From assembly GCA_030295235.1 (NCBI GenBank), contig AP026131.1:372001-436000 (forward strand): 64,000 nucleotides of DNA, written 5' to 3'. The notes under the pieces are model-generated. The model was not told where the DNA came from. It searched no databases and saw only the letters and a list, made by a program, of their open reading frames with translations. This DNA is from Fistulifera solaris (Eukaryota; Bacillariophyta; Bacillariophyceae; Naviculales; Stauroneidaceae). The position numbers and the translations under genes are program-made. Positions 1-64,000 of this stretch are shown piece by piece. Position 1 is the stretch's first letter; every line of letters starts with the position of its first letter.

Positions 1-144
1 GTACACTTAAAGCTTATATGACATGATTTTTACCGATAACGTTGAACTCCTACAGAACTGTATCAACAAACATCCGGTTTTTAATCACGTTTTATCTCCT
101 AAATATAAATTTGGTTCATTCCTATGTAATTATCCTTGTTGGCG

Positions 145-265
145 TAGAGAGAAATTTCTCACTGTAGAGAGAAATTTCTCACTATAGAGAAAGAAATTGC
201 TATCTCAAAAGTGCATTTTCTCCCTATAGAAAGAAATTGCTCTCTATAAAGAGAAATATCTCTCT
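145..265. repeat. cluster of GAGAAATTTCTC / TCTCTATAGAGA palindromes
   Basis: Successive short self-complementary words (GAGAGAAATTTCTC, CTATAGAG, TCTCTATA) follow one another over about 120 nt. A very similar cluster lies about 1 kb further on at 1141-1272. No coding frame is implied. The pair may bracket an old insertion, but no clean target duplication is visible. Confidence 0.7.
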
Positions 266-1140
266 AGCTCGATTGAGTAAGTAACGAAACTCAACAGCAA
301 TAACACGCTTTTCAATTAAGGTTTTTGCGTTTCAACGGAATCCGACGCAAACTCTCATCGCTCATCGCTCATCGCGTTCACATAATTCACAACACTCGCA
401 AATCTCACTCGTTCAATCTTTTATTTAGAAAAAGGCCCATTTAGACTATCCAAACAAGATAATCTTGAAAAATATCTATTGGGAATTCATAGGCAAATGC
501 TGGTTCATGAAATCAGTGCGAAATGAAGATTGGGTTCTTTGACGGGCTCTCACACCGACGGCTCGTGGATGCGACCGTGAGTTTTCTATCGACCCAGCAT
601 CCAAAGCCAACAGGATAGACCTCTTGTTGGTCCTTTCCTTTCTTCTTTGCAGCAGCGTAACGTTCTTTCTCCCACTCCTTCGGTCAAAGAATCTTCTGGC
701 TCTAAAGCTGCAATTTTTTCGAGTAAGAATCAAGTATTGCTGCTGATAAACGAAGCAGCCCCGGACCGCGTAAATTTGCCAGACTTCAGTCAGCATGGAA
801 ACAACACGCTTTGTTCAAGATGAGCCTCGGATCAAAAGTGCGCTTGTCACAATAAAACAATGGTGGTGGTGAAATTGGCTCGTCGTAACCAGCACATGAA
901 GCCAAGAATGGCACTCGGCCTGCAAACGCGCCATCCTTCTTTCCAGAGCTAAGCCCCAACAATCCTGTTGAAGGAGGTTGATTGATAATAAGTAATTAGA
1001 AGTGTTTGTGTAACTCCGAAGCCTTGTTTTTGTGTTGCGGTCGATTGCGGTCGCGATGAGAATTTTCGGTGATGCTTCATTTTTGGAAAAATCATAACCT
1101 TAATTGAAACCACAAGTAAGACACGGTTAAAATTTTGAAA

Positions 1141-1272
1141 AGAGAGATTTTTCTCACTATAGAGAGAAATTTCTCACTATAGAGATTTTTCTCTCTAAAG
1201 AGAGCAAATTCTCTCTATAGAGAAAATGCTCTCTTGAGGGAGCATTTTCTCTCTATAGAGAGAAATTTTTCT
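1141..1272. repeat. second cluster of TCTCTATAGAGA palindromes
   Basis: This has the same vocabulary as the cluster at 145-265: repeated TCTCTATAGAG and GAGAAATTTCTC words, with an inner larger dyad around TGCTCTCTTGAGGGAGCA. It lies in the 5' flank of the MYND-finger gene that starts at 1600. Confidence 0.7.
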
Positions 1273-1599
1273 GTGGCTAATAAAGTACCAACACGTTTTA
1301 AGGGCTAAGTAATTTAACCGTTTCGAACGCTCAAAGTAAACATTTATCGCCGATAGCTATTTTTACTGTTACAATAAATTATATCAATACGACATGAATG
1401 CCCTCTATTCTGAAACCGGTCGGACGTAGCAGTTTCCGCCAAGCTCCCTGGTACTGGTACATTTCCTACGGATTCCTTTCACTGGACTACGAAATAAGAA
1501 GAAACAAGAAACCCGCAAGCGTTTCTTGGCTTTCGACATCTTTTTGGACCGCGCTCTTCTCATACTTCTCCAAAAATCCTCCGATCGGCCGAGAACAAC

Positions 1600-2250
1600 A
1601 TGAACTGTTCTATTGTTTGCAATGCCATCGGATGTCGGACCAGAGCGAAATACCGCTGCAGCGATTGTCAAAAAGTATGGTATTGTTCACAGGTCTGTCA
1701 AGAGAAGGACTGGAAGCTACACCACAAAGACCTCTGTCCGATTTACAAGATATCGGATGATGAGGGGCCCGCTGGGCTCCTCATGTTAACCGAGATGCTA
1801 TTCGGAAAAGTTCCGTGGCATTGCATTTTTAGTGACGAGGCAAGACTGCGGCGCTTTGCCAAAGGATCCCTTGATATGGGAATCATCGTTGAAGACAGCG
1901 ATGGACGTCCTCTCACGATGGATATCTACGACAACGAACTGTCTCCAGAAGAACGTCACGCAGCTATGGTTGGCCTTGTCATGTCTCGCATGACTGACCT
2001 CCTTCCCGACTCTAGTCTTATCGAACAGATGCTGGGCAAAATCCCCCTCAATTGTCATCAATGCCGCTACCGCGGACCCAATCAAAACCTTCGCCCCGAC
2101 GCAAATCTAGGAGGAACCAGGTTCCTCTGCCTTCCTTGTGATTCCAAAAACGAAGTATTGTATGACTTCAACTGCTTAAATTGGAACCAGGTCGCTCCAG
2201 AGGATCCAGAGAAGTTTCCCGATTGGCTCAACGATGTCCTTTTTTCTTGA
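1600..2250 (+). CDS. MYND-type zinc finger protein
   Basis: A 216-residue protein opens directly with a MYND zinc finger (residues 8-46). The ligands follow the family order: Cys-x4-Cys, CSDCQKVWYCSQVCQ, then His and Cys in KLHHKDLC. MYND fingers bind two zinc ions and usually mediate protein-protein contacts. The remaining 170 residues match no domain I recognise but carry a second Cys group (CHQCRY near residue 151 and CLPC near residue 177) that could bind metal. The start is the ATG at 1600, because earlier in-frame sequence lacks a good ATG. The single exon ends at TGA 2250. The role is unknown; a chromatin or signalling adaptor would be typical of the family but is inference. Confidence 0.85.
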   Translation: MNCSIVCNAIGCRTRAKYRCSDCQKVWYCSQVCQEKDWKLHHKDLCPIYKISDDEGPAGLLMLTEMLFGKVPWHCIFSDEARLRRFAKGSLDMGIIVEDSDGRPLTMDIYDNELSPEERHAAMVGLVMSRMTDLLPDSSLIEQMLGKIPLNCHQCRYRGPNQNLRPDANLGGTRFLCLPCDSKNEVLYDFNCLNWNQVAPEDPEKFPDWLNDVLFS

Positions 2251-2569
2251 AAGACACGAGTACTCCCGCTAAAAAAGTTCTGCTAGTCTAATAATCAAAG
2301 AACACATAGTATAATTAAACAGCCCAACTCCTGGCGTTATAAGTTAGGCGAAAGGAATAAGCAGCTTAAATCCTAAAAAAGGGGGCCACCGGGTTGTCGA
2401 CGTTGACACATTTTTCAAAGATCGTCATGAGGTTGTGGTCTGTTTTGTCAATTCCCACCACCTTTTTCTCAGAACGAATAACCACGCAGCGAGTACCGCT
2501 GAGAGGGCACCACGCACCACGGCCATTTTATTGAAAAGCCATGCATTTTCTTTGACGCGATGCAATAAG

Positions 2570-3394
2570 ATGGCAGCGAGAATTCAATTAATCAAAAATC
2601 TCACTCGTTTTCCTCTCTGTCAAACATTTCCTCGAATTCGCCGCCAAATTATGACGACAGCTTACACACATCCGGTCCCAGAAGTCACGGCCATTCCGAT
2701 TGTTGACCAGCCGTCGTTGTACTTTCCCATCCGGCGTATCTATTGCGTGGGTCGTAATTTTGCGGAGCACGCACGTGAGATGGGAAGTGATCCCGATCGG
2801 GACCCTCCTTTCTTCTTCTCCAAGCCACGAGACGCGGCTGTTCACTGTCCTGTTCAGATTCCGTACCCTCTGGCCACACATAATCTTCATTATGAAATTG
2901 AGCTTGTCGTCGCGATCGGTCAATCGGCTCAGTGCATCAATATCCGTGACGCTCCGTCCTGTGTTTACGGGCTAGCTGTCGGTGTCGATCTGACTCGGCG
3001 TGACTTACAAGCCATGGCCAAAGAAAAATCAAGGCCTTGGGATTGCAGCAAGGGCTTTGACTGGTCCGCGCCGATGAGCTCTGTACAGCCTCTGGATCAA
3101 TGCTCAGTTGAGTTAAAAAAGATCGTGCAGGGAAATACGGCAAACAAAGATACCAGTATATGGCTTGACGTGAATGGGGAACGCAAGCAATTCGGAAAGC
3201 TGAGTGACATGACTTGGTCGATACCAGAGATTATTTCGATTTTATCGCAGCAGATTCGTCTAGAACCTGGAGACGTTATATTTACGGGTACGCCAAGTGG
3301 TGTGGGACCTTTACAAATAGGCGATGTGATAGAAGGCGGTGTCGACGGCTTGACATCTCGAATCCAGGTATCGATTATCGAGGCGTCTAGTTGA
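2570..3394 (+). CDS. fumarylacetoacetate hydrolase family protein (FAHD1-like)
   Basis: The FAH fold is clear. RIYCVGRNFAEHAREMG and FFFSKPRDAA form the entry motif. YEIELVVAIG supplies metal-binding acidic residues, GVDLTRRDLQ follows, and GDVIFTGTPSGVGP is the C-terminal signature. FAHD1 enzymes are small mitochondrial acylpyruvate hydrolases and oxaloacetate decarboxylases that use Mg2+. The frame is open upstream to 2435 without an ATG there. I chose the ATG at 2570 because it gives MAARIQLIKNLTRFPLCQ, a basic, acid-free presequence expected for mitochondrial import. An alternative ATG lies about 27 codons later (MTTAYTH). Length is 274 residues, slightly longer than the human protein because of the presequence. 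Substrate preference cannot be read from sequence. Confidence 0.9.
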   Translation: MAARIQLIKNLTRFPLCQTFPRIRRQIMTTAYTHPVPEVTAIPIVDQPSLYFPIRRIYCVGRNFAEHAREMGSDPDRDPPFFFSKPRDAAVHCPVQIPYPLATHNLHYEIELVVAIGQSAQCINIRDAPSCVYGLAVGVDLTRRDLQAMAKEKSRPWDCSKGFDWSAPMSSVQPLDQCSVELKKIVQGNTANKDTSIWLDVNGERKQFGKLSDMTWSIPEIISILSQQIRLEPGDVIFTGTPSGVGPLQIGDVIEGGVDGLTSRIQVSIIEASS

Positions 3395-4784
3395 AAATGT
3401 TGAAAACGGAAGTGCGATCCGAATATTATAAAGGCGACTTTGTAAGAATTTATAGCTAATAGCCTAGTATTTCAAGATTACAACTTCCCAGGGATTTTTA
3501 AAATTAAAAAGAAACTGAAACGTAAAGAACTAGACCGTCGAATGACATAGGTATAGTGATGATAAGTTAGAGAAGCAGTGTGTTTTGACTGCAATACTGT
3601 CTATCCCTTCATTCGTTCTTCGAATGCAATTGTTATCTTTCTACTTATATTTTCACTTCTGTGCAGAAGTTTCTGTCGTAAACGGTCCCTCGGACGTGGT
3701 TGGAATTCATTGCAACAGCTTCGTCTCGGGACTGTAAAGAATCAAGTCGCGTTTGCCGTTAACCAACAGTCCATGTCATAGTACATTTCAGGAGACTCAT
3801 TTCATGATAAATCACCAGAAACATCAACACCGCTATCTTTCTACTTATATTTTTACTTTTGTGCAGAAGTTTCTGTCGTAAACGGTCCCTAGGACGTGGT
3901 TGGAAATCATTGCAACAGTGTAAAGAATGGAGTCGCGTTTGCCGTAAACCAACAGTCCATGTCATAGTAAATTTTGAAATCTTCGAAGAAAGACATTTCA
4001 CGAGACTCATTTCATGATAAATCACCAGAAACATCAACACCGCTATCTTTCTACTTATAATTTTACTTTTGTGCAGAAGTTTCTGTCGTCAACGGTCCCT
4101 AGGACGTGGTTGGAAATCATTGCAACAGTTTCGTCTCGGGACTGTAAAGAATGGAGTCGCGTTTGCCGTAAACCAACAGTCCATGTCATAGTAAATTTTG
4201 AAATCTTCGAAGAAAGACATTTCACGAGACTCAATTCATGATAAATCACCAGAAACATCAACACCGCTATCTTTCTACTTATATTTTCACTTTTGTGCAG
4301 AAGTTTCTGTCGTCAACGGTCCCTAGGACGTGGTTGGAAATCATTGCAACAGTTTCGTCTCGGGACTGTAAAGAATGGAGTCGCGTTTGCCGTAAACCAG
4401 CAGTGGATTTTGAAATCTTCGAAGAATAAAGGGGAATATCATTGTATCTCTTTTTTATCACCACTGCTTTTCTCGTCTATTATTAGTCTATATTACCATT
4501 TGTTGTTATTTACATTTTTATTCCACACCCTAGAAAAAATACATCCGTTTTTTTAGCCATACCGATGACTTCGGGTGTGTCCGTAGTCCTTTGCCAAGAC
4601 TGACGGTTGATTTTAATCACGAGGTATGCATGACATTTTTTTATTACTTTATTGCGCGTTATTTGACCTCACATAAAAACGGGCGGCGTTGCCCTCGATC
4701 TCGCTTTCTGACAATGACCCTCTACAAATAATGTCAACCTTTGCACAAATTCCTTAAACAACAAATTAGATTCCTTCTTTCATC
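3395..4784. other. intergenic region with tandem repeats
   Basis: No gene is seen. The centre is filled by the tandem repeat at 3634-4430. The final 350 nt before the TFIIE-alpha start are AT-rich and presumably contain its promoter. Short open frames inside the repeat differ from copy to copy and are not credible genes. Confidence 0.6.
3634..4430. repeat. four-copy tandem repeat, units of 200-224 nt
   Basis: The marker TATCTTTCTACTTATA recurs at 3634, 3834, 4044 and 4268, giving spacings of 200, 210 and 224 nt and a truncated last copy. Length differences come from internal deletions: copy 2 lacks TTTCGTCTCGGGA, and copy 1 lacks part of the AAATCTTCGAAGA segment. The copies share CGGTCCCTAGGACG and GGAGTCGCGTTTGCCGT. 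The array lies between FAHD1-like (upstream) and TFIIE-alpha (downstream). Confidence 0.9.
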
Positions 4785-6200
4785 ATGTCGGACTTGACTG
4801 TCTACGCCGAAAAGCTTATCGCCACAGTGGCCCGCGCGTTTTACGACGACGATGTGGTGTGTCTGGTGGACGTACTCATACGCGACAAATACTTACGCGA
4901 CGACGATATGGCTCCGCGACTTCAAATACCGGTCAAAGACTTGCGAAAAACATTGCAGTTTCTGGAAGAGGAGCATTTGGTGGGATCAGAAACAGTCGAC
5001 GATTTGAATCAGGGAGGAAGTCAGTCTTCAAAATTTTATTATCTCGATTATTGCCGCGCCGTTCATTCGATTCGATTGCGACTGCATTTACTCAAAAAGA
5101 AGCTACAGGAAGATGAGCTCAAAGCACGGTCGTCTTCATTCTATTTATGTCCTGGTTATAAAGTAAAACGATGCAATGGTCAGTACACGGAAGAGGAAGC
5201 CCAGCAGGTGGTGGATGCACAAACGGGTCTGTTTCTATGTCATGAGTGCTTTCGACTGTACGAAAATGATCCGGGTGCTCCTTCGATGGACACGTATACA
5301 TTGAAATTGGTGGACAATCGGACGGCTCTAAGGGAAGCTGTGGATAATTTACGACGTTTGAACGTTCAGTTGTCGGCGAAATTCATTGGCAATACGCAAC
5401 TGCGCAGCGGAATCTATGATCTTTTGCAAAAAGTGCGAGGTTCGGGGAAGTCTCCTATCACCAGTAATTTACCTTCGGAAAACTTTGCCCTCGGTATCGG
5501 CTCAAAGCGTTTGGCCGGAACCGGACGAACGGCTGGGATTAAAGCCAAGAAACTCGAACAACAGGGCGTAGCCACAAGCGCCGCGCAAGCTAAAAATTAT
5601 CTTGTCGGTTCAGGAGGATCCAAACAGTCAGGAGATGAAGATTTGATGTTTTTAAAGAATGCAATGGGTCATGAAATTCAATTCACTGTAGAACGGGGCG
5701 GCGGTATTCGGGCACAGCTCTTGGCTACGAAGAAGCAGCGCACGAGGAAGCTTCTGGATGCTGCCGCCAGTCGGGTTGGAGTAAGTCTTCCACTTTATAT
5801 GGTACTGCAAGAGACGTCCAGAACTCGCAAGCGGAAAGAAGAGGAAGCAGAGAAGGACGGAGCGTCAAAAAAGAAACAAAAAGTCGCAATCCAGACACTA
5901 GAGTTTCTCCGTGACAATATAGGTCGCTACGAAGAGGATCTCGCTCACGAAGAGTTGCGAGAAGCAGAAAGAGAAGAGGAAAGCGAAGACATGTTTGCGG
6001 TAGAAGTTGTTGGCGAAGAGCTAGTTTTGTGCGATGAAACTGCTGAACTCAAACAATTAGAAGACGAAGAGAGACTCATTGCCTTTCAAGAACAGTACAA
6101 AATGGAAGTGGCACGCCAGGAGGATCTTTTAAAATCAATAGGCACGGGCTCCTGTATAGACGAAGAGCTTTCTATTGCCTGGGAAGAAGGTGGTTTCTGA
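4785..6200 (+). CDS. GTF2E1: transcription initiation factor TFIIE subunit alpha
   Basis: TFIIE-alpha joins the RNA polymerase II pre-initiation complex, recruits TFIIH and regulates its helicase and kinase. The 471-residue frame has the family plan. Residues 1-100 form an extended winged helix (VARAFYDDDVVCLVDVLI... LRKTLQFLEEEHLV). Then comes YYLDYCRAVHSIRLRLHLLKK, and a zinc ribbon at about 122-165 with FLCHECFRLYENDP as second half. The C-terminal third is acidic and charged (EEDLAHEELREAEREEE; final SIAWEEGGF), as in homologues. An oddity is the first zinc half-site, which reads CPGYKVKRC, so the usual Cys-x2-Cys becomes Cys-x7-Cys. The start is the ATG at 4785; single exon. Confidence 0.92.
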   Translation: MSDLTVYAEKLIATVARAFYDDDVVCLVDVLIRDKYLRDDDMAPRLQIPVKDLRKTLQFLEEEHLVGSETVDDLNQGGSQSSKFYYLDYCRAVHSIRLRLHLLKKKLQEDELKARSSSFYLCPGYKVKRCNGQYTEEEAQQVVDAQTGLFLCHECFRLYENDPGAPSMDTYTLKLVDNRTALREAVDNLRRLNVQLSAKFIGNTQLRSGIYDLLQKVRGSGKSPITSNLPSENFALGIGSKRLAGTGRTAGIKAKKLEQQGVATSAAQAKNYLVGSGGSKQSGDEDLMFLKNAMGHEIQFTVERGGGIRAQLLATKKQRTRKLLDAAASRVGVSLPLYMVLQETSRTRKRKEEEAEKDGASKKKQKVAIQTLEFLRDNIGRYEEDLAHEELREAEREEESEDMFAVEVVGEELVLCDETAELKQLEDEERLIAFQEQYKMEVARQEDLLKSIGTGSCIDEELSIAWEEGGF

Positions 6201-6497
6201 CCTGGATGTTGATTTTAGACAATAATATTGCCAGCTTTGTTAAAACTGCTGTTTTTGTACGTCGACAGTAACGTACATTCAATGTCGTCTACTATTGCTC
6301 TATGATCACATAAATTTCACATGAAAAAAGTGAGCTAAAGCATTGGCTCGTCTAGCAGTGTTTTTGTACGTTGCATTCGTGACTAAGTAGCAGTTCTTTT
6401 TCCGGGACCGTGACGGTGCACGAACGAAAGAACGAACAAAAATATACGGAGTAACAACCTGCGTTGAAAGCGGAAACGCAAGAACTTGGACGACGAG

Positions 6498-7739
6498 ATG
6501 TTCGAAGACATTCATTCCAGTTCTTTGCAAATCTCATCATTACAACACAGCAATCACAATATGTTTCGAAAGCTTACCGATCGCATAACTTCTGCTGCCT
6601 CATCCGTTCTGGGTAGAGAGGACAGCAACGTGCAACAGTTAGTCGAATTGGGCTTCGACGCAAACCGCGCCCGAGCAGCCTTGCATTCCACCAACGGAAA
6701 CGTCGAGCAAGCCGCCGAGCTACTACTTGCCGGAGATATATCTCAGCAGCATATACATCAACACACCAGCAACGAAGAAGAAGACGACGCCATGTTACAA
6801 CGAGCATTACAAGAAAGTTTACAGCCACCGAAACCGACACGGACTGCGGCTATGAGAGCTGCGGCAAGGGCTGCCGAGGAACGCTTCGAATCACAGAAAC
6901 TACCTTATCAGAAGAAAACCTCTAGTCGCTCTAGCTCTACAGATTCTCGTCAGTCCAACATTTCCTTGCCATCCGCTGGAGGGCTGTCAGTAATGCACCC
7001 CGACGTAAAGGTCATTCCCAAGTTACAGGACAAGACGAAAGAAGAACAAGTTCTACGATGTGCCGATCGACTGAAATCGTATCCAAATGCGGTTGATACT
7101 TTGTTACGAGCACTGACGTCAGTTCAAAAAGATCCCAACAATATGAAATTTCGATCTATTGAAACGAATACACCGGTCTTTCAACGAACTTTACAAAGCG
7201 CCCCTGGTGCTGTGGACTTACTGCGCGCGATGAATTACTATCCTGTCGGAGAAAAACTCATTTTAGACCGATCGAATGTTGATGCGGCCTTGTTGTATTT
7301 AGGGACTTCAGCGCTGGAGCAAACCAAGCTAACAGCTGAGTATCGATCGGAAAAGGCCAAACTAGTCTTTGCGAAAACAATAGAGCAAATTCGTCAATCG
7401 GCCGACTCGAGTGAGTCGGAGGCCATTCAGCGTGCGGCATTCATGGCGAAATGCCCGTCAGAGCCTGCGGCGGGACGTGGGACTTTGGTACAAGTGCAAA
7501 TGGCGGATTCGACGGTATTGCGGAGGTTCGATGGCGACGACACGTTGGAGGACATTTTGAACTGGATTGCCGGTCACGGCATTGCCATTCGCGACAAGCT
7601 TTTGTCACAAGAATGGCAACTCGTGGATTTAAACAAGTATCCGTCCACTCCACTGGATTGTCGAGCCAATCAGCACCATACTTTACAATACATAGGCTTA
7701 TTTCCTAGTGGTAAGCTTGAAATCGTTCCTACCGTATAA
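6498..7739 (+). CDS. UBA-UIM-PUB-UBX domain protein, p97/Cdc48 cofactor
   Basis: Four ubiquitin-system modules are visible in order. A UBA domain (about residues 45-80) contains LVELGFDANRARAALHSTNG. A UIM-like helix follows (EEDDAMLQRALQESLQ, about 93-110). A PUB domain (about 180-275) includes LRCADRLKSYPNAVDTLLRAL and FQRTLQSAPGAVDLLRAMNY. A C-terminal UBX fold (about 325-405) is recognisable in LVQVQMADSTVLRRF and HHTLQYIGLFPSG. PUB and UBX both bind Cdc48/p97, so this is probably an adaptor like UBXD1/UBXN6 with added ubiquitin-binding modules, acting in protein extraction and degradation. ATG candidates are 6498 and 6561 (MFRKLTDRIT); I use the first. The frame is open upstream to 6486 but begins there with TTG. 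Confidence 0.85.
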   Translation: MFEDIHSSSLQISSLQHSNHNMFRKLTDRITSAASSVLGREDSNVQQLVELGFDANRARAALHSTNGNVEQAAELLLAGDISQQHIHQHTSNEEEDDAMLQRALQESLQPPKPTRTAAMRAAARAAEERFESQKLPYQKKTSSRSSSTDSRQSNISLPSAGGLSVMHPDVKVIPKLQDKTKEEQVLRCADRLKSYPNAVDTLLRALTSVQKDPNNMKFRSIETNTPVFQRTLQSAPGAVDLLRAMNYYPVGEKLILDRSNVDAALLYLGTSALEQTKLTAEYRSEKAKLVFAKTIEQIRQSADSSESEAIQRAAFMAKCPSEPAAGRGTLVQVQMADSTVLRRFDGDDTLEDILNWIAGHGIAIRDKLLSQEWQLVDLNKYPSTPLDCRANQHHTLQYIGLFPSGKLEIVPTV

Positions 7740-7807
7740 TATATTGGAAGTAACAAAAATGTTTGACTGAGTAAATGTGGCATATATATAATTGACAAAG
7801 AGGGCTC

Positions 7808-9488
7808 TCAGCGAGCCGCCAGCCAGCTGATGGGAAAGGAGCCAACGCTGCCACTAAGTAGCCCAAAGGCTAACGCAAACATCAAAATTTCGGACATGAT
7901 CTTGACCGACGAGTCATTCTTGTTTTTGGGAAGCAACGTAGGTGCATATACGAAAGAAGTCGCTAGAAGAAGTCCATGCGAGCAACCAAAAGAAAGTTGA
8001 ATCAAAAATGAAAAGGCATCGCTTCGAATCTGAAGCCACGGATAATCCTTCGCCGTGGGACAGGTGAAGAGCAACAGCACTAGCAAAACTCTTCCAAGTG
8101 AAAGAACCAAAAGACGTGTTGAAAACCAGTTGTAAACCATTGCGTTTGCTGCCAGAACACGCCCCGCGAAGTCACCAACATTATAAAGAACAAACGTCAA
8201 CGGCGTGTAGAGATCATTGGCCCATCGTTCTGTAGTTGAACACTGTTGTATACTGACCAAGAACGAAGTCCAAACCGGAAACATGGTTATCGATATCAAA
8301 AGGTGATGTAAATACAAGCTACCGGACTGTGTATCACTCGTAGCACCTCCATCACATTCGCTTGTGGTAATAATCTGTTTGCTCTCTCCACTTCACGACA
8401 TTCTATCGAAGACGAGAAGGGTGCAAGAGAAGAATCGGACCATTCATATGCTTTGTCAGGGAGCAGTCGTGTTCTTTGAGACGGTGAGCCAGAGAGATTG
8501 ACTGGCTTGACGGTTGACGAAGGTGACTCCAGTGGGCTTTGTAATAGCTCCACACCGTCAGCAGAATAAATCAGTTCATCAGTTTCGGAGCACTTCCGCT
8601 CCAGTTCATCCTTGAGAAAAGTAATACAGGAAATACCAAGCATACATGCTAGAAGCACCAAGAACCCGAGAAAAAAGAATCCAAAAACGCTCCAATCGAT
8701 GCGAGTTTAACCAGTACAATCACCATCACGAAGAAGAGAATGAGAGGTACTTGTCGCTTTTTCCTCACATGATGTTTTGATAAAGAATTCGGGAGATCGA
8801 AACGAAGCAGCTATCAAGTGGACGAGTGACACGACTACTCCAGCAGCGCCTTGACCCTACAAGAAACTAAGGGTTGAGACTTGGTGATAGCAGACCGTAT
8901 GGCGACTCATATAAACCTACCATCAAATGCGGGTTCATAGCAACATTAGAAGAGAACCAACCAGCGCAAGCTAAGCATCCTGCGGACATTAATGAATTTG
9001 CAAGTCCACATAGAATCAGAGGCCCGGGCAACCAGTCGGATCCCAGAAACATCTGTAAACAGAACCGCCAAAGATTGTGAGCCCATTACGAAGGCTGTGA
9101 TAGAAAAAGGTACCCAAATGAACATGACGGATACATTGTTGGTATTCTCCCCGTTGCTAAATTGCTTAGGAGATACAACCCACTGAAAGGCGAGAACTGC
9201 TCCCATGGAAAGCACCATAGAGAAGGTGTAAAGAAAGACAAGTTCTTCGATGTTGTGACAAGTTCTTGTTTCGAAGTAGTCCGTTGCATTCGTGAAAGCA
9301 TTCCAGGAAACTAAATTTCCGATTCCAAGTAGAGCGAAAATGCACTGTAAAGCAAAACGCGGATTTCGCTTAAAAAGAGGTGATAGTATGTGACGACGCC
9401 ATGGTCGTTGACGGCGAGGAGTTGCGTGATTGCTCTGTAAACTCATTTCGACAAATATCCGGGCGTCATCTTTGGCTTGTCCGATCAT
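7808..9488 (-). CDS. equilibrative nucleoside transporter (ENT family), spliced, apparent indels
   Basis: ENT proteins move nucleosides across membranes through 11 helices. Signatures on the minus strand are GIGNLVSWNAFTNATDYF (TM1), GQGAAG after a splice (TM5), FGFFFLGFLVLLACMLGI (TM6), a Ser-rich cytosolic loop, ITMFPVWTSF (TM7), VLYNVGDFAGR (TM8) and a C-terminal helix ending ISWLAAR. Introns supported by sequence are 8857-8920 (GTAGGT...TTGTAG) and 8690-8750; a third short one ends at 9053 (37 or 61 nt). The reading frame then needs one extra base in an A5 run at 8683-8687 and one in A4 at 8298-8301 (plus-strand letters). With those the product is about 500 residues, normal for the family. 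It is a pseudogene if the indels are real. Confidence 0.75.
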
Positions 9489-9588
9489 ACACTTTTAGTA
9501 AATGAACTTTGCTTTTGTAAGTCGCTGCCGCTTTCGACTTTCTTATTTCAACAATGAATAGTGCAACAGCAAAAGCGCTTCAAAGACT

Positions 9589-9870
9589 TGGGATTTTTCA
9601 CGTGCCCAGAAAACGTGGGCAAGTGCTGTTTTCACATGTCCCGAAAATCTGGGAGAGTGCTGTTTTCACGTGTCCCGAAAATCTGGGCGAGTGCTGTTTT
9701 CACGTCTCCCGAAAATCTGGGCGAGTGCTGTTTTCACGTATCCCGAAAATCTGGGCGAGTGCTGTTTTCACGTCTCCCGAAAATCTGGGAGAGTGCTGTT
9801 TTCACGTGTCCCGAAAATCTGGGAGAGTGCTGTTTTCACGTGTCCCGAAAATCTGGGGGTGTGGTATTTT
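9589..9870. repeat. 34-nt minisatellite of CCCGAAAATCTGGG palindromes
   Basis: About eight head-to-tail copies of a 34-nt unit, core CCCGAAAATCTGGGAGAG followed by TGCTGTTTTCACGTGT. Unit length is constant; point changes alternate between copies (CTGGGCGAG/CTGGGAGAG, ACGTGT/ACGTCT/ACGTAT). Because 34 is not a multiple of three, all three forward frames stay open through it, giving spurious frames. It lies between the divergent ENT and DGAT2 genes and shares its core with the arrays near 12.6, 27.6 and 56.2 kb. Confidence 0.95.
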
Positions 9871-9970
9871 CGATGACGACGAGCACCGAGCTGCGCACCG
9901 CATCGAACTCGCTCGAACACTTTTTTCGACACATTCATACTTTTATATTGCCGGTTTTAATTAACTCATC

Positions 9971-11140
9971 ATGGCACCAAATAGTTTTACATTAAAGCAG
10001 CCGAGCAAGCAGCGTCAAGTGGGCTCATTGCGATGGTTCGTGGGCATGCTCATGGCGTCCACGTTCTCCATGGTCTATTTCGTGGCGCCATTTTACATGT
10101 TGACCGCGGCTGCTCTACTTCTTGCTGCTCCAACAAGTGCATTCACATGGGTTTATATAATGCCTATACTGGTATCTGCTTTAGTGAAGCCCCTGCCGAT
10201 GCCGTTTGTCCTGCGCTGGTTGCGACCGATGGTCGACTATTTCGATTACGAAGAAATCGTGGAATCGTCGCCTATCAATGTTCGCGAAGAAATTTTGTTG
10301 AAGGGAAAGAACTATTTATGTGTATTTCAGCCACATGGAGCTTTGTCGTTCACCGGAATTGTTTCTGCAGTGACCGCGGAACCGGCCTTTCAAGGTACGA
10401 TCGTGTGTGACTACAGACTAAAATAATAGTCTGACGACCTGCTGCTGCTGCTTTTATTACAAGTTTTCACGTTAAGGCTCTCATACTGTTGCTCAAACTC
10501 ATTCAGGAACTATGCCCACTGCGGTGGCCGATGCGGTTTTGTTGACACCGATTGTGAAACATGTGCTAGGGATTTTTGGAATTATTTCGGCGTCGAAACG
10601 AAGCATGCAACGCGCTTTGAAAAGGCCGGGACCCGAGGGCTGCGTTGTGCTCTACGTGGGAGGTATGGCGGAGCTGTTCTTGAGCTGCGAGAATAACGAA
10701 AAGCTTTATTTGATGAAACGAAAAGGATTCATCAAGCTTGCCTTGCAAGAAGGTGTCGACGTTGTTCCAATTTACTTGTTTGGTAACACCACAGTACTTT
10801 CCGTGCTCAAGAAGGGGGCTCTGGCTATGATATCTCGAAAGCTTCAGGTGTCGTTAACTTACATTTGGGGAAAGTGGGGACTACCCATTCCACGCGACTG
10901 CAAGGTGAGTTTTTTTTATAGTGGTGTTTGAAAATCTCTTACAGATCACGGCTCATGATATTGTTATTCCAGCTTTTGTACGTCAGTGGACAACCTTTGG
11001 GAATGCCAAAGATTGAAAACCCAACCCAACAAGATATTGATAAATGGCATGCGAAATATTGTAGCGAGGTCAAGCGGTTGTTCGACACGTACAAAGATCG
11101 TGTGCCCGAATACAAAGACAAACAACTTGAGATTGTGTGA
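9971..11140 (+). CDS. DGAT2: diacylglycerol acyltransferase type 2
   Basis: DGAT2 makes triacylglycerol from diacylglycerol and acyl-CoA at the ER. Three exons join in frame: 9971-10394, 10507-10904 and 10973-11140, with GT-AG introns of 112 and 68 nt, giving 329 residues. N-terminal hydrophobic segments (about 20-65) are followed by the active-site motif, here FQPHG instead of the common HPHG. Then come YVGGMAELF, RKGFIKLALQEGVDVVPIYLFGN and the C-terminal GQPLGMPKIENPTQQDIDKWH. The second acceptor was chosen because only it restores LLYVSGQPLG after the conserved lysine. Diatoms carry several DGAT2 paralogues, and which one this is cannot be told from sequence alone. Confidence 0.9.
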
Positions 11141-11488
11141 TTTCTTACAATAAAGATACTTTTTAACGTTTTAACTCTTACCCATTATCTCACATTAGTT
11201 ACATTCTTGTAAGTGCGAAAGCATTCATCTTTTATCGTGCATACCAGTAATAGCAGTGCCCTAGTTTCACGGAACTGTCTTCGATCGTACCGGTACCGGT
11301 ACCTGTTTCCACATTGAGGAATTGAGAACGCCGCGGACGAGAAAAAAAAGATCGCGACAGAGCGACAGAGCACTTCATCCATTCATCGTCCCTTTCCTTC
11401 ACAAGAGACGGATTCTGATACGAGCTTGACTTAAGAGTAGCTCTTTGCATATTGTCCTGTATATCAGCAATACCAGGTACTCATAACC
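11141..11488. other. intergenic, promoter side of the isochorismatase gene
   Basis: No gene is seen. The stretch contains a GTACCGGTACCGGTACC run at about 11288-11304, a word that recurs in several other gene flanks of this window. Confidence 0.5.
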
Positions 11489-12333
11489 ATGACTACGCTG
11501 CTCATTATTGATGCGCAAAAGACTTTCATCCCGGAGGAAACTTGGCCATTCCTACAGCAAATCAAGACGCCGTTCGTATTGCTCGATTGATTCGTGAGCG
11601 CGGCGAGTCTATTGACCGAATCGTAGCGACATTGGATACTCACCAAAAACTTCACATCGCTCATCAGTGGTTCTGGGAAGAGCGCCCCGCACCCTTTACG
11701 ATTATTTCGGCTCAAGATATTGCTGACGGCAAATACAATCCACGCGCATCGATTCGATTATCGAAATCTTTGTTGGACCCGGCTGTTTTTGAAGAAAGCA
11801 GTAAAGTCTTCGATGAAAAAGGTGAAATTGATGCTCGAAAGTATGCCCTGGAATATACGAGACGTCTGGAAGAACGAGGAAGGTTTCAACTTTGTATTTG
11901 GCCCGAACATTGTTTGATCGGCTCTCCGGGCCATGGTCTTGTGGACGTAATATCAGAAGCATTACACGGATGGTCAGAGCAGACCGGTCGGTCTGTCGAA
12001 TGGATTCTCAAAGGTCAAAACTTACTTACCGAAATGTATTCCGCGCTCGAGGCCGATGTGCCCGTCTCGGTGGATTCTTCATTTAACCACAACTTTCACC
12101 AAAAGTTACTCGAGTCCGAGAAGTTGGTTGTTTGCGGGCAAGCAATGAGTCACTGCGTTAACTATACGGTCCGAGATATTGTTTTACATTGGCCTGTGGA
12201 TGAAATGTCGAAGATCATCGTCCTCACGGATTGTGCTTCCGCGGTGCCAGGTTTTGAAGAGGCTGCTCTGAGTTTCCAAAAGGATATGGAGAGTATAGGA
12301 GTTCAGTTAAAGATGTCAACGGATGAATTTTGA
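11489..12333 (+). CDS. isochorismatase-fold cysteine hydrolase, nicotinamidase-like
   Basis: The fold and catalytic triad are visible: Asp8 in LLIIDAQK, Lys near 174 in ILKGQN, and Cys near 223 in SHCVNYTVRD. The nicotinamidase-like WPEHCLIGSPGHGL and LDTHQKLHIAHQWFW carry candidate metal and substrate ligands. The main open frame lacks the N-terminal strand. That strand (MTTLLIIDAQK) is encoded immediately upstream in another frame. One additional A in the A4 run at 11517-11520 joins them and gives the family-typical DFHPGGNLAIP, so I place the start at ATG 11489 (281 residues). Nicotinamidases feed NAD salvage, but relatives act on other amides, so the substrate is uncertain. Confidence 0.8.
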
Positions 12334-13475
12334 GGCTTAGGTGCTTCCATTTCGCGATCTGAATACTGTGGAAAGGGTTTTGTTTTTTCATGCACAACAG
12401 AGGCTCTTTATCGACCTTATGCGCACATGGATCTGGTACTGTATAGAGGGATGTCTGCTAAAAATAAAAGCCACTTGCCACCTTTGAAAAGTATGTCGGC
12501 TGTCTATCTGTTTATAAATACGTTACTTCTTGAAGTGTCGATACACAGAATTTCTGGCTGACACAAAAGCACGGATCTAACATGTTGTAATTCTAACGTT
12601 CACAGCATTCTGACAAGATCCAAAACACCGATTCCAGAATATCTGGAACGCCCACGAAATGTCTGTTTGGACTCAAAACAACTGGTCCAGAATTTCTGGA
12701 CCAGACCCACAGAATTTCTGGCTGACACAAAAACTGGATTCCAGAATTTCTGGAATTTGCACTAACTTGTTGTACTTTCTAAAAACACTAGTTTCCGATT
12801 ATCAGGAATGTTCACAGCATTTCTACATGACACAAAACAACGATTCCAGAATATCTGGAATGTGCACGAAATGTCTGTTTGACTCGAAACAACCGGTCCA
12901 GAATTTCTGGCTGAAACAAAAGCACGCATTCCAGATTTTCTGGAATTTGCACTAACTTGTTGTAATTCGCAAAATACTAATTCCCGAATATCAGGAACGT
13001 TCACAGCATTTTTACAAGATCCAAAACACCGATTCCAGAATATCTGGAATGTCTACCAAATGTCTGTTTTTTACTCGAAACAACTGGTCCAGAATTTCTG
13101 GACCAGACACACAGAATTTCTGGATGACACAAAAGCACGGATTCCAGAATTTCTGGAATTTGCACAAACTTGTTGTAATTTCTCAAAACACTAGTCTAGT
13201 TTCTAGGTCTCTAGTCTACTAGACTATTTTTCTAGACCTTATTTCGCACTGCGACGCGACGCGCACGCGCGCGACACCAGACGACCGTACGTCAGCCGTC
13301 GTCGCCCTACCATGATGGCGATGCCATGAATCTAAACGGTACCGGTACGGTACCTTGTACCTGGTAAACCCATGGCGATGCGATAGAGCTCGCGATCGTC
13401 GTCATCTCACAATTGAAAGACTATACTCGTTACTCGTTACACTTGCTGTTCCTTTTATTTCCTTTACAATTCTCA
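12334..13475. other. intergenic region dominated by a palindrome array
   Basis: No gene is seen. The array at 12548-13165 occupies most of it. The last 300 nt hold GC-rich GCGACGCGCACGCGCGCGAC, a GGTACCGGTACGGTACC run near 13338 and a half copy of the 14190 hairpin (ATGAATCTAAACGG at 13326). The end is the 5' flank of the bL28m gene. Confidence 0.6.
12548..13165. repeat. phased palindrome array (TTCCAGAATWTCTGGAA family)
   Basis: Palindromes of three arm types alternate: GATTCCAGAATATCTGGAA, GGTCCAGAATTTCTGGACC and ACAGAATTTCTGG. Core positions 12635, 12688, 12710, 12742, 12795 and 12847 are spaced 53, 22, 32, 53 and 52 nt. The higher-order unit is about 190-213 nt and about three copies are present. 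The order is the mirror image of the array at 27.6 kb, i.e. the same repeat in inverse orientation. Confidence 0.9.
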
Positions 13476-13931
13476 ATGTTTTCTATATTTAGGCCTCTTG
13501 CTCGAAATTTGAAAGGTTTTGTAAAGCCTATGGCTTGCACCGCAGGCAACGTAGCAATAACGCCGACCATCTCCCCGGTAGTGGATTTGCAACAGCGCTT
13601 CCGCAGCAATCGCTCTCGACGTGGACTGTACGACGGTAAAGATATTCGTTCCGGAAACAGCGTATCATTTAGTATGAAATCGACCAAGCGAAAATTCAAA
13701 CCAAACGTTTTCCTCAAGCGCGTCTATTCTGAAATATTGGACGAGATGGTTCAATTCCATTTGACGACTTCCGCCCTCCGTTCGATTGACAAAGCAGGCG
13801 GATTGGATAACTACCTTATGAAGAACGAGTTCACTGAGGGAGAAGGATTTGAAGTGAAGAGGAAAATCATGAAAAGACTCAAGAATCAAGCCCGATACGA
13901 GCGCAAGGCAGAAGAGAGATCGGCTGCGTAA
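13476..13931 (+). CDS. MRPL28: mitochondrial large-subunit ribosomal protein bL28m
   Basis: The core RSRRGLYDGKDIRSGNSVSF followed by KRKFKPNVFLKRVYSEIL matches bL28, which pairs a basic loop with 23S-like rRNA. The tail TTSALRSIDKAGGLDNYLM is the feature of mitochondrial bL28 (yeast Mrpl24) that bacterial proteins lack. The N-terminus MFSIFRPLARNLKGFVKP is basic and acid-free, fitting a mitochondrial presequence. The ATG at 13476 is chosen; an alternative is MACTAGN a few codons on, if CTATATTTAG just before RPLA is a splice acceptor of a 5' intron. About 151 residues, single exon as read. Confidence 0.85.
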   Translation: MFSIFRPLARNLKGFVKPMACTAGNVAITPTISPVVDLQQRFRSNRSRRGLYDGKDIRSGNSVSFSMKSTKRKFKPNVFLKRVYSEILDEMVQFHLTTSALRSIDKAGGLDNYLMKNEFTEGEGFEVKRKIMKRLKNQARYERKAEERSAA

Positions 13932-14189
13932 AATTATCAAAGATATCTAGGCGGCCATTGCAGTTTCTTTCAGTTCAGTTGCTCTTCTTAGACTGTCTTA
14001 ACATGCCAGCTACCGTAGTTTCCGTGTAGACTGAGTGCTTGTCTCGAATTCACTGATTCACAGACTGTGGATTCAGATGTCTTCTATTTTGAAACCCAGG
14101 CACACAGTCACCGTTTGATAGACCTCTCGAAATAGTTTAATTATCTTCATGTTTGTCCTGTCGTTATTGATGTTGTTGTCGGAAGTTAC

Positions 14190-14220
14190 ATGAATCTAAA
14201 CGGTAAACGTTTAGATTCAT
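14190..14220. repeat. 31-nt perfect hairpin flanked by 8-nt direct repeats
   Basis: Arms ATGAATCTAAACG (14190-14202) and CGTTTAGATTCAT (14208-14220) surround the loop GTAAA. GGAAGTTA occurs at 14181-14188 and again at 14221-14228, like a target-site duplication. A single arm, ATGAATCTAAACGG, is present at 13326-13339. Confidence 0.85.
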
Positions 14221-14506
14221 GGAAGTTATTTCAAGACACTGATCGCACGGAATTTCTGTTTCTCAAAAGCATCAGCCAGACTTTCTGGTAACGCAAATAC
14301 ATCTCCTACAGAGTTTCTCTGTGTCACAAAATGCACTTCCAGATTTTCTGGTCAGACAGACACATTTCAAACAGAATATTTCTGTCTTAATCACCCAGAT
14401 TTTCTGTTAACCCTACAGACCAAAGTTAATGATAACCTTACTGCAGACTGAAAGGTGCGTCGAAGATTCATTTCATCCACTTCGTCATTCATCTTTCATG
14501 TTGGAA

Positions 14507-14516
14507 TATATATAAA
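14507..14516 (+). promoter_or_regulatory. candidate TATA element
   Basis: TATATATAAA lies 44 nt before the ATG of the nitrilase-like gene. Distance and sequence fit a TATA box with a short leader, but diatom core promoters are variable, so this is only a candidate. Confidence 0.3.
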
Positions 14517-14559
14517 TGTCAACGTGATGCTCTGTTGTATCTAAAAGAAAGTCAACAAT

Positions 14560-16017
14560 ATGCCTTCTGAAGAGGACCCGCTTTTACCCACCCAAGGAAC
14601 GGAGGCGCCGGATGAGCTACGTAGCAACAGCAAGTACGCCATCTTTCGTTCTGTCGGCATTGCACTTGTCTTCGGATCGCTTCTTGTTCTAGGATTCTTT
14701 GCCATTCGAAAGGAATTTGTACCCAAAATCTGGCAAAGAACAAAGAATAGTTATTATGAAAATGACGCTCTAGAGATGGAAGATGACGAATACAAAGGTC
14801 GCTACACTGCAACGCAATTCATCAGTTTCACCATCAACACAATGGGCGGTTCGGCCGAACATGGCGAATGCGAAGGCCTGGATGTTGACCCTAAATCAGG
14901 GCTCTGTTACTTGGGAAACAAGAACATCACCAAAGACGTACTTCATCGCTTTAGAATCATTGAAGAGTCGTTACGGAAGCTCGTCGATCATTCACGGACG
15001 AAGAACAGTAAAATCGACCCAAGTCCCAAAGTTTTGAAGATATTCATGGTGCCCGAGTTCTTCTTTCGCGGTCCCAACGGAGCCTACTCTGTCGAGGATA
15101 TGAGAGATGATCAGGTCGATGACTCCAAGGATGGCGTTCTTATTCAAGCATCCGATCGGATGCGGGCTTTTATCGCGGACGATGCCTTCCAAGATTTTCT
15201 GTTTGTCTTTGGCACAACAATCATTGCCCAGTCACTCGACAACAACCCCGAAGATAATATCGACTCAGAGAAACCATGGATGACCAACAACACGAAAGGG
15301 GATCAGGTTCTGTATTACAATTTCGCTCCCGTTGCAAAGGGTGGCAGAGGGCACAATCACCACTATTTGTTTCAGAAGAAGTACATTAGTGGAGTTGACT
15401 TTTTGTCGCGAACCAAGCTACCCAATCCACGCGATTCGCATGTCAGTCGATACGCTGATCCTTGGGAAGAGCTGGAAAAGACATTAGCACTTCGGGGAAC
15501 GACGATTGTCGACAAGAACATTATTGAATTGGATGGTATTCGGATCGGTTTGGAGATATGCCTCGATCACCGGATCGGGGTACTCTGGAATACCATCACG
15601 AGTGAGCGGCATCCTCATTTGGTTGATGTTCAACTCATTACTAGTGCCGGAATGTCGATTCAACGAGGGCCCAATCCGATTGTGCCCGGTGGGGTTGTTT
15701 ATCTTACCGATGGTGGTGCATCCTCTGCTGCCTGTGTCCGAACAAGCAGTGCTCCCTTTGATCCTGAAATAATTTGTCGACAGAAACCTGACGGGCTGAA
15801 ACATGTTCCGGTGGGAGGTCCAGGTTATAGTAATTTCATCGAACTCGCTGGCTGCCTCGACCTGGAGAACACCACTCTTCTACACTATTACTACAGCATC
15901 TATCAAGACCAAGGGTGTGCTTACACGTTAAAAACCTACGGAATTGACGTGATAGATGATTTGAAATTCTATCCTCCGAGCCTAGAGATCTATCCTACGG
16001 TTGATCTTCCCCTTTGA
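14560..16017 (+). CDS. membrane-anchored nitrilase-superfamily protein
   Basis: After a short acidic cytosolic head with a dileucine-like EEDPLLPT, one membrane segment lies at about residues 28-48 (SVGIALVFGSLLVLGFFAI). The remaining 430 residues would be lumenal or extracellular. The nitrilase triad is present: Glu166 in VPEFFFRGPNGAYS, Lys near 272 in FQKKYISGVDF, and Cys334 in RIGLEICLDH. Long inserts separate these and the domain is more diverged than plant nitrilases or amidases. Family enzymes cleave C-N bonds of nitriles or amides, or condense them; the substrate here is unknown. The start is the ATG at 14560, preceded by a TATA-like element. Single exon of 485 residues with several Cys in the C-terminal part. 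Confidence 0.75.
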   Translation: MPSEEDPLLPTQGTEAPDELRSNSKYAIFRSVGIALVFGSLLVLGFFAIRKEFVPKIWQRTKNSYYENDALEMEDDEYKGRYTATQFISFTINTMGGSAEHGECEGLDVDPKSGLCYLGNKNITKDVLHRFRIIEESLRKLVDHSRTKNSKIDPSPKVLKIFMVPEFFFRGPNGAYSVEDMRDDQVDDSKDGVLIQASDRMRAFIADDAFQDFLFVFGTTIIAQSLDNNPEDNIDSEKPWMTNNTKGDQVLYYNFAPVAKGGRGHNHHYLFQKKYISGVDFLSRTKLPNPRDSHVSRYADPWEELEKTLALRGTTIVDKNIIELDGIRIGLEICLDHRIGVLWNTITSERHPHLVDVQLITSAGMSIQRGPNPIVPGGVVYLTDGGASSAACVRTSSAPFDPEIICRQKPDGLKHVPVGGPGYSNFIELAGCLDLENTTLLHYYYSIYQDQGCAYTLKTYGIDVIDDLKFYPPSLEIYPTVDLPL

Positions 16018-16436
16018 GTTTGTTCTTACAGGATCCTATCGAATGAATATTGATCAGTGCACTACAAATGCCGCCATAGACCATAAAGTTGCGTAAGAAG
16101 CAGAGTAGGTTGAGAATCTCGCGGGACGAAGGAAGCTTAGGTCTGAGGTTGCAGTGCATAATGTCGCCTCACGAACCATGAATTCATGACTGAAATGCAG
16201 TCGTGGAAAAAGTCGTCTTCACTTTGCGTTATAGTAAACGAACGTAACCTTATTTATATTGTACCTGCTAGAAAACGATATTGATGCAGTATGTTCTTGT
16301 TTTATTACAAGTATACGGAGTACCGGTAAGGTCTTACATATTTTTGCGATGCGCGATGAGCTGGTTTATTTTCATTCTCATTATACATTTTGGTCACTTG
16401 TTGCTGTTGTACTGTGCCCGATTCTTGAAATCTGAA
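16018..16436. other. intergenic with a dispersed hairpin element
   Basis: No gene is seen. A minus-strand copy of the dispersed hairpin element is at 16185-16234: GACTGAAATGCAGTC, then CACTTTGCGTTATAG about 20 nt later. The frame of the next gene is open through the second half, but I see no reason to extend the protein that far. Confidence 0.5.
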
Positions 16437-17183
16437 ATGAGATTTGCATTACCCTTGTTGGCTACGCTCTCCTCGGTTGCTGCTAGACCTTACAACGTTT
16501 CTGCCTTTGCGGTCTCGGGCAACGGATCTGCTCGACAAGTATACAATTTATCCAACAACAAAATGATGATCGATCCGGATTACCCAGGAACGGCTGTAGA
16601 ACGAATGACGAATGTGCGTGAACGAGTAGCATCGTTGAGTGCGGACGATTTGAACGCCAGTTGGCCGAATGTGCGTCGAAAGATTTTGTGGGCCGGTGGT
16701 TTGCGTGATTTACCCGATGCTGTTCCTGGTCAAGGCTATACAGGCCATTCCTTCAATGATTTCAATCATGTTGATTTGACTTGTATGATCGATCAAGCCT
16801 CGGATAATGAGAATGACGGATCGGTCAAAGGTATTGCGATTGGCAACCGACTCGGGAATGGCATCCGTGTTGCTTCCTTGCCGGAATTGGGTCCAGGTGG
16901 TTCCTGGTCGACTTGCGCTCTCGGTTGCAACAAAGATCCTCCACAAGATGTTGCACACATTCAATTTCAAGCACGAATAGCCTTCAAGTTGGTGTGGGTA
17001 CCGAACGAAAACTTTGATACATTTGTTCTCGTCGATGACGATGGAAATCTGTTAGCACAAGGCAAGCCCAGTGGAGGCGAATTACCATCCTTGCGCGAAC
17101 GACAAATGAATTATCGCATTGTGGCTGGTTCGAAATACGCCAAGGCGGCCGATCTAATTGCCAGTAAAGCAGCATCTGAATAG
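16437..17183 (+). CDS. secreted or plastid-targeted protein of unknown function
   Basis: I do not recognise the family. With the ATG at 16437 the protein is 248 residues and begins MRFALPLLATLSSVAARPYN, a good signal peptide, followed by VSAFAVSG. SA/FA with a Phe right after the predicted cleavage site resembles the diatom plastid-import motif, so a plastid location is possible. The mature part has WPNVRRKILWAGGLRDLPDA, a His/Asp patch (GYTGHSFNDFNHVDLTCM), a second Cys pair (STCALGCNKDPP) and IAFKLVWVPNENFDTFVLVDDDGN near the end. An in-frame upstream extension to 16281 (extra hydrophobic segments) is possible but less likely. Single exon. Confidence 0.65.
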   Translation: MRFALPLLATLSSVAARPYNVSAFAVSGNGSARQVYNLSNNKMMIDPDYPGTAVERMTNVRERVASLSADDLNASWPNVRRKILWAGGLRDLPDAVPGQGYTGHSFNDFNHVDLTCMIDQASDNENDGSVKGIAIGNRLGNGIRVASLPELGPGGSWSTCALGCNKDPPQDVAHIQFQARIAFKLVWVPNENFDTFVLVDDDGNLLAQGKPSGGELPSLRERQMNYRIVAGSKYAKAADLIASKAASE

Positions 17184-17271
17184 GTAAACATTTCAATTAC
17201 AACCTTATTCACAAATTGATCATTAGCCTTTCAACGATATTATGAAGACGCAGCTGCAGATGTAAAACCCA

Positions 17272-18696
17272 TTAACGGTAATGAAGAAACGCGTTGCCAG
17301 TGCTAGTTGACTGACCGTTAGCAACAACTTTCATCTTGAGCGGCGGTTCCGATGAACCGCCCGTCACCATGATGCGCAGCAAGGATTCGACTCCCTGGAA
17401 GGCTGGGTCGTAAGACCATTCGTGCTTATCACCGTTCAAGTACAGAACGGGCATTTGATTGTTCAATTCTTGCGAAAGGAATGTATCGAGGGGACCGAAG
17501 AAGTGGAAATGTGCCGAAGTAGGATTGGCGTGACCAAATATGACGACACGACCGGTTTCACCAATCGTGGCACTGTATTGACGGATCAGCGCTTTGGTCC
17601 ACTCCACTTCTTCCGTCAAGCGCACTTCCCACTCCAAAGCGTCGTGAACGGGTAGGCCCACAATGTTCAGGCCAACAAAGAGCGTCTTCTTGTTGACAAA
17701 AGCAAAGTTATACGCTCGCCCCGGCTGTCGCACCACATCAAAGGTGTGATTCCAGTACCGTTTATCAAACTCGAGAAAATGCTTCTTCCAAAAGCCCAGC
17801 CCTTCTTCGGGATTGGAGCAATCGATCCACTCGTTGTCACCAATAATCACAAAGACGGGTACGGGCGATTGCTTGAAAATATCGGCCGCCAAGATAAACT
17901 CCTCTTCGAGACACAACGGGTTGTTCACGTCGTAGTTGCGAAGATCACCCACGTGAATGACAAATTCCGCATCCGAGGGAATGTTTCTAATTTGCACTTC
18001 AATTTCTTCCGCTTGTTGTGTCGAATACGGAACATCACCAATCGCATAAAAGGTGGTGACATGATCCGTAACTCCCAAATCAATTTTTGGGAATACAGGG
18101 TCCGACAAAGTCGGTAATGAAGGAGCCGTAGTCGCGAGAAATGTCGGTAAGCTCGACGCCGCTATTGATGGAGACAAAGACTCTTGAAGCGGAGGCTTGG
18201 ATGTTAATTCTGTCGCCAAAGAAGGAGCTTTGGAAGGTAATGTGGGAAATATTGTGGGGCGTGGACTGGATCTCGAGTCCACCGGAGCCACGGGGAGTTT
18301 TTCCGGTTCCGTCTCGGCTTGTTTCGGTGCTGGAGCTGGCGTTGCCACCAAACTCGCCGAGTTTTCTTCGCTTTTCGAATACACCATAAAGTAATAGACG
18401 GCGCCTCCGCCACCCGCAAGAAGAAGAAGAGCCAGTAATGCAATAACGGTCCGTTGTAAACAGAAACAACCACCTGATTTTGTTCGTTCCTGTGGGTTGA
18501 TGTCCGTTGCGGAGGAATTATCCGATGATGTCTCTAGTGTGCTATCACGTTGCTGCAAAGTACTCTTTTGACTAGCCACTGCTAAAGTAGCTGGTCGGTA
18601 TTCTGTTGCTCCGAGTCGATTACTCGACATGGCCGTTTGTGATGTAGAGAGCTGTTGCCGTTGCGGACCTCGTGTTACAACGTCGAGTTGATGCAT
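17272..18696 (-). CDS. membrane-anchored calcineurin-like metallophosphoesterase
   Basis: The metallophosphatase motifs occur in order over the last 260 residues: AIGDVPYS, HVGDLRNYD, IIGDNEWIDC, IFGHANPTSAHFH and LNGDKHEW. These supply Asp, Asn and His ligands for a two-metal centre that hydrolyses phosphate esters. Before them lie a Ser/Thr/Gln-rich cytosolic stretch, one membrane helix (about residues 86-108, VIALLALLLLAGGGGAVYYF) and a Pro/Ser-rich stalk, so the enzyme domain faces outside or the lumen. ATG at 18696 gives 474 residues. The same frame is open about 65 codons further upstream without an ATG, and another frame there starts with ATG at 18892. An extended N-terminus with a missed base or intron is therefore possible. 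Confidence 0.8.
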   Translation of the reverse strand: MHQLDVVTRGPQRQQLSTSQTAMSSNRLGATEYRPATLAVASQKSTLQQRDSTLETSSDNSSATDINPQERTKSGGCFCLQRTVIALLALLLLAGGGGAVYYFMVYSKSEENSASLVATPAPAPKQAETEPEKLPVAPVDSRSSPRPTIFPTLPSKAPSLATELTSKPPLQESLSPSIAASSLPTFLATTAPSLPTLSDPVFPKIDLGVTDHVTTFYAIGDVPYSTQQAEEIEVQIRNIPSDAEFVIHVGDLRNYDVNNPLCLEEEFILAADIFKQSPVPVFVIIGDNEWIDCSNPEEGLGFWKKHFLEFDKRYWNHTFDVVRQPGRAYNFAFVNKKTLFVGLNIVGLPVHDALEWEVRLTEEVEWTKALIRQYSATIGETGRVVIFGHANPTSAHFHFFGPLDTFLSQELNNQMPVLYLNGDKHEWSYDPAFQGVESLLRIMVTGGSSEPPLKMKVVANGQSTSTGNAFLHYR

Positions 18697-18892
18697 ATCA
18701 TTGAGGATCTGTCGCTGTGAGGTTGTAGACCGAACTGCCGTTCGATTGAGTGCTTCTGTAACTATTCGTGTCTGTAGAGCTGATTGCGTTTTCCATTCCG
18801 CCGGCGTTGAGCGCTTCCATGGTCGTCCACGGCTTTCGCGCAGTTGTCTCTGTTCGAGGAGCTGTTCGACCTTGCTGTGTATCGTTTTTCAT

Positions 18893-19623
18893 TGTCGTAT
18901 TGTCTCGGTTTCTCTGTTAATTTACAGTATCAAACACAATTTCTGAGTTCCGTGACCGTGATCCTATCACAATGATGATGATTATTTATGCAAGATAGCT
19001 CCTCCAAGGACGTTCGTTGGTTTTCAACGAAAGGAGCACGCGGGAGTGTGACGAGAGTGAATCTCCGTGCTCCGCAAAACGGATCGGATTGCGGTCGTTG
19101 GTCGAGCTGGCAGGGGAGAAAAAAACGCCCATGTCGTGCCAAAATTCAAACTTTAACAAGGAATTCATAGTGGAAAGTAGCCTATCTTGTTTTGTTAGAA
19201 AAATTCTGTTTCTATTTCCTATGTAAGGAACACGAAAGTCGAGCCAGCCAGGTAGGTGTAATCGTTTTAAACCGACCAACGGTACTGGGTTGATACAAAA
19301 CTGTACACACCAAAATTCATGTTTTGTCGAGTTTGGAGGAGTTTCGGGAAAGGATGCAGGATGCTCTTGCACGAATGCCGCGCACCTCCAGTACAGTACT
19401 GTAAGGTTACTCCGAGTCGTCCGGCGCGTGGACGAGCGAAAACCTTGTCTTTATAATCCTTAGTTTTCGTGACTCCAGCTAGGTTGTTGCACACTCTCAT
19501 GGCAAGCCACAGTATTATCAAAGCGTGTACAACGACGGCTCGCACGAGCACCTACGATTGAATCAATGGATACTTGCGAAGCCCGTCAACTAAATTTTGC
19601 AATTACCTGGTACTCCGTATATT
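18893..19623. other. intergenic between metallophosphoesterase and S49 peptidase
   Basis: About 730 nt with no gene I can support. Overlapping short frames on both strands show no domain or targeting signal. Confidence 0.45.
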
Positions 19624-21408
19624 TCAACAACGCTGATGACAAGACTCCAATCGAATGTCAGTCCCCAGATATTTTGTCCAAGTTAATGTTTCGTCATCGT
19701 CCTGTAATAACGATAGACCTTTGCGGATACCGTTGAAGATCGCTTCTAAATCTTGGGCTGCATGCAAAGCTTTACGGTAGAACGGATCCTTGTGATGAAT
19801 TTCGGACGACGTCGTAGCTTTTTGAAAAAAGGATCGTCCTTTGACCATTTGAACCAGTTTTAAAACTAGAGCACCTTCTGAAACTTTCTCCCCAATATAT
19901 TCATCGCTCGTTGTAATGCGATCAACTAACCCAATACTCAGCGCATCATACCCAAGCCAGATATCTCCAGTAGCGATATCTTCAATGGCGGAAGCGACCA
20001 TTGGCCGACAGGCACTGACATGTAGTTTGAAGGCAACGTGCGTCTTATCTATCATCTGTTGAACTTTCGCCATACCATCCCGCGTAACATCACCAATCAA
20101 TCCGACGGGGCTTTGTCTTTGCCGCCTTTGAAAACCAGTGGACGTATTCCCCATCCTTCCAAAGTCTTTTGAATGTTAATAGTTTGACCGAGAACACCAA
20201 TGCTCCCCAACACAGCGAATGGAGCTGCCAATAAACACCCTGGACTTGACGCGCATGCTATCATGTAGCCACCTGCAAGTGAAGGTGTGAGATCAGGTTT
20301 CGCTCGCGACAAAACTAAGTACTCCCAGCAATGTACTTACCAGATGCCGCAACTTTGTCCACGCATATAGTAACTTTCAAACCCTTTCTTCTCAACCGAA
20401 GAATTTGTTGTGATGCAGAGAATAGTCGGCAGCGCTGCCTCCTTGTGATTCGAGTAAGACAACAACTTCCTGAAACCGTGGAGAATCATTTGAATAAGTT
20501 TGTGTCTCGTAGCTTTTGATCAAAAATGACACTTCATCTCGCATAACATCCATTCTACTGACAGAGGAATCCAAGCTTGTCCAATCCATTACAACAATTG
20601 CTTCGCTGAAAGGGGTCTGGCTTCCATTTAGTGCAGGCTGCATCACATTGGGCATGGCGGCTGTCACATTTGAGCCAGCCTGACTCGGCAAGGTGTTCGC
20701 ACGCGTGGCCTTCCTATACGCAGCCAAGTCTTTACGATATCGCTCATTAATGTTTTCAAATGTAAAATGCTGTTTGATGGACGGTAAATAAGCGGAGCTC
20801 TCGGGTGACAGGTATTTCGACAGAAAAAATGCCAGCACCGGGTTCGAATACCGCCCCATCAACAGAGCAGCTGTCACAGGAGAAACAGAGTTTCCATTCT
20901 CATTGGGTTGCTGCAAGCGACGAGCTAGTGCGACCACAAAAACAAACTGCAGAATACGCATAGGAGAGAATGCAAGAACGCGCCGTGTCGATCCAGTGTC
21001 AGGATTCGTCATCGGCTTGGATATCAGACGCCAAGATAATCGAAGAATATCTTTGCGGAACAATGCCACGGCAATGAGAATTGTTAATTGGATCTTGTTT
21101 GTGCGTACGAATCGTGTGATATTATTCAGTTTGAATTTTTGAAGACAGCTGTACGGCTTCAAAGCATTCGAAATAACACGTTCGTTTTCACTCTTCTCTG
21201 CTGGGGTCTTGGATAGCTTTGAGGTCTTCTTGAGAGACTTTTTGGATTTCTTTGTTGATGTAGCGGCAGTTTTATTCTGGCTTTCGCTATAAGACGAAGG
21301 CAGAGAGTCGACCGCGTCGCCGCTTTTGTCTGAGGCGCTTAGCACCGGCGTAGTACTTCCAACAATTGTTATCCCCAAAATGATCCATAATTTTCTGAGA
21401 TGCTTCAT
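19624..21408 (-). CDS. S49-family serine peptidase (SppA/SohB-like)
   Basis: S49 peptidases use a Ser-Lys dyad to degrade signal peptides and membrane-protein fragments. The ATG at 21408 opens with a signal peptide (MKHLRKLWIILGITIVGS, then VLSASD). A Lys-rich region and a second hydrophobic segment (IQLTILIAVALF) follow. The domain shows VVVLLESQGGSAADYS, VTICVDKVAASGGYMIAC with the nucleophile-type Ser in ASGGYM, APFAVLGSIGVLGQTIN, GKDKAPVGLIGDVT and IWLGYDALSIGLVDRITTSDEYI. One intron lies at 20273-20340. Two single bases appear missing, in A3 (plus TTT 20404-20406) and C4 (plus GGGG 20107-20110). With them the frame is continuous for about 572 residues. Confidence 0.8.
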
Positions 21409-22712
21409 GTTCGCAATGTGTATGAGTGAGAAAACGACTTTCAGATCTATACAATGACGGAATAACAATGATAGCGAAAGCGGCGACGATGATAATGGAT
21501 AATGCGGAGAAAAAAACGAGAGCAAAAATGTTAACATAGAGACGCAAAAAATACCAGGTACCGGTACTATGGCTCAAAGTGTTGCTAAACTTTACCATGA
21601 CTGCACTTCAGTCATGAGTCGTCAAGATACTTCCGAGACTCCGAGATTTCCTAGACAAGCTGCTGCCATATTTTCGATCGTTCTGCTAGCTTATTGTCTT
21701 TCTGAGAATAGTTTCACTGCCAGCATTGTTTCTAGTGCAGGAAAATATAATTTGCGTTGAAGAGCTTTTCAAGATCGTTGTCTTCCGTTTTTACTATGGC
21801 CCAAAGTGATGGTTCAACGAATCCACGACTGCATTTCTGTCATGAGACACGATATTATTTTCCTCGACAAGCTGCTGCCATATTTTCGATCGTTCTGCTA
21901 GCTTATTGTCTTTCTGAGAATAGTTTCACCGCCAGCATTGTTTCTAGTGCAGGAAAGTATAATTTGCGTTGAAGAGCTTTCGAATTCTATGTCTTCCGTT
22001 TTTACTATTGCCCAAAGTGATGGTTCAACGAATCCACGACTGCTTTTTTTCTGTCATGAGACACGATATTTTCGAGACAGACGGCTGCCTTATTTTCGAT
22101 CGTTCTGCTAGCCTAATAAACTACAATTGTCTTTCTGGGAATAGTTTCACTGCCAGCATTGTTTCTAGTGCAGAAAATATTTTGCGTTGAAGAGCTTTCG
22201 AATTCGTTGTCTTCCGTTTTTACTATGGCCCAAAGTGATGGTTCAACGAATATCCACGACTGCATTTCTGTCATGAGTAAAATATGTTCATGCTTCATGC
22301 GAGACGCGCAGCAACGTCGTCTTTCAACTGTTCACCTAGAAAGACTTAATCCACGACACAGACCCCCTTCATGGTTGCATTTAGACTCTAGAACCGAAAC
22401 AGCAACATCTATATCTTGGACAATGGAGAGTCGCATCCTCAAACTGTCTTGTTGTGAAGAGTCATCTAGGTTCAGCAATAATCAGTTTGCAGGGAGAGAT
22501 GTGGATGGCAAAAGGGAAAGACCAAGACGGGCACTGGTAATATTTTATTGATATCATAAATGGATTTTCTAGAGCCATTTATGGCGTAATTCACATTAAG
22601 ACAAACCTTATGAGAATATACTATTAGCGTGATAAACTCCGGTCCGGCCTCAACTGATGCAAAGCAAACTTTGTCGTTGTCTAGCACAGTAATGGTTCCA
22701 ATGTTTGAATAG
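21409..22712. other. intergenic with tandem repeats
   Basis: No gene is seen. 21566-22280 is a tandem repeat described separately. 22281-22712 lies at the 3' end of the next minus-strand gene and holds no convincing coding sequence. Confidence 0.5.
21566..22280. repeat. tandem repeat of about 210-228 nt, 3.3 copies
   Basis: Copies begin with CTATGGCYCAAAGTG at about 21568, 21796, 22007 (variant CTATTGCCC) and 22223. Each contains a hairpin word GACTGCATTTCTGTC or GACTGCACTTCAGTC, then TTTCGATCGTTCTGCTAGC and GTTTCACTGCCAGCATTGTTTC. The last copy is cut off soon after the hairpin. The first copy is preceded by GGTACCGGTAC. Short frames inside begin at the ATG of CTATGG and are not conserved as proteins. 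Confidence 0.9.
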
Positions 22713-23699
22713 TTATTGGTAAAAGTAAGCATCCAGATCTGGTATGCCACAGCTGTCTTGTAAATAACCTGCGGATCGCGTGGGGTGAAGATCGATTAGA
22801 TACATGTAAGAATACACTGTTGGTTCTCTTCTCCACATAGACGTACCGCTGACCATAAGTTGGCCCCATGCTTGTGAGAGGGTAGGACCTCCACGGTTCT
22901 GGCAAAGCTTCACCTTCTTCTTCAAATCCAAATAACGACGTTCGCTTCTGCCGTACTCTTTCTTCTGATTCGGCCCGTATGGCGGGATCCCACGCATTTC
23001 TTTTAAGCCTGTTGAATTGTTCAATATAACGAAGAAAGAATTGAGGGCCACTCGACCTTCTTCCCATCCTTCTAAAGCAGTCGGAACGAGACTTTTGTCC
23101 AGTTCGACGGGAAGGTCACGTCTTACGCCGGCCGTCGCCTTTGAGATCTTGCCCATGGCGCGTTCGAATGCAAATTGTGCGTCTCGCATTTCCTCAGCAT
23201 ACTCCGGCGGCATACTTAATCCTAGGATACGAAAGACGTTGGTAAATTCACGCTCGATACGAGAAGGATTTCCTTGCCCGCGGTTGTTGTTCGCCTGAAA
23301 GAGTTCACCGACTTCGCCCCAAGAATTGATATCTTCCAGCAACTCTCGCAGCTCGAATATGTAAAAATCAGAAGAAGTCTGGAGAAAATCAGAAAGGCGA
23401 GTACGCGTTAGAAGTTGAAACGAACAAACGAGAATCGCGGCTTCGCTCAAAGATCGTAACCTTACCTGCAACGGAATACGATACTGCAGGTAGGAACGGA
23501 CTGCCTCGGGTGGCAGCTCGGGCAAATTTCCATCCGTCGGACCTGTGGCTGCAGATGCTATGGAGGTGGTTGCGATAAAGGGAGTCAACGCGACGCCCTT
23601 GATCCAATCGCGACGAGAACTGTGCAATTGTGTATTGTAAGAGTGCACGGTTTGTCTGCCGATGACTAGCAGCAATGTCCAGACCGAAATACGAGCCAT
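22713..23699 (-). CDS. probable thylakoid-lumen protein, family not recognised
   Basis: The N-terminus reads as layered targeting: MARISVWTLLLVIGRQTVHSYN (signal peptide), then HSSRRDWIKGVALTPFIATTSIASAATG, a twin-arginine stretch followed by a hydrophobic core and Ala-x-Ala site. This is the pattern of lumenal proteins imported by the Tat route. The mature part is helical and charged (FELRELLEDINSWGEVGELF; YAEEMRDAQFAFERAMGKISKATAG), reminiscent of small photosystem II lumen subunits such as PsbQ-like bundles, but I cannot assign it. An 87-nt intron at 23379-23465 (GTAAGG...CTCCAG) keeps frame and lacks stops, so naive calling would add 29 false residues. Spliced length is 299 residues. Confidence 0.65.
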   Translation of the reverse strand: MARISVWTLLLVIGRQTVHSYNTQLHSSRRDWIKGVALTPFIATTSIASAATGPTDGNLPELPPEAVRSYLQYRIPLQVRLRSLSEAAILVCSFQLLTRTRLSDFLQTSSDFYIFELRELLEDINSWGEVGELFQANNNRGQGNPSRIEREFTNVFRILGLSMPPEYAEEMRDAQFAFERAMGKISKATAGVRRDLPVELDKSLVPTALEGWEEGRVALNSFFVILNNSTGLKEMRGIPPYGPNQKKEYGRSERRYLDLKKKVKLCQNRGGPTLSQAWGQLMVSGTSMWRREPTVYSYMYLIDLHPTRSAGYLQDSCGIPDLDAYFYQ

Positions 23700-24217
23700 A
23701 CTGCAAACAAGGTGTATTATCAGATGTTCTAACGAGAGGCGGATCGATTTTGAATGCGATGAAAAATCCTTACAGCAATGTGTCAGGAAATATGGCATCT
23801 TCAAACGGTTCGGATATTTTTTGCGTCTGCAAAAAATGGAAACTACGTCATCATTCGACGGACTGGGACATCTGCTCGTTCGAAAAACTAAGGTGAAGAT
23901 TCAACTAAGATTACCATGGTAACGGATAACGAATGATTCATCCTCTCACTAGTTGTGGTAGATCAAAATGACCATTGATTGCTTGCGCAAGCATGTGATC
24001 AAATAGCTGAGCTGAAAATATTAACATAAAGAACTTAACCATTAATGTAGAGAACCTTGTTGTGTTGCGGACCTTCGCCAACGCCTTGCCAATCAAGACT
24101 TTAATAAACACAACTTGTAGCATTGCCTTGGCGTTTCATGATATAAAGCAACTTGTAGAACTAGGTCTGGTATTCGTATCGTTGGAACCCTGTATCGCAC
24201 CCAAGCAACTTGAACCT
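23700..24217. other. intergenic, 5' flank of the lumen-protein gene and 3' flank of NCBP1
   Basis: I see no gene or repeat. The sequence is moderately AT-rich and ends at the NCBP1 stop codon. Confidence 0.5.
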
Positions 24218-27200
24218 TCACATTCTTTCCAGACTATGGCGAAGGTAATCGGCAGCTAGACCCCCACTAGTATCCATCAACATTGCCAACGATTGACCTG
24301 AAATAGGTGATTCCGTCAACGTATCTTGCAAATCGTTGGTAGCGACGTGGTTCGGGACAAACCTAGCGATGAGAGTCAAGTAGTATCCATGACACTCGGT
24401 CAAAACATATTTGAATCCCTCAATAAGATCAACCTGCTCTGGCGATAGCTTCTTGGATTTTTCGTTTTTGTAATAATTGAGTAATTGACAGACGCGCTGG
24501 ATCATATGCGAAAGTAGCGGATCAAGGTAGCCCAGTATACTCGATTTCACCAAGCGCAGTTTGTCATACAATTCATCACCGTCACTCATTGCATCAGATT
24601 TTGAGCTTAGCACTTCTCCGATGTGCAGAGAAAGGCCGGTCTTCAGCGTCTCTCCAGCCATATGCCACCACCGGAGCACCAGCGACTTCGTCGATCCGTC
24701 AGAAGCTGCCCCGAGACACCACTTCAACACATTCTCCACCGACACATGCCTGAGACGTAGACAATGCATGACACATCCTTCCATGATACTTCTTGAATAT
24801 GAGGTAGAGTCCATGATCAATTTAAGTATTAACAAATCTCTTGACTCGACAGGGTCAGCCCCATGGGCAGTCGTCTCTTCAGCAACTACTTTTTCCAAGA
24901 CACCGGCGATCGCATGTTTCAGCTTGTCCATCTTCTCCAAAATCAAAGAAAGAGGATCGGGGTCATCGTCTCTAGCAACCATCTCCACTTCAGAGTCTTC
25001 GCGGTCTATTGCCTTGTTGATTCGATTCTTAGTTATTTTCCATGATCTCTTTGCTGGAGACAAAGTGCACCATACAACACTTTGACTTTCCCAAATTTGT
25101 TGTCCGGTGAACTGGCAAGTGACTCCGAGAATTCTTCCGATAACATGTGGTTCAGCAACATATCGGAATCTAGACTTCCTCCCCAGATCCGTTTTGCCAA
25201 CTCCTCGGCAAGGGAGGAAATCGCATCGATAATAAGTTCGGGTGGCACGATCAACTGACCTGCAATTGCGCTCTTTGTAGGCTGGCAAACCGTCACGATG
25301 GAATCAACGTTGCTTACATTCTCCATCATCAGTGCCAACGCGCTCTTGACAAATGATCCGCGGCTATTCGACCATCCATATAAAACAAATGGCTCCCAGT
25401 GTTTCCAGTACGCACTTGGCCATTGGTAATCTGTGTTCGTTAGATGGAAAGCAAACCATTTGCTCAGGTTGTAAATCGCCACGGGGACTAAAGCTGGCAT
25501 GTAATCTTCGACGAGTGTTGATACCCCTAGGGCAATAGCAGGGGAGAAAGCTGTTGGCTCTAATCTCGTCAGCTCCAACAACACACGTGACAAATACATA
25601 ACTCGTAAACTTGATCCACGGTCTCCTTGCGTTATAAGTGACAGAATTACTTCAAGAATGCAGTATTCGATGCCCATTGCTTTTTCTCCAGTAAGAAGGT
25701 GGCGGAGCGCCCATATCTGCTCGGCGACTCCTTTTGGTGAGCCATGTTCCACTCCGGTCGGTGTCACGGTGCTTTCGTGGCACAATAAACAATTTCGTAC
25801 TGCTTCCCCTATGAAAAAGCGATCGACCATTCCAAACTTTTCGCGATAGCACTGCAGACGCTCACTTACGGGAGTATCGTCTTCCATTTCTTCATCGTCT
25901 TCATCTTTTGCCTCGGGTGGAGGCCCGAAAATGGGAAGACGGCCGACAACTATTGCATCCAAGGATGTTCTCGCTAACTTCGTTTCCGGGGCGACGTCAC
26001 CTCCAAGCAGCATAGTAAGCACACGACAAGTCGGAAAGAGCTGTAAGAGCATGGCTTGGCCGCTGAATGTCAGAGGACTTATAGACGCAGATTCTTCCGC
26101 GCTTTGCTCTGCTCCTTCAGCGCCGTCATTGTTCTGTGTACCTGGAGCTGACATTGCTTGCCACGGAGCGTCAGTAAACAAGGCGAAGCGAGGCTCAATG
26201 CCACCATCGTTCAATGAATGCTTAAGCGTACGTAATAGGTCCTGGAAGCTATCACAAACTGCACCAGAGTCTTCTCCTTCGTCTTCGTCTTCCTCCTCGT
26301 CTTCTTCGTCCCCAGCTTCTCCTACATCCTCGTAACGCTCCGCTTTCAAAAGTATGGACGAGCTCCCAATTCCCGGCGCAAAAGCTGATTGGTAGGCTTC
26401 CATTGTTTCCTGAAGTGGATCCACAAGGTTCTCTGATATCCAGTCGGATGAAACCATGTCTCGGATGTAAGGAATCGTGTCCCAAACCAAATGAGCCAGA
26501 ATACAAGCCACCGATTTATTCGTAGAGTATCGTTCACTGCCAGCTTGTATGGCGGCTTGTACCATGGCGTCCAAAAGACCCATTAACGTGACCGGACGCT
26601 GATTGGTAGCCGCCAATACAGCAGACTGATCGTTGATGTCGTTTGCTGCAACAATACCCATTTTTGCCAAGTTCGCCAAATAGCGCAACGTTAATCTCAT
26701 CCGAACTACGGCTCGCGGTCGGTCTTGGTGAATCGCCACTGCTGCTGTGTTACTGCCCAAACACGCTGGATCCAACAAGGTATGATCCAAATCCCTTGCC
26801 AAGAAGCGGAGCGCGTATTCGACACAACGATTACTCACACCCGCAAACGCCGAAGCGCGAAGAGCTGTGTGTTCGTGTACCGACAAAGTCAGCGCCGCGT
26901 AACAGGGCGTTTGCAGCGGTAAAACCGACTGACAGTGTATCAAGCTGGAAACGAAAGGACCAGCTAGTTTGTCGGCTTGCACAACGGAAGCATCGCGTTC
27001 GTACTCGAGAAACATTTCCGCTTGCGGGCCACAGAGAAAGTCGGTGAGTGCCTTAATTTTCTCCGTTTGAGAGATTACCACCGGTCGTTGATTCGTTTCT
27101 TCGCTAACAGATGACGGTACTTCAAGCTCTCCCACTTTGTTGATCAACTGTTGCAGTTGACGCAGAGCGGCCCGTTTGGGATCCTGCTCGTGCACATCGG

Positions 27201-27459
27201 CTTGAAATCGATTGCCGGCCTCCCGGCGCGGCGGCGGACCTCTGCCTCCGCCTTGGAAGCCTCCTCGACGATAAGGATGATGTTGTTGTTGATGATGGTG
27301 GTGGGAAGAATAATTGCGTCCTCGTCCACGATAAGTGCCTCGTCCTCGATAGTTGTTATGATGACGCCCTCGGCCACCGTGTCCGTAATGATTGCTGTGT
27401 CGATCCGATGAGAAGTCTCGGCGCTCATCGCGTCGGTCGGATGATAATGGACGATCCAT
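24218..27459 (-). CDS. NCBP1: nuclear cap-binding protein subunit 1 (CBP80)
   Basis: CBP80 binds CBP20 and the 5' cap of nascent RNA, supporting splicing, export and decay. An unusual N-terminal 90 residues are Arg/Gly/His-rich (RGRGTYRGRGRNYSSHHHH), like RNA-binding RGG regions. Then come helical MIF4G-type repeats: MRLTLRYLANLAKMGIVAAND, VACILAHLVWDTIPYI, LSKWFAFHLTNTDYQWPSAYW, and finally SRSIMEGCVMHCL and SVENVLKWCLGAASDG. The CBP80 region LSKWFAFHLTN is especially diagnostic. The gene is one exon if a base is added to A4 (plus TTTT 25036-25039), which joins ...QQRDHGK to ITKNRINKAIDRED; total about 1080 residues. An acidic insert (EEDEEEDEDEGED) lies mid-protein. ATG at 27459. Confidence 0.88.
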
Positions 27460-27603
27460 GTCTTTTCAAATAATCAAATGATAATGCTAAAATCTTCGCT
27501 ATGTGAGCATTCGACGGCTCTCATCATCGTCGCTCGTCGCTCCTGCTGGCATCTGGCACCGCAAGAAACGAACGTCGAACGGACAGCAAACGAAAGGAAA
27601 TGG

Positions 27604-28640
27604 AAATTCCAGAAATTCTGGAGGTCTTATTTATGATCATACAGAAATTCTGGAGGTCTTATTTATGTTCATACAGAAATTCTGTGGTGATCCAGAAATT
27701 CTGGACCAGTTGTTTCGATACGAACGAAAAGCTGTGCTCGTTCCAGAACTTCTGGCAATGGTGTTTTAAATCATAACGAATGCAAATGCGCGTTCCAGAA
27801 TATCTGGAAATGTTAATTTGGATCATAACGAAAGGAAGTGGAAATTCCAGAAATTCTGGAAATCTTATTTCTGTTGATACAGAAATTCTGTGTTGGTCCA
27901 GAAATTCTGGACCAGTTTTTTCGATCCTTACGATAAGCTGTGCATGTTCCAGAACTTCTGGCAATGGTGTTTTGGATCATAACGAAAGCAAATGCGCATT
28001 CCAAAATTTCTGGATATTGTTATTTGGATCATAACGAAAGGAAATGGAAATTCCAGAAATTCTGGAAATCTTTTTCTGTTGATACAGAAATTCTGTGGTG
28101 GTCCAGAAATTTTGGACCAGTTGTTTCGATCCTCACGAGAAGCTGTGCTCGTTCCAGAACTTCTGACAATGGTGTTTTGGATCATAACGAATGCAAATGC
28201 GCGTTCCAGAATCTCTGGAAATTGTTATTTGGATCATAATGAAAGGAAGTGGAAATTCCAGAAATTCTGGAAATCTTATTTCTGTTGATACAGAAATTCT
28301 GTGTTGGTCCAGAAATTCTGGACCAGTTTTTTCGATCCTTACGATAAGCTGTGCATGTTCCAGAACTTCTGGACAGGGTTGTTTGGATCGTAACGAAAGC
28401 ACATGCGCGTTCCAGAATTTTTGAGAATTTCTGGAAAAATGTGTTTTGGATCATAACGAAAGGAAGCGGAAAATCCAGAAATTCTGGAAATCTTATTTCT
28501 GTTCATACAGAAATTCTGTGGTTGTCCAGAAATTTTGGACCAGTTTTTTCGATTCTAACGAAAAGCTGTGCTCGCTCCATCACTCGCCCACATTTTCTGG
28601 ACACGTCAAAACATCACCCGCCCACATTTTCTGGACAATT
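27604..28640. repeat. phased palindrome array, units of about 205-238 nt
   Basis: Five units are marked by TTCCAGAAATTCTGGAA at 27607, 27845, 28051 and 28256, and a variant near 28472. Inside a unit the order is TTCCAGAAATTCTGGAA, ACAGAAATTCTGT, GGTCCAGAAATTCTGGACC, TTCCAGAACTTCTGG and TTCCAGAATATCTGGAA. Core spacings measured in one unit are 32, 19, 51, 52 and 52 nt. Spacers carry GGATCATAACGAAAG. At the 3' end (28590-28670) cores degrade to CACATTTTCTGGAC. Confidence 0.95.
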
Positions 28641-28713
28641 GAAAATACCACGTGCCTGGATTTTTCTGGCCAAGTTGAAACATACCACATGCCCAAGTGA
28701 AAGATGGAAACAA

Positions 28714-28721
28714 TATAAATA
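28714..28721 (+). promoter_or_regulatory. candidate TATA element
   Basis: TATAAATA lies about 146 nt before the ATG at 28867 and just beyond the palindrome array. It is weak evidence on its own. Confidence 0.22.
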
Positions 28722-28866
28722 CGTTATTATATCTTGTTCATTATTCAATTCAACTCTTTTCTTACAAACCGAATCAAGCAAGTCAAGTCGGAAAGCACGC
28801 GACAACCGTTTCGCTTTTGAAGAGATCGGCCTATTTCGCTCACGTACTGTTTCTAGACACAAGAAA

Positions 28867-29376
28867 ATGTTTTTCCCAATCCAATTATATCACTGCGTCA
28901 TCCTTCTTGCAACAAACTTGTTTGTTGTACAAGCATGGCAGAGTTCGTTTACCGGTGTCGCCATGTCGCGCAAAAAGTATTGGGCGTCAAGTTGGACCAT
29001 GCGTGACAGATCCGCAAGTATGGCGTTTCGCGTCGGAGATCGTGTCCAAGTGACGGAAGATCTGGTCTATCGCGACATGAAGTTGAAACACCGTCAAGGG
29101 ATTGTCGTGGAAACGTGGGAAAAATGTGAAGTCGATCCGACGTGTTGTTGTGCCGAGCAAGTGGACGTCAATATGGCCGTGCGTGTGGATTTTCAGCAAG
29201 AGGGTGGTGTCGTATTTACTCACTACTTTGGGGAAGATGAACTAGCTTTAGTTGCAAAGAAGAATGAAGCATTTGACGGCATAACTTGCACAGCATTCAA
29301 GCTAGAGCAGCTCGAACGCAATCAAAAACCGAGATCGATCGCATCCTTTAATCCGAATCAAACGGAGGACGATTGA
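28867..29376 (+). CDS. small plastid-type protein with SH3-like barrel
   Basis: The ATG at 28867 begins MFFPIQLYHCVILLATNLFVVQA followed by WQSS, a signal peptide with an aromatic residue after the cleavage site, as expected for diatom plastid import. The mature protein (169 residues in total) contains FRVGDRVQVTEDLVYRDMKLKH and GIVVETWEKCEVDPTCCCAE, then MAVRVDFQQ and FTHYFGEDELALV. That pattern of short strands and a VGDRV start suggests an SH3-like barrel comparable to small cyanobacterial and plastid accessory proteins, with a distinctive CEVDPTCCC cluster that could bind metal or be redox active. The family is not firmly identified. The open frame upstream runs into the palindrome array and should be ignored. 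Confidence 0.7.
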   Translation: MFFPIQLYHCVILLATNLFVVQAWQSSFTGVAMSRKKYWASSWTMRDRSASMAFRVGDRVQVTEDLVYRDMKLKHRQGIVVETWEKCEVDPTCCCAEQVDVNMAVRVDFQQEGGVVFTHYFGEDELALVAKKNEAFDGITCTAFKLEQLERNQKPRSIASFNPNQTEDD

Positions 29377-29454
29377 TATTCTACAAACTCCATAATTTAT
29401 AAAACAATAACACCGCGTACTTATCTTTTCGTCGAATGCTACTCGAGTAAATAT

Positions 29455-30300
29455 TCAGTCTGCTTGCGAAACTCTATCCCTCAAAACCGGCACTTCGTAA
29501 ATAAAATCACCACCTTTCTCGGGACGTTGTGTGACTCGGTGCAAATTGCACAAGAGCAATAACATTGCTCGTGCGGTAGCTTCTCCATAACGAAAGAACG
29601 AACAATATTGTCGAATCTCTTGTTCCGTGACCCAGGAATCACCCGTTTGTTCCAGTAACTGCTCCAAATCCGAAAGAGCGTCATTGAGCATGGCAACGGA
29701 AATACCACTCCGCATGGTCCGAGGAATCGATAATTCCAATTCGTCCTTCGTGATGCGCTCAAATTGAATCGGCCAGGATTCCAGCGAAGTAGTATCGACA
29801 ACGACCGGAGGTGTTTTTGGTCTTGTTGTTAAAAATTGTTGTCGTCGCTCGAAACTCTGTCGAATATCACTATTCTTTCTCGGCGGGTCGTTGGACAATG
29901 GCAATTGAGTTGCGGAAGAAGGGAACCTTGTCGAATTAGAGGATTGTTGTTGTAAAATACTGGATGATAGTGAAGTGCTTTCACCGCGATGTGCTTGGTC
30001 CAACATTAATATTAAAGCGTGTCGTCGTTCAATGGCCCGTTTTTCGAGGAGCTCCATTTCGTGGATTACCGCCGCTTCTTCTTCAAGTCTTTTCTGCGTG
30101 ATTTCAACGGAACGCTCCAAAGCAGCAACGCGATCACACAATTGCAACAAGCGCTTCCGTATCGCAGGTGAATGTTGCTGTTCTTTCCGTAACAGCATCG
30201 ACGCTAGTTGTTGCGACTCGTGCAGCAGAGCTGTCAGCCCCGCGGCTATATCATGACTCAAGTCATCGGTGAATGGCGGCTCATGGGCTTGATCGGACAT
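29455..30300 (-). CDS. SKA1: spindle and kinetochore-associated protein 1
   Basis: SKA1 links kinetochores to microtubules. The first 110 residues form coiled-coil helices (LLQLCDRVAALERSVEITQKRLEEE), as needed for the Ska complex dimer. A Ser/Pro/Gln linker follows. The C-terminal 100 residues fit the winged-helix microtubule-binding domain: FERITKDELELSIPRTMRSG, MLNDALSDLEQLLEQ, ITEQEIRQ-like (VTEQEIRQYCSFFRYG) and ARAMLLLLCNLHRVTQRPEKGGDFIYEV. The ATG is at 30300 and length is 281 residues, close to the human protein (255). Single exon. Its 5' flank leads into the 218-nt satellite. Confidence 0.85.
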   Translation of the reverse strand: MSDQAHEPPFTDDLSHDIAAGLTALLHESQQLASMLLRKEQQHSPAIRKRLLQLCDRVAALERSVEITQKRLEEEAAVIHEMELLEKRAIERRHALILMLDQAHRGESTSLSSSILQQQSSNSTRFPSSATQLPLSNDPPRKNSDIRQSFERRQQFLTTRPKTPPVVVDTTSLESWPIQFERITKDELELSIPRTMRSGISVAMLNDALSDLEQLLEQTGDSWVTEQEIRQYCSFFRYGEATARAMLLLLCNLHRVTQRPEKGGDFIYEVPVLRDRVSQAD

Positions 30301-30804
30301 ATTGATGCATTTTTCTTTATATTGTTCTTGCGAGTGTTGGAAAGAAGGATGCAGTCATCGGCCATTTAGGTACGATGTTGAGATTAATGCGAATGAATGC
30401 GATGCGCGCAGTGCGAGCTGTCATTTTTTTTGACGGCAGAAAAGTGAGAGGCCGTCGAGGGTTGGGGGTAAACGCAAACACGAAGACAAACGTTTCTTTA
30501 TTCATTATTCATTACCTAACAGAGTAGGGTCTAGTTTAATCGACGTTGCGAACTGATCCGTGCACTGCGAATGATGATGATGAGATAATAGGGTCGTATT
30601 TGAAGCACATACATTCGACAAGCTTGTAGGACGGATGAAGGTAACATGTAAGGTAGCAGTCTGGCTTGAAAGACTATAGACGACTCATGACTTAAATGCA
30701 GTCGTGTTGAAATATGAACGACACTTTGGGCATATAGTGAATACGGAAAACGACGTTTCATCTATACGTTCCAAGTCAGTGTGAGTTTTTTGGAAAAATT
30801 CCAA

Positions 30805-32203
30805 TGAGAACTCATAAAAGTCTTAAACCGATTATTCATTTTGTTCTATCCGAGCTTGTGCCGTTCCATTATTTGTTTTCAGTAGTGGGAGCGTTACTGC
30901 AATCTGGTCGCGGTCTCGTACAACCAACACACTGATCCTATAGTGACAATAGCAGTCAACGATCCGGACGCTCTTCGAAGGTGTAAATCAAGACATTGCG
31001 TGTCAAATGAGAATTCGTAAAAGTCTTTAAATTGATTATTCATTTTGTTCTATCATTTATGGCCGAGCTTGTCGCCGTTCCATTCGTTTTCTTTAGTTGG
31101 AAATTGGAGCATGACTGAAATCCAGTCGCGGTCTCGTACAACCAACACACTGATCCTATAGTGACAATAGCAGTCAACGATCCGGACGCTCTTCGAAGGT
31201 GTAAATCAAGACGTTGCGTTTCAAATGAGAATTCGTAAAAGTCTTTAAATTGATTATTCATTTTGCTCTATCATTGGTGGCCGAGGTTGTCGCCGTTCCA
31301 TTCGTTTTCTTTAGTTGGAAATTGGAGCATGACTGAAATCCAGTCGCGGTCTCGTACAACCAACACACTGATCCTATAGTGATAATAGCAGTCAACGATC
31401 CGGACGCTCTTCGAAGGTGTAAATCAAGACGTTGCGTGTCAAATGAGAATTCGTAAAAGTCTTTAAATTGATTATTCATTTTGCTCTATCATTGGTGGCC
31501 GAGGTTGTCGCCGTTCCATTCGTTTTCTTTAGTTGGAAATTGGAGCATGACTGAAATCCAGTCGCGGTCTCGTACAACCAACACACTGATCCTATAGTGA
31601 TAATAGCAGTCAACGATCCGGACGCTCTTCGAAGGTGTAAATCAAGACGTTGCGTTTCAAATGAGAATTCGTAAAAGTCTTTAAATTGATTATTCATTTT
31701 GTTCTATCATTTATGGCCGAGCTTGTCGCCGTTCCATTCGTTTTCTTTAGTTGGAAATTGGAGCATGACTGAAATCCAGTCGCGGTCTCGTACAACCAAC
31801 ACACTGATCCTATAGTGATAATAGCAGTCAACGATCCGGACGCTCTTCGAAGGTGTAAATCAAGACGTTGCGTTTCAAATGAGAATTCGTAAAAGTCTTT
31901 AAATTGATTATTCATTTTGTTCTATCATTTATGGCCGAGCTTGTCGCCGTTCCATTCGTTTTCTTTAGTTGGAAATGGGAGCATGACTGAAATCCAGTCG
32001 CGGTCTCGTACAACCAACACACTGATCCTATAGTGATAATAGCAGTCAACGATCCGGACGCTCTTCGAAGGTGTAAATCAAGACGTTGCGTTTCAAATGA
32101 GAATTCGTAAAAGTCTTTAAATTGATTATTCATTTTGTTCTATCATTTGTGGCCGAGCTTGTCGCCGTTCCATTCGTTTTCTGTAGTTAGGTTGGAGCAT
32201 GAC
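30805..32203. repeat. 218-nt tandem satellite, six to seven copies
   Basis: The unit length is exactly 218 nt: equivalent points are 31040, 31258, 31476, 31694, 31912 and 32130. The lowest copy (30805-31007) is diverged and the highest is truncated. Each unit carries the hairpin word GACTGAAATCCAGTC, GGTCTCGTACAACC and CACTGATCCTATAGTG. On the minus strand each unit gives a 73-residue frame whose start overlaps the previous stop as ATGA, a consequence of 218 being 2 modulo 3. Confidence 0.95.
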
Positions 32204-32214
32204 TGAGTACAAAT

Positions 32215-32712
32215 AGCACAGGGTTTCATCCATTGTCCATTGGGTCAGTTGTGTTTCTCTAACTTGTATTAGGGATTCGGGAAAGGACGTTAAAATTCTG
32301 CCTCTCAGTACAAGTTTCTCACGTGAGAGCCTACCGCAATGCAGAATTTTAACGTCGCTTCCGGTTCTCTTGTAGGGATAGGACGTAAGCATAGTAAATT
32401 CTAGCCATTTTTTAGCACAGTTGGTTACTCTCCGGTTCACGAAACCGGAGGGGCGAGGTTCGACACGGTGGTTGATCTTGGCGCCCAGCAGAGTCCTGAG
32501 ATGAGCGAGGACCCCCGGTCGTGTCTGAATCAGACAGGAGCCCCTCTGTTCGCATGATTCACATGTTTGACCTGGCAGCGGTTCGGTGTTCGGTGGAATT
32601 CATCCATTGTCCATAGGGTCAGTTGTGTTTCTCTGACTTGTATAAGGGATTTGGTCCTCTTGTAGGGAAAGGACGTAAGACGTAAGCATAGTAAATTCTA
32701 GAGAGCCATTTT
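32215..32712. repeat. pair of direct repeats, one interrupted by a foldback element
   Basis: Copy A (about 32215-32416) and copy B (32594-32712) share CATCCATTGTCCAT, GGGTCAGTTGTGTTTCTC, CTCTTGTAGGGA and AAGCATAGTAAATTCTAG. Copy A contains an extra segment bounded by perfect 16-nt inverted repeats, GACGTTAAAATTCTGC (32286-32301) and GCAGAATTTTAACGTC (32341-32356), which copy B lacks. About 180 nt of unrelated sequence separates the copies. Confidence 0.85.
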
Positions 32713-33004
32713 TGTAGGAGGGTCGTCGTTCCCAGCTCTAACCTTAGCAGCTGCTAATTACTATGGAATAGAGAGCAGTGTCCTTGTTGTCTCAGCCGGA
32801 TAACAATTTCCTAAGTAGTATTTTTCCAGCGGGTGCCGGTTAAAAATAGCGGAAACAAAAAGATGGGAGATGCGGCGGGAGACGACGATGGGAACCCTCG
32901 GCGCTATTATCGTCGCGACAGCATCATGCAGGCATTGCCCTGTCGCAAGATTTGTCATTGCGATCGACTTCCCTGCTTCTTATAAAGTATTTTACAAAGT
33001 CAAA

Positions 33005-34575
33005 ATGGAGACGCAAGCAAAGATACTGAAAGATGAACCTTCTTTGGAGATCGTTTCAAACGATGAGCTGTCGTTGATATTGCAGGCATTCCCATCGTCT
33101 CGGTTTTATCCCAGCTTTGTATTTGGTAAGGGTGAACGCTTCATGTATAAACTAAAAACGAGAGCTGGAGACTTTCGACGATGTTGTTGGTTGGGAAAAA
33201 TATCGATTACGAACTTGCCACATGGTTTGAAAATGAAACTATCCTCTCTATGAGTAAGGGAACACTCTGGGAATTCGCGGGACGCCCGTTTATGTTTCGC
33301 ACTTGGCGATAGTGGGGAAACACGTAACGCAGAACTTTTGTTAATTGCGCAATCTTTGGGAAAACGGACGCCGCAATAGCCCGAGGCAACGTTTTTGTTG
33401 TCTTTGAAACATTTCTCAGGATTTGGCGCATCGCCGTGGTCGAATACTATGACGATCATACTCCTACTGAACACGATGAGTTTAGCTTCGATGTCGCCTC
33501 CCTCTCGCCACAGCAGTTGACGCATATACCGACGAATCCCCATCGCATGATCGAGTTAGAGACAGGTGTCTGGACTCCAGAACAATCCGTCATCCTCGCT
33601 TCAAGGCCGTACACTATGACTTTGAAGTTAACGAATCGTTCTTGGGGATGGGGCGGCATTAATAATTTCGAATTTCAGGACAAAGGCGCTGCATTTGTAG
33701 CCGCACTTGAAAAACGGCAACGCTCTTTTGGCTCTCTTCGATTGCCATGGACCCGGAAGACATGTTTATCAGCAGTGACAATCTCAAAAAAAATGTTGAA
33801 ACTGGATGTCTTCCACACCTTTTCTTCCGATGGACTGAACAAGGAATACCTGCTCCTTCCCTTCTCCACCAAGGTGCACACTCTCCACTGCGTGATCGAC
33901 GCAGAGCGTTATAAGCCAAAACATTTCGACAACCTCGACATCGTTGCAAGCGAGCTTCATTTGAAAATGTGTAATTTTTGTTACGCGAGAGAATCTTCTG
34001 CATTCTCTCTTTCATCGACTCTCTGTATTGGGCCACTTCGAGAAGTTCGGGGATTCAATCGGATGTTGAGGATAATTCATGGATGGATGCCGATGATTTT
34101 GACGACGAAACTTCTGAAGGCATTGAACGTCTTGTACAGACATTGATCCATGCAATCAATGCCAATCCGAACTTGTCATGTTTGGATTTAGGCTCTGCTG
34201 AATATCTTTTTAATTTGTCTCCCAAACTACTTGACAATCTTTTGCTCGCTTTTGAGCAGCATGAAGGATTCGCGCACGGTATTTATAGACTGCCGGCGAA
34301 ATTTCAACTATCCCGCATTGGAGACGTTGCTCTCACGTAATCTTGACATCACAGTGCGCGACGGTTCAGGAAAAAGGATCTCAAACGGCAAAACCATCGA
34401 ATGGCTGTATCTGAAGAATGGATCAGCAAGACTTGTGACAAAGTCTGTTCCAGTGCGACCACAATTGCTTGCGACTGCGCTACTCGAAATCGCGTCCAGA
34501 AACTTTCATTACTCTGCATTCTTATTGTCAGAACATTCTGATGTTCTATGCGAATTGATTGAAGGTATATTTTAG
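33005..34575 (+). pseudogene. broken gene of an unrecognised multi-domain family
   Basis: Coding character continues from METQAKILKDEPSLEIVSN (33005) to LLSEHSDVLCELIEGIF (34575), but in several frames. Segments include IVGKN/IDYELATWFENETILSM, ALGDSGETRNAELLLIAQ, RGNVFVVFETFLRIWRIAVV, MIELETGVWTPEQSVILASR, AAFVAALEKRQRSFGSL, SLSIAMDPEDMFISSDNLKK, LLLPFSTKVHTLHCVID, MDADDFDDETSEGIERLVQT and YPALETLLSRNLDI. At least six single-base shifts are needed, some in homopolymers (A4 at 33361-33364, A8 at about 33787-33794). The density exceeds that in neighbouring conserved genes, and the locus adjoins satellites, so a decayed gene is likely. Consensus errors in an intact gene remain possible. No function is assigned. 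Confidence 0.5.
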
Positions 34576-35044
34576 ACGAGCAGAGCTGACAAGGGTCGTG
34601 CAAAGCACCGATAGACATCCTCGTGAATGTCAGCTAAAGTGTTACATTCTACACCGAAAAATTCACCGTAACACTAACGCCTTACACTCGTAATACATTA
34701 GTTCTGACTATTGTGAGCAATTCTTTTAAGTCAAAAATGCAGAGCGGACAGATGAAGCTGGGGGTGAGTTAGCAGTCTGGCTCTACCGAATATGTAAAAC
34801 AGACGGAAATTCTGTTTGATGTACCTTTCCATAATTTTTCCACGACGACGACGACGACGACGCTGCAAACGATCGTCATTTTATTGAAAGTCTATTCTTT
34901 TGATAAATCACAACTCTTGGTCATTTTATATCATTTAGTAACATATCTCATATGCGTTGAGACTGAAATAGACGAAAAACTTGTGCTCAAGACAATCATC
35001 AGAATAATAAGTTCGAAAAGGCGCGCCGTGCTCAGCAGTCAAAC
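34576..35044. other. intergenic, 5' flank of gamma-glutamyltransferase
   Basis: No gene is seen. It includes an (ACG)n tract at 34841-34862 and one isolated GGAAATTCTGTT word of the palindrome family near 34804. Confidence 0.5.
34841..34862. repeat. (ACG)n microsatellite
   Basis: Seven consecutive CGA/ACG triplets in the 5' flank of the gamma-glutamyltransferase gene. Confidence 0.9.
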
Positions 35045-36730
35045 ATGGCGGATTGGTACAAGTCATCCGATTCGTCTTCCGGTCCTACGAACGACAACGA
35101 TCTGCCGTTCCATTCGCGTCGCTCGCCTGTTTTATGTCAAAAGTTTTGTGTCGCCAGCAGTCAACCTTTAGCGAGCAGTATCGGCTTTCAATTCCTGCAC
35201 GAAGGAGCGAATGCCGCCGAAGCCGCCATTGCCGTCGCGGCGGCCTTGGCCGTCACCGAACCGTGTTCCACGGGTTTGGGCGGTGACATGTTTTGTTTGT
35301 ATTATAGTCAAAATAAAGTCACGGCCATCAATGGGAGTGGCTGTAGTCCGGTCCTGCTGACGTTGGATCGCGTTCTTAACCATCATTCGACGGAAGAAAC
35401 CTTTCGAGATTCGGCTCTCAGTGTGACGGTTCCGGGTGCGGCACGGGGATGGGAAGATTTATTACAACGGCATGGCTCAGGAAACTACTCGCTGGCTCAA
35501 CTATTAGAGCCCGCTGCTCAGTTGGCGGAAAATGGCTTTCCCGTGAGTCCGATTACTTCGCATCACTGGAGATCGGGCATTTCGCAAATAGCCAAATGGG
35601 TTCCAGATGGAGAAGCGGTGCCTCTGACTGTTGATGGTGTCCGGGGACCGCAACCAGGGGAAATCATACGCAATCTGGACTTGGCCCGGGTTCTCCGAGA
35701 TTTAGGTGAAAAAGGTTCTCAGAATGGTTTTTATGCGGGTGAAACGGGCTCCGCTATAGTGGATGCAGTAAATCAACATGGGGGTTGCTTTACTCTGGAG
35801 GATTTAGCGGATCATGCTTCACTCTTTCCGGATCCTATCTGCGCCGAATATCGTAACATTCGTTTATGGCAAGTACCACCCAACGGGCAAGGTGTAGCTG
35901 GGTTGATTGCTTTGGCGGGTCTTCAGCATTTGGAGCAAGGAGGACACATTGCCCCCTTGTCTAATCCAGGATCGGAGGATTGGTATCATGCTCTGATTGA
36001 AATGATGCGTCTGGGTTTTGCGGATGCCCGAGCTCACATTGCCTGTCCATCAAAATGCAATTCATTTTCGTTGCTTGACTCGGAGCGGATTGGAAATCGA
36101 GCACAAAAACTTTTTGATCCTTCCAAGGCAAATATTGCGGGATTGCCGGACACTAGCAGTTGCACGGTTAGTTTTCAAGTAGTCGACGCGTACGGTGACG
36201 CCATTTCGTTTGTTCAGAGCAATTACATGGGCTTTGGAACGGGAATCGTTCCGAAGGGGTGTGGATTTACATTGCAGAATCGCGGTTTCGGGTTCTCACT
36301 CGATGCCGATCATCCCAACGTTATTGCTCCCCGTAAACGACCTTACCACACCATCATCCCCGGAATATTGACGCACGCCGACTCGAATGAGCTATATGCC
36401 ACTTTGTCGAATATGGGAGGTTACATGCAACCTCAAGGACACTTGCAGCTCACTCTGAATATGGTAGCTGGTGGATTGGATCCGCAAGCTGCCATTGATA
36501 TGCCACGTTTTTGTATAGCGGATGGAACTCAATACGGCGTAGTGCAGATGGAGACGGGTATAGATTCCGAGGTGCTCAAGAAACTAAAAGCAAAGGGCCA
36601 CCAAATAAAGGAGAACGTGGTGGGACATGATCGCAGTGTATTCGGTCGGGCTCAAATCATTCAGAAGCGCTCTGGAGTACTTTGGGCGGGTTCGGACGGT
36701 CGCGCCGATGGGTGTGCGATGGGATTCTAA
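35045..36730 (+). CDS. gamma-glutamyltransferase family protein
   Basis: GGT-type Ntn hydrolases cleave themselves at a Thr and act on gamma-glutamyl or cephalosporin-like amides. Motifs seen over 561 residues are ANAAEAAIAVAAALAVTEPCSTGLGGDMF near the start, SVTVPGAARGWEDLL, WQVPPNGQGVAGLIAL and RLGFADARAHI. Then comes the processing site region SSCTVSFQVVDAYGDAISF with candidate nucleophile Thr, SNYMGFGTGIVPKGCGFTLQNRGFGF, and RPYHTIIPG. The SNYMGFGTG/LQNRG wording is that of the bacterial YwrD-like branch rather than animal GGT1. No signal peptide is visible, so a soluble location is likely. ATG at 35045; single exon. A bacterial origin by transfer is possible but unproven. Confidence 0.88.
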   Translation: MADWYKSSDSSSGPTNDNDLPFHSRRSPVLCQKFCVASSQPLASSIGFQFLHEGANAAEAAIAVAAALAVTEPCSTGLGGDMFCLYYSQNKVTAINGSGCSPVLLTLDRVLNHHSTEETFRDSALSVTVPGAARGWEDLLQRHGSGNYSLAQLLEPAAQLAENGFPVSPITSHHWRSGISQIAKWVPDGEAVPLTVDGVRGPQPGEIIRNLDLARVLRDLGEKGSQNGFYAGETGSAIVDAVNQHGGCFTLEDLADHASLFPDPICAEYRNIRLWQVPPNGQGVAGLIALAGLQHLEQGGHIAPLSNPGSEDWYHALIEMMRLGFADARAHIACPSKCNSFSLLDSERIGNRAQKLFDPSKANIAGLPDTSSCTVSFQVVDAYGDAISFVQSNYMGFGTGIVPKGCGFTLQNRGFGFSLDADHPNVIAPRKRPYHTIIPGILTHADSNELYATLSNMGGYMQPQGHLQLTLNMVAGGLDPQAAIDMPRFCIADGTQYGVVQMETGIDSEVLKKLKAKGHQIKENVVGHDRSVFGRAQIIQKRSGVLWAGSDGRADGCAMGF

Positions 36731-37519
36731 AAAGTCGGCTCGATGTAAGAGCAGAGCATTCATGTCTTTTGCTGAATGGCGACAATGTTATCCCTTTCAA
36801 GCGCACAGTGCAGTAAAGACTTATCATCGATCGACATGTATTTCGTGCAAGTTTATCAGTTGTACGTGCTGATACGTTTGAACGTGATATATTCGCCAAG
36901 GATTTTGGATTTTTCAAACGGTCTAGGTTAGGACGATGTCTATGTCTGTGGGTGTGGGTGTTTCTTCTCAAATGTGTTTCCCAATTCTGGTAGACTGTCT
37001 ATTTTTTAACAAGTTGGGATTAGGATCAGGAGCTTCCATGTAAGATGCCTTTACTTGATTATACTTGGAGCGTGGAGCCTTATGAATTTTGCACCTTTTC
37101 GCTACGGACTACGGAACCTCTTGTTTCAGTTGCTAAGGCTACCGACAACGGACGGGCCTATAGCGTAGAAACTCTACTTTGATGATGAAACGAAAGACGA
37201 ACCAGGAGGAACCAAGAACAAGCAAGATTTCGTATTGGATTTCGTGGGATCGACGGTGATTGTACATAAAGTCCGAGTGTCATAAGTGTTAACCGGACTA
37301 GCTGTACTCTCCAAAGTTACAGTCAGCTCTTTTCCTTCAGTTCACACCGAGAAAAGATGTAGGACGTAGAATTTCACGTGGTTTATGTACCACAAACCAA
37401 AAACTGCACAGGCGACCGATAATCTGCATTTCATTTCATTCGATCGGCAACACCACTAACTGAGCTATTGCTCTTGTGTTAACGTTACTTGTCTTCTTTC
37501 TCCTTAAGAACTTTGTTCA
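36731..37519. other. intergenic, no feature recognised
   Basis: About 790 nt between the gamma-glutamyltransferase stop and the next ATG. I see neither genes nor clear repeats. Confidence 0.5.
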
Positions 37520-39602
37520 ATGATTCTTTCAACTCTTTTAGTTGTTTTCTGCGCCGTGGCTGCGGACGCCTCCAAGGTTTCGGCGTTTCATCCTCTCCAT
37601 TTGTCATTGAGGCAGCTGGTGAATCAGCAGGAGTTCGAGCTCATTCGCGAAGATTTCCTTCAAGCTCTTACTCAAGATGGTATGCTAACGATTCGTGGCA
37701 TTCCCGACCTCTACAAGCAAGATGTTCTTCAAGCAATGCAGCCGTGCATCAACAAGGCCAAGGCAACTCAAGAGGCTACTCTTCGCGATGGTACGCGTCG
37801 TCGTACTTTGGCAACGCACACCTCGCCGGATGACAGCAGTGCCGAAGGACTAAGAAAGGCCAGCGTTCTTCCTGGAGACGAAGTCCATTGTCAAGATTTT
37901 GTTGACGCCTCGGAGCGATTCCGCGCTGCAGCCGGCATCGCAACGAACGCGTTCGCTTCCCGGCTTGCGTCTGTACTTCGTGAGGGACAGGATGAGGCTG
38001 GTGATCGCCCTCTTCTTGTTGCTTGCAATGGACATGCCTTTCATGATTTTTTTGGATGTTGTGAAGAATGGCAATCACCTTGAACACTTTCATTCGTATC
38101 ATACTCCAGTTAGTCCTTCATCTCCATCTAACTTTGGGAAGACTACAGATGAAACAATTGAATGGCACGTGGATCAAGGTCTCTTTATCGTGTTCACCCC
38201 TGGTACTCTCGTTCGTGACGATCCATCTTCGGCAGCAGGCAGTACCATTCAGGGATTGACGGATGGCTTTTACGTTCGATTGAGCGATGGAAGCACGGCC
38301 GAAGTCGAGTTCTCTAATGAGGATGATTTGGTCATCCTGTTGGGTGATGGTTTTAACCAATACATTAATCCTCACTATCAGGACAAAAATGCTCCCTTAC
38401 TCCGTGCTGCCCCTCATGCACTCTCCATGATCCCTCATCAAGCCGATGAGTCTCGCGTTTGGTACGGTCGCATGGTCCTTCCGCCTACAAACGCAGTTCA
38501 CCCTGTCCATGATGAGACGTTTGGACGCCTGAGGGATATGTTGGTTGACAAGAGCATGCCGGAAGATGAGGTCGTTGCTCTTGCTTGTTCTTCTTCGGCA
38601 CAAGCCCGTGAGCTGCAAACTACTACTTGTGAAGAAGGAACTTTGTTGTGCTGGCATGAATGCATGAGTCTTGAAGAACATGGAGTCAGCGAAGACATAT
38701 GTGCTCAACAGGGACTGGACCTTTGGTGCATTAATCCTCGGGGTCAACTATGGGATTTCAAGCACGGGGACTTCTTTCCAGGTTGCATTGATGCCGCCAA
38801 TGCTGAGAATGCGACGGAATTTCCCCGCCTTCCAAATTATCCTCGTGATAACGTAACAACATGTACTGCCGAGACGTTTCAAAGTTTCCTTCAAGACAAT
38901 CAGGAATCCGCCTATGAACACTCCGTAGATCTTGATGGCGTAGCCGTATTTGAGTGGACAGTCATGGAGAACAACATCATCCGTGGCCGTTTGGCATACA
39001 ATGGCTTGTTCGGTTATTTGGCTTTAGGCTATCCCTCTGTTGGAGGCGACAAGAATGGAATGCACGGAGCCGAGATCATCATGGCAATCCCAGGTGGAAA
39101 CTATGATGCCGCTATCGGTTTCGATCTCAACATGCAGCCTAGTATCAATGAATATGTCATCGATCCGGAAAAATCCGCGTTCCGCTTCTGGGATACGCCC
39201 GTTTCTATGACTGATAATAATGTCAGTGAATCTTCGGCTAGAAATAATGGTTTGGGCGAGGGTTACGCGGTTGCCTACGACGATTGTTTTACTGCAATCA
39301 CCTTTGAAACAACGGGCTTCCATGGCAAGCCTTTTAACGTAAGTGGAAGTGATCATTTCATTTGGTCCGCTAATGGAGAGGATTATTTCGCTGCGTACCA
39401 TACCCACCGGGGACATCTTTATGTGAACTGGCTCGCTGGTGAAGCAAGTGATCATGACCATGCTGATGATGGTGGTCATGATGACGAACCGTCTCCGGCC
39501 GTGCCACCTGCTTCAACACCTGTCGCTTCTAGCGCTTCCATCGCAAATCTTGCCAGGGCAACATCGTTCGCTATCGGGGCGATGGTCTTCTTGTTCAATT
39601 AG
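37520..39602 (+). CDS. 2OG-Fe(II) oxygenase-like and DOMON domain fusion, secretory
   Basis: A signal peptide (MILSTLLVVFCAVAADASKVSA) is followed by an oxygenase-like part with RQLVNQQEFELIREDFLQAL and DGMLTIRGIPDLYK at the front. EWHVDQGLFIVFTPG (His216-x-Asp218) is next, then VRLSDGSTAEVEFSNEDDLVILLGDG, APHAL (His298) and an Arg about 13 residues later: the iron and 2-oxoglutarate ligand order of isopenicillin-N-synthase-like enzymes. A Cys-rich linker (TTTCEEGTLLCWHECMSL) leads to a DOMON-type beta domain at about 460-635. The protein ends with a His/Asp-rich spacer and a hydrophobic tail like a GPI signal. Frames join if the T7 run at 38047-38053 is T6; total 693 residues. Confidence 0.72.
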
Positions 39603-39841
39603 ACGAAATCGGCGGTTGTTGACTAAGATGGACCCATAACTTAGTTAATGAACTAGTTCTAAAGAAATGTGGAACAGTGGAATGTTGTTGATTCTAAGCC
39701 TATGGTCATGATTTTATTGTTACTAGTAGCACGAGATGCAGGAAAATCAATCGTACGAGCATTACTCTGCAAGTATCGACCGGTATACTAGCTTAAACTT
39801 ATAACGAATGTTTTTCCTCTGATAACTTCCGAAACAGATTT

Positions 39842-42233
39842 TTATCCTTGTTCTGAAGGATTCGCTAATGCCTCTCCGTCCTTCGTCAAATCTTGCAGCT
39901 TAATTAGCCCAATAACTGTCTCCGGATTGATACCCACCGAATGAACCTGTTTTACAAACGCCTGACAATCAAGATAGAGTTGCAGTTTAACCTTTTCACC
40001 ATCACTCATCCCCCCAGCAGTGGTCAATCGGGAAGCTCGACGATTACGCTGCAAAGCAACCTCCGTGCGAGCTACCGTGGTTAGAAGCTCATCAACAGCC
40101 GTTGCATAACGATCCGCCACTTGTACCACAATTTGTTGTTTCCACCTGAATCCAACCGTGGACGGCGTGCGATTTGCCTCTGAGAATTCTTGTAGCGGGC
40201 GTAGTATTTGGTCGCAAAAATGGGAAGGCTGCGTAGGCGGGGGTCGATTTGTCATGCGATATGTAGCTGCAACTCCCTTGACAAGAGCAAGAGGGGTGCA
40301 GCATTTTTCAGTCAGAATCTTGACGATGACTGCATTCCATGCGGTATCAAGAAGCGGCAAAATCTGATCAGCGGCTTCACTTAAAACATCCTTCACCAGC
40401 TCAGACAGTTCAGGAGAAGCGTCAAGAGATTTACAGATGATCGATGAGTATTCATCGCGTAGAAAGCCTTCCAGAACCGACAGCTCCCACGTAACAGCCG
40501 CTACATTTTCTTCACTGTCTGCCCAGCAATAAGTATGGCTGCCTACTTCCTCGATGGCGTCAGGAGTCTCGTTTCCTTCTATCTCGCGTGAAGGCTCCTG
40601 CCCAAATCGGACTTTGCCGTCCATCCCCTCTTGAATGAAATGCGTCATACGTCCGACAAGTTGCAGAGCTCCACGTAAAAATCGGTTTGTCAACGGTGGC
40701 AGTAAGACATCAGGACGCCAAAGGAATAGCAAGATATCGTTGAGCTCCTGAAAGAGGGATAATTCAAACTTTGAAAGCGCTTCGGTCTCTCCGCTGTACA
40801 CTTGCGCGACCCAACCATCTTTTGTCGTCGTCTCTATGGCGATGTTAAGCCTTTTGAACATTCGCCGAAACGCAGCTGATAGTAAATAGGCAAATTCCAC
40901 TTCTTGGAAAATTCGGCCGTTTTAGGATGCTCGAAAATCCGTTGCTGGGCTGACGTGACAATTTCTGGTTTTGTTTCTCTCAGTAAATTGACCGCTAGAC
41001 TATTTAAAAACGTATCCAACGCCAAATAGTTTGTCTGTAAAATCTTCGCAATCCCTGGAGAAAAGATCGCCATTCGGATAGCGGAATCGGTCATTAACGT
41101 TGTCGCCAAAGGCACCCAAATGCCTCGGGTGAGTAAATCGATACCAGCGGTCAAAAGATAATCCATTTGAAGAAAGTCGCCAAATCGTTGTGCTAACGTG
41201 TTGGAAAGGTCGTGAAGCAATGAAGTCAATCCAGCACATTCTCCTCGAGCACCACCCTGATCCAGACGTCCCATCGATATATGCTCTCGAATCAAAGGCA
41301 TGATGCTGGTACGTGCAAAGACAGATTCCGCATCCGTCGCACGTCCTACGAGAGACAGGCCACGAACAGCATGGCCAAATCGAAGCAAAAGTATTTCCTT
41401 CTCATTTGCTCCGAGGTTTTGTTGAGTCCACTGTAGTAGAAGTCTCTCAAGTTCTGCGGCCAGACACTGGGATACATCAGCCTCGAGACGACGGATGCGG
41501 GGCGCAAGCTGTAGAAAGAACTGCGCCCGTTCGGTGTCTGGTGGTAAGGATGCATTGATGTTGTTCAAAGCCGTTTCATCTGCAATGTCGGTGATGTCAT
41601 CTTGAGACTGCTGTAGTTCCATGGTAAGACTTTGAGCAATATGAGCGGCTCGTTCGAGTGATAAGGCATGATCCAAGGCGTCTGAAAGAATAATAAACGG
41701 TTGTAAGACACAATTTCAAATATTCGGGTTTGAAGGGGAGATAAATGGCGACTTACCATCCAACGCGTTGTTGTCGGCATCGTTGGCGCTACCTTCTTCG
41801 TCATCACCTGACGCTCTGCTCTCGGCTACAGGTACGCTTCCGTGCTTTCTCTTTGCAAATCCAGTTGCACAATTTTCTCTGCCGCCAGTAAATCTTCGTA
41901 CGAATCAGCGCACTCTTGAGCGTGGATCACGCGTCTCTGATGCTTCTTAATCACCAAGGCACGTTCACAAATACTATTCAGCTTGGACGACAAGTTTCCT
42001 TCTGCTTGCTCCACACCTTGAAGCAATGGGTGCAGTTGCGTCAACAGAAAGTGCAGATCAGTGGGAAGAGTGCTCAAACTGCTTCCCATGTGCAGTAGAT
42101 TCTGTCCAGACTGCGAGCTGGCGAGCTTTTGCGTCAAAATTTGGCCATGCTGGTCCGCTTGATCTTTCAGTTGTTGATATTTGTGCTGCAGCGCCGCCGT
42201 CGACAAATTGGAAGGGATATCAATTGTAGCCAT
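39842..42233 (-). CDS. COG2: conserved oligomeric Golgi complex subunit 2
   Basis: COG2 belongs to lobe A of the COG tether, which directs retrograde vesicles in the Golgi. The N-terminal 135 residues are heptad-rich (LQHKYQQLKDQADQHGQILTQ), as in other COG subunits. The centre has LLLRFGHAVRGLSLVGRATDAE and SLLHDLSNTLAQRFGDFLQ. FSKKWNLPIYYQLRFGE is the COG2 hallmark. An acidic linker (ASGDDEEGSANDADNNALD) crosses an intron at 41682-41756. Two bases seem missing: in A3 (plus TTT 41846-41848) and in AA (plus TT 40861-40862, restoring QLRFGEMFKRLNIAIE). Corrected length is 772 residues, near the human 738. ATG at 42233. Confidence 0.85.
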
Positions 42234-42988
42234 GTTATTGTTATTTATATCAGATTATTAGAATGATAATGACAAATGACTATACAAGTAGGCTATAAAT
42301 ACGTCGCGTCGTTGCGATCGTCTTCGTATAAAGCGCGTTGTAATAATAACTGCGGACGCACAATGAGCACGGTCTCCTGAACACACTAACCTTACTGTAA
42401 TTTGTGTTGAATATTTCTTACTTTTTCTTGTTTCTTCCAAATAGCTAGACTATGATCCAAAGTGTAGATTACTTTTTTTCGCGTGACTGCCTTTCAGTCA
42501 TGAGCCACGATGCCTGATCTGATCGCGCTGTTCGTTCCTTTCCGCTTTCCGCTTGAACTCACCTTTGCGCTGTCGTTTCTCGCAAGAATGACTTTCTCTG
42601 CCTGTTTATCCGCCTTCAAAGTTTCAGTAACAGCCATTTATCGATGTATCGTGGTTGATGGTCGCACAGCTCGTACTTTGTGTACGAGCTCTGTCTGTGC
42701 ATCATCCGTAACCGTAACTAGTTTCCCTTTGGTACGTACAGTACTACGTTGCGGCACCCAAGACTACAGAATGAAGCATACTTCGTCCTCCCATGAAAAA
42801 GTCGCATGACGATGCGCATGTTTTTTTACTCGAAGCCTTTCATGGCGATGCAACTAATTGCGTTTGTGAAAGAGAAAACAATAGTAAAGCGTGTTGCTGG
42901 CTGCTCTTCCGCTAGTCGATCAAGTCAACTCTTCTGTAGCGAAATATTGCGCTGCTTTTTGATAGCTGACTCGAGTACTTTCCTTATA
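42234..42988. other. intergenic between COG2 and the inositol kinase
   Basis: No gene is accepted. A plus-oriented copy of the dispersed hairpin element lies at 42447-42505 (CTATGATCCAAAGTG, then GACTGCCTTTCAGTC). The open frame running into the kinase gene is longer than its likely ATG at 42989. Confidence 0.5.
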
Positions 42989-44444
42989 ATGCGAGTTCAA
43001 CGCACCGCAACGATTGTTGTCGTTGCGTCATCGGGCGCATACCTTACTTGGAGGCTACTGCAATGGCGTGCTCGCAAGCGGACCCGGAAAAGTGTGGAGC
43101 GAGTAAAAAGCTTGTTGAGAGAAGGACCACTGGTACGTTTTGAGTTTTACTTTTGTTGGCATGAAAGTTGAAATGCCGACGCTCATTTGTTGCATATGCT
43201 ATTCACCTCCTCTATGCTTTTAATATAGCTGGATATCGATGATCCCAATGTGCAGAGTAGGGTTATAAATACGGCTATTAAACGCGCGTCAAAATGGATG
43301 CAGTTACGGGAATCGGCGCAGCAGATGACTGGTCAAGTCGGAGGAATAAGTGCCAACAAGAAGCCTCTTCTGAGTTTGAAGCCAGATTACGTGCTCAAAC
43401 CACTTTACACCGACCACCGCGGGCTCCGCGAACTGATCTTCTACGAGGCAATGGTAGCCGCCTCTCGCACTACACAGCACTATGCTGCATTTTTACGACC
43501 GAAAACCGAAGAAACAAGCAGGATGGCCTGGATCGATACCCTAGCCGTTGCCTTGAGTATCTTATGGCAAGATCCTGTTGTGATGGAACAAGAAGCTAAA
43601 CTAAAAGAAGCTTGGAGGAAGGTCAAAAAAGAAGCGGATGCACTAGATAAGTTATCCAAGTTTACTGCTTCCTATTACGGCGTAATTGGACAAAAGAGGT
43701 TCGATTCAAAATTCGAGTTTGGTATTCACGAAGATGCCCACCTTTTGTTGCAAGATATCACAAGCAATTTCGTCAAGCCATGCGTTATTGATTTGAAAAT
43801 GGGCTCGCAGTCTTACGAACCCGATGCGACGGTTGAGAAGAGAACCCGTGAGTATTCCAAGTATCCTCAGCAGGCTTTGTTCGGCTTCCGGATAGTTGGC
43901 ATGAGGTATCATGAACCATCGCACCCGGACGCCGATGAATTTGGCTTTGTGCTTGTGGGTAAAGAGTATGGTCGAACGTTAACAACAAGAGATCAACTAC
44001 TCGAAGCTTTTCGAATATTTTTCACAGCTGGGATGAGATCAAGGCCAAATCCGCACGACTCATCTGCTAACCTTCTGGAATTGGCCGAATCCCCTGTTGA
44101 GGATCGCAAAATTCGCACCAAAACGATAGCGAATCTGCTGCAATTATTGCGCGGCTTACGACGCTGGTTTGACGAGAATGAATCGACTTTTCGATTTTTT
44201 TGCTAGTTCCGTGTTGCTTGTCTTTGAGGGAGATCTCACGAAGACGAAAGGGAGCGATCTCGGCCGAGCGTCATTAAAAATGATCGACTTTGGCCGGGTC
44301 CGTCGTGCTGACGCTGCCACTGACGAATCGAAATCGGACGAAGGCTATCGAAAAGGTTTACGAACGCTGCATGGTCTGTTACTAGATTTACTCGACGAGG
44401 ACAAAGAGAAAAGCGGGCCAACACTAGAATCTAACGGAAGATAG
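42989..44444 (+). CDS. inositol polyphosphate kinase (IPK family), membrane-anchored
   Basis: IPK enzymes add phosphates to inositol phosphates. Diagnostic pieces are PCVIDLKMGSQSYEPDA (the PxxxDxKxG catalytic motif), FFASSVLLVFEGD (family FxASSLLxxYEG) and LKMIDFGRVRR (metal-binding IDFG). Exon 1 (42989-43132) encodes MRVQRTATIVVVASSGAYLTW and an Arg/Lys-rich stretch, i.e. a short N-terminal membrane anchor, which is unusual for this family. It splices over a 96-nt intron (43133-43228) into LDIDDPNVQSRVINTAIKRAS. FFASS is restored only if the T7 run at 44195-44201 is T6. Corrected length is 452 residues. Whether it is an IP6K, IPMK or IP3K type cannot be settled here. Confidence 0.82.
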
Positions 44445-44503
44445 CATAGATTTGTTAAAGATCGCTCACATTGGACTGTCTACAATTCGTCTGAACAACC
44501 GGG

Positions 44504-46251
<1,748 letters not shown>

Positions 46252-46794
46252 GATTCTAATAATGTAAAAGAGAGAGAAAATGAACAGTATGTCGTTTCAA
46301 ATCACCTCACGAAAAGATGTTTTTGCCAACAATGCACGCAACCTTTCTTCTCGAAGCAAATGAAGTCGAACGTATTCTTCGCTTCCAGGCCTGCAACGCG
46401 GTGCGATAAGGATGTGGATAGTGTATCCCACCGCGATACAGTACACTTTGGCTTATAGATAAATATTATGATGACGTGGAAATCGTTCTCGAGAGAGGAT
46501 AGTGAATCGTATTCCTTCAATCGACGCTCTCTAGAGAGACTCTCTTCAAGACTAGACCCTAGATCGTAACATTCATCTTCGTTTTTAGTTAATTTCTCAT
46601 TTTAACAAGGAATTGATTCGGGAAACGTACTAAAGTAGGCCACTTTTTTAATCTGCAGTAGTAAACTTGCAAACATTACGAGGACTGAATGAAGATCTTT
46701 TGAAAGAGCAATCGTATGTTGTGGGCAGTGCAATAAGTATTCTCTACAGTAGTTTTTCTTTCCTAAGCAGCAATTGATTTGTTGAACGCCGATC

Positions 46795-47249
46795 TTACAC
46801 GTTGAAAGATTCACCGCAACCACAAGAACCCTTCGAATTTGGATTGTTGAACGTAAACTCGCTACTCATTTCCGTATCCTCCCAATCCATTGTGGTGCCT
46901 ACCACATTAAACAGAGCCATGGGTTCAATAAAGACGTTAAGACCGTGCGATTCAACTTTGAGATCTTTGGGATTTTCTTCGAAAGCATAATTCAAAGTAT
47001 ACGACAGACCATTACATCCTCGTCGTTTTACGCCGAGTCGGATTCCAATGGCTCCTTTGGCATTATCACCATTTAAAAGTTCTCGAATACGGTCTGCAGC
47101 AGAGTCTGTCAAAATAATGGGGTCTTTATCACGTATTTGTCGGCGGCGCGGGGGCTGTTAACAGTAGCGGCTGAACTGGAAAAACGACAGCTTGCTGCTA
47201 TGGGACTTGCTCGCGTCAGGTGGCGAGCAGTACGAACGAGCGACAGCAT
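46795..47249 (-). CDS. ISCA1: A-type iron-sulfur carrier ISCA1, mitochondrial
   Basis: ISCA1 helps deliver 4Fe-4S clusters in mitochondria. The three cluster-binding cysteines are in VKRRGCNGLSYTLNY and KGSCGCGESFNV, the latter at the extreme C-terminus. Between them FIEPMALFNVVGTTMDW and SSEFTFNNPN match the family closely. The N-terminus MLSLVRTARHLTRASPIAASCRFSSS is a mitochondrial presequence, supporting the ATG at 47249 over earlier in-frame codons. The presequence and domain lie in different frames unless C4 (plus GGGG 47119-47122) is C5, which yields IKTPIILTDSAADRIREL. Corrected length is 151 residues, as expected for a precursor. Single exon. Confidence 0.9.
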
Positions 47250-47917
47250 TAGTAAATTGCTTCTTTTTCTTGCAAAGAGTGAATCAATGATAAAGAGAAA
47301 AGTATCGTTTGTACTTGTATTATTTGTAACTGCGATAATAATGCGCTCGTGTTTTCGAGAGTGTTCCGCCGTTCCGCCTTTGGTCGTCGCTTTCGTCATC
47401 CTCGTGACATGCTATCAAAAAGACGTTTGCCAGTGCGACCTACAGAGTCATAATTGGAAACGTACTATACTCCAAACAGTAGCGGAAGATGGCACCATTC
47501 ATTGCAGAATTTGGAAGAAACGTCTTTGTCTAACGGTACTGCCTTAATAGTAAAAGAGTAGTCTTGACAGAAATTGGACATTGGGCTGCTCCGCGCTCCG
47601 CCACAGCATGTTTTCCCCTTTGTTGTTGTTATTGTTGCCTCAGGTGGAGGCCATGACCTGCAGTCTATCGATTGATAAAGTGAAGCAGCAACCTCAATCA
47701 TCCAATTATTTTCTAGCTTAGTAGCCGTTTCAGCAGCTTTTGAAGTCGTCAAGCGAGCTTTCCCTGTCACGCGACCAGAGATAGACAACAAACTATCGCA
47801 ACACTCCGAGCCCCAGAACCGTCGCTCGACTATCATTATCTCCTCAGTAGCTATCTGTAAGACACGCCGTCTCCGATTCTAGCTTTCGCTGATTTTTGAC
47901 GAGAAGGTCTGCATATC
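47250..47917. other. intergenic between ISCA1 and the SAPS protein
   Basis: The 5' flanks of two divergent genes. A Cys-rich 123-codon minus-strand frame (47465-47836) starts with ATG but has no recognisable domain, so I do not call it. Confidence 0.4.
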
Positions 47918-50900
47918 ATGTCGTTTTTAAGCTCTGGAATGGCAGGAGACATTTGGTCTACCGGTGCGTTCTCATTCGAATCCCCGCTCAAGGATTTACT
48001 TGACTCTGGCGACTACACGACCGAACAGCTTTTAGCAGAAGATGAATTACTTCAAGAAATAAGAGGGCTTCATCCTCAGCTTATCAGCTTTTTCTCTACA
48101 CCAGAAGCTGTAACGAAACTCGTTCGTTACGTTATACTTCCGTCGGAAGAGTCTCAAACAAACGATGGAAATGGGAAAAGACAAACCGAAAGGACCCTGG
48201 AGATTGGCTGAAAGAGCATTTGGATAAGAACGAAAACGATTCCAAAATGCCTGAAAATGATCCGGAGATCAAGCATGTACGCTTCCCCTACATGGCATGT
48301 GAAATTATCTGTTGCGAAATAGATTCCATCATAGACGTCCTCGTGGACGGCAAAGTGGCAACGGAAGAACAAAAGCTGATAGAAAATCAGCCATCGAAGG
48401 TCAACGACGAAACGAGCACTGATGATGCATCTAGCGACATGCGTATATTAGACTTGCTGTTCTCTTTACTTTATGACACCAAATCGGGAGAGCTTGATGA
48501 TTATCGAGCGGGGTATTTTGACAAGATTCTGACCGTACTCTTTCGTAAGCGGCCGGAAGATCTTGTAAACTTCATCAACGAGGGAGGAGCATCGGGTACC
48601 CACGCACTTATGGAATCTGTATTTTCTCATCTATATTCTCATTCGATCATGCAAATTGCTCAAAGGCTTATGCTACCAAAAGGCCGACGCCCCCACAGCC
48701 CCCCTCCCGAAGATAATGGAGCGGAAATTATTGCGGAAGAACACCAGCTAGAAGATGATTTGGCCGTCTACTGCAACTGGTCACAGTCGAATGATGCGTT
48801 AAACATGTTGCTAAATATACTGACTGATCCAAAGCCACCGTCAGCTCCAATGAGCAAAGAAGAAAATGATGAGTTCAAATTGGATATGTCTTTGAACGCG
48901 TCAGAAGTGCTCATCACGGTTATTCAGAATTCCATGCTTAGCTCTGAAACTATGCTCTCGTTAACGAAATCCGAAACTATCAAGAGACTGGTCCTTGCGG
49001 CGACCACAATTCGGTGTGAAGATGGGGAAGAGTCATTCTTTAGCCCCCATGAATCCCTCTTGACATCAGCAATGAATGTATTAGAAAGTCTGATATTACA
49101 GCTCGGTGGTTACGGAGCCGTGGGAACTATGTTCCTGCTTCCGGAAGAAGAAGGAGGGCAGCTGATGGAAGGTGCGGTTTCTGAAGATCATCAGCATTTG
49201 ATTGCTGACCTGGAATCCGTTCTTGAACACCTCCCTCTTTGCTATCAGAAATGTCTAATCTTCTACGGCATCCGTCGACTAAGAAATGGCGATCGTTCAT
49301 GCAATTTTCTCGGTCTGAACCGCAACCTTTACTTGGCAACTCTCGTCTTCGGATTGTAAGAGTGCTCGAGTCGCTTGTCCTTCTTGGAGACGCCGAGGTC
49401 GACGCGATGTTAGTTCAGTCGGATTGCTTAGAAATATGTCTAAATCTCTTCTGGGATTTCCAATGGTGTTCAATGCTGCACCAATCGGTCGCCAACTTAT
49501 TGGTTCACGTTTTCGAAGGTCACAACGCACGTTTTGCTATGCAAGAATACTTTTGATTAAATGCAATCTACTCGGTAGGTTGATGGAGTCGTTCATGGAA
49601 CTGCAAGAGGAAGACAAGGTTTCAGAGGTGGTATCGAATTTGGAAAACATCAATGTTGCGGGGACTGCGGGGAGAGTGACAAGAGCATCACGAATGATCC
49701 ACTGCTGGTGTCAGAAGATGATGTCGAAGCAGCAATCGAGAAACAAGAGCTGGAAGACGAATCTTCTTCCTCTACTAAACAAATCCTTTTTTCGAATGTG
49801 GAAGAACTATCTACAAATGCTGTCCAGCTAGAACGTCGCGATACATCAACTATTGGTGCAGCTGCCCCGTCACAGTCGTTCCGTTTTGGCTATATGGGCC
49901 ACGTAATTATCATTTGTCAAGCTCTGGTTCATGCATGTGCCACCGAAGTAGAATCAGAGGAGCAGATGCTTATGCAAAATGGTGGCTCGCCGGAAAGCCC
50001 ACCACCTGAAGAGACCGAGCCCCTCCTGTTGGCGGAGCTCGTTGCGAACCATGCTTTATCTGAAAGATGGACTGAGTTCATATCAACAACCTTAGCTTCA
50101 GAAACAGTGATACAGTCGACCCCACTTGGTGGCTATGGTTCAGGACAGGATCCTTTGCACGCGCATCGTCCAGGTCTAGCAGATGATGATGACATCGATG
50201 ACGATAATATGGGACCGCCGGTGCCGCCAAGAGGGATTGGGGGATTTGATATGGATGAAAATGATTTGGACATAGCGGCGAGTATAATGTCTGGCTTTTC
50301 CTTATCACAACATCGCAGGGACGGTGATGCCGGGTCGAACGACGCTGGTTCATTGGGGTCGGGCGATTCGGAAAGGTCATACAATTCGGGAGAAACGGCT
50401 AGCGAACGAAGTGGCTATGCGTTCGATGATCCGTTAGGAAAGGCTGGGTCACTTGGCATCGAACTGGGGAAGCTAACGAAATACAAGGAGAGCTCCGGTC
50501 AAACGTCGAAAGATTCAGGAAGTGGCTATGCGTTCGATGATCCGTTGGGAAAGGCTGGGTCACTTGGCATCGAACTAGGGAAGCTAACGAAATACAAGGA
50601 GAGCTCCGGTCAAACGTCGAAAGATTCAGGCGATGTAGAGGACGACGACACGTCGTCTGGTTCGTCGTCTGACGATGAACAGATTTCTGGAGAAGGCTCT
50701 GATGAAGTTCCTGTCATGGATCTTTTGCTGGGAACTTTGACTACAACCAGACCGATGAAGATGTAGCAAAGCAACCGCAAGTTGCTGAGTTTACTGATTT
50801 CGCCAAATTTGATGAAGTTGACGAAGATTTTGGTGAATTTGTTGAGGCAGCCCCACCAACATCTCAAGAAACAGAAAGTTCATCATCAAGTCCAGAAGAT

Positions 50901-51044
50901 ATCTTTGACAAGGGCGACCATGCAGAATTGCTTGAGACTGAAATCGTCGAGGATAACGTTGACAAAATGAGTAGTGAAAGCGATGAATTAGGCCATGCTT
51001 CAGGTGAAACGACGCACGTGGAAATCAAGGGAACGGACAACTAA
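47918..51044 (+). CDS. SAPS-domain protein, PP6/Sit4 phosphatase regulatory subunit
   Basis: SAPS proteins bind and direct PP6-type phosphatases. The family order is visible: SPLKDLLDSGDYTTEQLLAEDELLQEIRGLHPQLISFF, VRFPYMACEIICCEID, FDKILTVLFRKRPEDLVNFI, MSNLLRHPS followed by LLGNSRLRIVRVLESLVLLG, ARFAMQEYFLIKCNLLGRLMESF and RFGYMGHVIIICQALVHAC. An acidic, low-complexity tail follows. Five single bases appear to be missing, all in short runs: AAA 48189-48191, CCC or TTT within 49233-49240, TTTT 49551-49554, GGGG 49660-49663 and TTTT 50723-50726. With them one frame of 1043 residues results, ending THVEIKGTDN. Two 37-residue copies lie in tandem near the tail. Single exon. Confidence 0.82.
50410..50631 (+). 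repeat. 111-nt in-frame tandem duplication inside the SAPS gene
   Basis: Two copies starting at 50410 and 50521 encode SGYAFDDPLGKAGSLGIE and onward, ending SSGQTSKDSG. Only a few silent third-position changes separate them (TTAGGA/TTGGGA, CTGGGG/CTAGGG), so the duplication is recent. Confidence 0.95.
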
Positions 51045-51308
51045 GATACGATAAAGTCTTTCACTTTATTTCGTAACGACCTTTTACTTGTTCTATTATC
51101 ATCGTCGACCAGCATCGCTGAGTTTGCGCCATCTTAGTTATTTCACTGACACCCGCTGTTCTACTACATCTTCAATGCAAGTATTTGGTAGCGGCAAAAG
51201 CAAAGTTTTCTTACATACATTATTCATATATGTTTTCTATAGGAGCGTACTCCGTTTCAAAAGTGGAGTCTTGCAAGGTCACGCGGTGGTAGACTTCTGA
51301 CCCCAAAA

Positions 51309-52880
51309 TTAGCAAGATGAGACAAAGAGATTGAGACCGTCGATGACTGGTCCATAGTTAAAATCCGGTATATTCATATCGTAAAAGTGCATACAGAGAA
51401 CGGAGACAATAATTCCAGCGCTCACCCCGCGGTACATTACTTTGGTTGCGCCGGCGTTGACAATCTTGTCGACCGCCACTCCCACCAAAACGACCGAAGT
51501 CACGTGAATGATAACCAGAAGCAAAGAATAGTCACAAAAGCACTCTCCGGATATTTGGATTCTTGATCTGTTTCAGAAAGACGACCAACGAAGCATCGTA
51601 CACCATCCGAATAATTCTCGCTAAATTGCGTCGAAGGATATTGCTCCGTCCAGTCGCCGTGCGCACCTAGCCCCTGCAATACAAATAAAAGAGGTGACAT
51701 GACAGATGCTACAATGAACTGAAATGTCGCCAGCAGCAGATTCAAGTAGTTCATATTGACCGGTTGCTTGTATTGTAAAAAATACGTGTTCTTTATAAAG
51801 CTGTGTGAAGACGGGGATGAGCACATAAATGTAATAATACTATGACACAAAACAAAGTCGAACATACCGTTACGATAGCAGCAGGGACGCAGCTCGAGAC
51901 ATATAACAAGGTGTTAATAGCGGTCCTTGTTGGAATCGAATCGGCGTACATGAATTCGTTGGGGTCAATCAGCGTAACAAAAGCCGGAAGGAGAGCAAAC
52001 ATGACGGCGAAAAATAAAATGAGTGATCCCCACACGTGTTCTTTGGCCAGACCTCCATAACCCGACACGGCTGTCCTCGGGGGTAAATCCGAATCTGCGG
52101 TACACGTCTCGTTGACGAGACTCGACAAGGCGCTGGTTGTTGGACTTCGCTCCGTCGACGATGTATGGCGTCCATCTGCCCCGTTACTTGTATTGCGAGC
52201 TCTACGGGTATCTTGATCGGACTTACGATTAAGTGAACACAGTCCATCCGGATGACCGAACTGAGTGAGAAAAGCTGTCAAGGGCAGTGTGAATTGTACC
52301 AAAATGACGGTCAAAGTGGGAGGAACACGGTAACCGGAAACAAAAACTAGTAGTATGCAAAGCGTGTCGAGGAGTGCCATGATACCCACATCAATCAAAG
52401 GTATTCCCAACTTGATTTTCGAACTGGGTGTTTTCAAAAGTATCCTGTCATGACGATAATTCCCAACAAGAGAGCGTGGGCGCCTGTGACGGCTTCTACG
52501 GTGAGAAGACGAAAGGGAGCGGTTCGGTCGACTAACAGCTTGAAAGTCGATCGTTCCCCAGCATACGAGAGGGCCAAAATGACGAACCAAAATAAGACAA
52601 CAAGATGATTGCGTCGTCTTTGATCGATAGAAAGCTCCATATCGGAATCCCAGAGGTTTTCAACATTTGCAATGATCCGTAACGAACTTTTCAGTCGATT
52701 CCAGACCCAATAAATGAAAGAAGATTGATTGCTTTGACTTTGATTGTCATGATCAATGTCGGATTCGTCTTGCCATTGATCATCTAACGTCTCATCGTAG
52801 GATTGCGTATCATAGCCATCCGTCTCGGAAGTAGCCCCGTAATTGCGTATTCGGGTGTCCAGTTGAGAATGTTCGTTCAT
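51309..52880 (-). CDS. CRT-like (chloroquine-resistance-transporter-like) membrane transporter
   Basis: CRT-like carriers belong to the drug/metabolite superfamily; plant members move thiols and glutathione across plastid envelopes. After an acidic Asp/Gln/Ser-rich cytosolic head come about ten hydrophobic segments: HLVVLFWFVILALSYAGE, DVGIMALLDTLCILLVFV, the Gln-Pro motif VPPTLTVILVQFTLPLTAF, a Ser-rich loop, HVWGSLILFFAVMFALLPAF, LYKE before QPVNMNYLNLLLATFQFIV, and MLLVIIHVTSVVLVGVAVDKI. One intron is at 51801-51867. Frame continuity needs one base more in A4 52436-52439, one fewer in A6 51777-51782 and one more near GG 51549-51550 (plus-strand letters), giving 501 residues. Location and substrate are unknown. 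ATG at 52880. Confidence 0.75.
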
Positions 52881-53566
52881 TCTCAAAAGAATTTGTTGCA
52901 GTAGCGGTAATTCTCACAACCCAGTAACTAGCAGAAAGACTATCGATTATCTCTTCGAGATTCGTATTACAGCTTGCTGTACTTCAGCATAGTCTGTTTG
53001 AGTTCTAAATTGTAGACGACACAAGGAAAATAATATGTTTTTCTCATTCCTTGTCAACACTCGTGGGTGCGTTTTATTGTTGTTGTTCTTCTTGCGGCGA
53101 TAAAACGAGCGACGTGTTCGCGAGACCGCGATTGGATAAAGATGTAGACGGTACTTTACAAGCGATACATAACCCAATACTCTTAACCAGGAAGTAAGTG
53201 TTGTAAACCGTTACGACATGTTTTGATGTGAGAAATTCTGGTTCGATAAAGATCTTCCTCCGCACCGCATTTTCTCGCTTTTACTGTACTGTATACGAAA
53301 AGGACGTGGCAAAGATCCAGTGTCACACCTACCACGGTATTTCTTTTAATTTTCGGTTGTACGTTACCCTTTACAAAGCTTAATAAGACGATGAGAGGAG
53401 CTGTTTGTTGAGGGGGAGAAAAGAAGAAGAAAGAAAGGTCGACAACACGGAATACTTGACTGAGAACATCGACGTTTTCGCCATGGATACAGGTGCGACG
53501 TTCGAGTATTAAAAGCCTTTTTTCTCTACAACATCTTACAAGATTTTCCTAACAGAATTCGGCTGG
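52881..53566. other. divergent intergenic region
   Basis: Shared 5' flank of the CRT-like transporter (minus) and the multicopper oxidase (plus). I see no gene or strong repeat. Confidence 0.5.
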
Positions 53567-55186
53567 ATGCATGCTGTTATCAGTGTCGGGTTTCTTTTGC
53601 TCGTCGGTGTGCAACAATTTCATCTCCTAGTCCCTCCCGATCAATCATTACATCCACAATCACACGATCCCTGCCGCGAGAATTGCGGTTCCTTTCTCGG
53701 CCTCTTTCCCAAATACAAATTATGTCACGACAGTACATCTCAATCTTATTGTACAGCGTTTCCTCGCTGGCATCAAAGAGATCCTTTTGTATCTTGCGGT
53801 GACTGTCAGCTTGTCGAGGAGTCATCCACCGAATTATCATTGAATGGAGACCAGGATGAAAAAGGCATTCTCGTCGATTTTCACTGGGAAGATGCTTGTT
53901 CGGATTCGCCTTATGATTATGTGGGAACCTTAGTTTTTTGCGAGCAGGAAAACGGGACGTTTGGCTATCGATCCTGGAATGATGCGCTCCCTTGCGGCTC
54001 GTCATCACCGCTTCTACGATTGCGACCCGGTTTTGCGTATCAGTTGCGACTCATCAATGAGGCCAGCGAACCCACCAATTTACATCCGCACGGACTCTAT
54101 GTCTCGGGAGATGGGAATGCCGATGACATTACTCGCTACGCTGGACCCGGAGAATGTTTACTCTTCAATTGGACCCTCTCCGAGGATCACATGGATGGAA
54201 CCTTTCTATATCACGCGCATCGACACAACATTACCAATCATCAAGTCAGTGGAGGAGCCATCGGAATGCTGTTTGTCGATACGGCTACTCCGCAAACCCG
54301 ACCTTCATGGGTCGACCGTGAAAAGCTTTTATTTATAAAATCGTCCAAGGACGAAGATTTTGTCAACGGCATGCCCAAGCTGCATGTACCCTTGATAGCC
54401 AATACCTGGTATCGTTTCCGCATAGCCGTCGGAGATGCTCGGGGTAAATTGCGCAGCCTCCGTTTCGATCCAGAACAATGTGAGGTTCGTCTCGTGGCCG
54501 CCGATGGAGTTTGGCGCAGTCGCGGCGCGGCGGCCCCCGCGTTTCACTATGAGGTGACCGGATCGACTCGCATGGATTTGGCCGTGGCTTGTCAATCGTC
54601 CAGTGGTATCTGGTATCGTGTGAATTCGACGGACGATGCAGAACCTATCGTTGTATTGGACGTATCCGAAGGTCCTGCGGAACTCAATGCGCTAGAAGAA
54701 TGGATCCCCCCTCGACCTTCTCATTTGCAAAGTATAGCAAACTTGGACATGGACGATACTTGGAACATTACCATTTCGAAGGAAACTGGAATCAATGGCT
54801 ATCTATACGATCACGAACGACCCATTGAGACTTTTGAATTTGGTCAGTACCATCAATGGCGATTGTACAACACGGACCGCCATCCGTTCCATCTACACAT
54901 CTATCATATGCAAATTGTAACCCCGGGCGGATGCGGCAACATTTTTGAAGAGGGTGAATGGTACGACACAATCAGTGCCGATGCAGCTGTTACCGATCAC
55001 TGTACCGTCCGATTTCGTATGAACGCCTTTTCGGGACGAACCGTTTTGCACTGTCATCAGTTGAGCCACGAAGACTTGGGTGTGATGGTGTGGACGGACG
55101 TGATTGGGGGCCCCGACAATAGTTTTTTGCAGGTGGGGAGTCGAGAAACAGTGTTTTGCGAAATCTGTGCGCTGCTTTTAATTTAA
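53567..55186 (+). CDS. multicopper oxidase, secreted
   Basis: All copper sites can be read: LHPHG and YHAHRH (first trinuclear half), HPFHLHIYH (type 1/type 3), and VLHCHQLSHEDLGVM with the type 1 Cys between His residues and an axial Met. Multicopper oxidases oxidise phenols, Fe(II) or Mn(II) while reducing O2 to water. A signal peptide (MHAVISVGFLLLVGVQQFHLLV) and a Cys-rich N-terminal insert (CRENCGSFLGLF, CGDCQLVEESS) precede the first cupredoxin domain. Length is 539 residues, within the laccase/ferroxidase range. In diatoms such enzymes can serve iron uptake as ferroxidases, but no iron permease is adjacent, so this is only a possibility. ATG 53567; single exon as read. Confidence 0.88.
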   Translation: MHAVISVGFLLLVGVQQFHLLVPPDQSLHPQSHDPCRENCGSFLGLFPKYKLCHDSTSQSYCTAFPRWHQRDPFVSCGDCQLVEESSTELSLNGDQDEKGILVDFHWEDACSDSPYDYVGTLVFCEQENGTFGYRSWNDALPCGSSSPLLRLRPGFAYQLRLINEASEPTNLHPHGLYVSGDGNADDITRYAGPGECLLFNWTLSEDHMDGTFLYHAHRHNITNHQVSGGAIGMLFVDTATPQTRPSWVDREKLLFIKSSKDEDFVNGMPKLHVPLIANTWYRFRIAVGDARGKLRSLRFDPEQCEVRLVAADGVWRSRGAAAPAFHYEVTGSTRMDLAVACQSSSGIWYRVNSTDDAEPIVVLDVSEGPAELNALEEWIPPRPSHLQSIANLDMDDTWNITISKETGINGYLYDHERPIETFEFGQYHQWRLYNTDRHPFHLHIYHMQIVTPGGCGNIFEEGEWYDTISADAAVTDHCTVRFRMNAFSGRTVLHCHQLSHEDLGVMVWTDVIGGPDNSFLQVGSRETVFCEICALLLI

Positions 55187-55510
55187 CTTATTCATAAAGT
55201 TTTATTTTTGAAGTGTAACTTAACAAAAGGCGAGTATTGTTGGTGCAGTATTTTCGTTTAGATGATTAACGAGCATTATAGATCTATTCACGTTTCACGT
55301 TAGCCAGAGTTTAGTTCACGACTGGGCAGCGCACGACCTTCGCCCGTCCTTGTACGGCGATACGATGCGATGAACCTCGATGAAAAGCATGAAAAAAAAC
55401 ATCGCGCCACAAAACGCAATGAACACTTAGTCAAGATAAACATAGACTACTTGTAACTCCTCTCGCAATCAATTGTACTTTAAAGTTCATTCCTTTGTTC
55501 TCCTTTTAAA
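55187..55510. other. intergenic, 5' flank of mL41
   Basis: About 320 nt. I see no gene or repeat. Confidence 0.5.
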
Positions 55511-55916
55511 ATGAATGCGATTTTCCAGCAACTGAATTATACAATTCGACAGCGCGCAACGGATACAATCTGTTGGCTGCAGCAACAACGTCACATGTCC
55601 AAGTATTTGAGCAAGGCGGCTAAGAAGCGATTAGTGCTGACAACCAAACGTGCCCACAAAGGCTTCTACAAAGGAAATGGAGCAACTAAAGAAGGAAGAC
55701 TGACAAGCAAAGGGAAATTTATTGTCGACCCTTTAAGACGATTGGAGTTAGTAATTCCGGATTTGACAGGTTTCAAAGTACGTCCCAACGCATACATTAT
55801 TTTGTGATTCGTATATACTCTAATCGCTCATCTTCACTTCTCAGCTAAAGCCATACATTGCCCGAAGTGTCCCGAAAGTACCTCCTGAGCAGCAGCGAAA
55901 CCCCATCAGTCGCTAG
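55511..55916 (+). CDS. MRPL41: mitochondrial large-subunit ribosomal protein mL41
   Basis: Exons 55511-55777 and 55845-55916 join across a 67-nt intron (GTACGT...TCTCAG) to give 112 residues. The conserved block GFYKGNGATKEGRLTSKGKF followed by LRRLELVIPDLTGFKLKPYIA matches mL41 (yeast Mrpl27), a mitochondrion-specific large-subunit protein. The splice is required: without it the frame ends after TGFKVRPNAYIIL, while the spliced form gives the family ending TGFKLKPYIARSVP. The N-terminus (MNAIFQQLNYTIRQRAT) is basic, consistent with import. The tail PEQQRNPISR is short and lineage-specific. Confidence 0.88.
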
Positions 55917-56955
55917 GCCTCGTGTCGAAACCAGGGTGAATAATGGTATATATGAAGCGTCTTAGGGAACCCGTTGGACAATGAAACAATTAAACACCAC
56001 CCATTATTCTAAAAAAATCCGAATTTGTGTTTAGAATTTACTTTTAGGTATGATGCTATTCAATGAATTGAAACCGACACTGTTGAGGCTTTAGTGATGG
56101 TCAAGTGCGATTGCAACAAGAGCAATTACAGTGATAACAATGCCATAAACAACAACTTCGGAAGCATCAAGAGCATTAAGCATATCATGAGACGAATTTG
56201 AAACAGAATTGCCCCTTTTAGGACTTGTTGTAGATTTACGTTCCCAGAAAATCTGGGAGATTGGTATTTACACTGGTCCAGAAAATCTGGACGAAATGCC
56301 CTTTCACATTATCAGAAAATCTGGAAGATTGGTATTTACACTTGTCCAGAAATTCTGGACAAGTTGCATTATCAGATTCTCAGAAAATCTGGGAGAGTGG
56401 TATTTACCTGGTCCAGAAAATCTGGACCATATGTATTTTCACGTTCCCAGAAAATCTGGTTGATTGATATTTACACTGGTCCAGAAAATCTGGACCTTAT
56501 GTATTTTCACGCTCCCGGAAAATCTGGTTGATTGATATTTACTTTGGTCCAGAAAATCTGGACCATATGTATTTTCACGCTCCCAGAAAATCTGGTTGAT
56601 TGGTATTTACTCAGGTCCAGAAAATCTGGACCTTATGAATTGTCACGTTGACAGAAAAGCTGATAGACTGATATTTACTCTGGTCCAGAAAATCTGGACC
56701 GTATGTATTGTCACAATCCCAGAAAATCTGGTTGATTGATATTTAAACTGGTCCAGAAAATCTGGAGATGTTGCATTTTCACAGTTAACTACAATGCTGT
56801 CTGGTCGTCGCTCGTCATCGGCATCCTCGGCGCTCGGCGGCGCATCTTTTACGTCGCGTCGTTAAAAGACACAAAAATGGAGACGAGCTGTACGCTGTAC
56901 ACAACCTTTCATTTGAAGGTGCTCATTGACGATACACTTGCAAAACGTTTACACC
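55917..56955. other. intergenic with a palindrome array
   Basis: No gene is seen. The array at 56238-56770 precedes the RAB5IF-like gene by about 190 nt. Open frames through the array are artefacts of its composition. Confidence 0.65.
56238..56770. repeat. phased palindrome array, 34/68-nt period
   Basis: GGTCCAGAAAATCTGGACC-type palindromes recur at 56275, 56343, 56410, 56478, 56546, 56614, 56682 and 56749, i.e. every 68 nt. Halfway between are CCCAGAAAATCTGG palindromes, e.g. cores at 56244 and 56278, 34 nt apart. Spacers are TATGTATTTTCACG and TTGATTGATATTTAC. The 34-nt spacing equals that of the array at 9.6 kb. Confidence 0.95.
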
Positions 56956-57405
56956 ATGCTCGAGAAAGTCAAAGCAACTATAGGGAAGGCCTTGTCCGTA
57001 AATTCAAAACCCACGGAGGAGACGTTTTCTGAACTACCCGATGTTCTCATCTGGTTTCGTGCTGTTTTGGGTCTCACTTATGGCATATTCATGGGATTGA
57101 AGGGGATCCGCAGCGGACCAGCTTTGGTACAAGCTGTGAACCTTATTGTTTTTATCCCTTTCATGTACTCCCGTTTCTATCTTGGTGTTGAAATGGATCA
57201 TTTTGCGTCGCAAATTTATTTTTCGGGCACATTCAATGCCCTCGCGCTGTTCTTACTGATATGGATCTGTCTGTACACGGCGGAGCACGAAGAAGACGAA
57301 AATCAATTGGCGGCTTTATTAGTATCATCGAGCAAGGTCGGAGATTTAAGACCAGATGCCGCCGTCCCATTGATGGAGGCAGTTGCCGAAGAGTCCGAAT
57401 TTTAG
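56956..57405 (+). CDS. RAB5IF: RAB5IF-like (Rab5-interacting / EMC6-related) membrane protein
   Basis: A 149-residue protein with three hydrophobic segments: SELPDVLIWFRAVLGLTYGI, then GPALVQAVNLIVFIPFMYSR, and FSGTFNALALFLLIWICLYT. The pattern LIWFRAVLGLTYGIFMG...ALFLLIWICLYTAEHEED matches RAB5IF/C20orf24. That protein is part of an ER complex acting with EMC-like and translocon factors in multipass-protein assembly. The acidic C-terminal tail is variable. The ATG at 56956 (MLEKVKATIGKAL) is used; the open frame upstream starts without an ATG. Single exon. Confidence 0.78.
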   Translation: MLEKVKATIGKALSVNSKPTEETFSELPDVLIWFRAVLGLTYGIFMGLKGIRSGPALVQAVNLIVFIPFMYSRFYLGVEMDHFASQIYFSGTFNALALFLLIWICLYTAEHEEDENQLAALLVSSSKVGDLRPDAAVPLMEAVAEESEF

Positions 57406-57924
57406 AGAAGCACCGCGTCACTGATGAATAGATTATTATGGTGTCGTGGGTTAGCGCAGAAGATTGAGAATTTTTTAGAATATGCATGTGGCATCTTTAA
57501 TTTTGATAAACATGAGAGTAAACGTCTGTTCTCTACACACCACGTCACTTTGTAATGCTAGAAGAAATACAGGTACATTCCCCGTGATCATCATCTTCAG
57601 GAAAGAGGAAGTGGATGGTGAAGGTTAACTAGTGTATTCTCTTCAAGCCTTAGCAATTGTTCTAGCCTAAAGTAGCATTCTCTAGTATGCGACCATAACG
57701 GAGGACGGACAGACACAAGATACCGATTGCCATCCAACATCAATATTTATTCCTAATTTTCCAACAAAAATTCTTTATCGCTATTTGGCTATTATCCTGT
57801 TAATGGCAATAAATCGATATCAATAGTATCGATTACTCTCCTTTTTTCGAAATAACAGAACAATCTAAGTAGCAGAAGAAAATCCGAGCGGATTGTGCAG
57901 TTTGTCCGAGGAAAGTGTTAGAAA
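57406..57924. other. intergenic, no feature recognised
   Basis: About 520 nt, AT-rich towards the 3' end, forming the 5' flank of the nucleolar-type gene. I see no gene. Confidence 0.5.
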
Positions 57925-58757
57925 ATGCCGATCGAAGTTAACAAGAGTGCGTTTGCGGCGGTAGACGCTCTCTTCGGCAGCGAAGAACGATCCGAAACAA
58001 AGAAACAGCAGCAAAAGCCAGTCATTGAAACGTCACAAAGATTGGGAGTCGGAGCGAAGGCTACATCAAAGAATCCTGACCCTGTCTCGAGTACAATTCT
58101 TCAGGTCGGTCGCAAAAGGCAGCGGGAGAACGAAGGCCATGTAGAAGAAAGCTTGCTTGAAAGTGTAGCTCGTGATGATAGTGACGAAGAGGATTTAGGA
58201 AGAACAGCCATCGATTCAAACAATAAAGTTGTCGCTACTTCTTCGGCTGTAATTGTAGATTCGTCAACGAAGAAGCGAAAGAAGGGAAAGAAGGAGCGAG
58301 CATTGAGCAAGGCGAACGGAGAGCAAGGAGTAAAATCTGACAGCGCACAGCCAGACAACAATCTATCACAAGAGAATAGTTTGAAGCAGAACGAAGACGC
58401 GGAACAAGAATTGAAGGGCGGTAAAGCGTCGACAAAAGAAAGCGACGAAAAATTCGCAGTAAGCAAAAGAACATCTACAAAGATCAGCGTGAAAAGAAAC
58501 CGGAGCACCTTATCGTTGGTAGCAAGAACTACAAAGGTAGACCTCTGACAGCCGAGACACGCGCTAAATTGAACTTGCCAGCGACCAAATCCTCTTCGAA
58601 TCTAAGCTTTTCCGGGACGTGGACTGGAGAAGGTGCGAAAGCAAGCGAAGGCAAAACCGAAGAATCTCTTATCGTCGAAAAGAAAGAAGCTCGCCCGTCG
58701 AAAGAATCTTTGAAGAAAAAACCGTCCAAAAAGCCCAAATTTAAGAACTTGAAATGA
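57925..58757 (+). CDS. Lys-rich nucleolar-type conserved protein, function unknown
   Basis: The N-terminal 190 residues are low-complexity and charged with basic clusters ([14 protein letters not shown]) that look like nuclear or nucleolar signals. The only well-ordered stretch is [20 protein letters not shown] and [13 protein letters not shown], a short conserved block seen in small eukaryotic nucleolar proteins, followed by SNLSFSGTW and a Lys-rich end ([14 protein letters not shown]). That block is split between frames unless A4 at 58492-58495 is A5; the corrected protein has 277 residues. I cannot name the family with confidence; a role in ribosome biogenesis is inferred from composition only. 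ATG 57925; single exon. Confidence 0.6.
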
Positions 58758-58784
58758 AGACCGGTAGTAAATAGAAATAGCTTT

Positions 58785-59201
58785 TTAGTCGAGTCCTGCA
58801 TCCGCTTCTCGTTCGAGCCGCTCTCGTAGTAATGCCACAATTGCTTTGTGTGTGCGGCGCTCGAGTTTCTGTAGTTTCGGAAGTATTTCTCGTTTCAGAT
58901 CAGCATTGATCTTCTTGGGTGCAGCGGCAACAACGTCCTCGTCTCCGCGAATTTCCGGTAGTTCTGCTTTCGCCATTTCTAATGCTTTTTCTAGGACGCT
59001 CTTTTCCTGACTGGTTGCTTTGATCCTCTTAGACGCAGGTTCGTCCGAAGTGATATCTAGGGTGGGATCGGATGGTGTGTAGTTGCGAAACTGTACAACG
59101 TTTCTTTCTTGATTGCTGTCATAGTTATTGGTCACCGATGGTTGTTTGTTTCGTCCAGCTTTTGCTGACAGAGCAGCCAGTCGCGCCTTCCGTTCGTCCA
59201 T
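58785..59201 (-). CDS. CCDC12: CCDC12/Cwf18-type splicing factor
   Basis: A 138-residue protein with the Cwf18 plan: RKARLAALSAKAGRNK at the start, VVQFRNYTPSDPTLDI in the middle (family FRNYxPxD) and a terminal helix NADLKREILPKLQKLERRTH ending AIVALLRERLE. Cwf18/CCDC12 sits in the activated spliceosome near the U2/U6 catalytic centre. The ATG at 59201 gives MDERKARL. The gene is convergent with the nucleolar-type gene, with only about 27 nt between their stop codons. Single exon. Confidence 0.82.
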   Translation of the reverse strand: MDERKARLAALSAKAGRNKQPSVTNNYDSNQERNVVQFRNYTPSDPTLDITSDEPASKRIKATSQEKSVLEKALEMAKAELPEIRGDEDVVAAAPKKINADLKREILPKLQKLERRTHKAIVALLRERLEREADAGLD

Positions 59202-59207
59202 GGTCAA

Positions 59208-59522
59208 GGTTGTCGTAAATTGTTTTTGTATGATTAACAGCCTAACGGTACTTGTAAAAGGAAGGAAATGATGTCAAAATGATTAGAGACGGTTTATAGT
59301 TGCGATTTGCGATGTGTGTGTGCGGTTTTTGCGATGCGGTTTTCGCACTGCATGCGATGCGCGGCCGCAATAAGTTTCTTTTGACAGACGCACCGGTTCT
59401 CATTCGCTTCATTTTTTCGATTATTTATTTTCGCATTGGCAGCAACAAAATATAGTCTAGTCATCATCTGCATGACAACACATGCTTCTTGCTGCAGACT
59501 CTTTTAATCATACATCAACCCG
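59208..59522. other. divergent intergenic region
   Basis: 5' flanks of CCDC12 (minus) and the polytopic protein (plus). GC-rich words such as GCGATGCGCGGCCGC occur; no gene is seen. Confidence 0.5.
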
Positions 59523-60380
59523 ATGAATATAATAACGTGGATAGCTCATGCCGAAGCGAATCATCCGAAGCATTTGAGCTGGAGGCATCCTTCCGCTGTC
59601 CTCATCGTGCACTATGGTGTTGTGTTTTCCGTCACTTTTTCACTTCATGATTGGATCTTCAATTCAAACCACGACGTCCCTGTTGAAGATTCAGCCGTCG
59701 CATGGAATGTGATACGGTTTGTTCTTGCTTATGCGACTTGGTTACTTGTCTGGAGACTACTCTTTTGCGAGCCAAGGGTCTTCCGTTCCTCTATACTTTA
59801 CGAGTACTGTTGGCTTTGTAACGTGACTCTCGTTCTCGGTGCCGTATCGCTCGCGTTACAGAGGCCCGCCATAACAGCAGCCTGCTGTGTCACTGTGGGT
59901 ATTGATCAGTTGCTCTGGTACGTCGACTTGCTGGTGTACTTTCTCTCCGGAAAATTCCCGATTGGCGTGGCCGGTTACTTGTTCTGGGAAAATACTTCCT
60001 GGTCGACTCGCATTACGTGCACGCATCATCTGTGGACCATTCCTCTCTTTTTATACGCTATTCGACGACTACCGACCGTCGCTTTGCCTCTGTCGGCTGT
60101 GATCATGGTGCTAAACGTCACGCTGAGTCGCTGCATGACGCCCGCGGCTATTGAAGTGGAATATAGGGAGAAAGGCACGGCGAAGTTGCTTCACAAATAT
60201 TTGAATGTGAATCTTTCTCATGCTCTCTGGAAGGATATCAAAATATCATGGCTGCAAATCAACTACGACAATCCTCCAGCGCTACTCTATTTGTGGCGGT
60301 TGTTGTGGCGATGGGAGGCATTCAACGTACTCGTTTTTGGAGTATTGCGTCTAATTTGCTACTTAGTATTTGGCAAATAA
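59523..60380 (+). CDS. polytopic membrane protein of unknown function
   Basis: A 285-residue protein with six or seven hydrophobic segments and no N-terminal signal. Polar or aromatic residues occur within or beside the helices: EYCWLCNVTLVLGAVSLAL, TVGIDQLLWYVDLLVYFL and TRITCTHHLWTIPLFLYAI. The CWLCN, DQLLWYVD and THHLW words look like conserved functional residues; the paired His and Asp could bind metal or substrate. I do not recognise the family. The C-terminal third includes an amphipathic KYLNVNLSHALWKDIKISWLQ and a final hydrophobic segment. ATG 59523; single exon. Confidence 0.7.
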   Translation: MNIITWIAHAEANHPKHLSWRHPSAVLIVHYGVVFSVTFSLHDWIFNSNHDVPVEDSAVAWNVIRFVLAYATWLLVWRLLFCEPRVFRSSILYEYCWLCNVTLVLGAVSLALQRPAITAACCVTVGIDQLLWYVDLLVYFLSGKFPIGVAGYLFWENTSWSTRITCTHHLWTIPLFLYAIRRLPTVALPLSAVIMVLNVTLSRCMTPAAIEVEYREKGTAKLLHKYLNVNLSHALWKDIKISWLQINYDNPPALLYLWRLLWRWEAFNVLVFGVLRLICYLVFGK

Positions 60381-60498
60381 TGATAAATCAATAAAATCTA
60401 TTTATAAGCAGGAACACAAGCTGCCATAGTGGACCAACTCAATAACGACAACATCGATGCATCGACGTTACAACAAACAGTCGCAAATCGGTATGCAA

Positions 60499-61306
60499 TT
60501 AACAACAATTAGGCGCCTTAGGAAGACCCGCCCCCGTGGATAGGTCGATGCCTTTCTTTTCGTCTTTGTCACTGCCGCTCGCAACTCTTTGCCGAATCAG
60601 CTCTCCTGCCATGGTCAAGAACGCTTCCTCGACATTCTTTGCCGATTTCGCCGACGTTTCTATGTATGGAATGCCCAGCTCCGCGGCGAATTCCTGAGCC
60701 TGTTCTGTCGTCACTACTCGATCCGCTGTTCGATCGGATTTGTTTCCGACCAGCAATTTGACTGTACCTTCCGCAGCATAACGATTGACTTCTTTCAGCC
60801 AGTCATTGACATGGTCAAACGATTCGGTGCTTGTAACATCGAACACCATAATGATGCCATCTGCTCCGCGATAATAAGCAGAAGTAATGGTACGGAAGCG
60901 CTCTTGTCCAGCCGTGTCCCAAATCTGGAGTTTCACTGTCTTCTTGTCGAGTTTTACCGTGCGAAACCGGAAGTCAACGCCAATTGTACTAATATACGAT
61001 TCCGTGAACGCATCGTCCTACAATCAGAAGAGAAAACGAGTTGAGAAGGAGCGCGAAAAATTGCTAGCCCGCGCCCAGCGATGATGTAACGATCATAGAA
61101 TTCTATTTTCTATTTCGCAAGAATTAAAACAGGCCGCCGCGAACCAGGTAACAAACGAAAGGGTCGTCATTGTTCATTGTTGCGTAATGTCTACTCACCG
61201 CAAAGCGAAGTAACAGGCACGACTTTCCCACACCGCTGTCACCGATCAAAACAAGCTTGAAAAGATAGTCATAATCTCGTTGTTTGGAAGTGGATCCAGG
61301 AGCCAT
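60499..61306 (-). CDS. Rab1/Rab8-type small GTPase
   Basis: Exons 61306-61199 and 61017-60499 join over a 181-nt intron in phase 0 to give 208 residues. All nucleotide motifs are present: [14 protein letters not shown] (P-loop), [18 protein letters not shown] (switch I), [20 protein letters not shown] (switch II), GNKSD and ETSAK. It ends in Cys-Cys for geranylgeranylation. The switch regions are of the Rab1/Ypt1-Rab8 group that controls ER-to-Golgi and post-Golgi traffic. Rab1 is the closer reading ([15 protein letters not shown]), but a tree would be needed to exclude Rab8. The intron lies just after the P-loop helix. COG2 elsewhere in the window acts in the same pathway, but linkage is not implied. 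Confidence 0.92.
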
Positions 61307-62147
61307 GATGATAGATTTTGCTTTAAGTAGATCTGTTTTTCTCGTGCATTTGGAAAGGAGGTCGTCGAATAATAGCATACAAGTACCTGTACCAGGTACT
61401 GTAGCGGCGCGTTTGCCTTTGCGTTTGCGTTTGCGCGCACCGCTCTCGTACTGGTAATAAGGTTACAACAGGGAAGGGAACGTCCAACGGAAACTGAAGC
61501 TGGTTTTTTCTTAGTGATACTAAAGTTATATGCTCTGTAATGTTAGTTTAAGAAAGTTTGGAAACCATTCCGACGTGTAATTGTTTAAGTGTGAAGAGTC
61601 TTTAGTTCTACTGTATGAGCCATGTGTGATGTGTGGTACCGGTGTATAGCCCAAAGTGTATGCCACCTTCGCCACGACTGCTTTTCATCAGTCATGAATC
61701 ATTTTTCGAGCCGAATAGCTAACTGCCACCTGTTCGTAGGATGCATTGGTAGACTAATTAGATTCTAGTACTTACCTCTATAACCAACATTCGCGTTATA
61801 AATTTCAGTACCACCGTCGACAACTGAACCACATCCGTTTGAGAACGGTCTAATCAAGTTCCTTAAGCTTTGCGTCGAGATCGAATTTTCCGCCATCACG
61901 GTCAATTCTAAAGTAAAGATTGCAGATCGCAGATGCATAATTAATTGTCCGTCGCCGCACATATTGTTGCCTAAAAGCGAAAAATGCTTGGGCGCACGAA
62001 AATTTTTATTCAGCTGCAAATTAGAAGCAAACGGACGAGGGCCGGCAACGTCCAACATAATATAACTTCATCTACGATGAAATAGTTCTTGAAAACATAT
62101 TGTTCGAAACTAGCTAAATTTGACCATGGAATCAATAGATTTTTCGC
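61307..62147. other. intergenic, dispersed hairpin element
   Basis: No gene is accepted. The hairpin element occurs at 61635-61700: GGTACCGGTG, TATAGCCCAAAGTG, then GACTGCTTTTCATCAGTC. A 97-codon minus-strand frame (61765-62058) begins with ATG but shows no domain. Confidence 0.5.
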
Positions 62148-64000
62148 TTATTTCGGTTGAGGCGGCGTCCATACAAATGTTTCTGGAGGTACTGTCTCAC
62201 CTTCGGGCTCGTCAGCTGGACTTCTCAAAGTTTCAAGCTCGTCATCTTCTTGAGTGGACGTATCTTTCAAAATAATCACACCCATCGGTGTTGCCGTCGG
62301 GCGGACAGGCTGGTAGCGTTGTTCAAGATCGTACTGGCAAACTAGGGATTGTGAAGCAGTGATGCGTGAAGGATTGCTCACTCGGAACTCTGATGGCTGG
62401 GGTACCTTGCGCTCAGCTTCCGCTTTGTTTTCGACAACTTCTTCTTTTGCATCGTCTTCCTTGATTTCTTCTTCTTTGGGAGCGTCGACGTCCATTTCCT
62501 CGCCATAGATCCCCAACTTAACTCTTTTCCTAGCCAAACGAGCCTTTTCTTTCGCGGTGGTGGACAGAGTAACTGTCTCAACTCGTTTCTTTTTTCTCCT
62601 CTTTCTTCTCTTCCATTTTCTTCGGATAAGCGAATGCACTAGGTTTCGACTTGCACACAATGCTAAATTTCTTAGGATATTGAAAGTTGGAATTCAAACC
62701 GATCGTGTAAGTCGGAGTGAGCGCTAAACTCCAAAAGTGCATCATAGGAAACCAGTGCCAGTGCTGCAACCATAAACAAAGCCCCACCGCACTCGTCATT
62801 TTGTTAAATCCCAGGCGAGAACCGAGTTTCAAAGCACAATTTCTTCCGCCGGTGTCGATGATACCAATCGACATGATCGCACCCATTTTGGTCATCGTGC
62901 TTTGATGCTTTTCTCCCACAATCGAGAACAGCTTCTCCCTGAAAGCACGAGTTTTCTTCGAGTCGCTGCACTGCATGTAAATCATCGCAGTGCCCATCAG
63001 CGCTCCTTGACGCACATAGTCTGTCATGTCATCTAACATGGGTTCGAGTAGTGCGATGCTCTCTGGATTTCCAGTACCAGCCATAGCTATACCAACGGCC
63101 ATACAACTCGCATATCGAACGTGAGGATTGAATGACTCCAAAAGTAGTTTCACAAGCTCTGGTACTCGACCAGGCGTCTTGTATAAAACGAAAGAAAGAC
63201 CTAAGACAGCAGCCATGCGCACATCGTCACTGACGTCGCTGACGGCAGTGTGCAATAGAATTCGGACGGCCTTGTTGCTTCCAGTCCCACAATATGCCAT
63301 CGCCAATGCATACTGAGCACCATATCGCATGATGGGATCGCGGTCACTGCGCATCTCTTCGATACATGCGTCAGCATTCTCTTCCTGACCGAAATTGATA
63401 AGCGCAAGCCCCATGGCAATTCCACGAATGATCTTTTCGTGCTGTGTTTCTCGCGCGTAATTTTTGAGTTCCGCAACCAACTCCGAAAATTCTTCCGAAA
63501 GCTTGCTGTTAGGATTTCCAGCTCCAGTGCCGACTAGCACGAGTCCCAAACTAATTCCAGCAGCTTCACCGGAAACGGCAGAGTCCGTGTCGAGCAACTC
63601 CTTGAGTTCTTTGCAGATGACAAGGTCAGCAGAGCCCATCGCAGTTAAACCGACGCCCAACGCAGCTCCATGACTTTGAACCTCGTTTGCGTGAGAAGTT
63701 CTAAGATGCCCCCGGATGTATTGTAAGGACTCGTGGCGCTTAGCGGCAGATGTTCCTGGCTGGGCGTGAATTAGACCCAGTGCATACAAACTACCACCCT
63801 CAGCGAATCCCCCGGCAGTGCTTACTTCTCCTTGTCCTTCTTCGGGAAGATAAGGCTGAAGCAAATGCATGGCTTCGGTGATATGACCAGAATGCACAAC
63901 TCCCAGGGACGCAGTTGCCGAAAATTTCGCCCTAGCAAAGGCATGAGCGATCAGAAATTTGATCAACGTCCAAAGAACATACTTTCATGAGCACTTACCA
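62148..64000 (-). CDS. PSMD1: 26S proteasome non-ATPase subunit RPN2/PSMD1, 3' part
   Basis: RPN2 is the large base subunit with PC repeats that holds RPN13 and the ATPase ring. The gene enters from beyond the window. The final two bases (63999-64000) end an exon, the intron is 63932-63998, and exon sequence resumes at 63931, rebuilding NWAKFSATASLGVVHSGH. PC repeats follow: GGSLYALGLIHA, HGAALGVGLTAMGS, AAGISLGLVLVGTG, IIRGIAMGLALINFG, RYGAQYALAMAYCGTG, VRMAAVLGLSFVLY, VRYASCMAVGIAMAGTG and VRQGALMGTAMIYMQ. Then FPMMHFWSLALTPTYTIGLN, a Lys/Glu-rich region and a C-terminal MGVIILKDTSTQEDDELE. Frames join if A6 (plus T6 62590-62595) is A5. The C-terminal end is TTFVWTPP-like (ETFVWTPPQPK). Confidence 0.9.

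Follow-up and report, generated by a model that had tools for sequence, protein, structure and literature searches.

The 1.688 satellite of Drosophila forms short, gene-proximal euchromatic arrays that are concentrated on one chromosome set and tied to X dosage compensation, and we know of no short promoter dyad in it. The diatom arrays described here share its short gene-proximal form and its bias to one chromosome set; they differ from it in their unit, which is ~359 bp in 1.688. A second point of comparison is the REP/BIME class of repeats, which are spread by REP-associated transposases. These are short palindromes clustered in bacterial extragenic DNA (PMC3733652, in the part drawn on here), whereas the diatom arrays are nuclear, tandem and located in 5' flanks. 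TCAST1 of Tribolium castaneum occurs as short, dispersed, strain-variable euchromatic satellite arrays near genes, together with a large pericentromeric mother array, and has a proposed or reported effect on adjacent genes (sections of PMC3411249 and PMC4537270). Judged by those sections, the diatom arrays resemble TCAST1 in being short, euchromatic and gene-proximal; however, 29 of 68 TCAST1 elements lie in introns, whereas the sampled diatom arrays adjoin gene 5' ends. Nor do those sections mention for TCAST1 any short dyad whose flanks covary, a feature of the diatom arrays.

In Fistulifera solaris itself, short-motif discovery in the 500 bp upstream of genes found promoter motifs, e.g., TABASTA, that are unequal between subgenomes (PMC5935921, main text). 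Uneven numbers between subgenomes are common to that study and ours, but its subjects were short motifs rather than arrays, and the strings "palindrom," "tandem," and "CCAGA" are all absent from its main text. Among the titles and abstracts listed in searches of open-licence papers, none describes such arrays.

A Family of Dyad Arrays

We analyzed a 64,000-nucleotide stretch of the F. solaris genome, hereafter the window. It contains 57 CAGA-N1-4-TCTG sites, compared with 4-8 in five second-order Markov simulations, which confirms the palindrome arrays that a preliminary description had reported at five positions. Perfect palindromes with arms of at least 7 number 65, compared with 24-31 in three first-order simulations, and in some array copies the arms reach 11-12 bp. 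None of the arrays is assigned a strand. The array at 9595-9871 has eight 34-bp copies and lies between a minus-strand ORF (8946-9488) and a DGAT2-type gene (ATG 9971); in seven of its eight copies the dyad is broken, reading CCCGAAAATCTGGG, one base short of a palindrome. An array of the 20/32/52 type (12546-13159; 12 dyads with AGAnnnTCT) sits upstream of an L28 ribosomal protein gene (ATG 13476), and a degenerate array (14252-14406; four AGAnnnTCT dyads) upstream of a nitrilase/amidohydrolase-like gene (ATG 14560). Between a minus-strand MIF4G-like gene and a plus-strand gene at 28867-29376 lies a 206-bp higher-order array (27610-28579; about 20 dyads), at whose edge degenerate 34-type units (CCCACATTTTCTGG) can be read from the sequence at 28580-28700. 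The last, a 34/68-bp array (56238-56766) with 14 dyads in alternating GGTCCAGAAAATCTGGACC and (T)CCCAGAAAATCTGG units, sits upstream of an EMC6/RAB5IF-type gene (ATG 56956). Pfam backs the diacylglycerol acyltransferase, L28 and EMC6/RAB5IF-type gene labels of the preliminary description. The gene it had called nitrilase-like has no Pfam match, with two relatives named "CN hydrolase domain" and "predicted amidohydrolase," and its SH3-like plastid protein label is unverified, since that gene has no Pfam match.

The arrays are a real feature of the genome. An exact-word search of the 51.7-Mb assembly for the 17-mer TTCCAGAAATTCTGGAA, a count that had been proposed at the outset, returned 1,021 copies, compared with 0 for the reversed control. 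A viral source was considered and rejected: 20 viral contigs each hold one exact 17-mer and never an array, which we read as chance. About 300 kb of sequence was examined directly, and the rest of the genome is represented by match positions. The units are arranged in tandem, head-to-tail, and homologous arrays are present at many unlinked loci, alignable among dozens of them, mostly at 70-88%. Units across the family follow one of two plans, 34/68 bp or 20/32/52 bp, the latter nested in ~206-214-bp higher-order repeats. Both contain a dyad of about 17-19 bp with the core CAGAnnnTCTG, and the CAGA/TCTG core is found again in most sampled arrays across these otherwise different unit types. The core in the form first given is absent from the 9.6-kb array, and the proposed fixed spacing gives way to two spacing systems. 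Nor do the spacings support helical phasing, with no special periodicity at 10.4 bp (R 0.27, compared with 0.25 at 12 and 0.42 at 17; 117 spacings). Spacing by whole helical turns would suit an array of homodimer sites, though it is not strictly required.

Gene Context

Two of the window arrays separate divergent genes, and no window array falls between convergent genes, in agreement with the preliminary description. In a wider sample, 24 of 25 arrays could be placed (L056 was unplaced and excluded): 12 in divergent gaps, 9 in tandem gaps, 3 (L058, L060 and L063) with the 5' side alone known, and 0 in convergent gaps. The arrays are absent from convergent gaps in this sample, with P 0.027 when gaps are weighted by their intergenic bases and 0.0005 when they are simply counted, where the intergenic totals rest on gene calls in which several arrays were wrongly called coding. 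Where both sides are known, 12 of 21 arrays are divergent, although divergent gaps make up only about 25% of the intergenic sequence (P 0.002). In a strict set of 16 arrays chosen by hand, the convergent zero has P 0.09 and the divergent share is 8/16 (P 0.029). The earlier claim on placement holds, with modest statistics. Since every non-convergent place adjoins a 5' end, the statement that all arrays lie at 5' flanks adds no further information.

Genes were called with a coding model of our own, twice retrained and with open frames added, and several flanks are weak. The sample is biased to word-rich arrays of one contig, because 12 loci (L053-L064) are all exact-word clusters on contig C1, at 200-931 kb. 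Family membership was judged by eye for the arrays at C1:47.7, 77.8 and 134.8 kb; clusters at C1:240 and 480 kb fall outside the placement sample, and the two-site pair C1:518333-518363 was excluded from the placement classes.

Distribution Between Subgenomes

The genome looks like that of an allodiploid (hybrid) diatom, and the arrays are apparently far commoner in one parental half of it. Among the matches listed, exact words on the paired contigs C1-C6 fall 92 to 7 between members, another exact-word set on the same contigs 75 to 14, and exact words on C1-C24 85 to 4. In a search with the 206-bp array, in which 40 of 505 candidates were scored, all 98 matching pieces, counting those of the window itself, fall on a single member of each contig pair wherever the pairing is known.

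The arrays are also gained, lost and rewritten between homoeologs, rapidly and in the neighborhood of genes. The homoeologous contig C10 has a counterpart for two of the five window arrays, with diverged units. At the place matching the 12546-13159 array there is a diverged array of the same type (C10, L052 about 830-1560), and a short 34-type array, read from the sequence, occupies the place equivalent to 28580-28700 (L050 8920-9040). No CAGA..TCTG site occurs in the C10 counterparts of the 9.6-kb array (L049) or of the 56238-56766 array (L051), and L052 2555-2992 has no dyad site like those of the 14252-14406 array.

Covariation Across the Dyad

Although the bases flanking the core vary, the two sides remain complementary out to about +/-8, with z 7-11 in a within-array shuffle. 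In 449 sites from 26 arrays, selected by one half, symmetric covariation at +/-6, 7 and 8 has z 10.7, 7.4 and 7.4; in 240 copies from 22 arrays, selected by intact AGAnnnTCT and hence by both halves, the values are 9.8, 6.3 and 8.3. Covariation weakens at +/-9 (z 2.2 and 5.3, respectively) and has gone by +/-10 (z -2.1 and 0.4). Identical copies within one array were collapsed in both sets, and broken-dyad arrays are missing from the 240-copy set because of its selection by the intact core. The dyad symmetry persists while the letters change, although the covariation rests largely on about five symmetric site types, common to loci by descent, and the opposite half is complete in only 196 of the 449 sites.

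The exceptions are of several kinds. Four of the 26 arrays (w9.6, c47, c77 and c134) have no intact core; a broken-dyad unit has nine matches spread over five loci, and these include both members of one contig pair; and units of L055, L060, L061 and L064 often read CCCAGGAAATCTGGG, with a mismatch at +/-2. A perfect dyad is therefore unnecessary for amplification or persistence. The same sample includes unrelated dyad arrays (AGAGAAATTTCTC and CTTTCATCA..TGATGAAAG).

Discussion

Our preferred reading, to which we give a probability of roughly 0.45, is that the arrays form a dispersed, fast-turning, promoter-proximal (euchromatic) satellite superfamily in which the dyad probably serves as a site for a homodimer. 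Its placement, turnover and symmetry are direct results, and docking by a protein is inferred. We propose that arrays multiply via unequal exchange, that they may be copied from locus to locus by routes such as circular DNA or gene conversion, and that they would persist at open chromatin. Most would keep the dyad since one homodimeric DNA-binding protein, or several related homodimers that differ in their half-sites, would dock there; an array would then offer closely packed sites through which adjacent promoters are tuned or insulated. Cooperative binding by a putative dimer, as first suggested, gains indirect support from the symmetry of the flanking sequence.

It is also quite possible that the satellite is purely selfish or neutral, an option already raised in the preliminary description and kept alive by the homology between loci, the homoeolog turnover and the amplification of a broken dyad. 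Open 5' flanks would be where arrays land or where they survive; their symmetry would come from mutation, as hairpin template switching perfects quasi-palindromes, rather than from selection for a bound protein. The four arrays without an intact core, the broken unit at five loci and the presence/absence differences between homoeologs all fit, as do arms of 11-12 bp, and unrelated dyad arrays would be expected from a general mutational process. However, template switching would not predict a CAGA/TCTG core that recurs in two unit types or a covariation that ends near +/-9. Nor are dyads universal: among 13 short-unit non-coding arrays (units 15-120 bp, with coding arrays set aside by means of a list drawn up by hand), 6 exceed shuffled units in dyads at P < 0.05.

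More specific readings fare less well. Platforms for heat-shock-factor-type proteins, bound via nGAAn elements within the dyad, would suit the very large family of such factors (151 HSF_DNA-bind matches in the genome, with exon pieces and homoeologs counted separately) and the TTCnnGAA found in 89 of 240 copies; yet the canonical element, at least three alternating nGAAn with 2-nt spacing, occurs in just 4 of the 240, and the GGTCC..GGACC and CCC..GGG types have no outer TTC/GAA, so we consider this reading very unlikely. Dispersal over dozens of loci would suit a DNA transposon or MITE that inserts upstream of genes and of which the arrays would be components, such as subterminal repeats, but matches to the one query with extra flank end near the array limits, usually positions 44-994 of 1131 (the exceptions being a match that starts at position 19 and another of 49 bases at 1000-1048), and we consider such an origin highly improbable. 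Hairpins in array transcripts, as a small-RNA source or 5'-UTR structure, are the most doubtful of these: among 110 gene-oriented copies, G-T/T-G mispairs outnumber A-C/C-A by a weak 37 to 24, the stems are short, and the window has no Rfam matches at gathering scores.

Returning to the satellite with a putative homodimer site, a bolder version is unlikely, though worth stating: the satellite would have wired hundreds of one parental genome's promoters to homodimeric regulators, one homodimer per symmetric site type, and the subgenomes, after hybridization, would carry different, rapidly rewritten platforms that set homoeolog expression bias.

The arrays offer a compact natural test of whether a satellite can turn into a promoter element. 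In one nucleus, a promoter that has an array sits alongside a homoeolog that lacks it, so their expression ratios are directly readable; such pairs here include the DGAT2-type and RAB5IF-type genes, the former of interest if the host is, as it seems, an oil-rich diatom. Homoeolog expression bias has been reported in F. solaris (PMC5935921, main text), and a protein binding the dyad, should there be one, could account for part of that bias. The arrays may supply many promoters with ready sites at which a paired DNA-binding protein could dock.

Abundance and Lineage Bias of the Arrays

The window contains 57 CAGA-N1-4-TCTG sites, as compared with 4-8 in simulations, and 65 long-armed palindromes, as compared with 24-31, which bears out the palindrome arrays reported in the preliminary description. 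A genome-wide search (G000, 51.7 Mb in 61 contigs; window at G000:C9:372001-436000) for the 17-mer TTCCAGAAATTCTGGAA, proposed in that description, gave 476 + 545 matches; the array words GGTCCAGAAAATCTGGACC, CACAGAATTTCTGTATGAT and GGTCCAGAAATTCTGGACCAG gave 111 + 136, 41 + 72 and 211 + 192 across the whole genome, respectively, and every reversed control gave 0. The arrays are dispersed tandem families with turnover.

Fistulifera solaris is described as an allodiploid diatom in PMC5935921, and the named relatives of one window protein are diatoms. Matching HSF-domain positions pair contigs C1/C2, C3/C4, C5/C6, C9/C10 and others; the genome has 151 HSF DNA-binding-domain matches when each exon piece is tallied separately, a much expanded set with many homoeologous pairs. 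Odd versus even contigs of C1-C6 hold 92 versus 7 of the first 100 of 403 matches to GGTCCAGAAATTCTGGACCAG (1 more on C7) and 75 versus 14 of the first 100 of 247 to GGTCCAGAAAATCTGGACC (11 more on C7); for CACAGAATTTCTGTATGAT, the split over C1-C24 is 85 versus 4 among the first 100 of 113, with 11 more on higher contigs. Among the best 40 of 505 candidates scored for the 206-bp array, all 98 matching pieces, including the window's own, lie on C1, 3, 5, 7, 9, 11, 13, 15, 17, 19, 21, 23, 28, 30, 32, 36 and 38, contigs that are paired by matching positions except for C7, C17, C21 and C28. Among the matches listed, amplification is biased by lineage. Arrays of the 34-bp type are present on both members of contig pairs.

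Comparison with the Homoeologous Contig

The C10 counterparts match the window at ~81-88% across long blocks in L049-L051 (one 175-base repeat piece, 70%) and at 86-90% in L052 excluding its array. CAGA..TCTG sites are absent in C10 from the DGAT2-type (L049), RAB5IF-type (L051) and nitrilase-like (L052 2555-2992) promoters; by eye, the C10 DGAT2-type promoter (L049 7550-8120) carries short repeats of another kind (ATCGATGTAGGG, TCTACGTG..). Near 28 kb, the divergent promoter of C10 has a short degenerate 34-type array (L050 8920-9040), and the L28 gene has a full yet diverged 52-type array (L052, about 830-1560), in which 4 of 9 CAGA..TCTG sites read ACAGA..TCTGT, as compared with 0 of 12 in the window array. 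These states at the five window arrays indicate that array position can stay while units are rewritten, and that arrays can be gained or lost between homoeologs. Over 26,339 aligned bases, G+C is slightly higher in the window copy (0.462 versus 0.458; 1,197 versus 1,076 sites), which hints weakly at membership of this copy in the higher-GC subgenome described in PMC5935921.

Placement Relative to Genes

We sampled 25 arrays (5 in the window, 7 in C1:1-200000, 12 in the C1 loci L053-L064 and 1 at C1:522861-523194) and called gene flanks by combining open frames with a custom-built coding model. Some flanking genes are backed by Pfam. Weak flanks include L053, C1:180.4 kb and the plus-strand gene to the right of the array at C1:137 kb. 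Of the 24 arrays placed, 12 are divergent, 9 are tandem (5' of one gene and 3' of its neighbor), and 3 are resolved on their 5' side only. The earlier claim that no array lies between convergent 3' ends held in this larger sample (0/24). Intergenic DNA totals 101.0 kb in 132 gaps, of which convergent gaps account for 14.1 kb and 36 gaps (P = 0.027 by bases, 0.0005 by gaps). Divergent gaps make up 25.5 of 101.0 kb and 35 of 132 gaps (P = 0.002 for at least 12 of 21 divergent). In a strict set of 16 chosen by hand, the values are P = 0.09 (no convergent) and 0.029 (divergent). Convergent gaps are thus avoided within the sample.

Dyad Symmetry and Unit Structure

The fixed spacing proposed earlier does not survive as a single spacing; the dyad is common to two unit systems, one with 34/68-bp periods (window 56238-56766; C1:137146-138199) and one with 20/32/52-bp-spaced sites nested in ~206-214-bp repeats (window 27610-28579; C1:101129-103486). 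When sites were picked by CAGA only, leaving the opposite half free (449 sites, 26 arrays), opposite-half pairing at +/-2 to +/-5 was 78-85%, symmetric sites being counted from both strands, versus 20-31% at 423 background sites; with each symmetric site counted once, pairing at +/-5 was 75% of 449. Flank letters at +/-6, 7 and 8 are variable yet complementary (0.70, 0.57, 0.45, versus 0.50, 0.44, 0.31 after right flanks were shuffled within arrays; z = 10.7, 7.4, 7.4), and z falls to 2.2 at +/-9, -2.1 and -2.7 at +/-10 and 11, and 0.2 at +/-12. Requiring both core halves (240 copies, 22 arrays) gives z = 9.8, 6.3, 8.3 and 5.3 at +/-6 to 9 and 0.4, 0.7, 2.2 and -0.7 beyond; since the symmetric types are few and common by descent (TTCC..GGAA, GGTCC..GGACC, CCC..GGG, ACA..TGT, CACA..TGTG), these z-scores exaggerate the number of independent events. 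Dyad symmetry is maintained.

We propose that several flank types are each symmetric because both subunits of a homodimer would recognize an identical half-site in the dyad, related proteins favoring different flanks. A hairpin-driven mutational process would produce symmetric flank types too, and arrays with broken dyads count in its favor: the full core occurs in 196 of 449 sites picked by one half, and 4 of 26 arrays lack any full-core site. The imperfect dyad CCCGAAAATCTGGG occupies 7 of 8 copies of the window 9.6-kb array (9595-9871), and a 25-base unit that contains it has 9 matches, which fall on C3, C5, C6 and C9 at five loci in all, two of them on C9. Two further imperfect forms occur in the 34-bp system, with CCAGAAAATGTGG-like dyads at C1:47.7, 77.8 and 134.8 kb and CCCAGGAAATCTGGG in L055, L060, L061 and L064.

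Canonical heat-shock sites as the dyad's identity, helical phasing of the sites and RNA hairpins from the arrays were tested and were unsupported.

Other Repeats

Dyads are longer than in shuffled units (P < 0.05) in 6 of 13 short-unit non-coding arrays, and dyad arrays unrelated to the CAGAnnnTCTG family are also present. An TATAGAGAGAAATTTCTCTCTATA-type array with a ~20-bp period (window 145-266 and 1143-1267) stands upstream of a zf-MYND gene (1600-2250), and a third dyad family (L016; C1:75227-75347 and 75839-75912) comprises 30-bp repeats with 10-12-bp palindrome arms (ACTTTCATCA..TGATGAAAGT). Long-period window repeats of 224 bp (3783-4404), 212 bp (21647-22277) and 218 bp (30888-32206; about six copies, 97% match) have no notable dyad. 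Two 424-425-bp repeats (C1:73689-75029 and 169738-171306, the latter overlapping a predicted coding stretch) share the best palindrome ATTGCGCAAT and so are probably one family; a 111-bp repeat (window 50408-50630) forms two near-identical copies within a predicted coding frame, a 37-aa duplication.

Relation to Known Systems

Among the titles and abstracts listed by searches of the open-licence literature, none describes these arrays. Of known systems, dispersed euchromatic satellites such as TCAST1 of Tribolium (PMC3411249, PMC4537270) come closest; PMC5844308 refers to circular DNA as a route that has been proposed. In the diatom, array units may be copied from locus to locus, with open promoters tolerating them. 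What distinguishes these arrays from TCAST1-type satellites as described in PMC3411249 and PMC4537270 is the short dyad, whose flanks covary, together with the position in 5' flanks.
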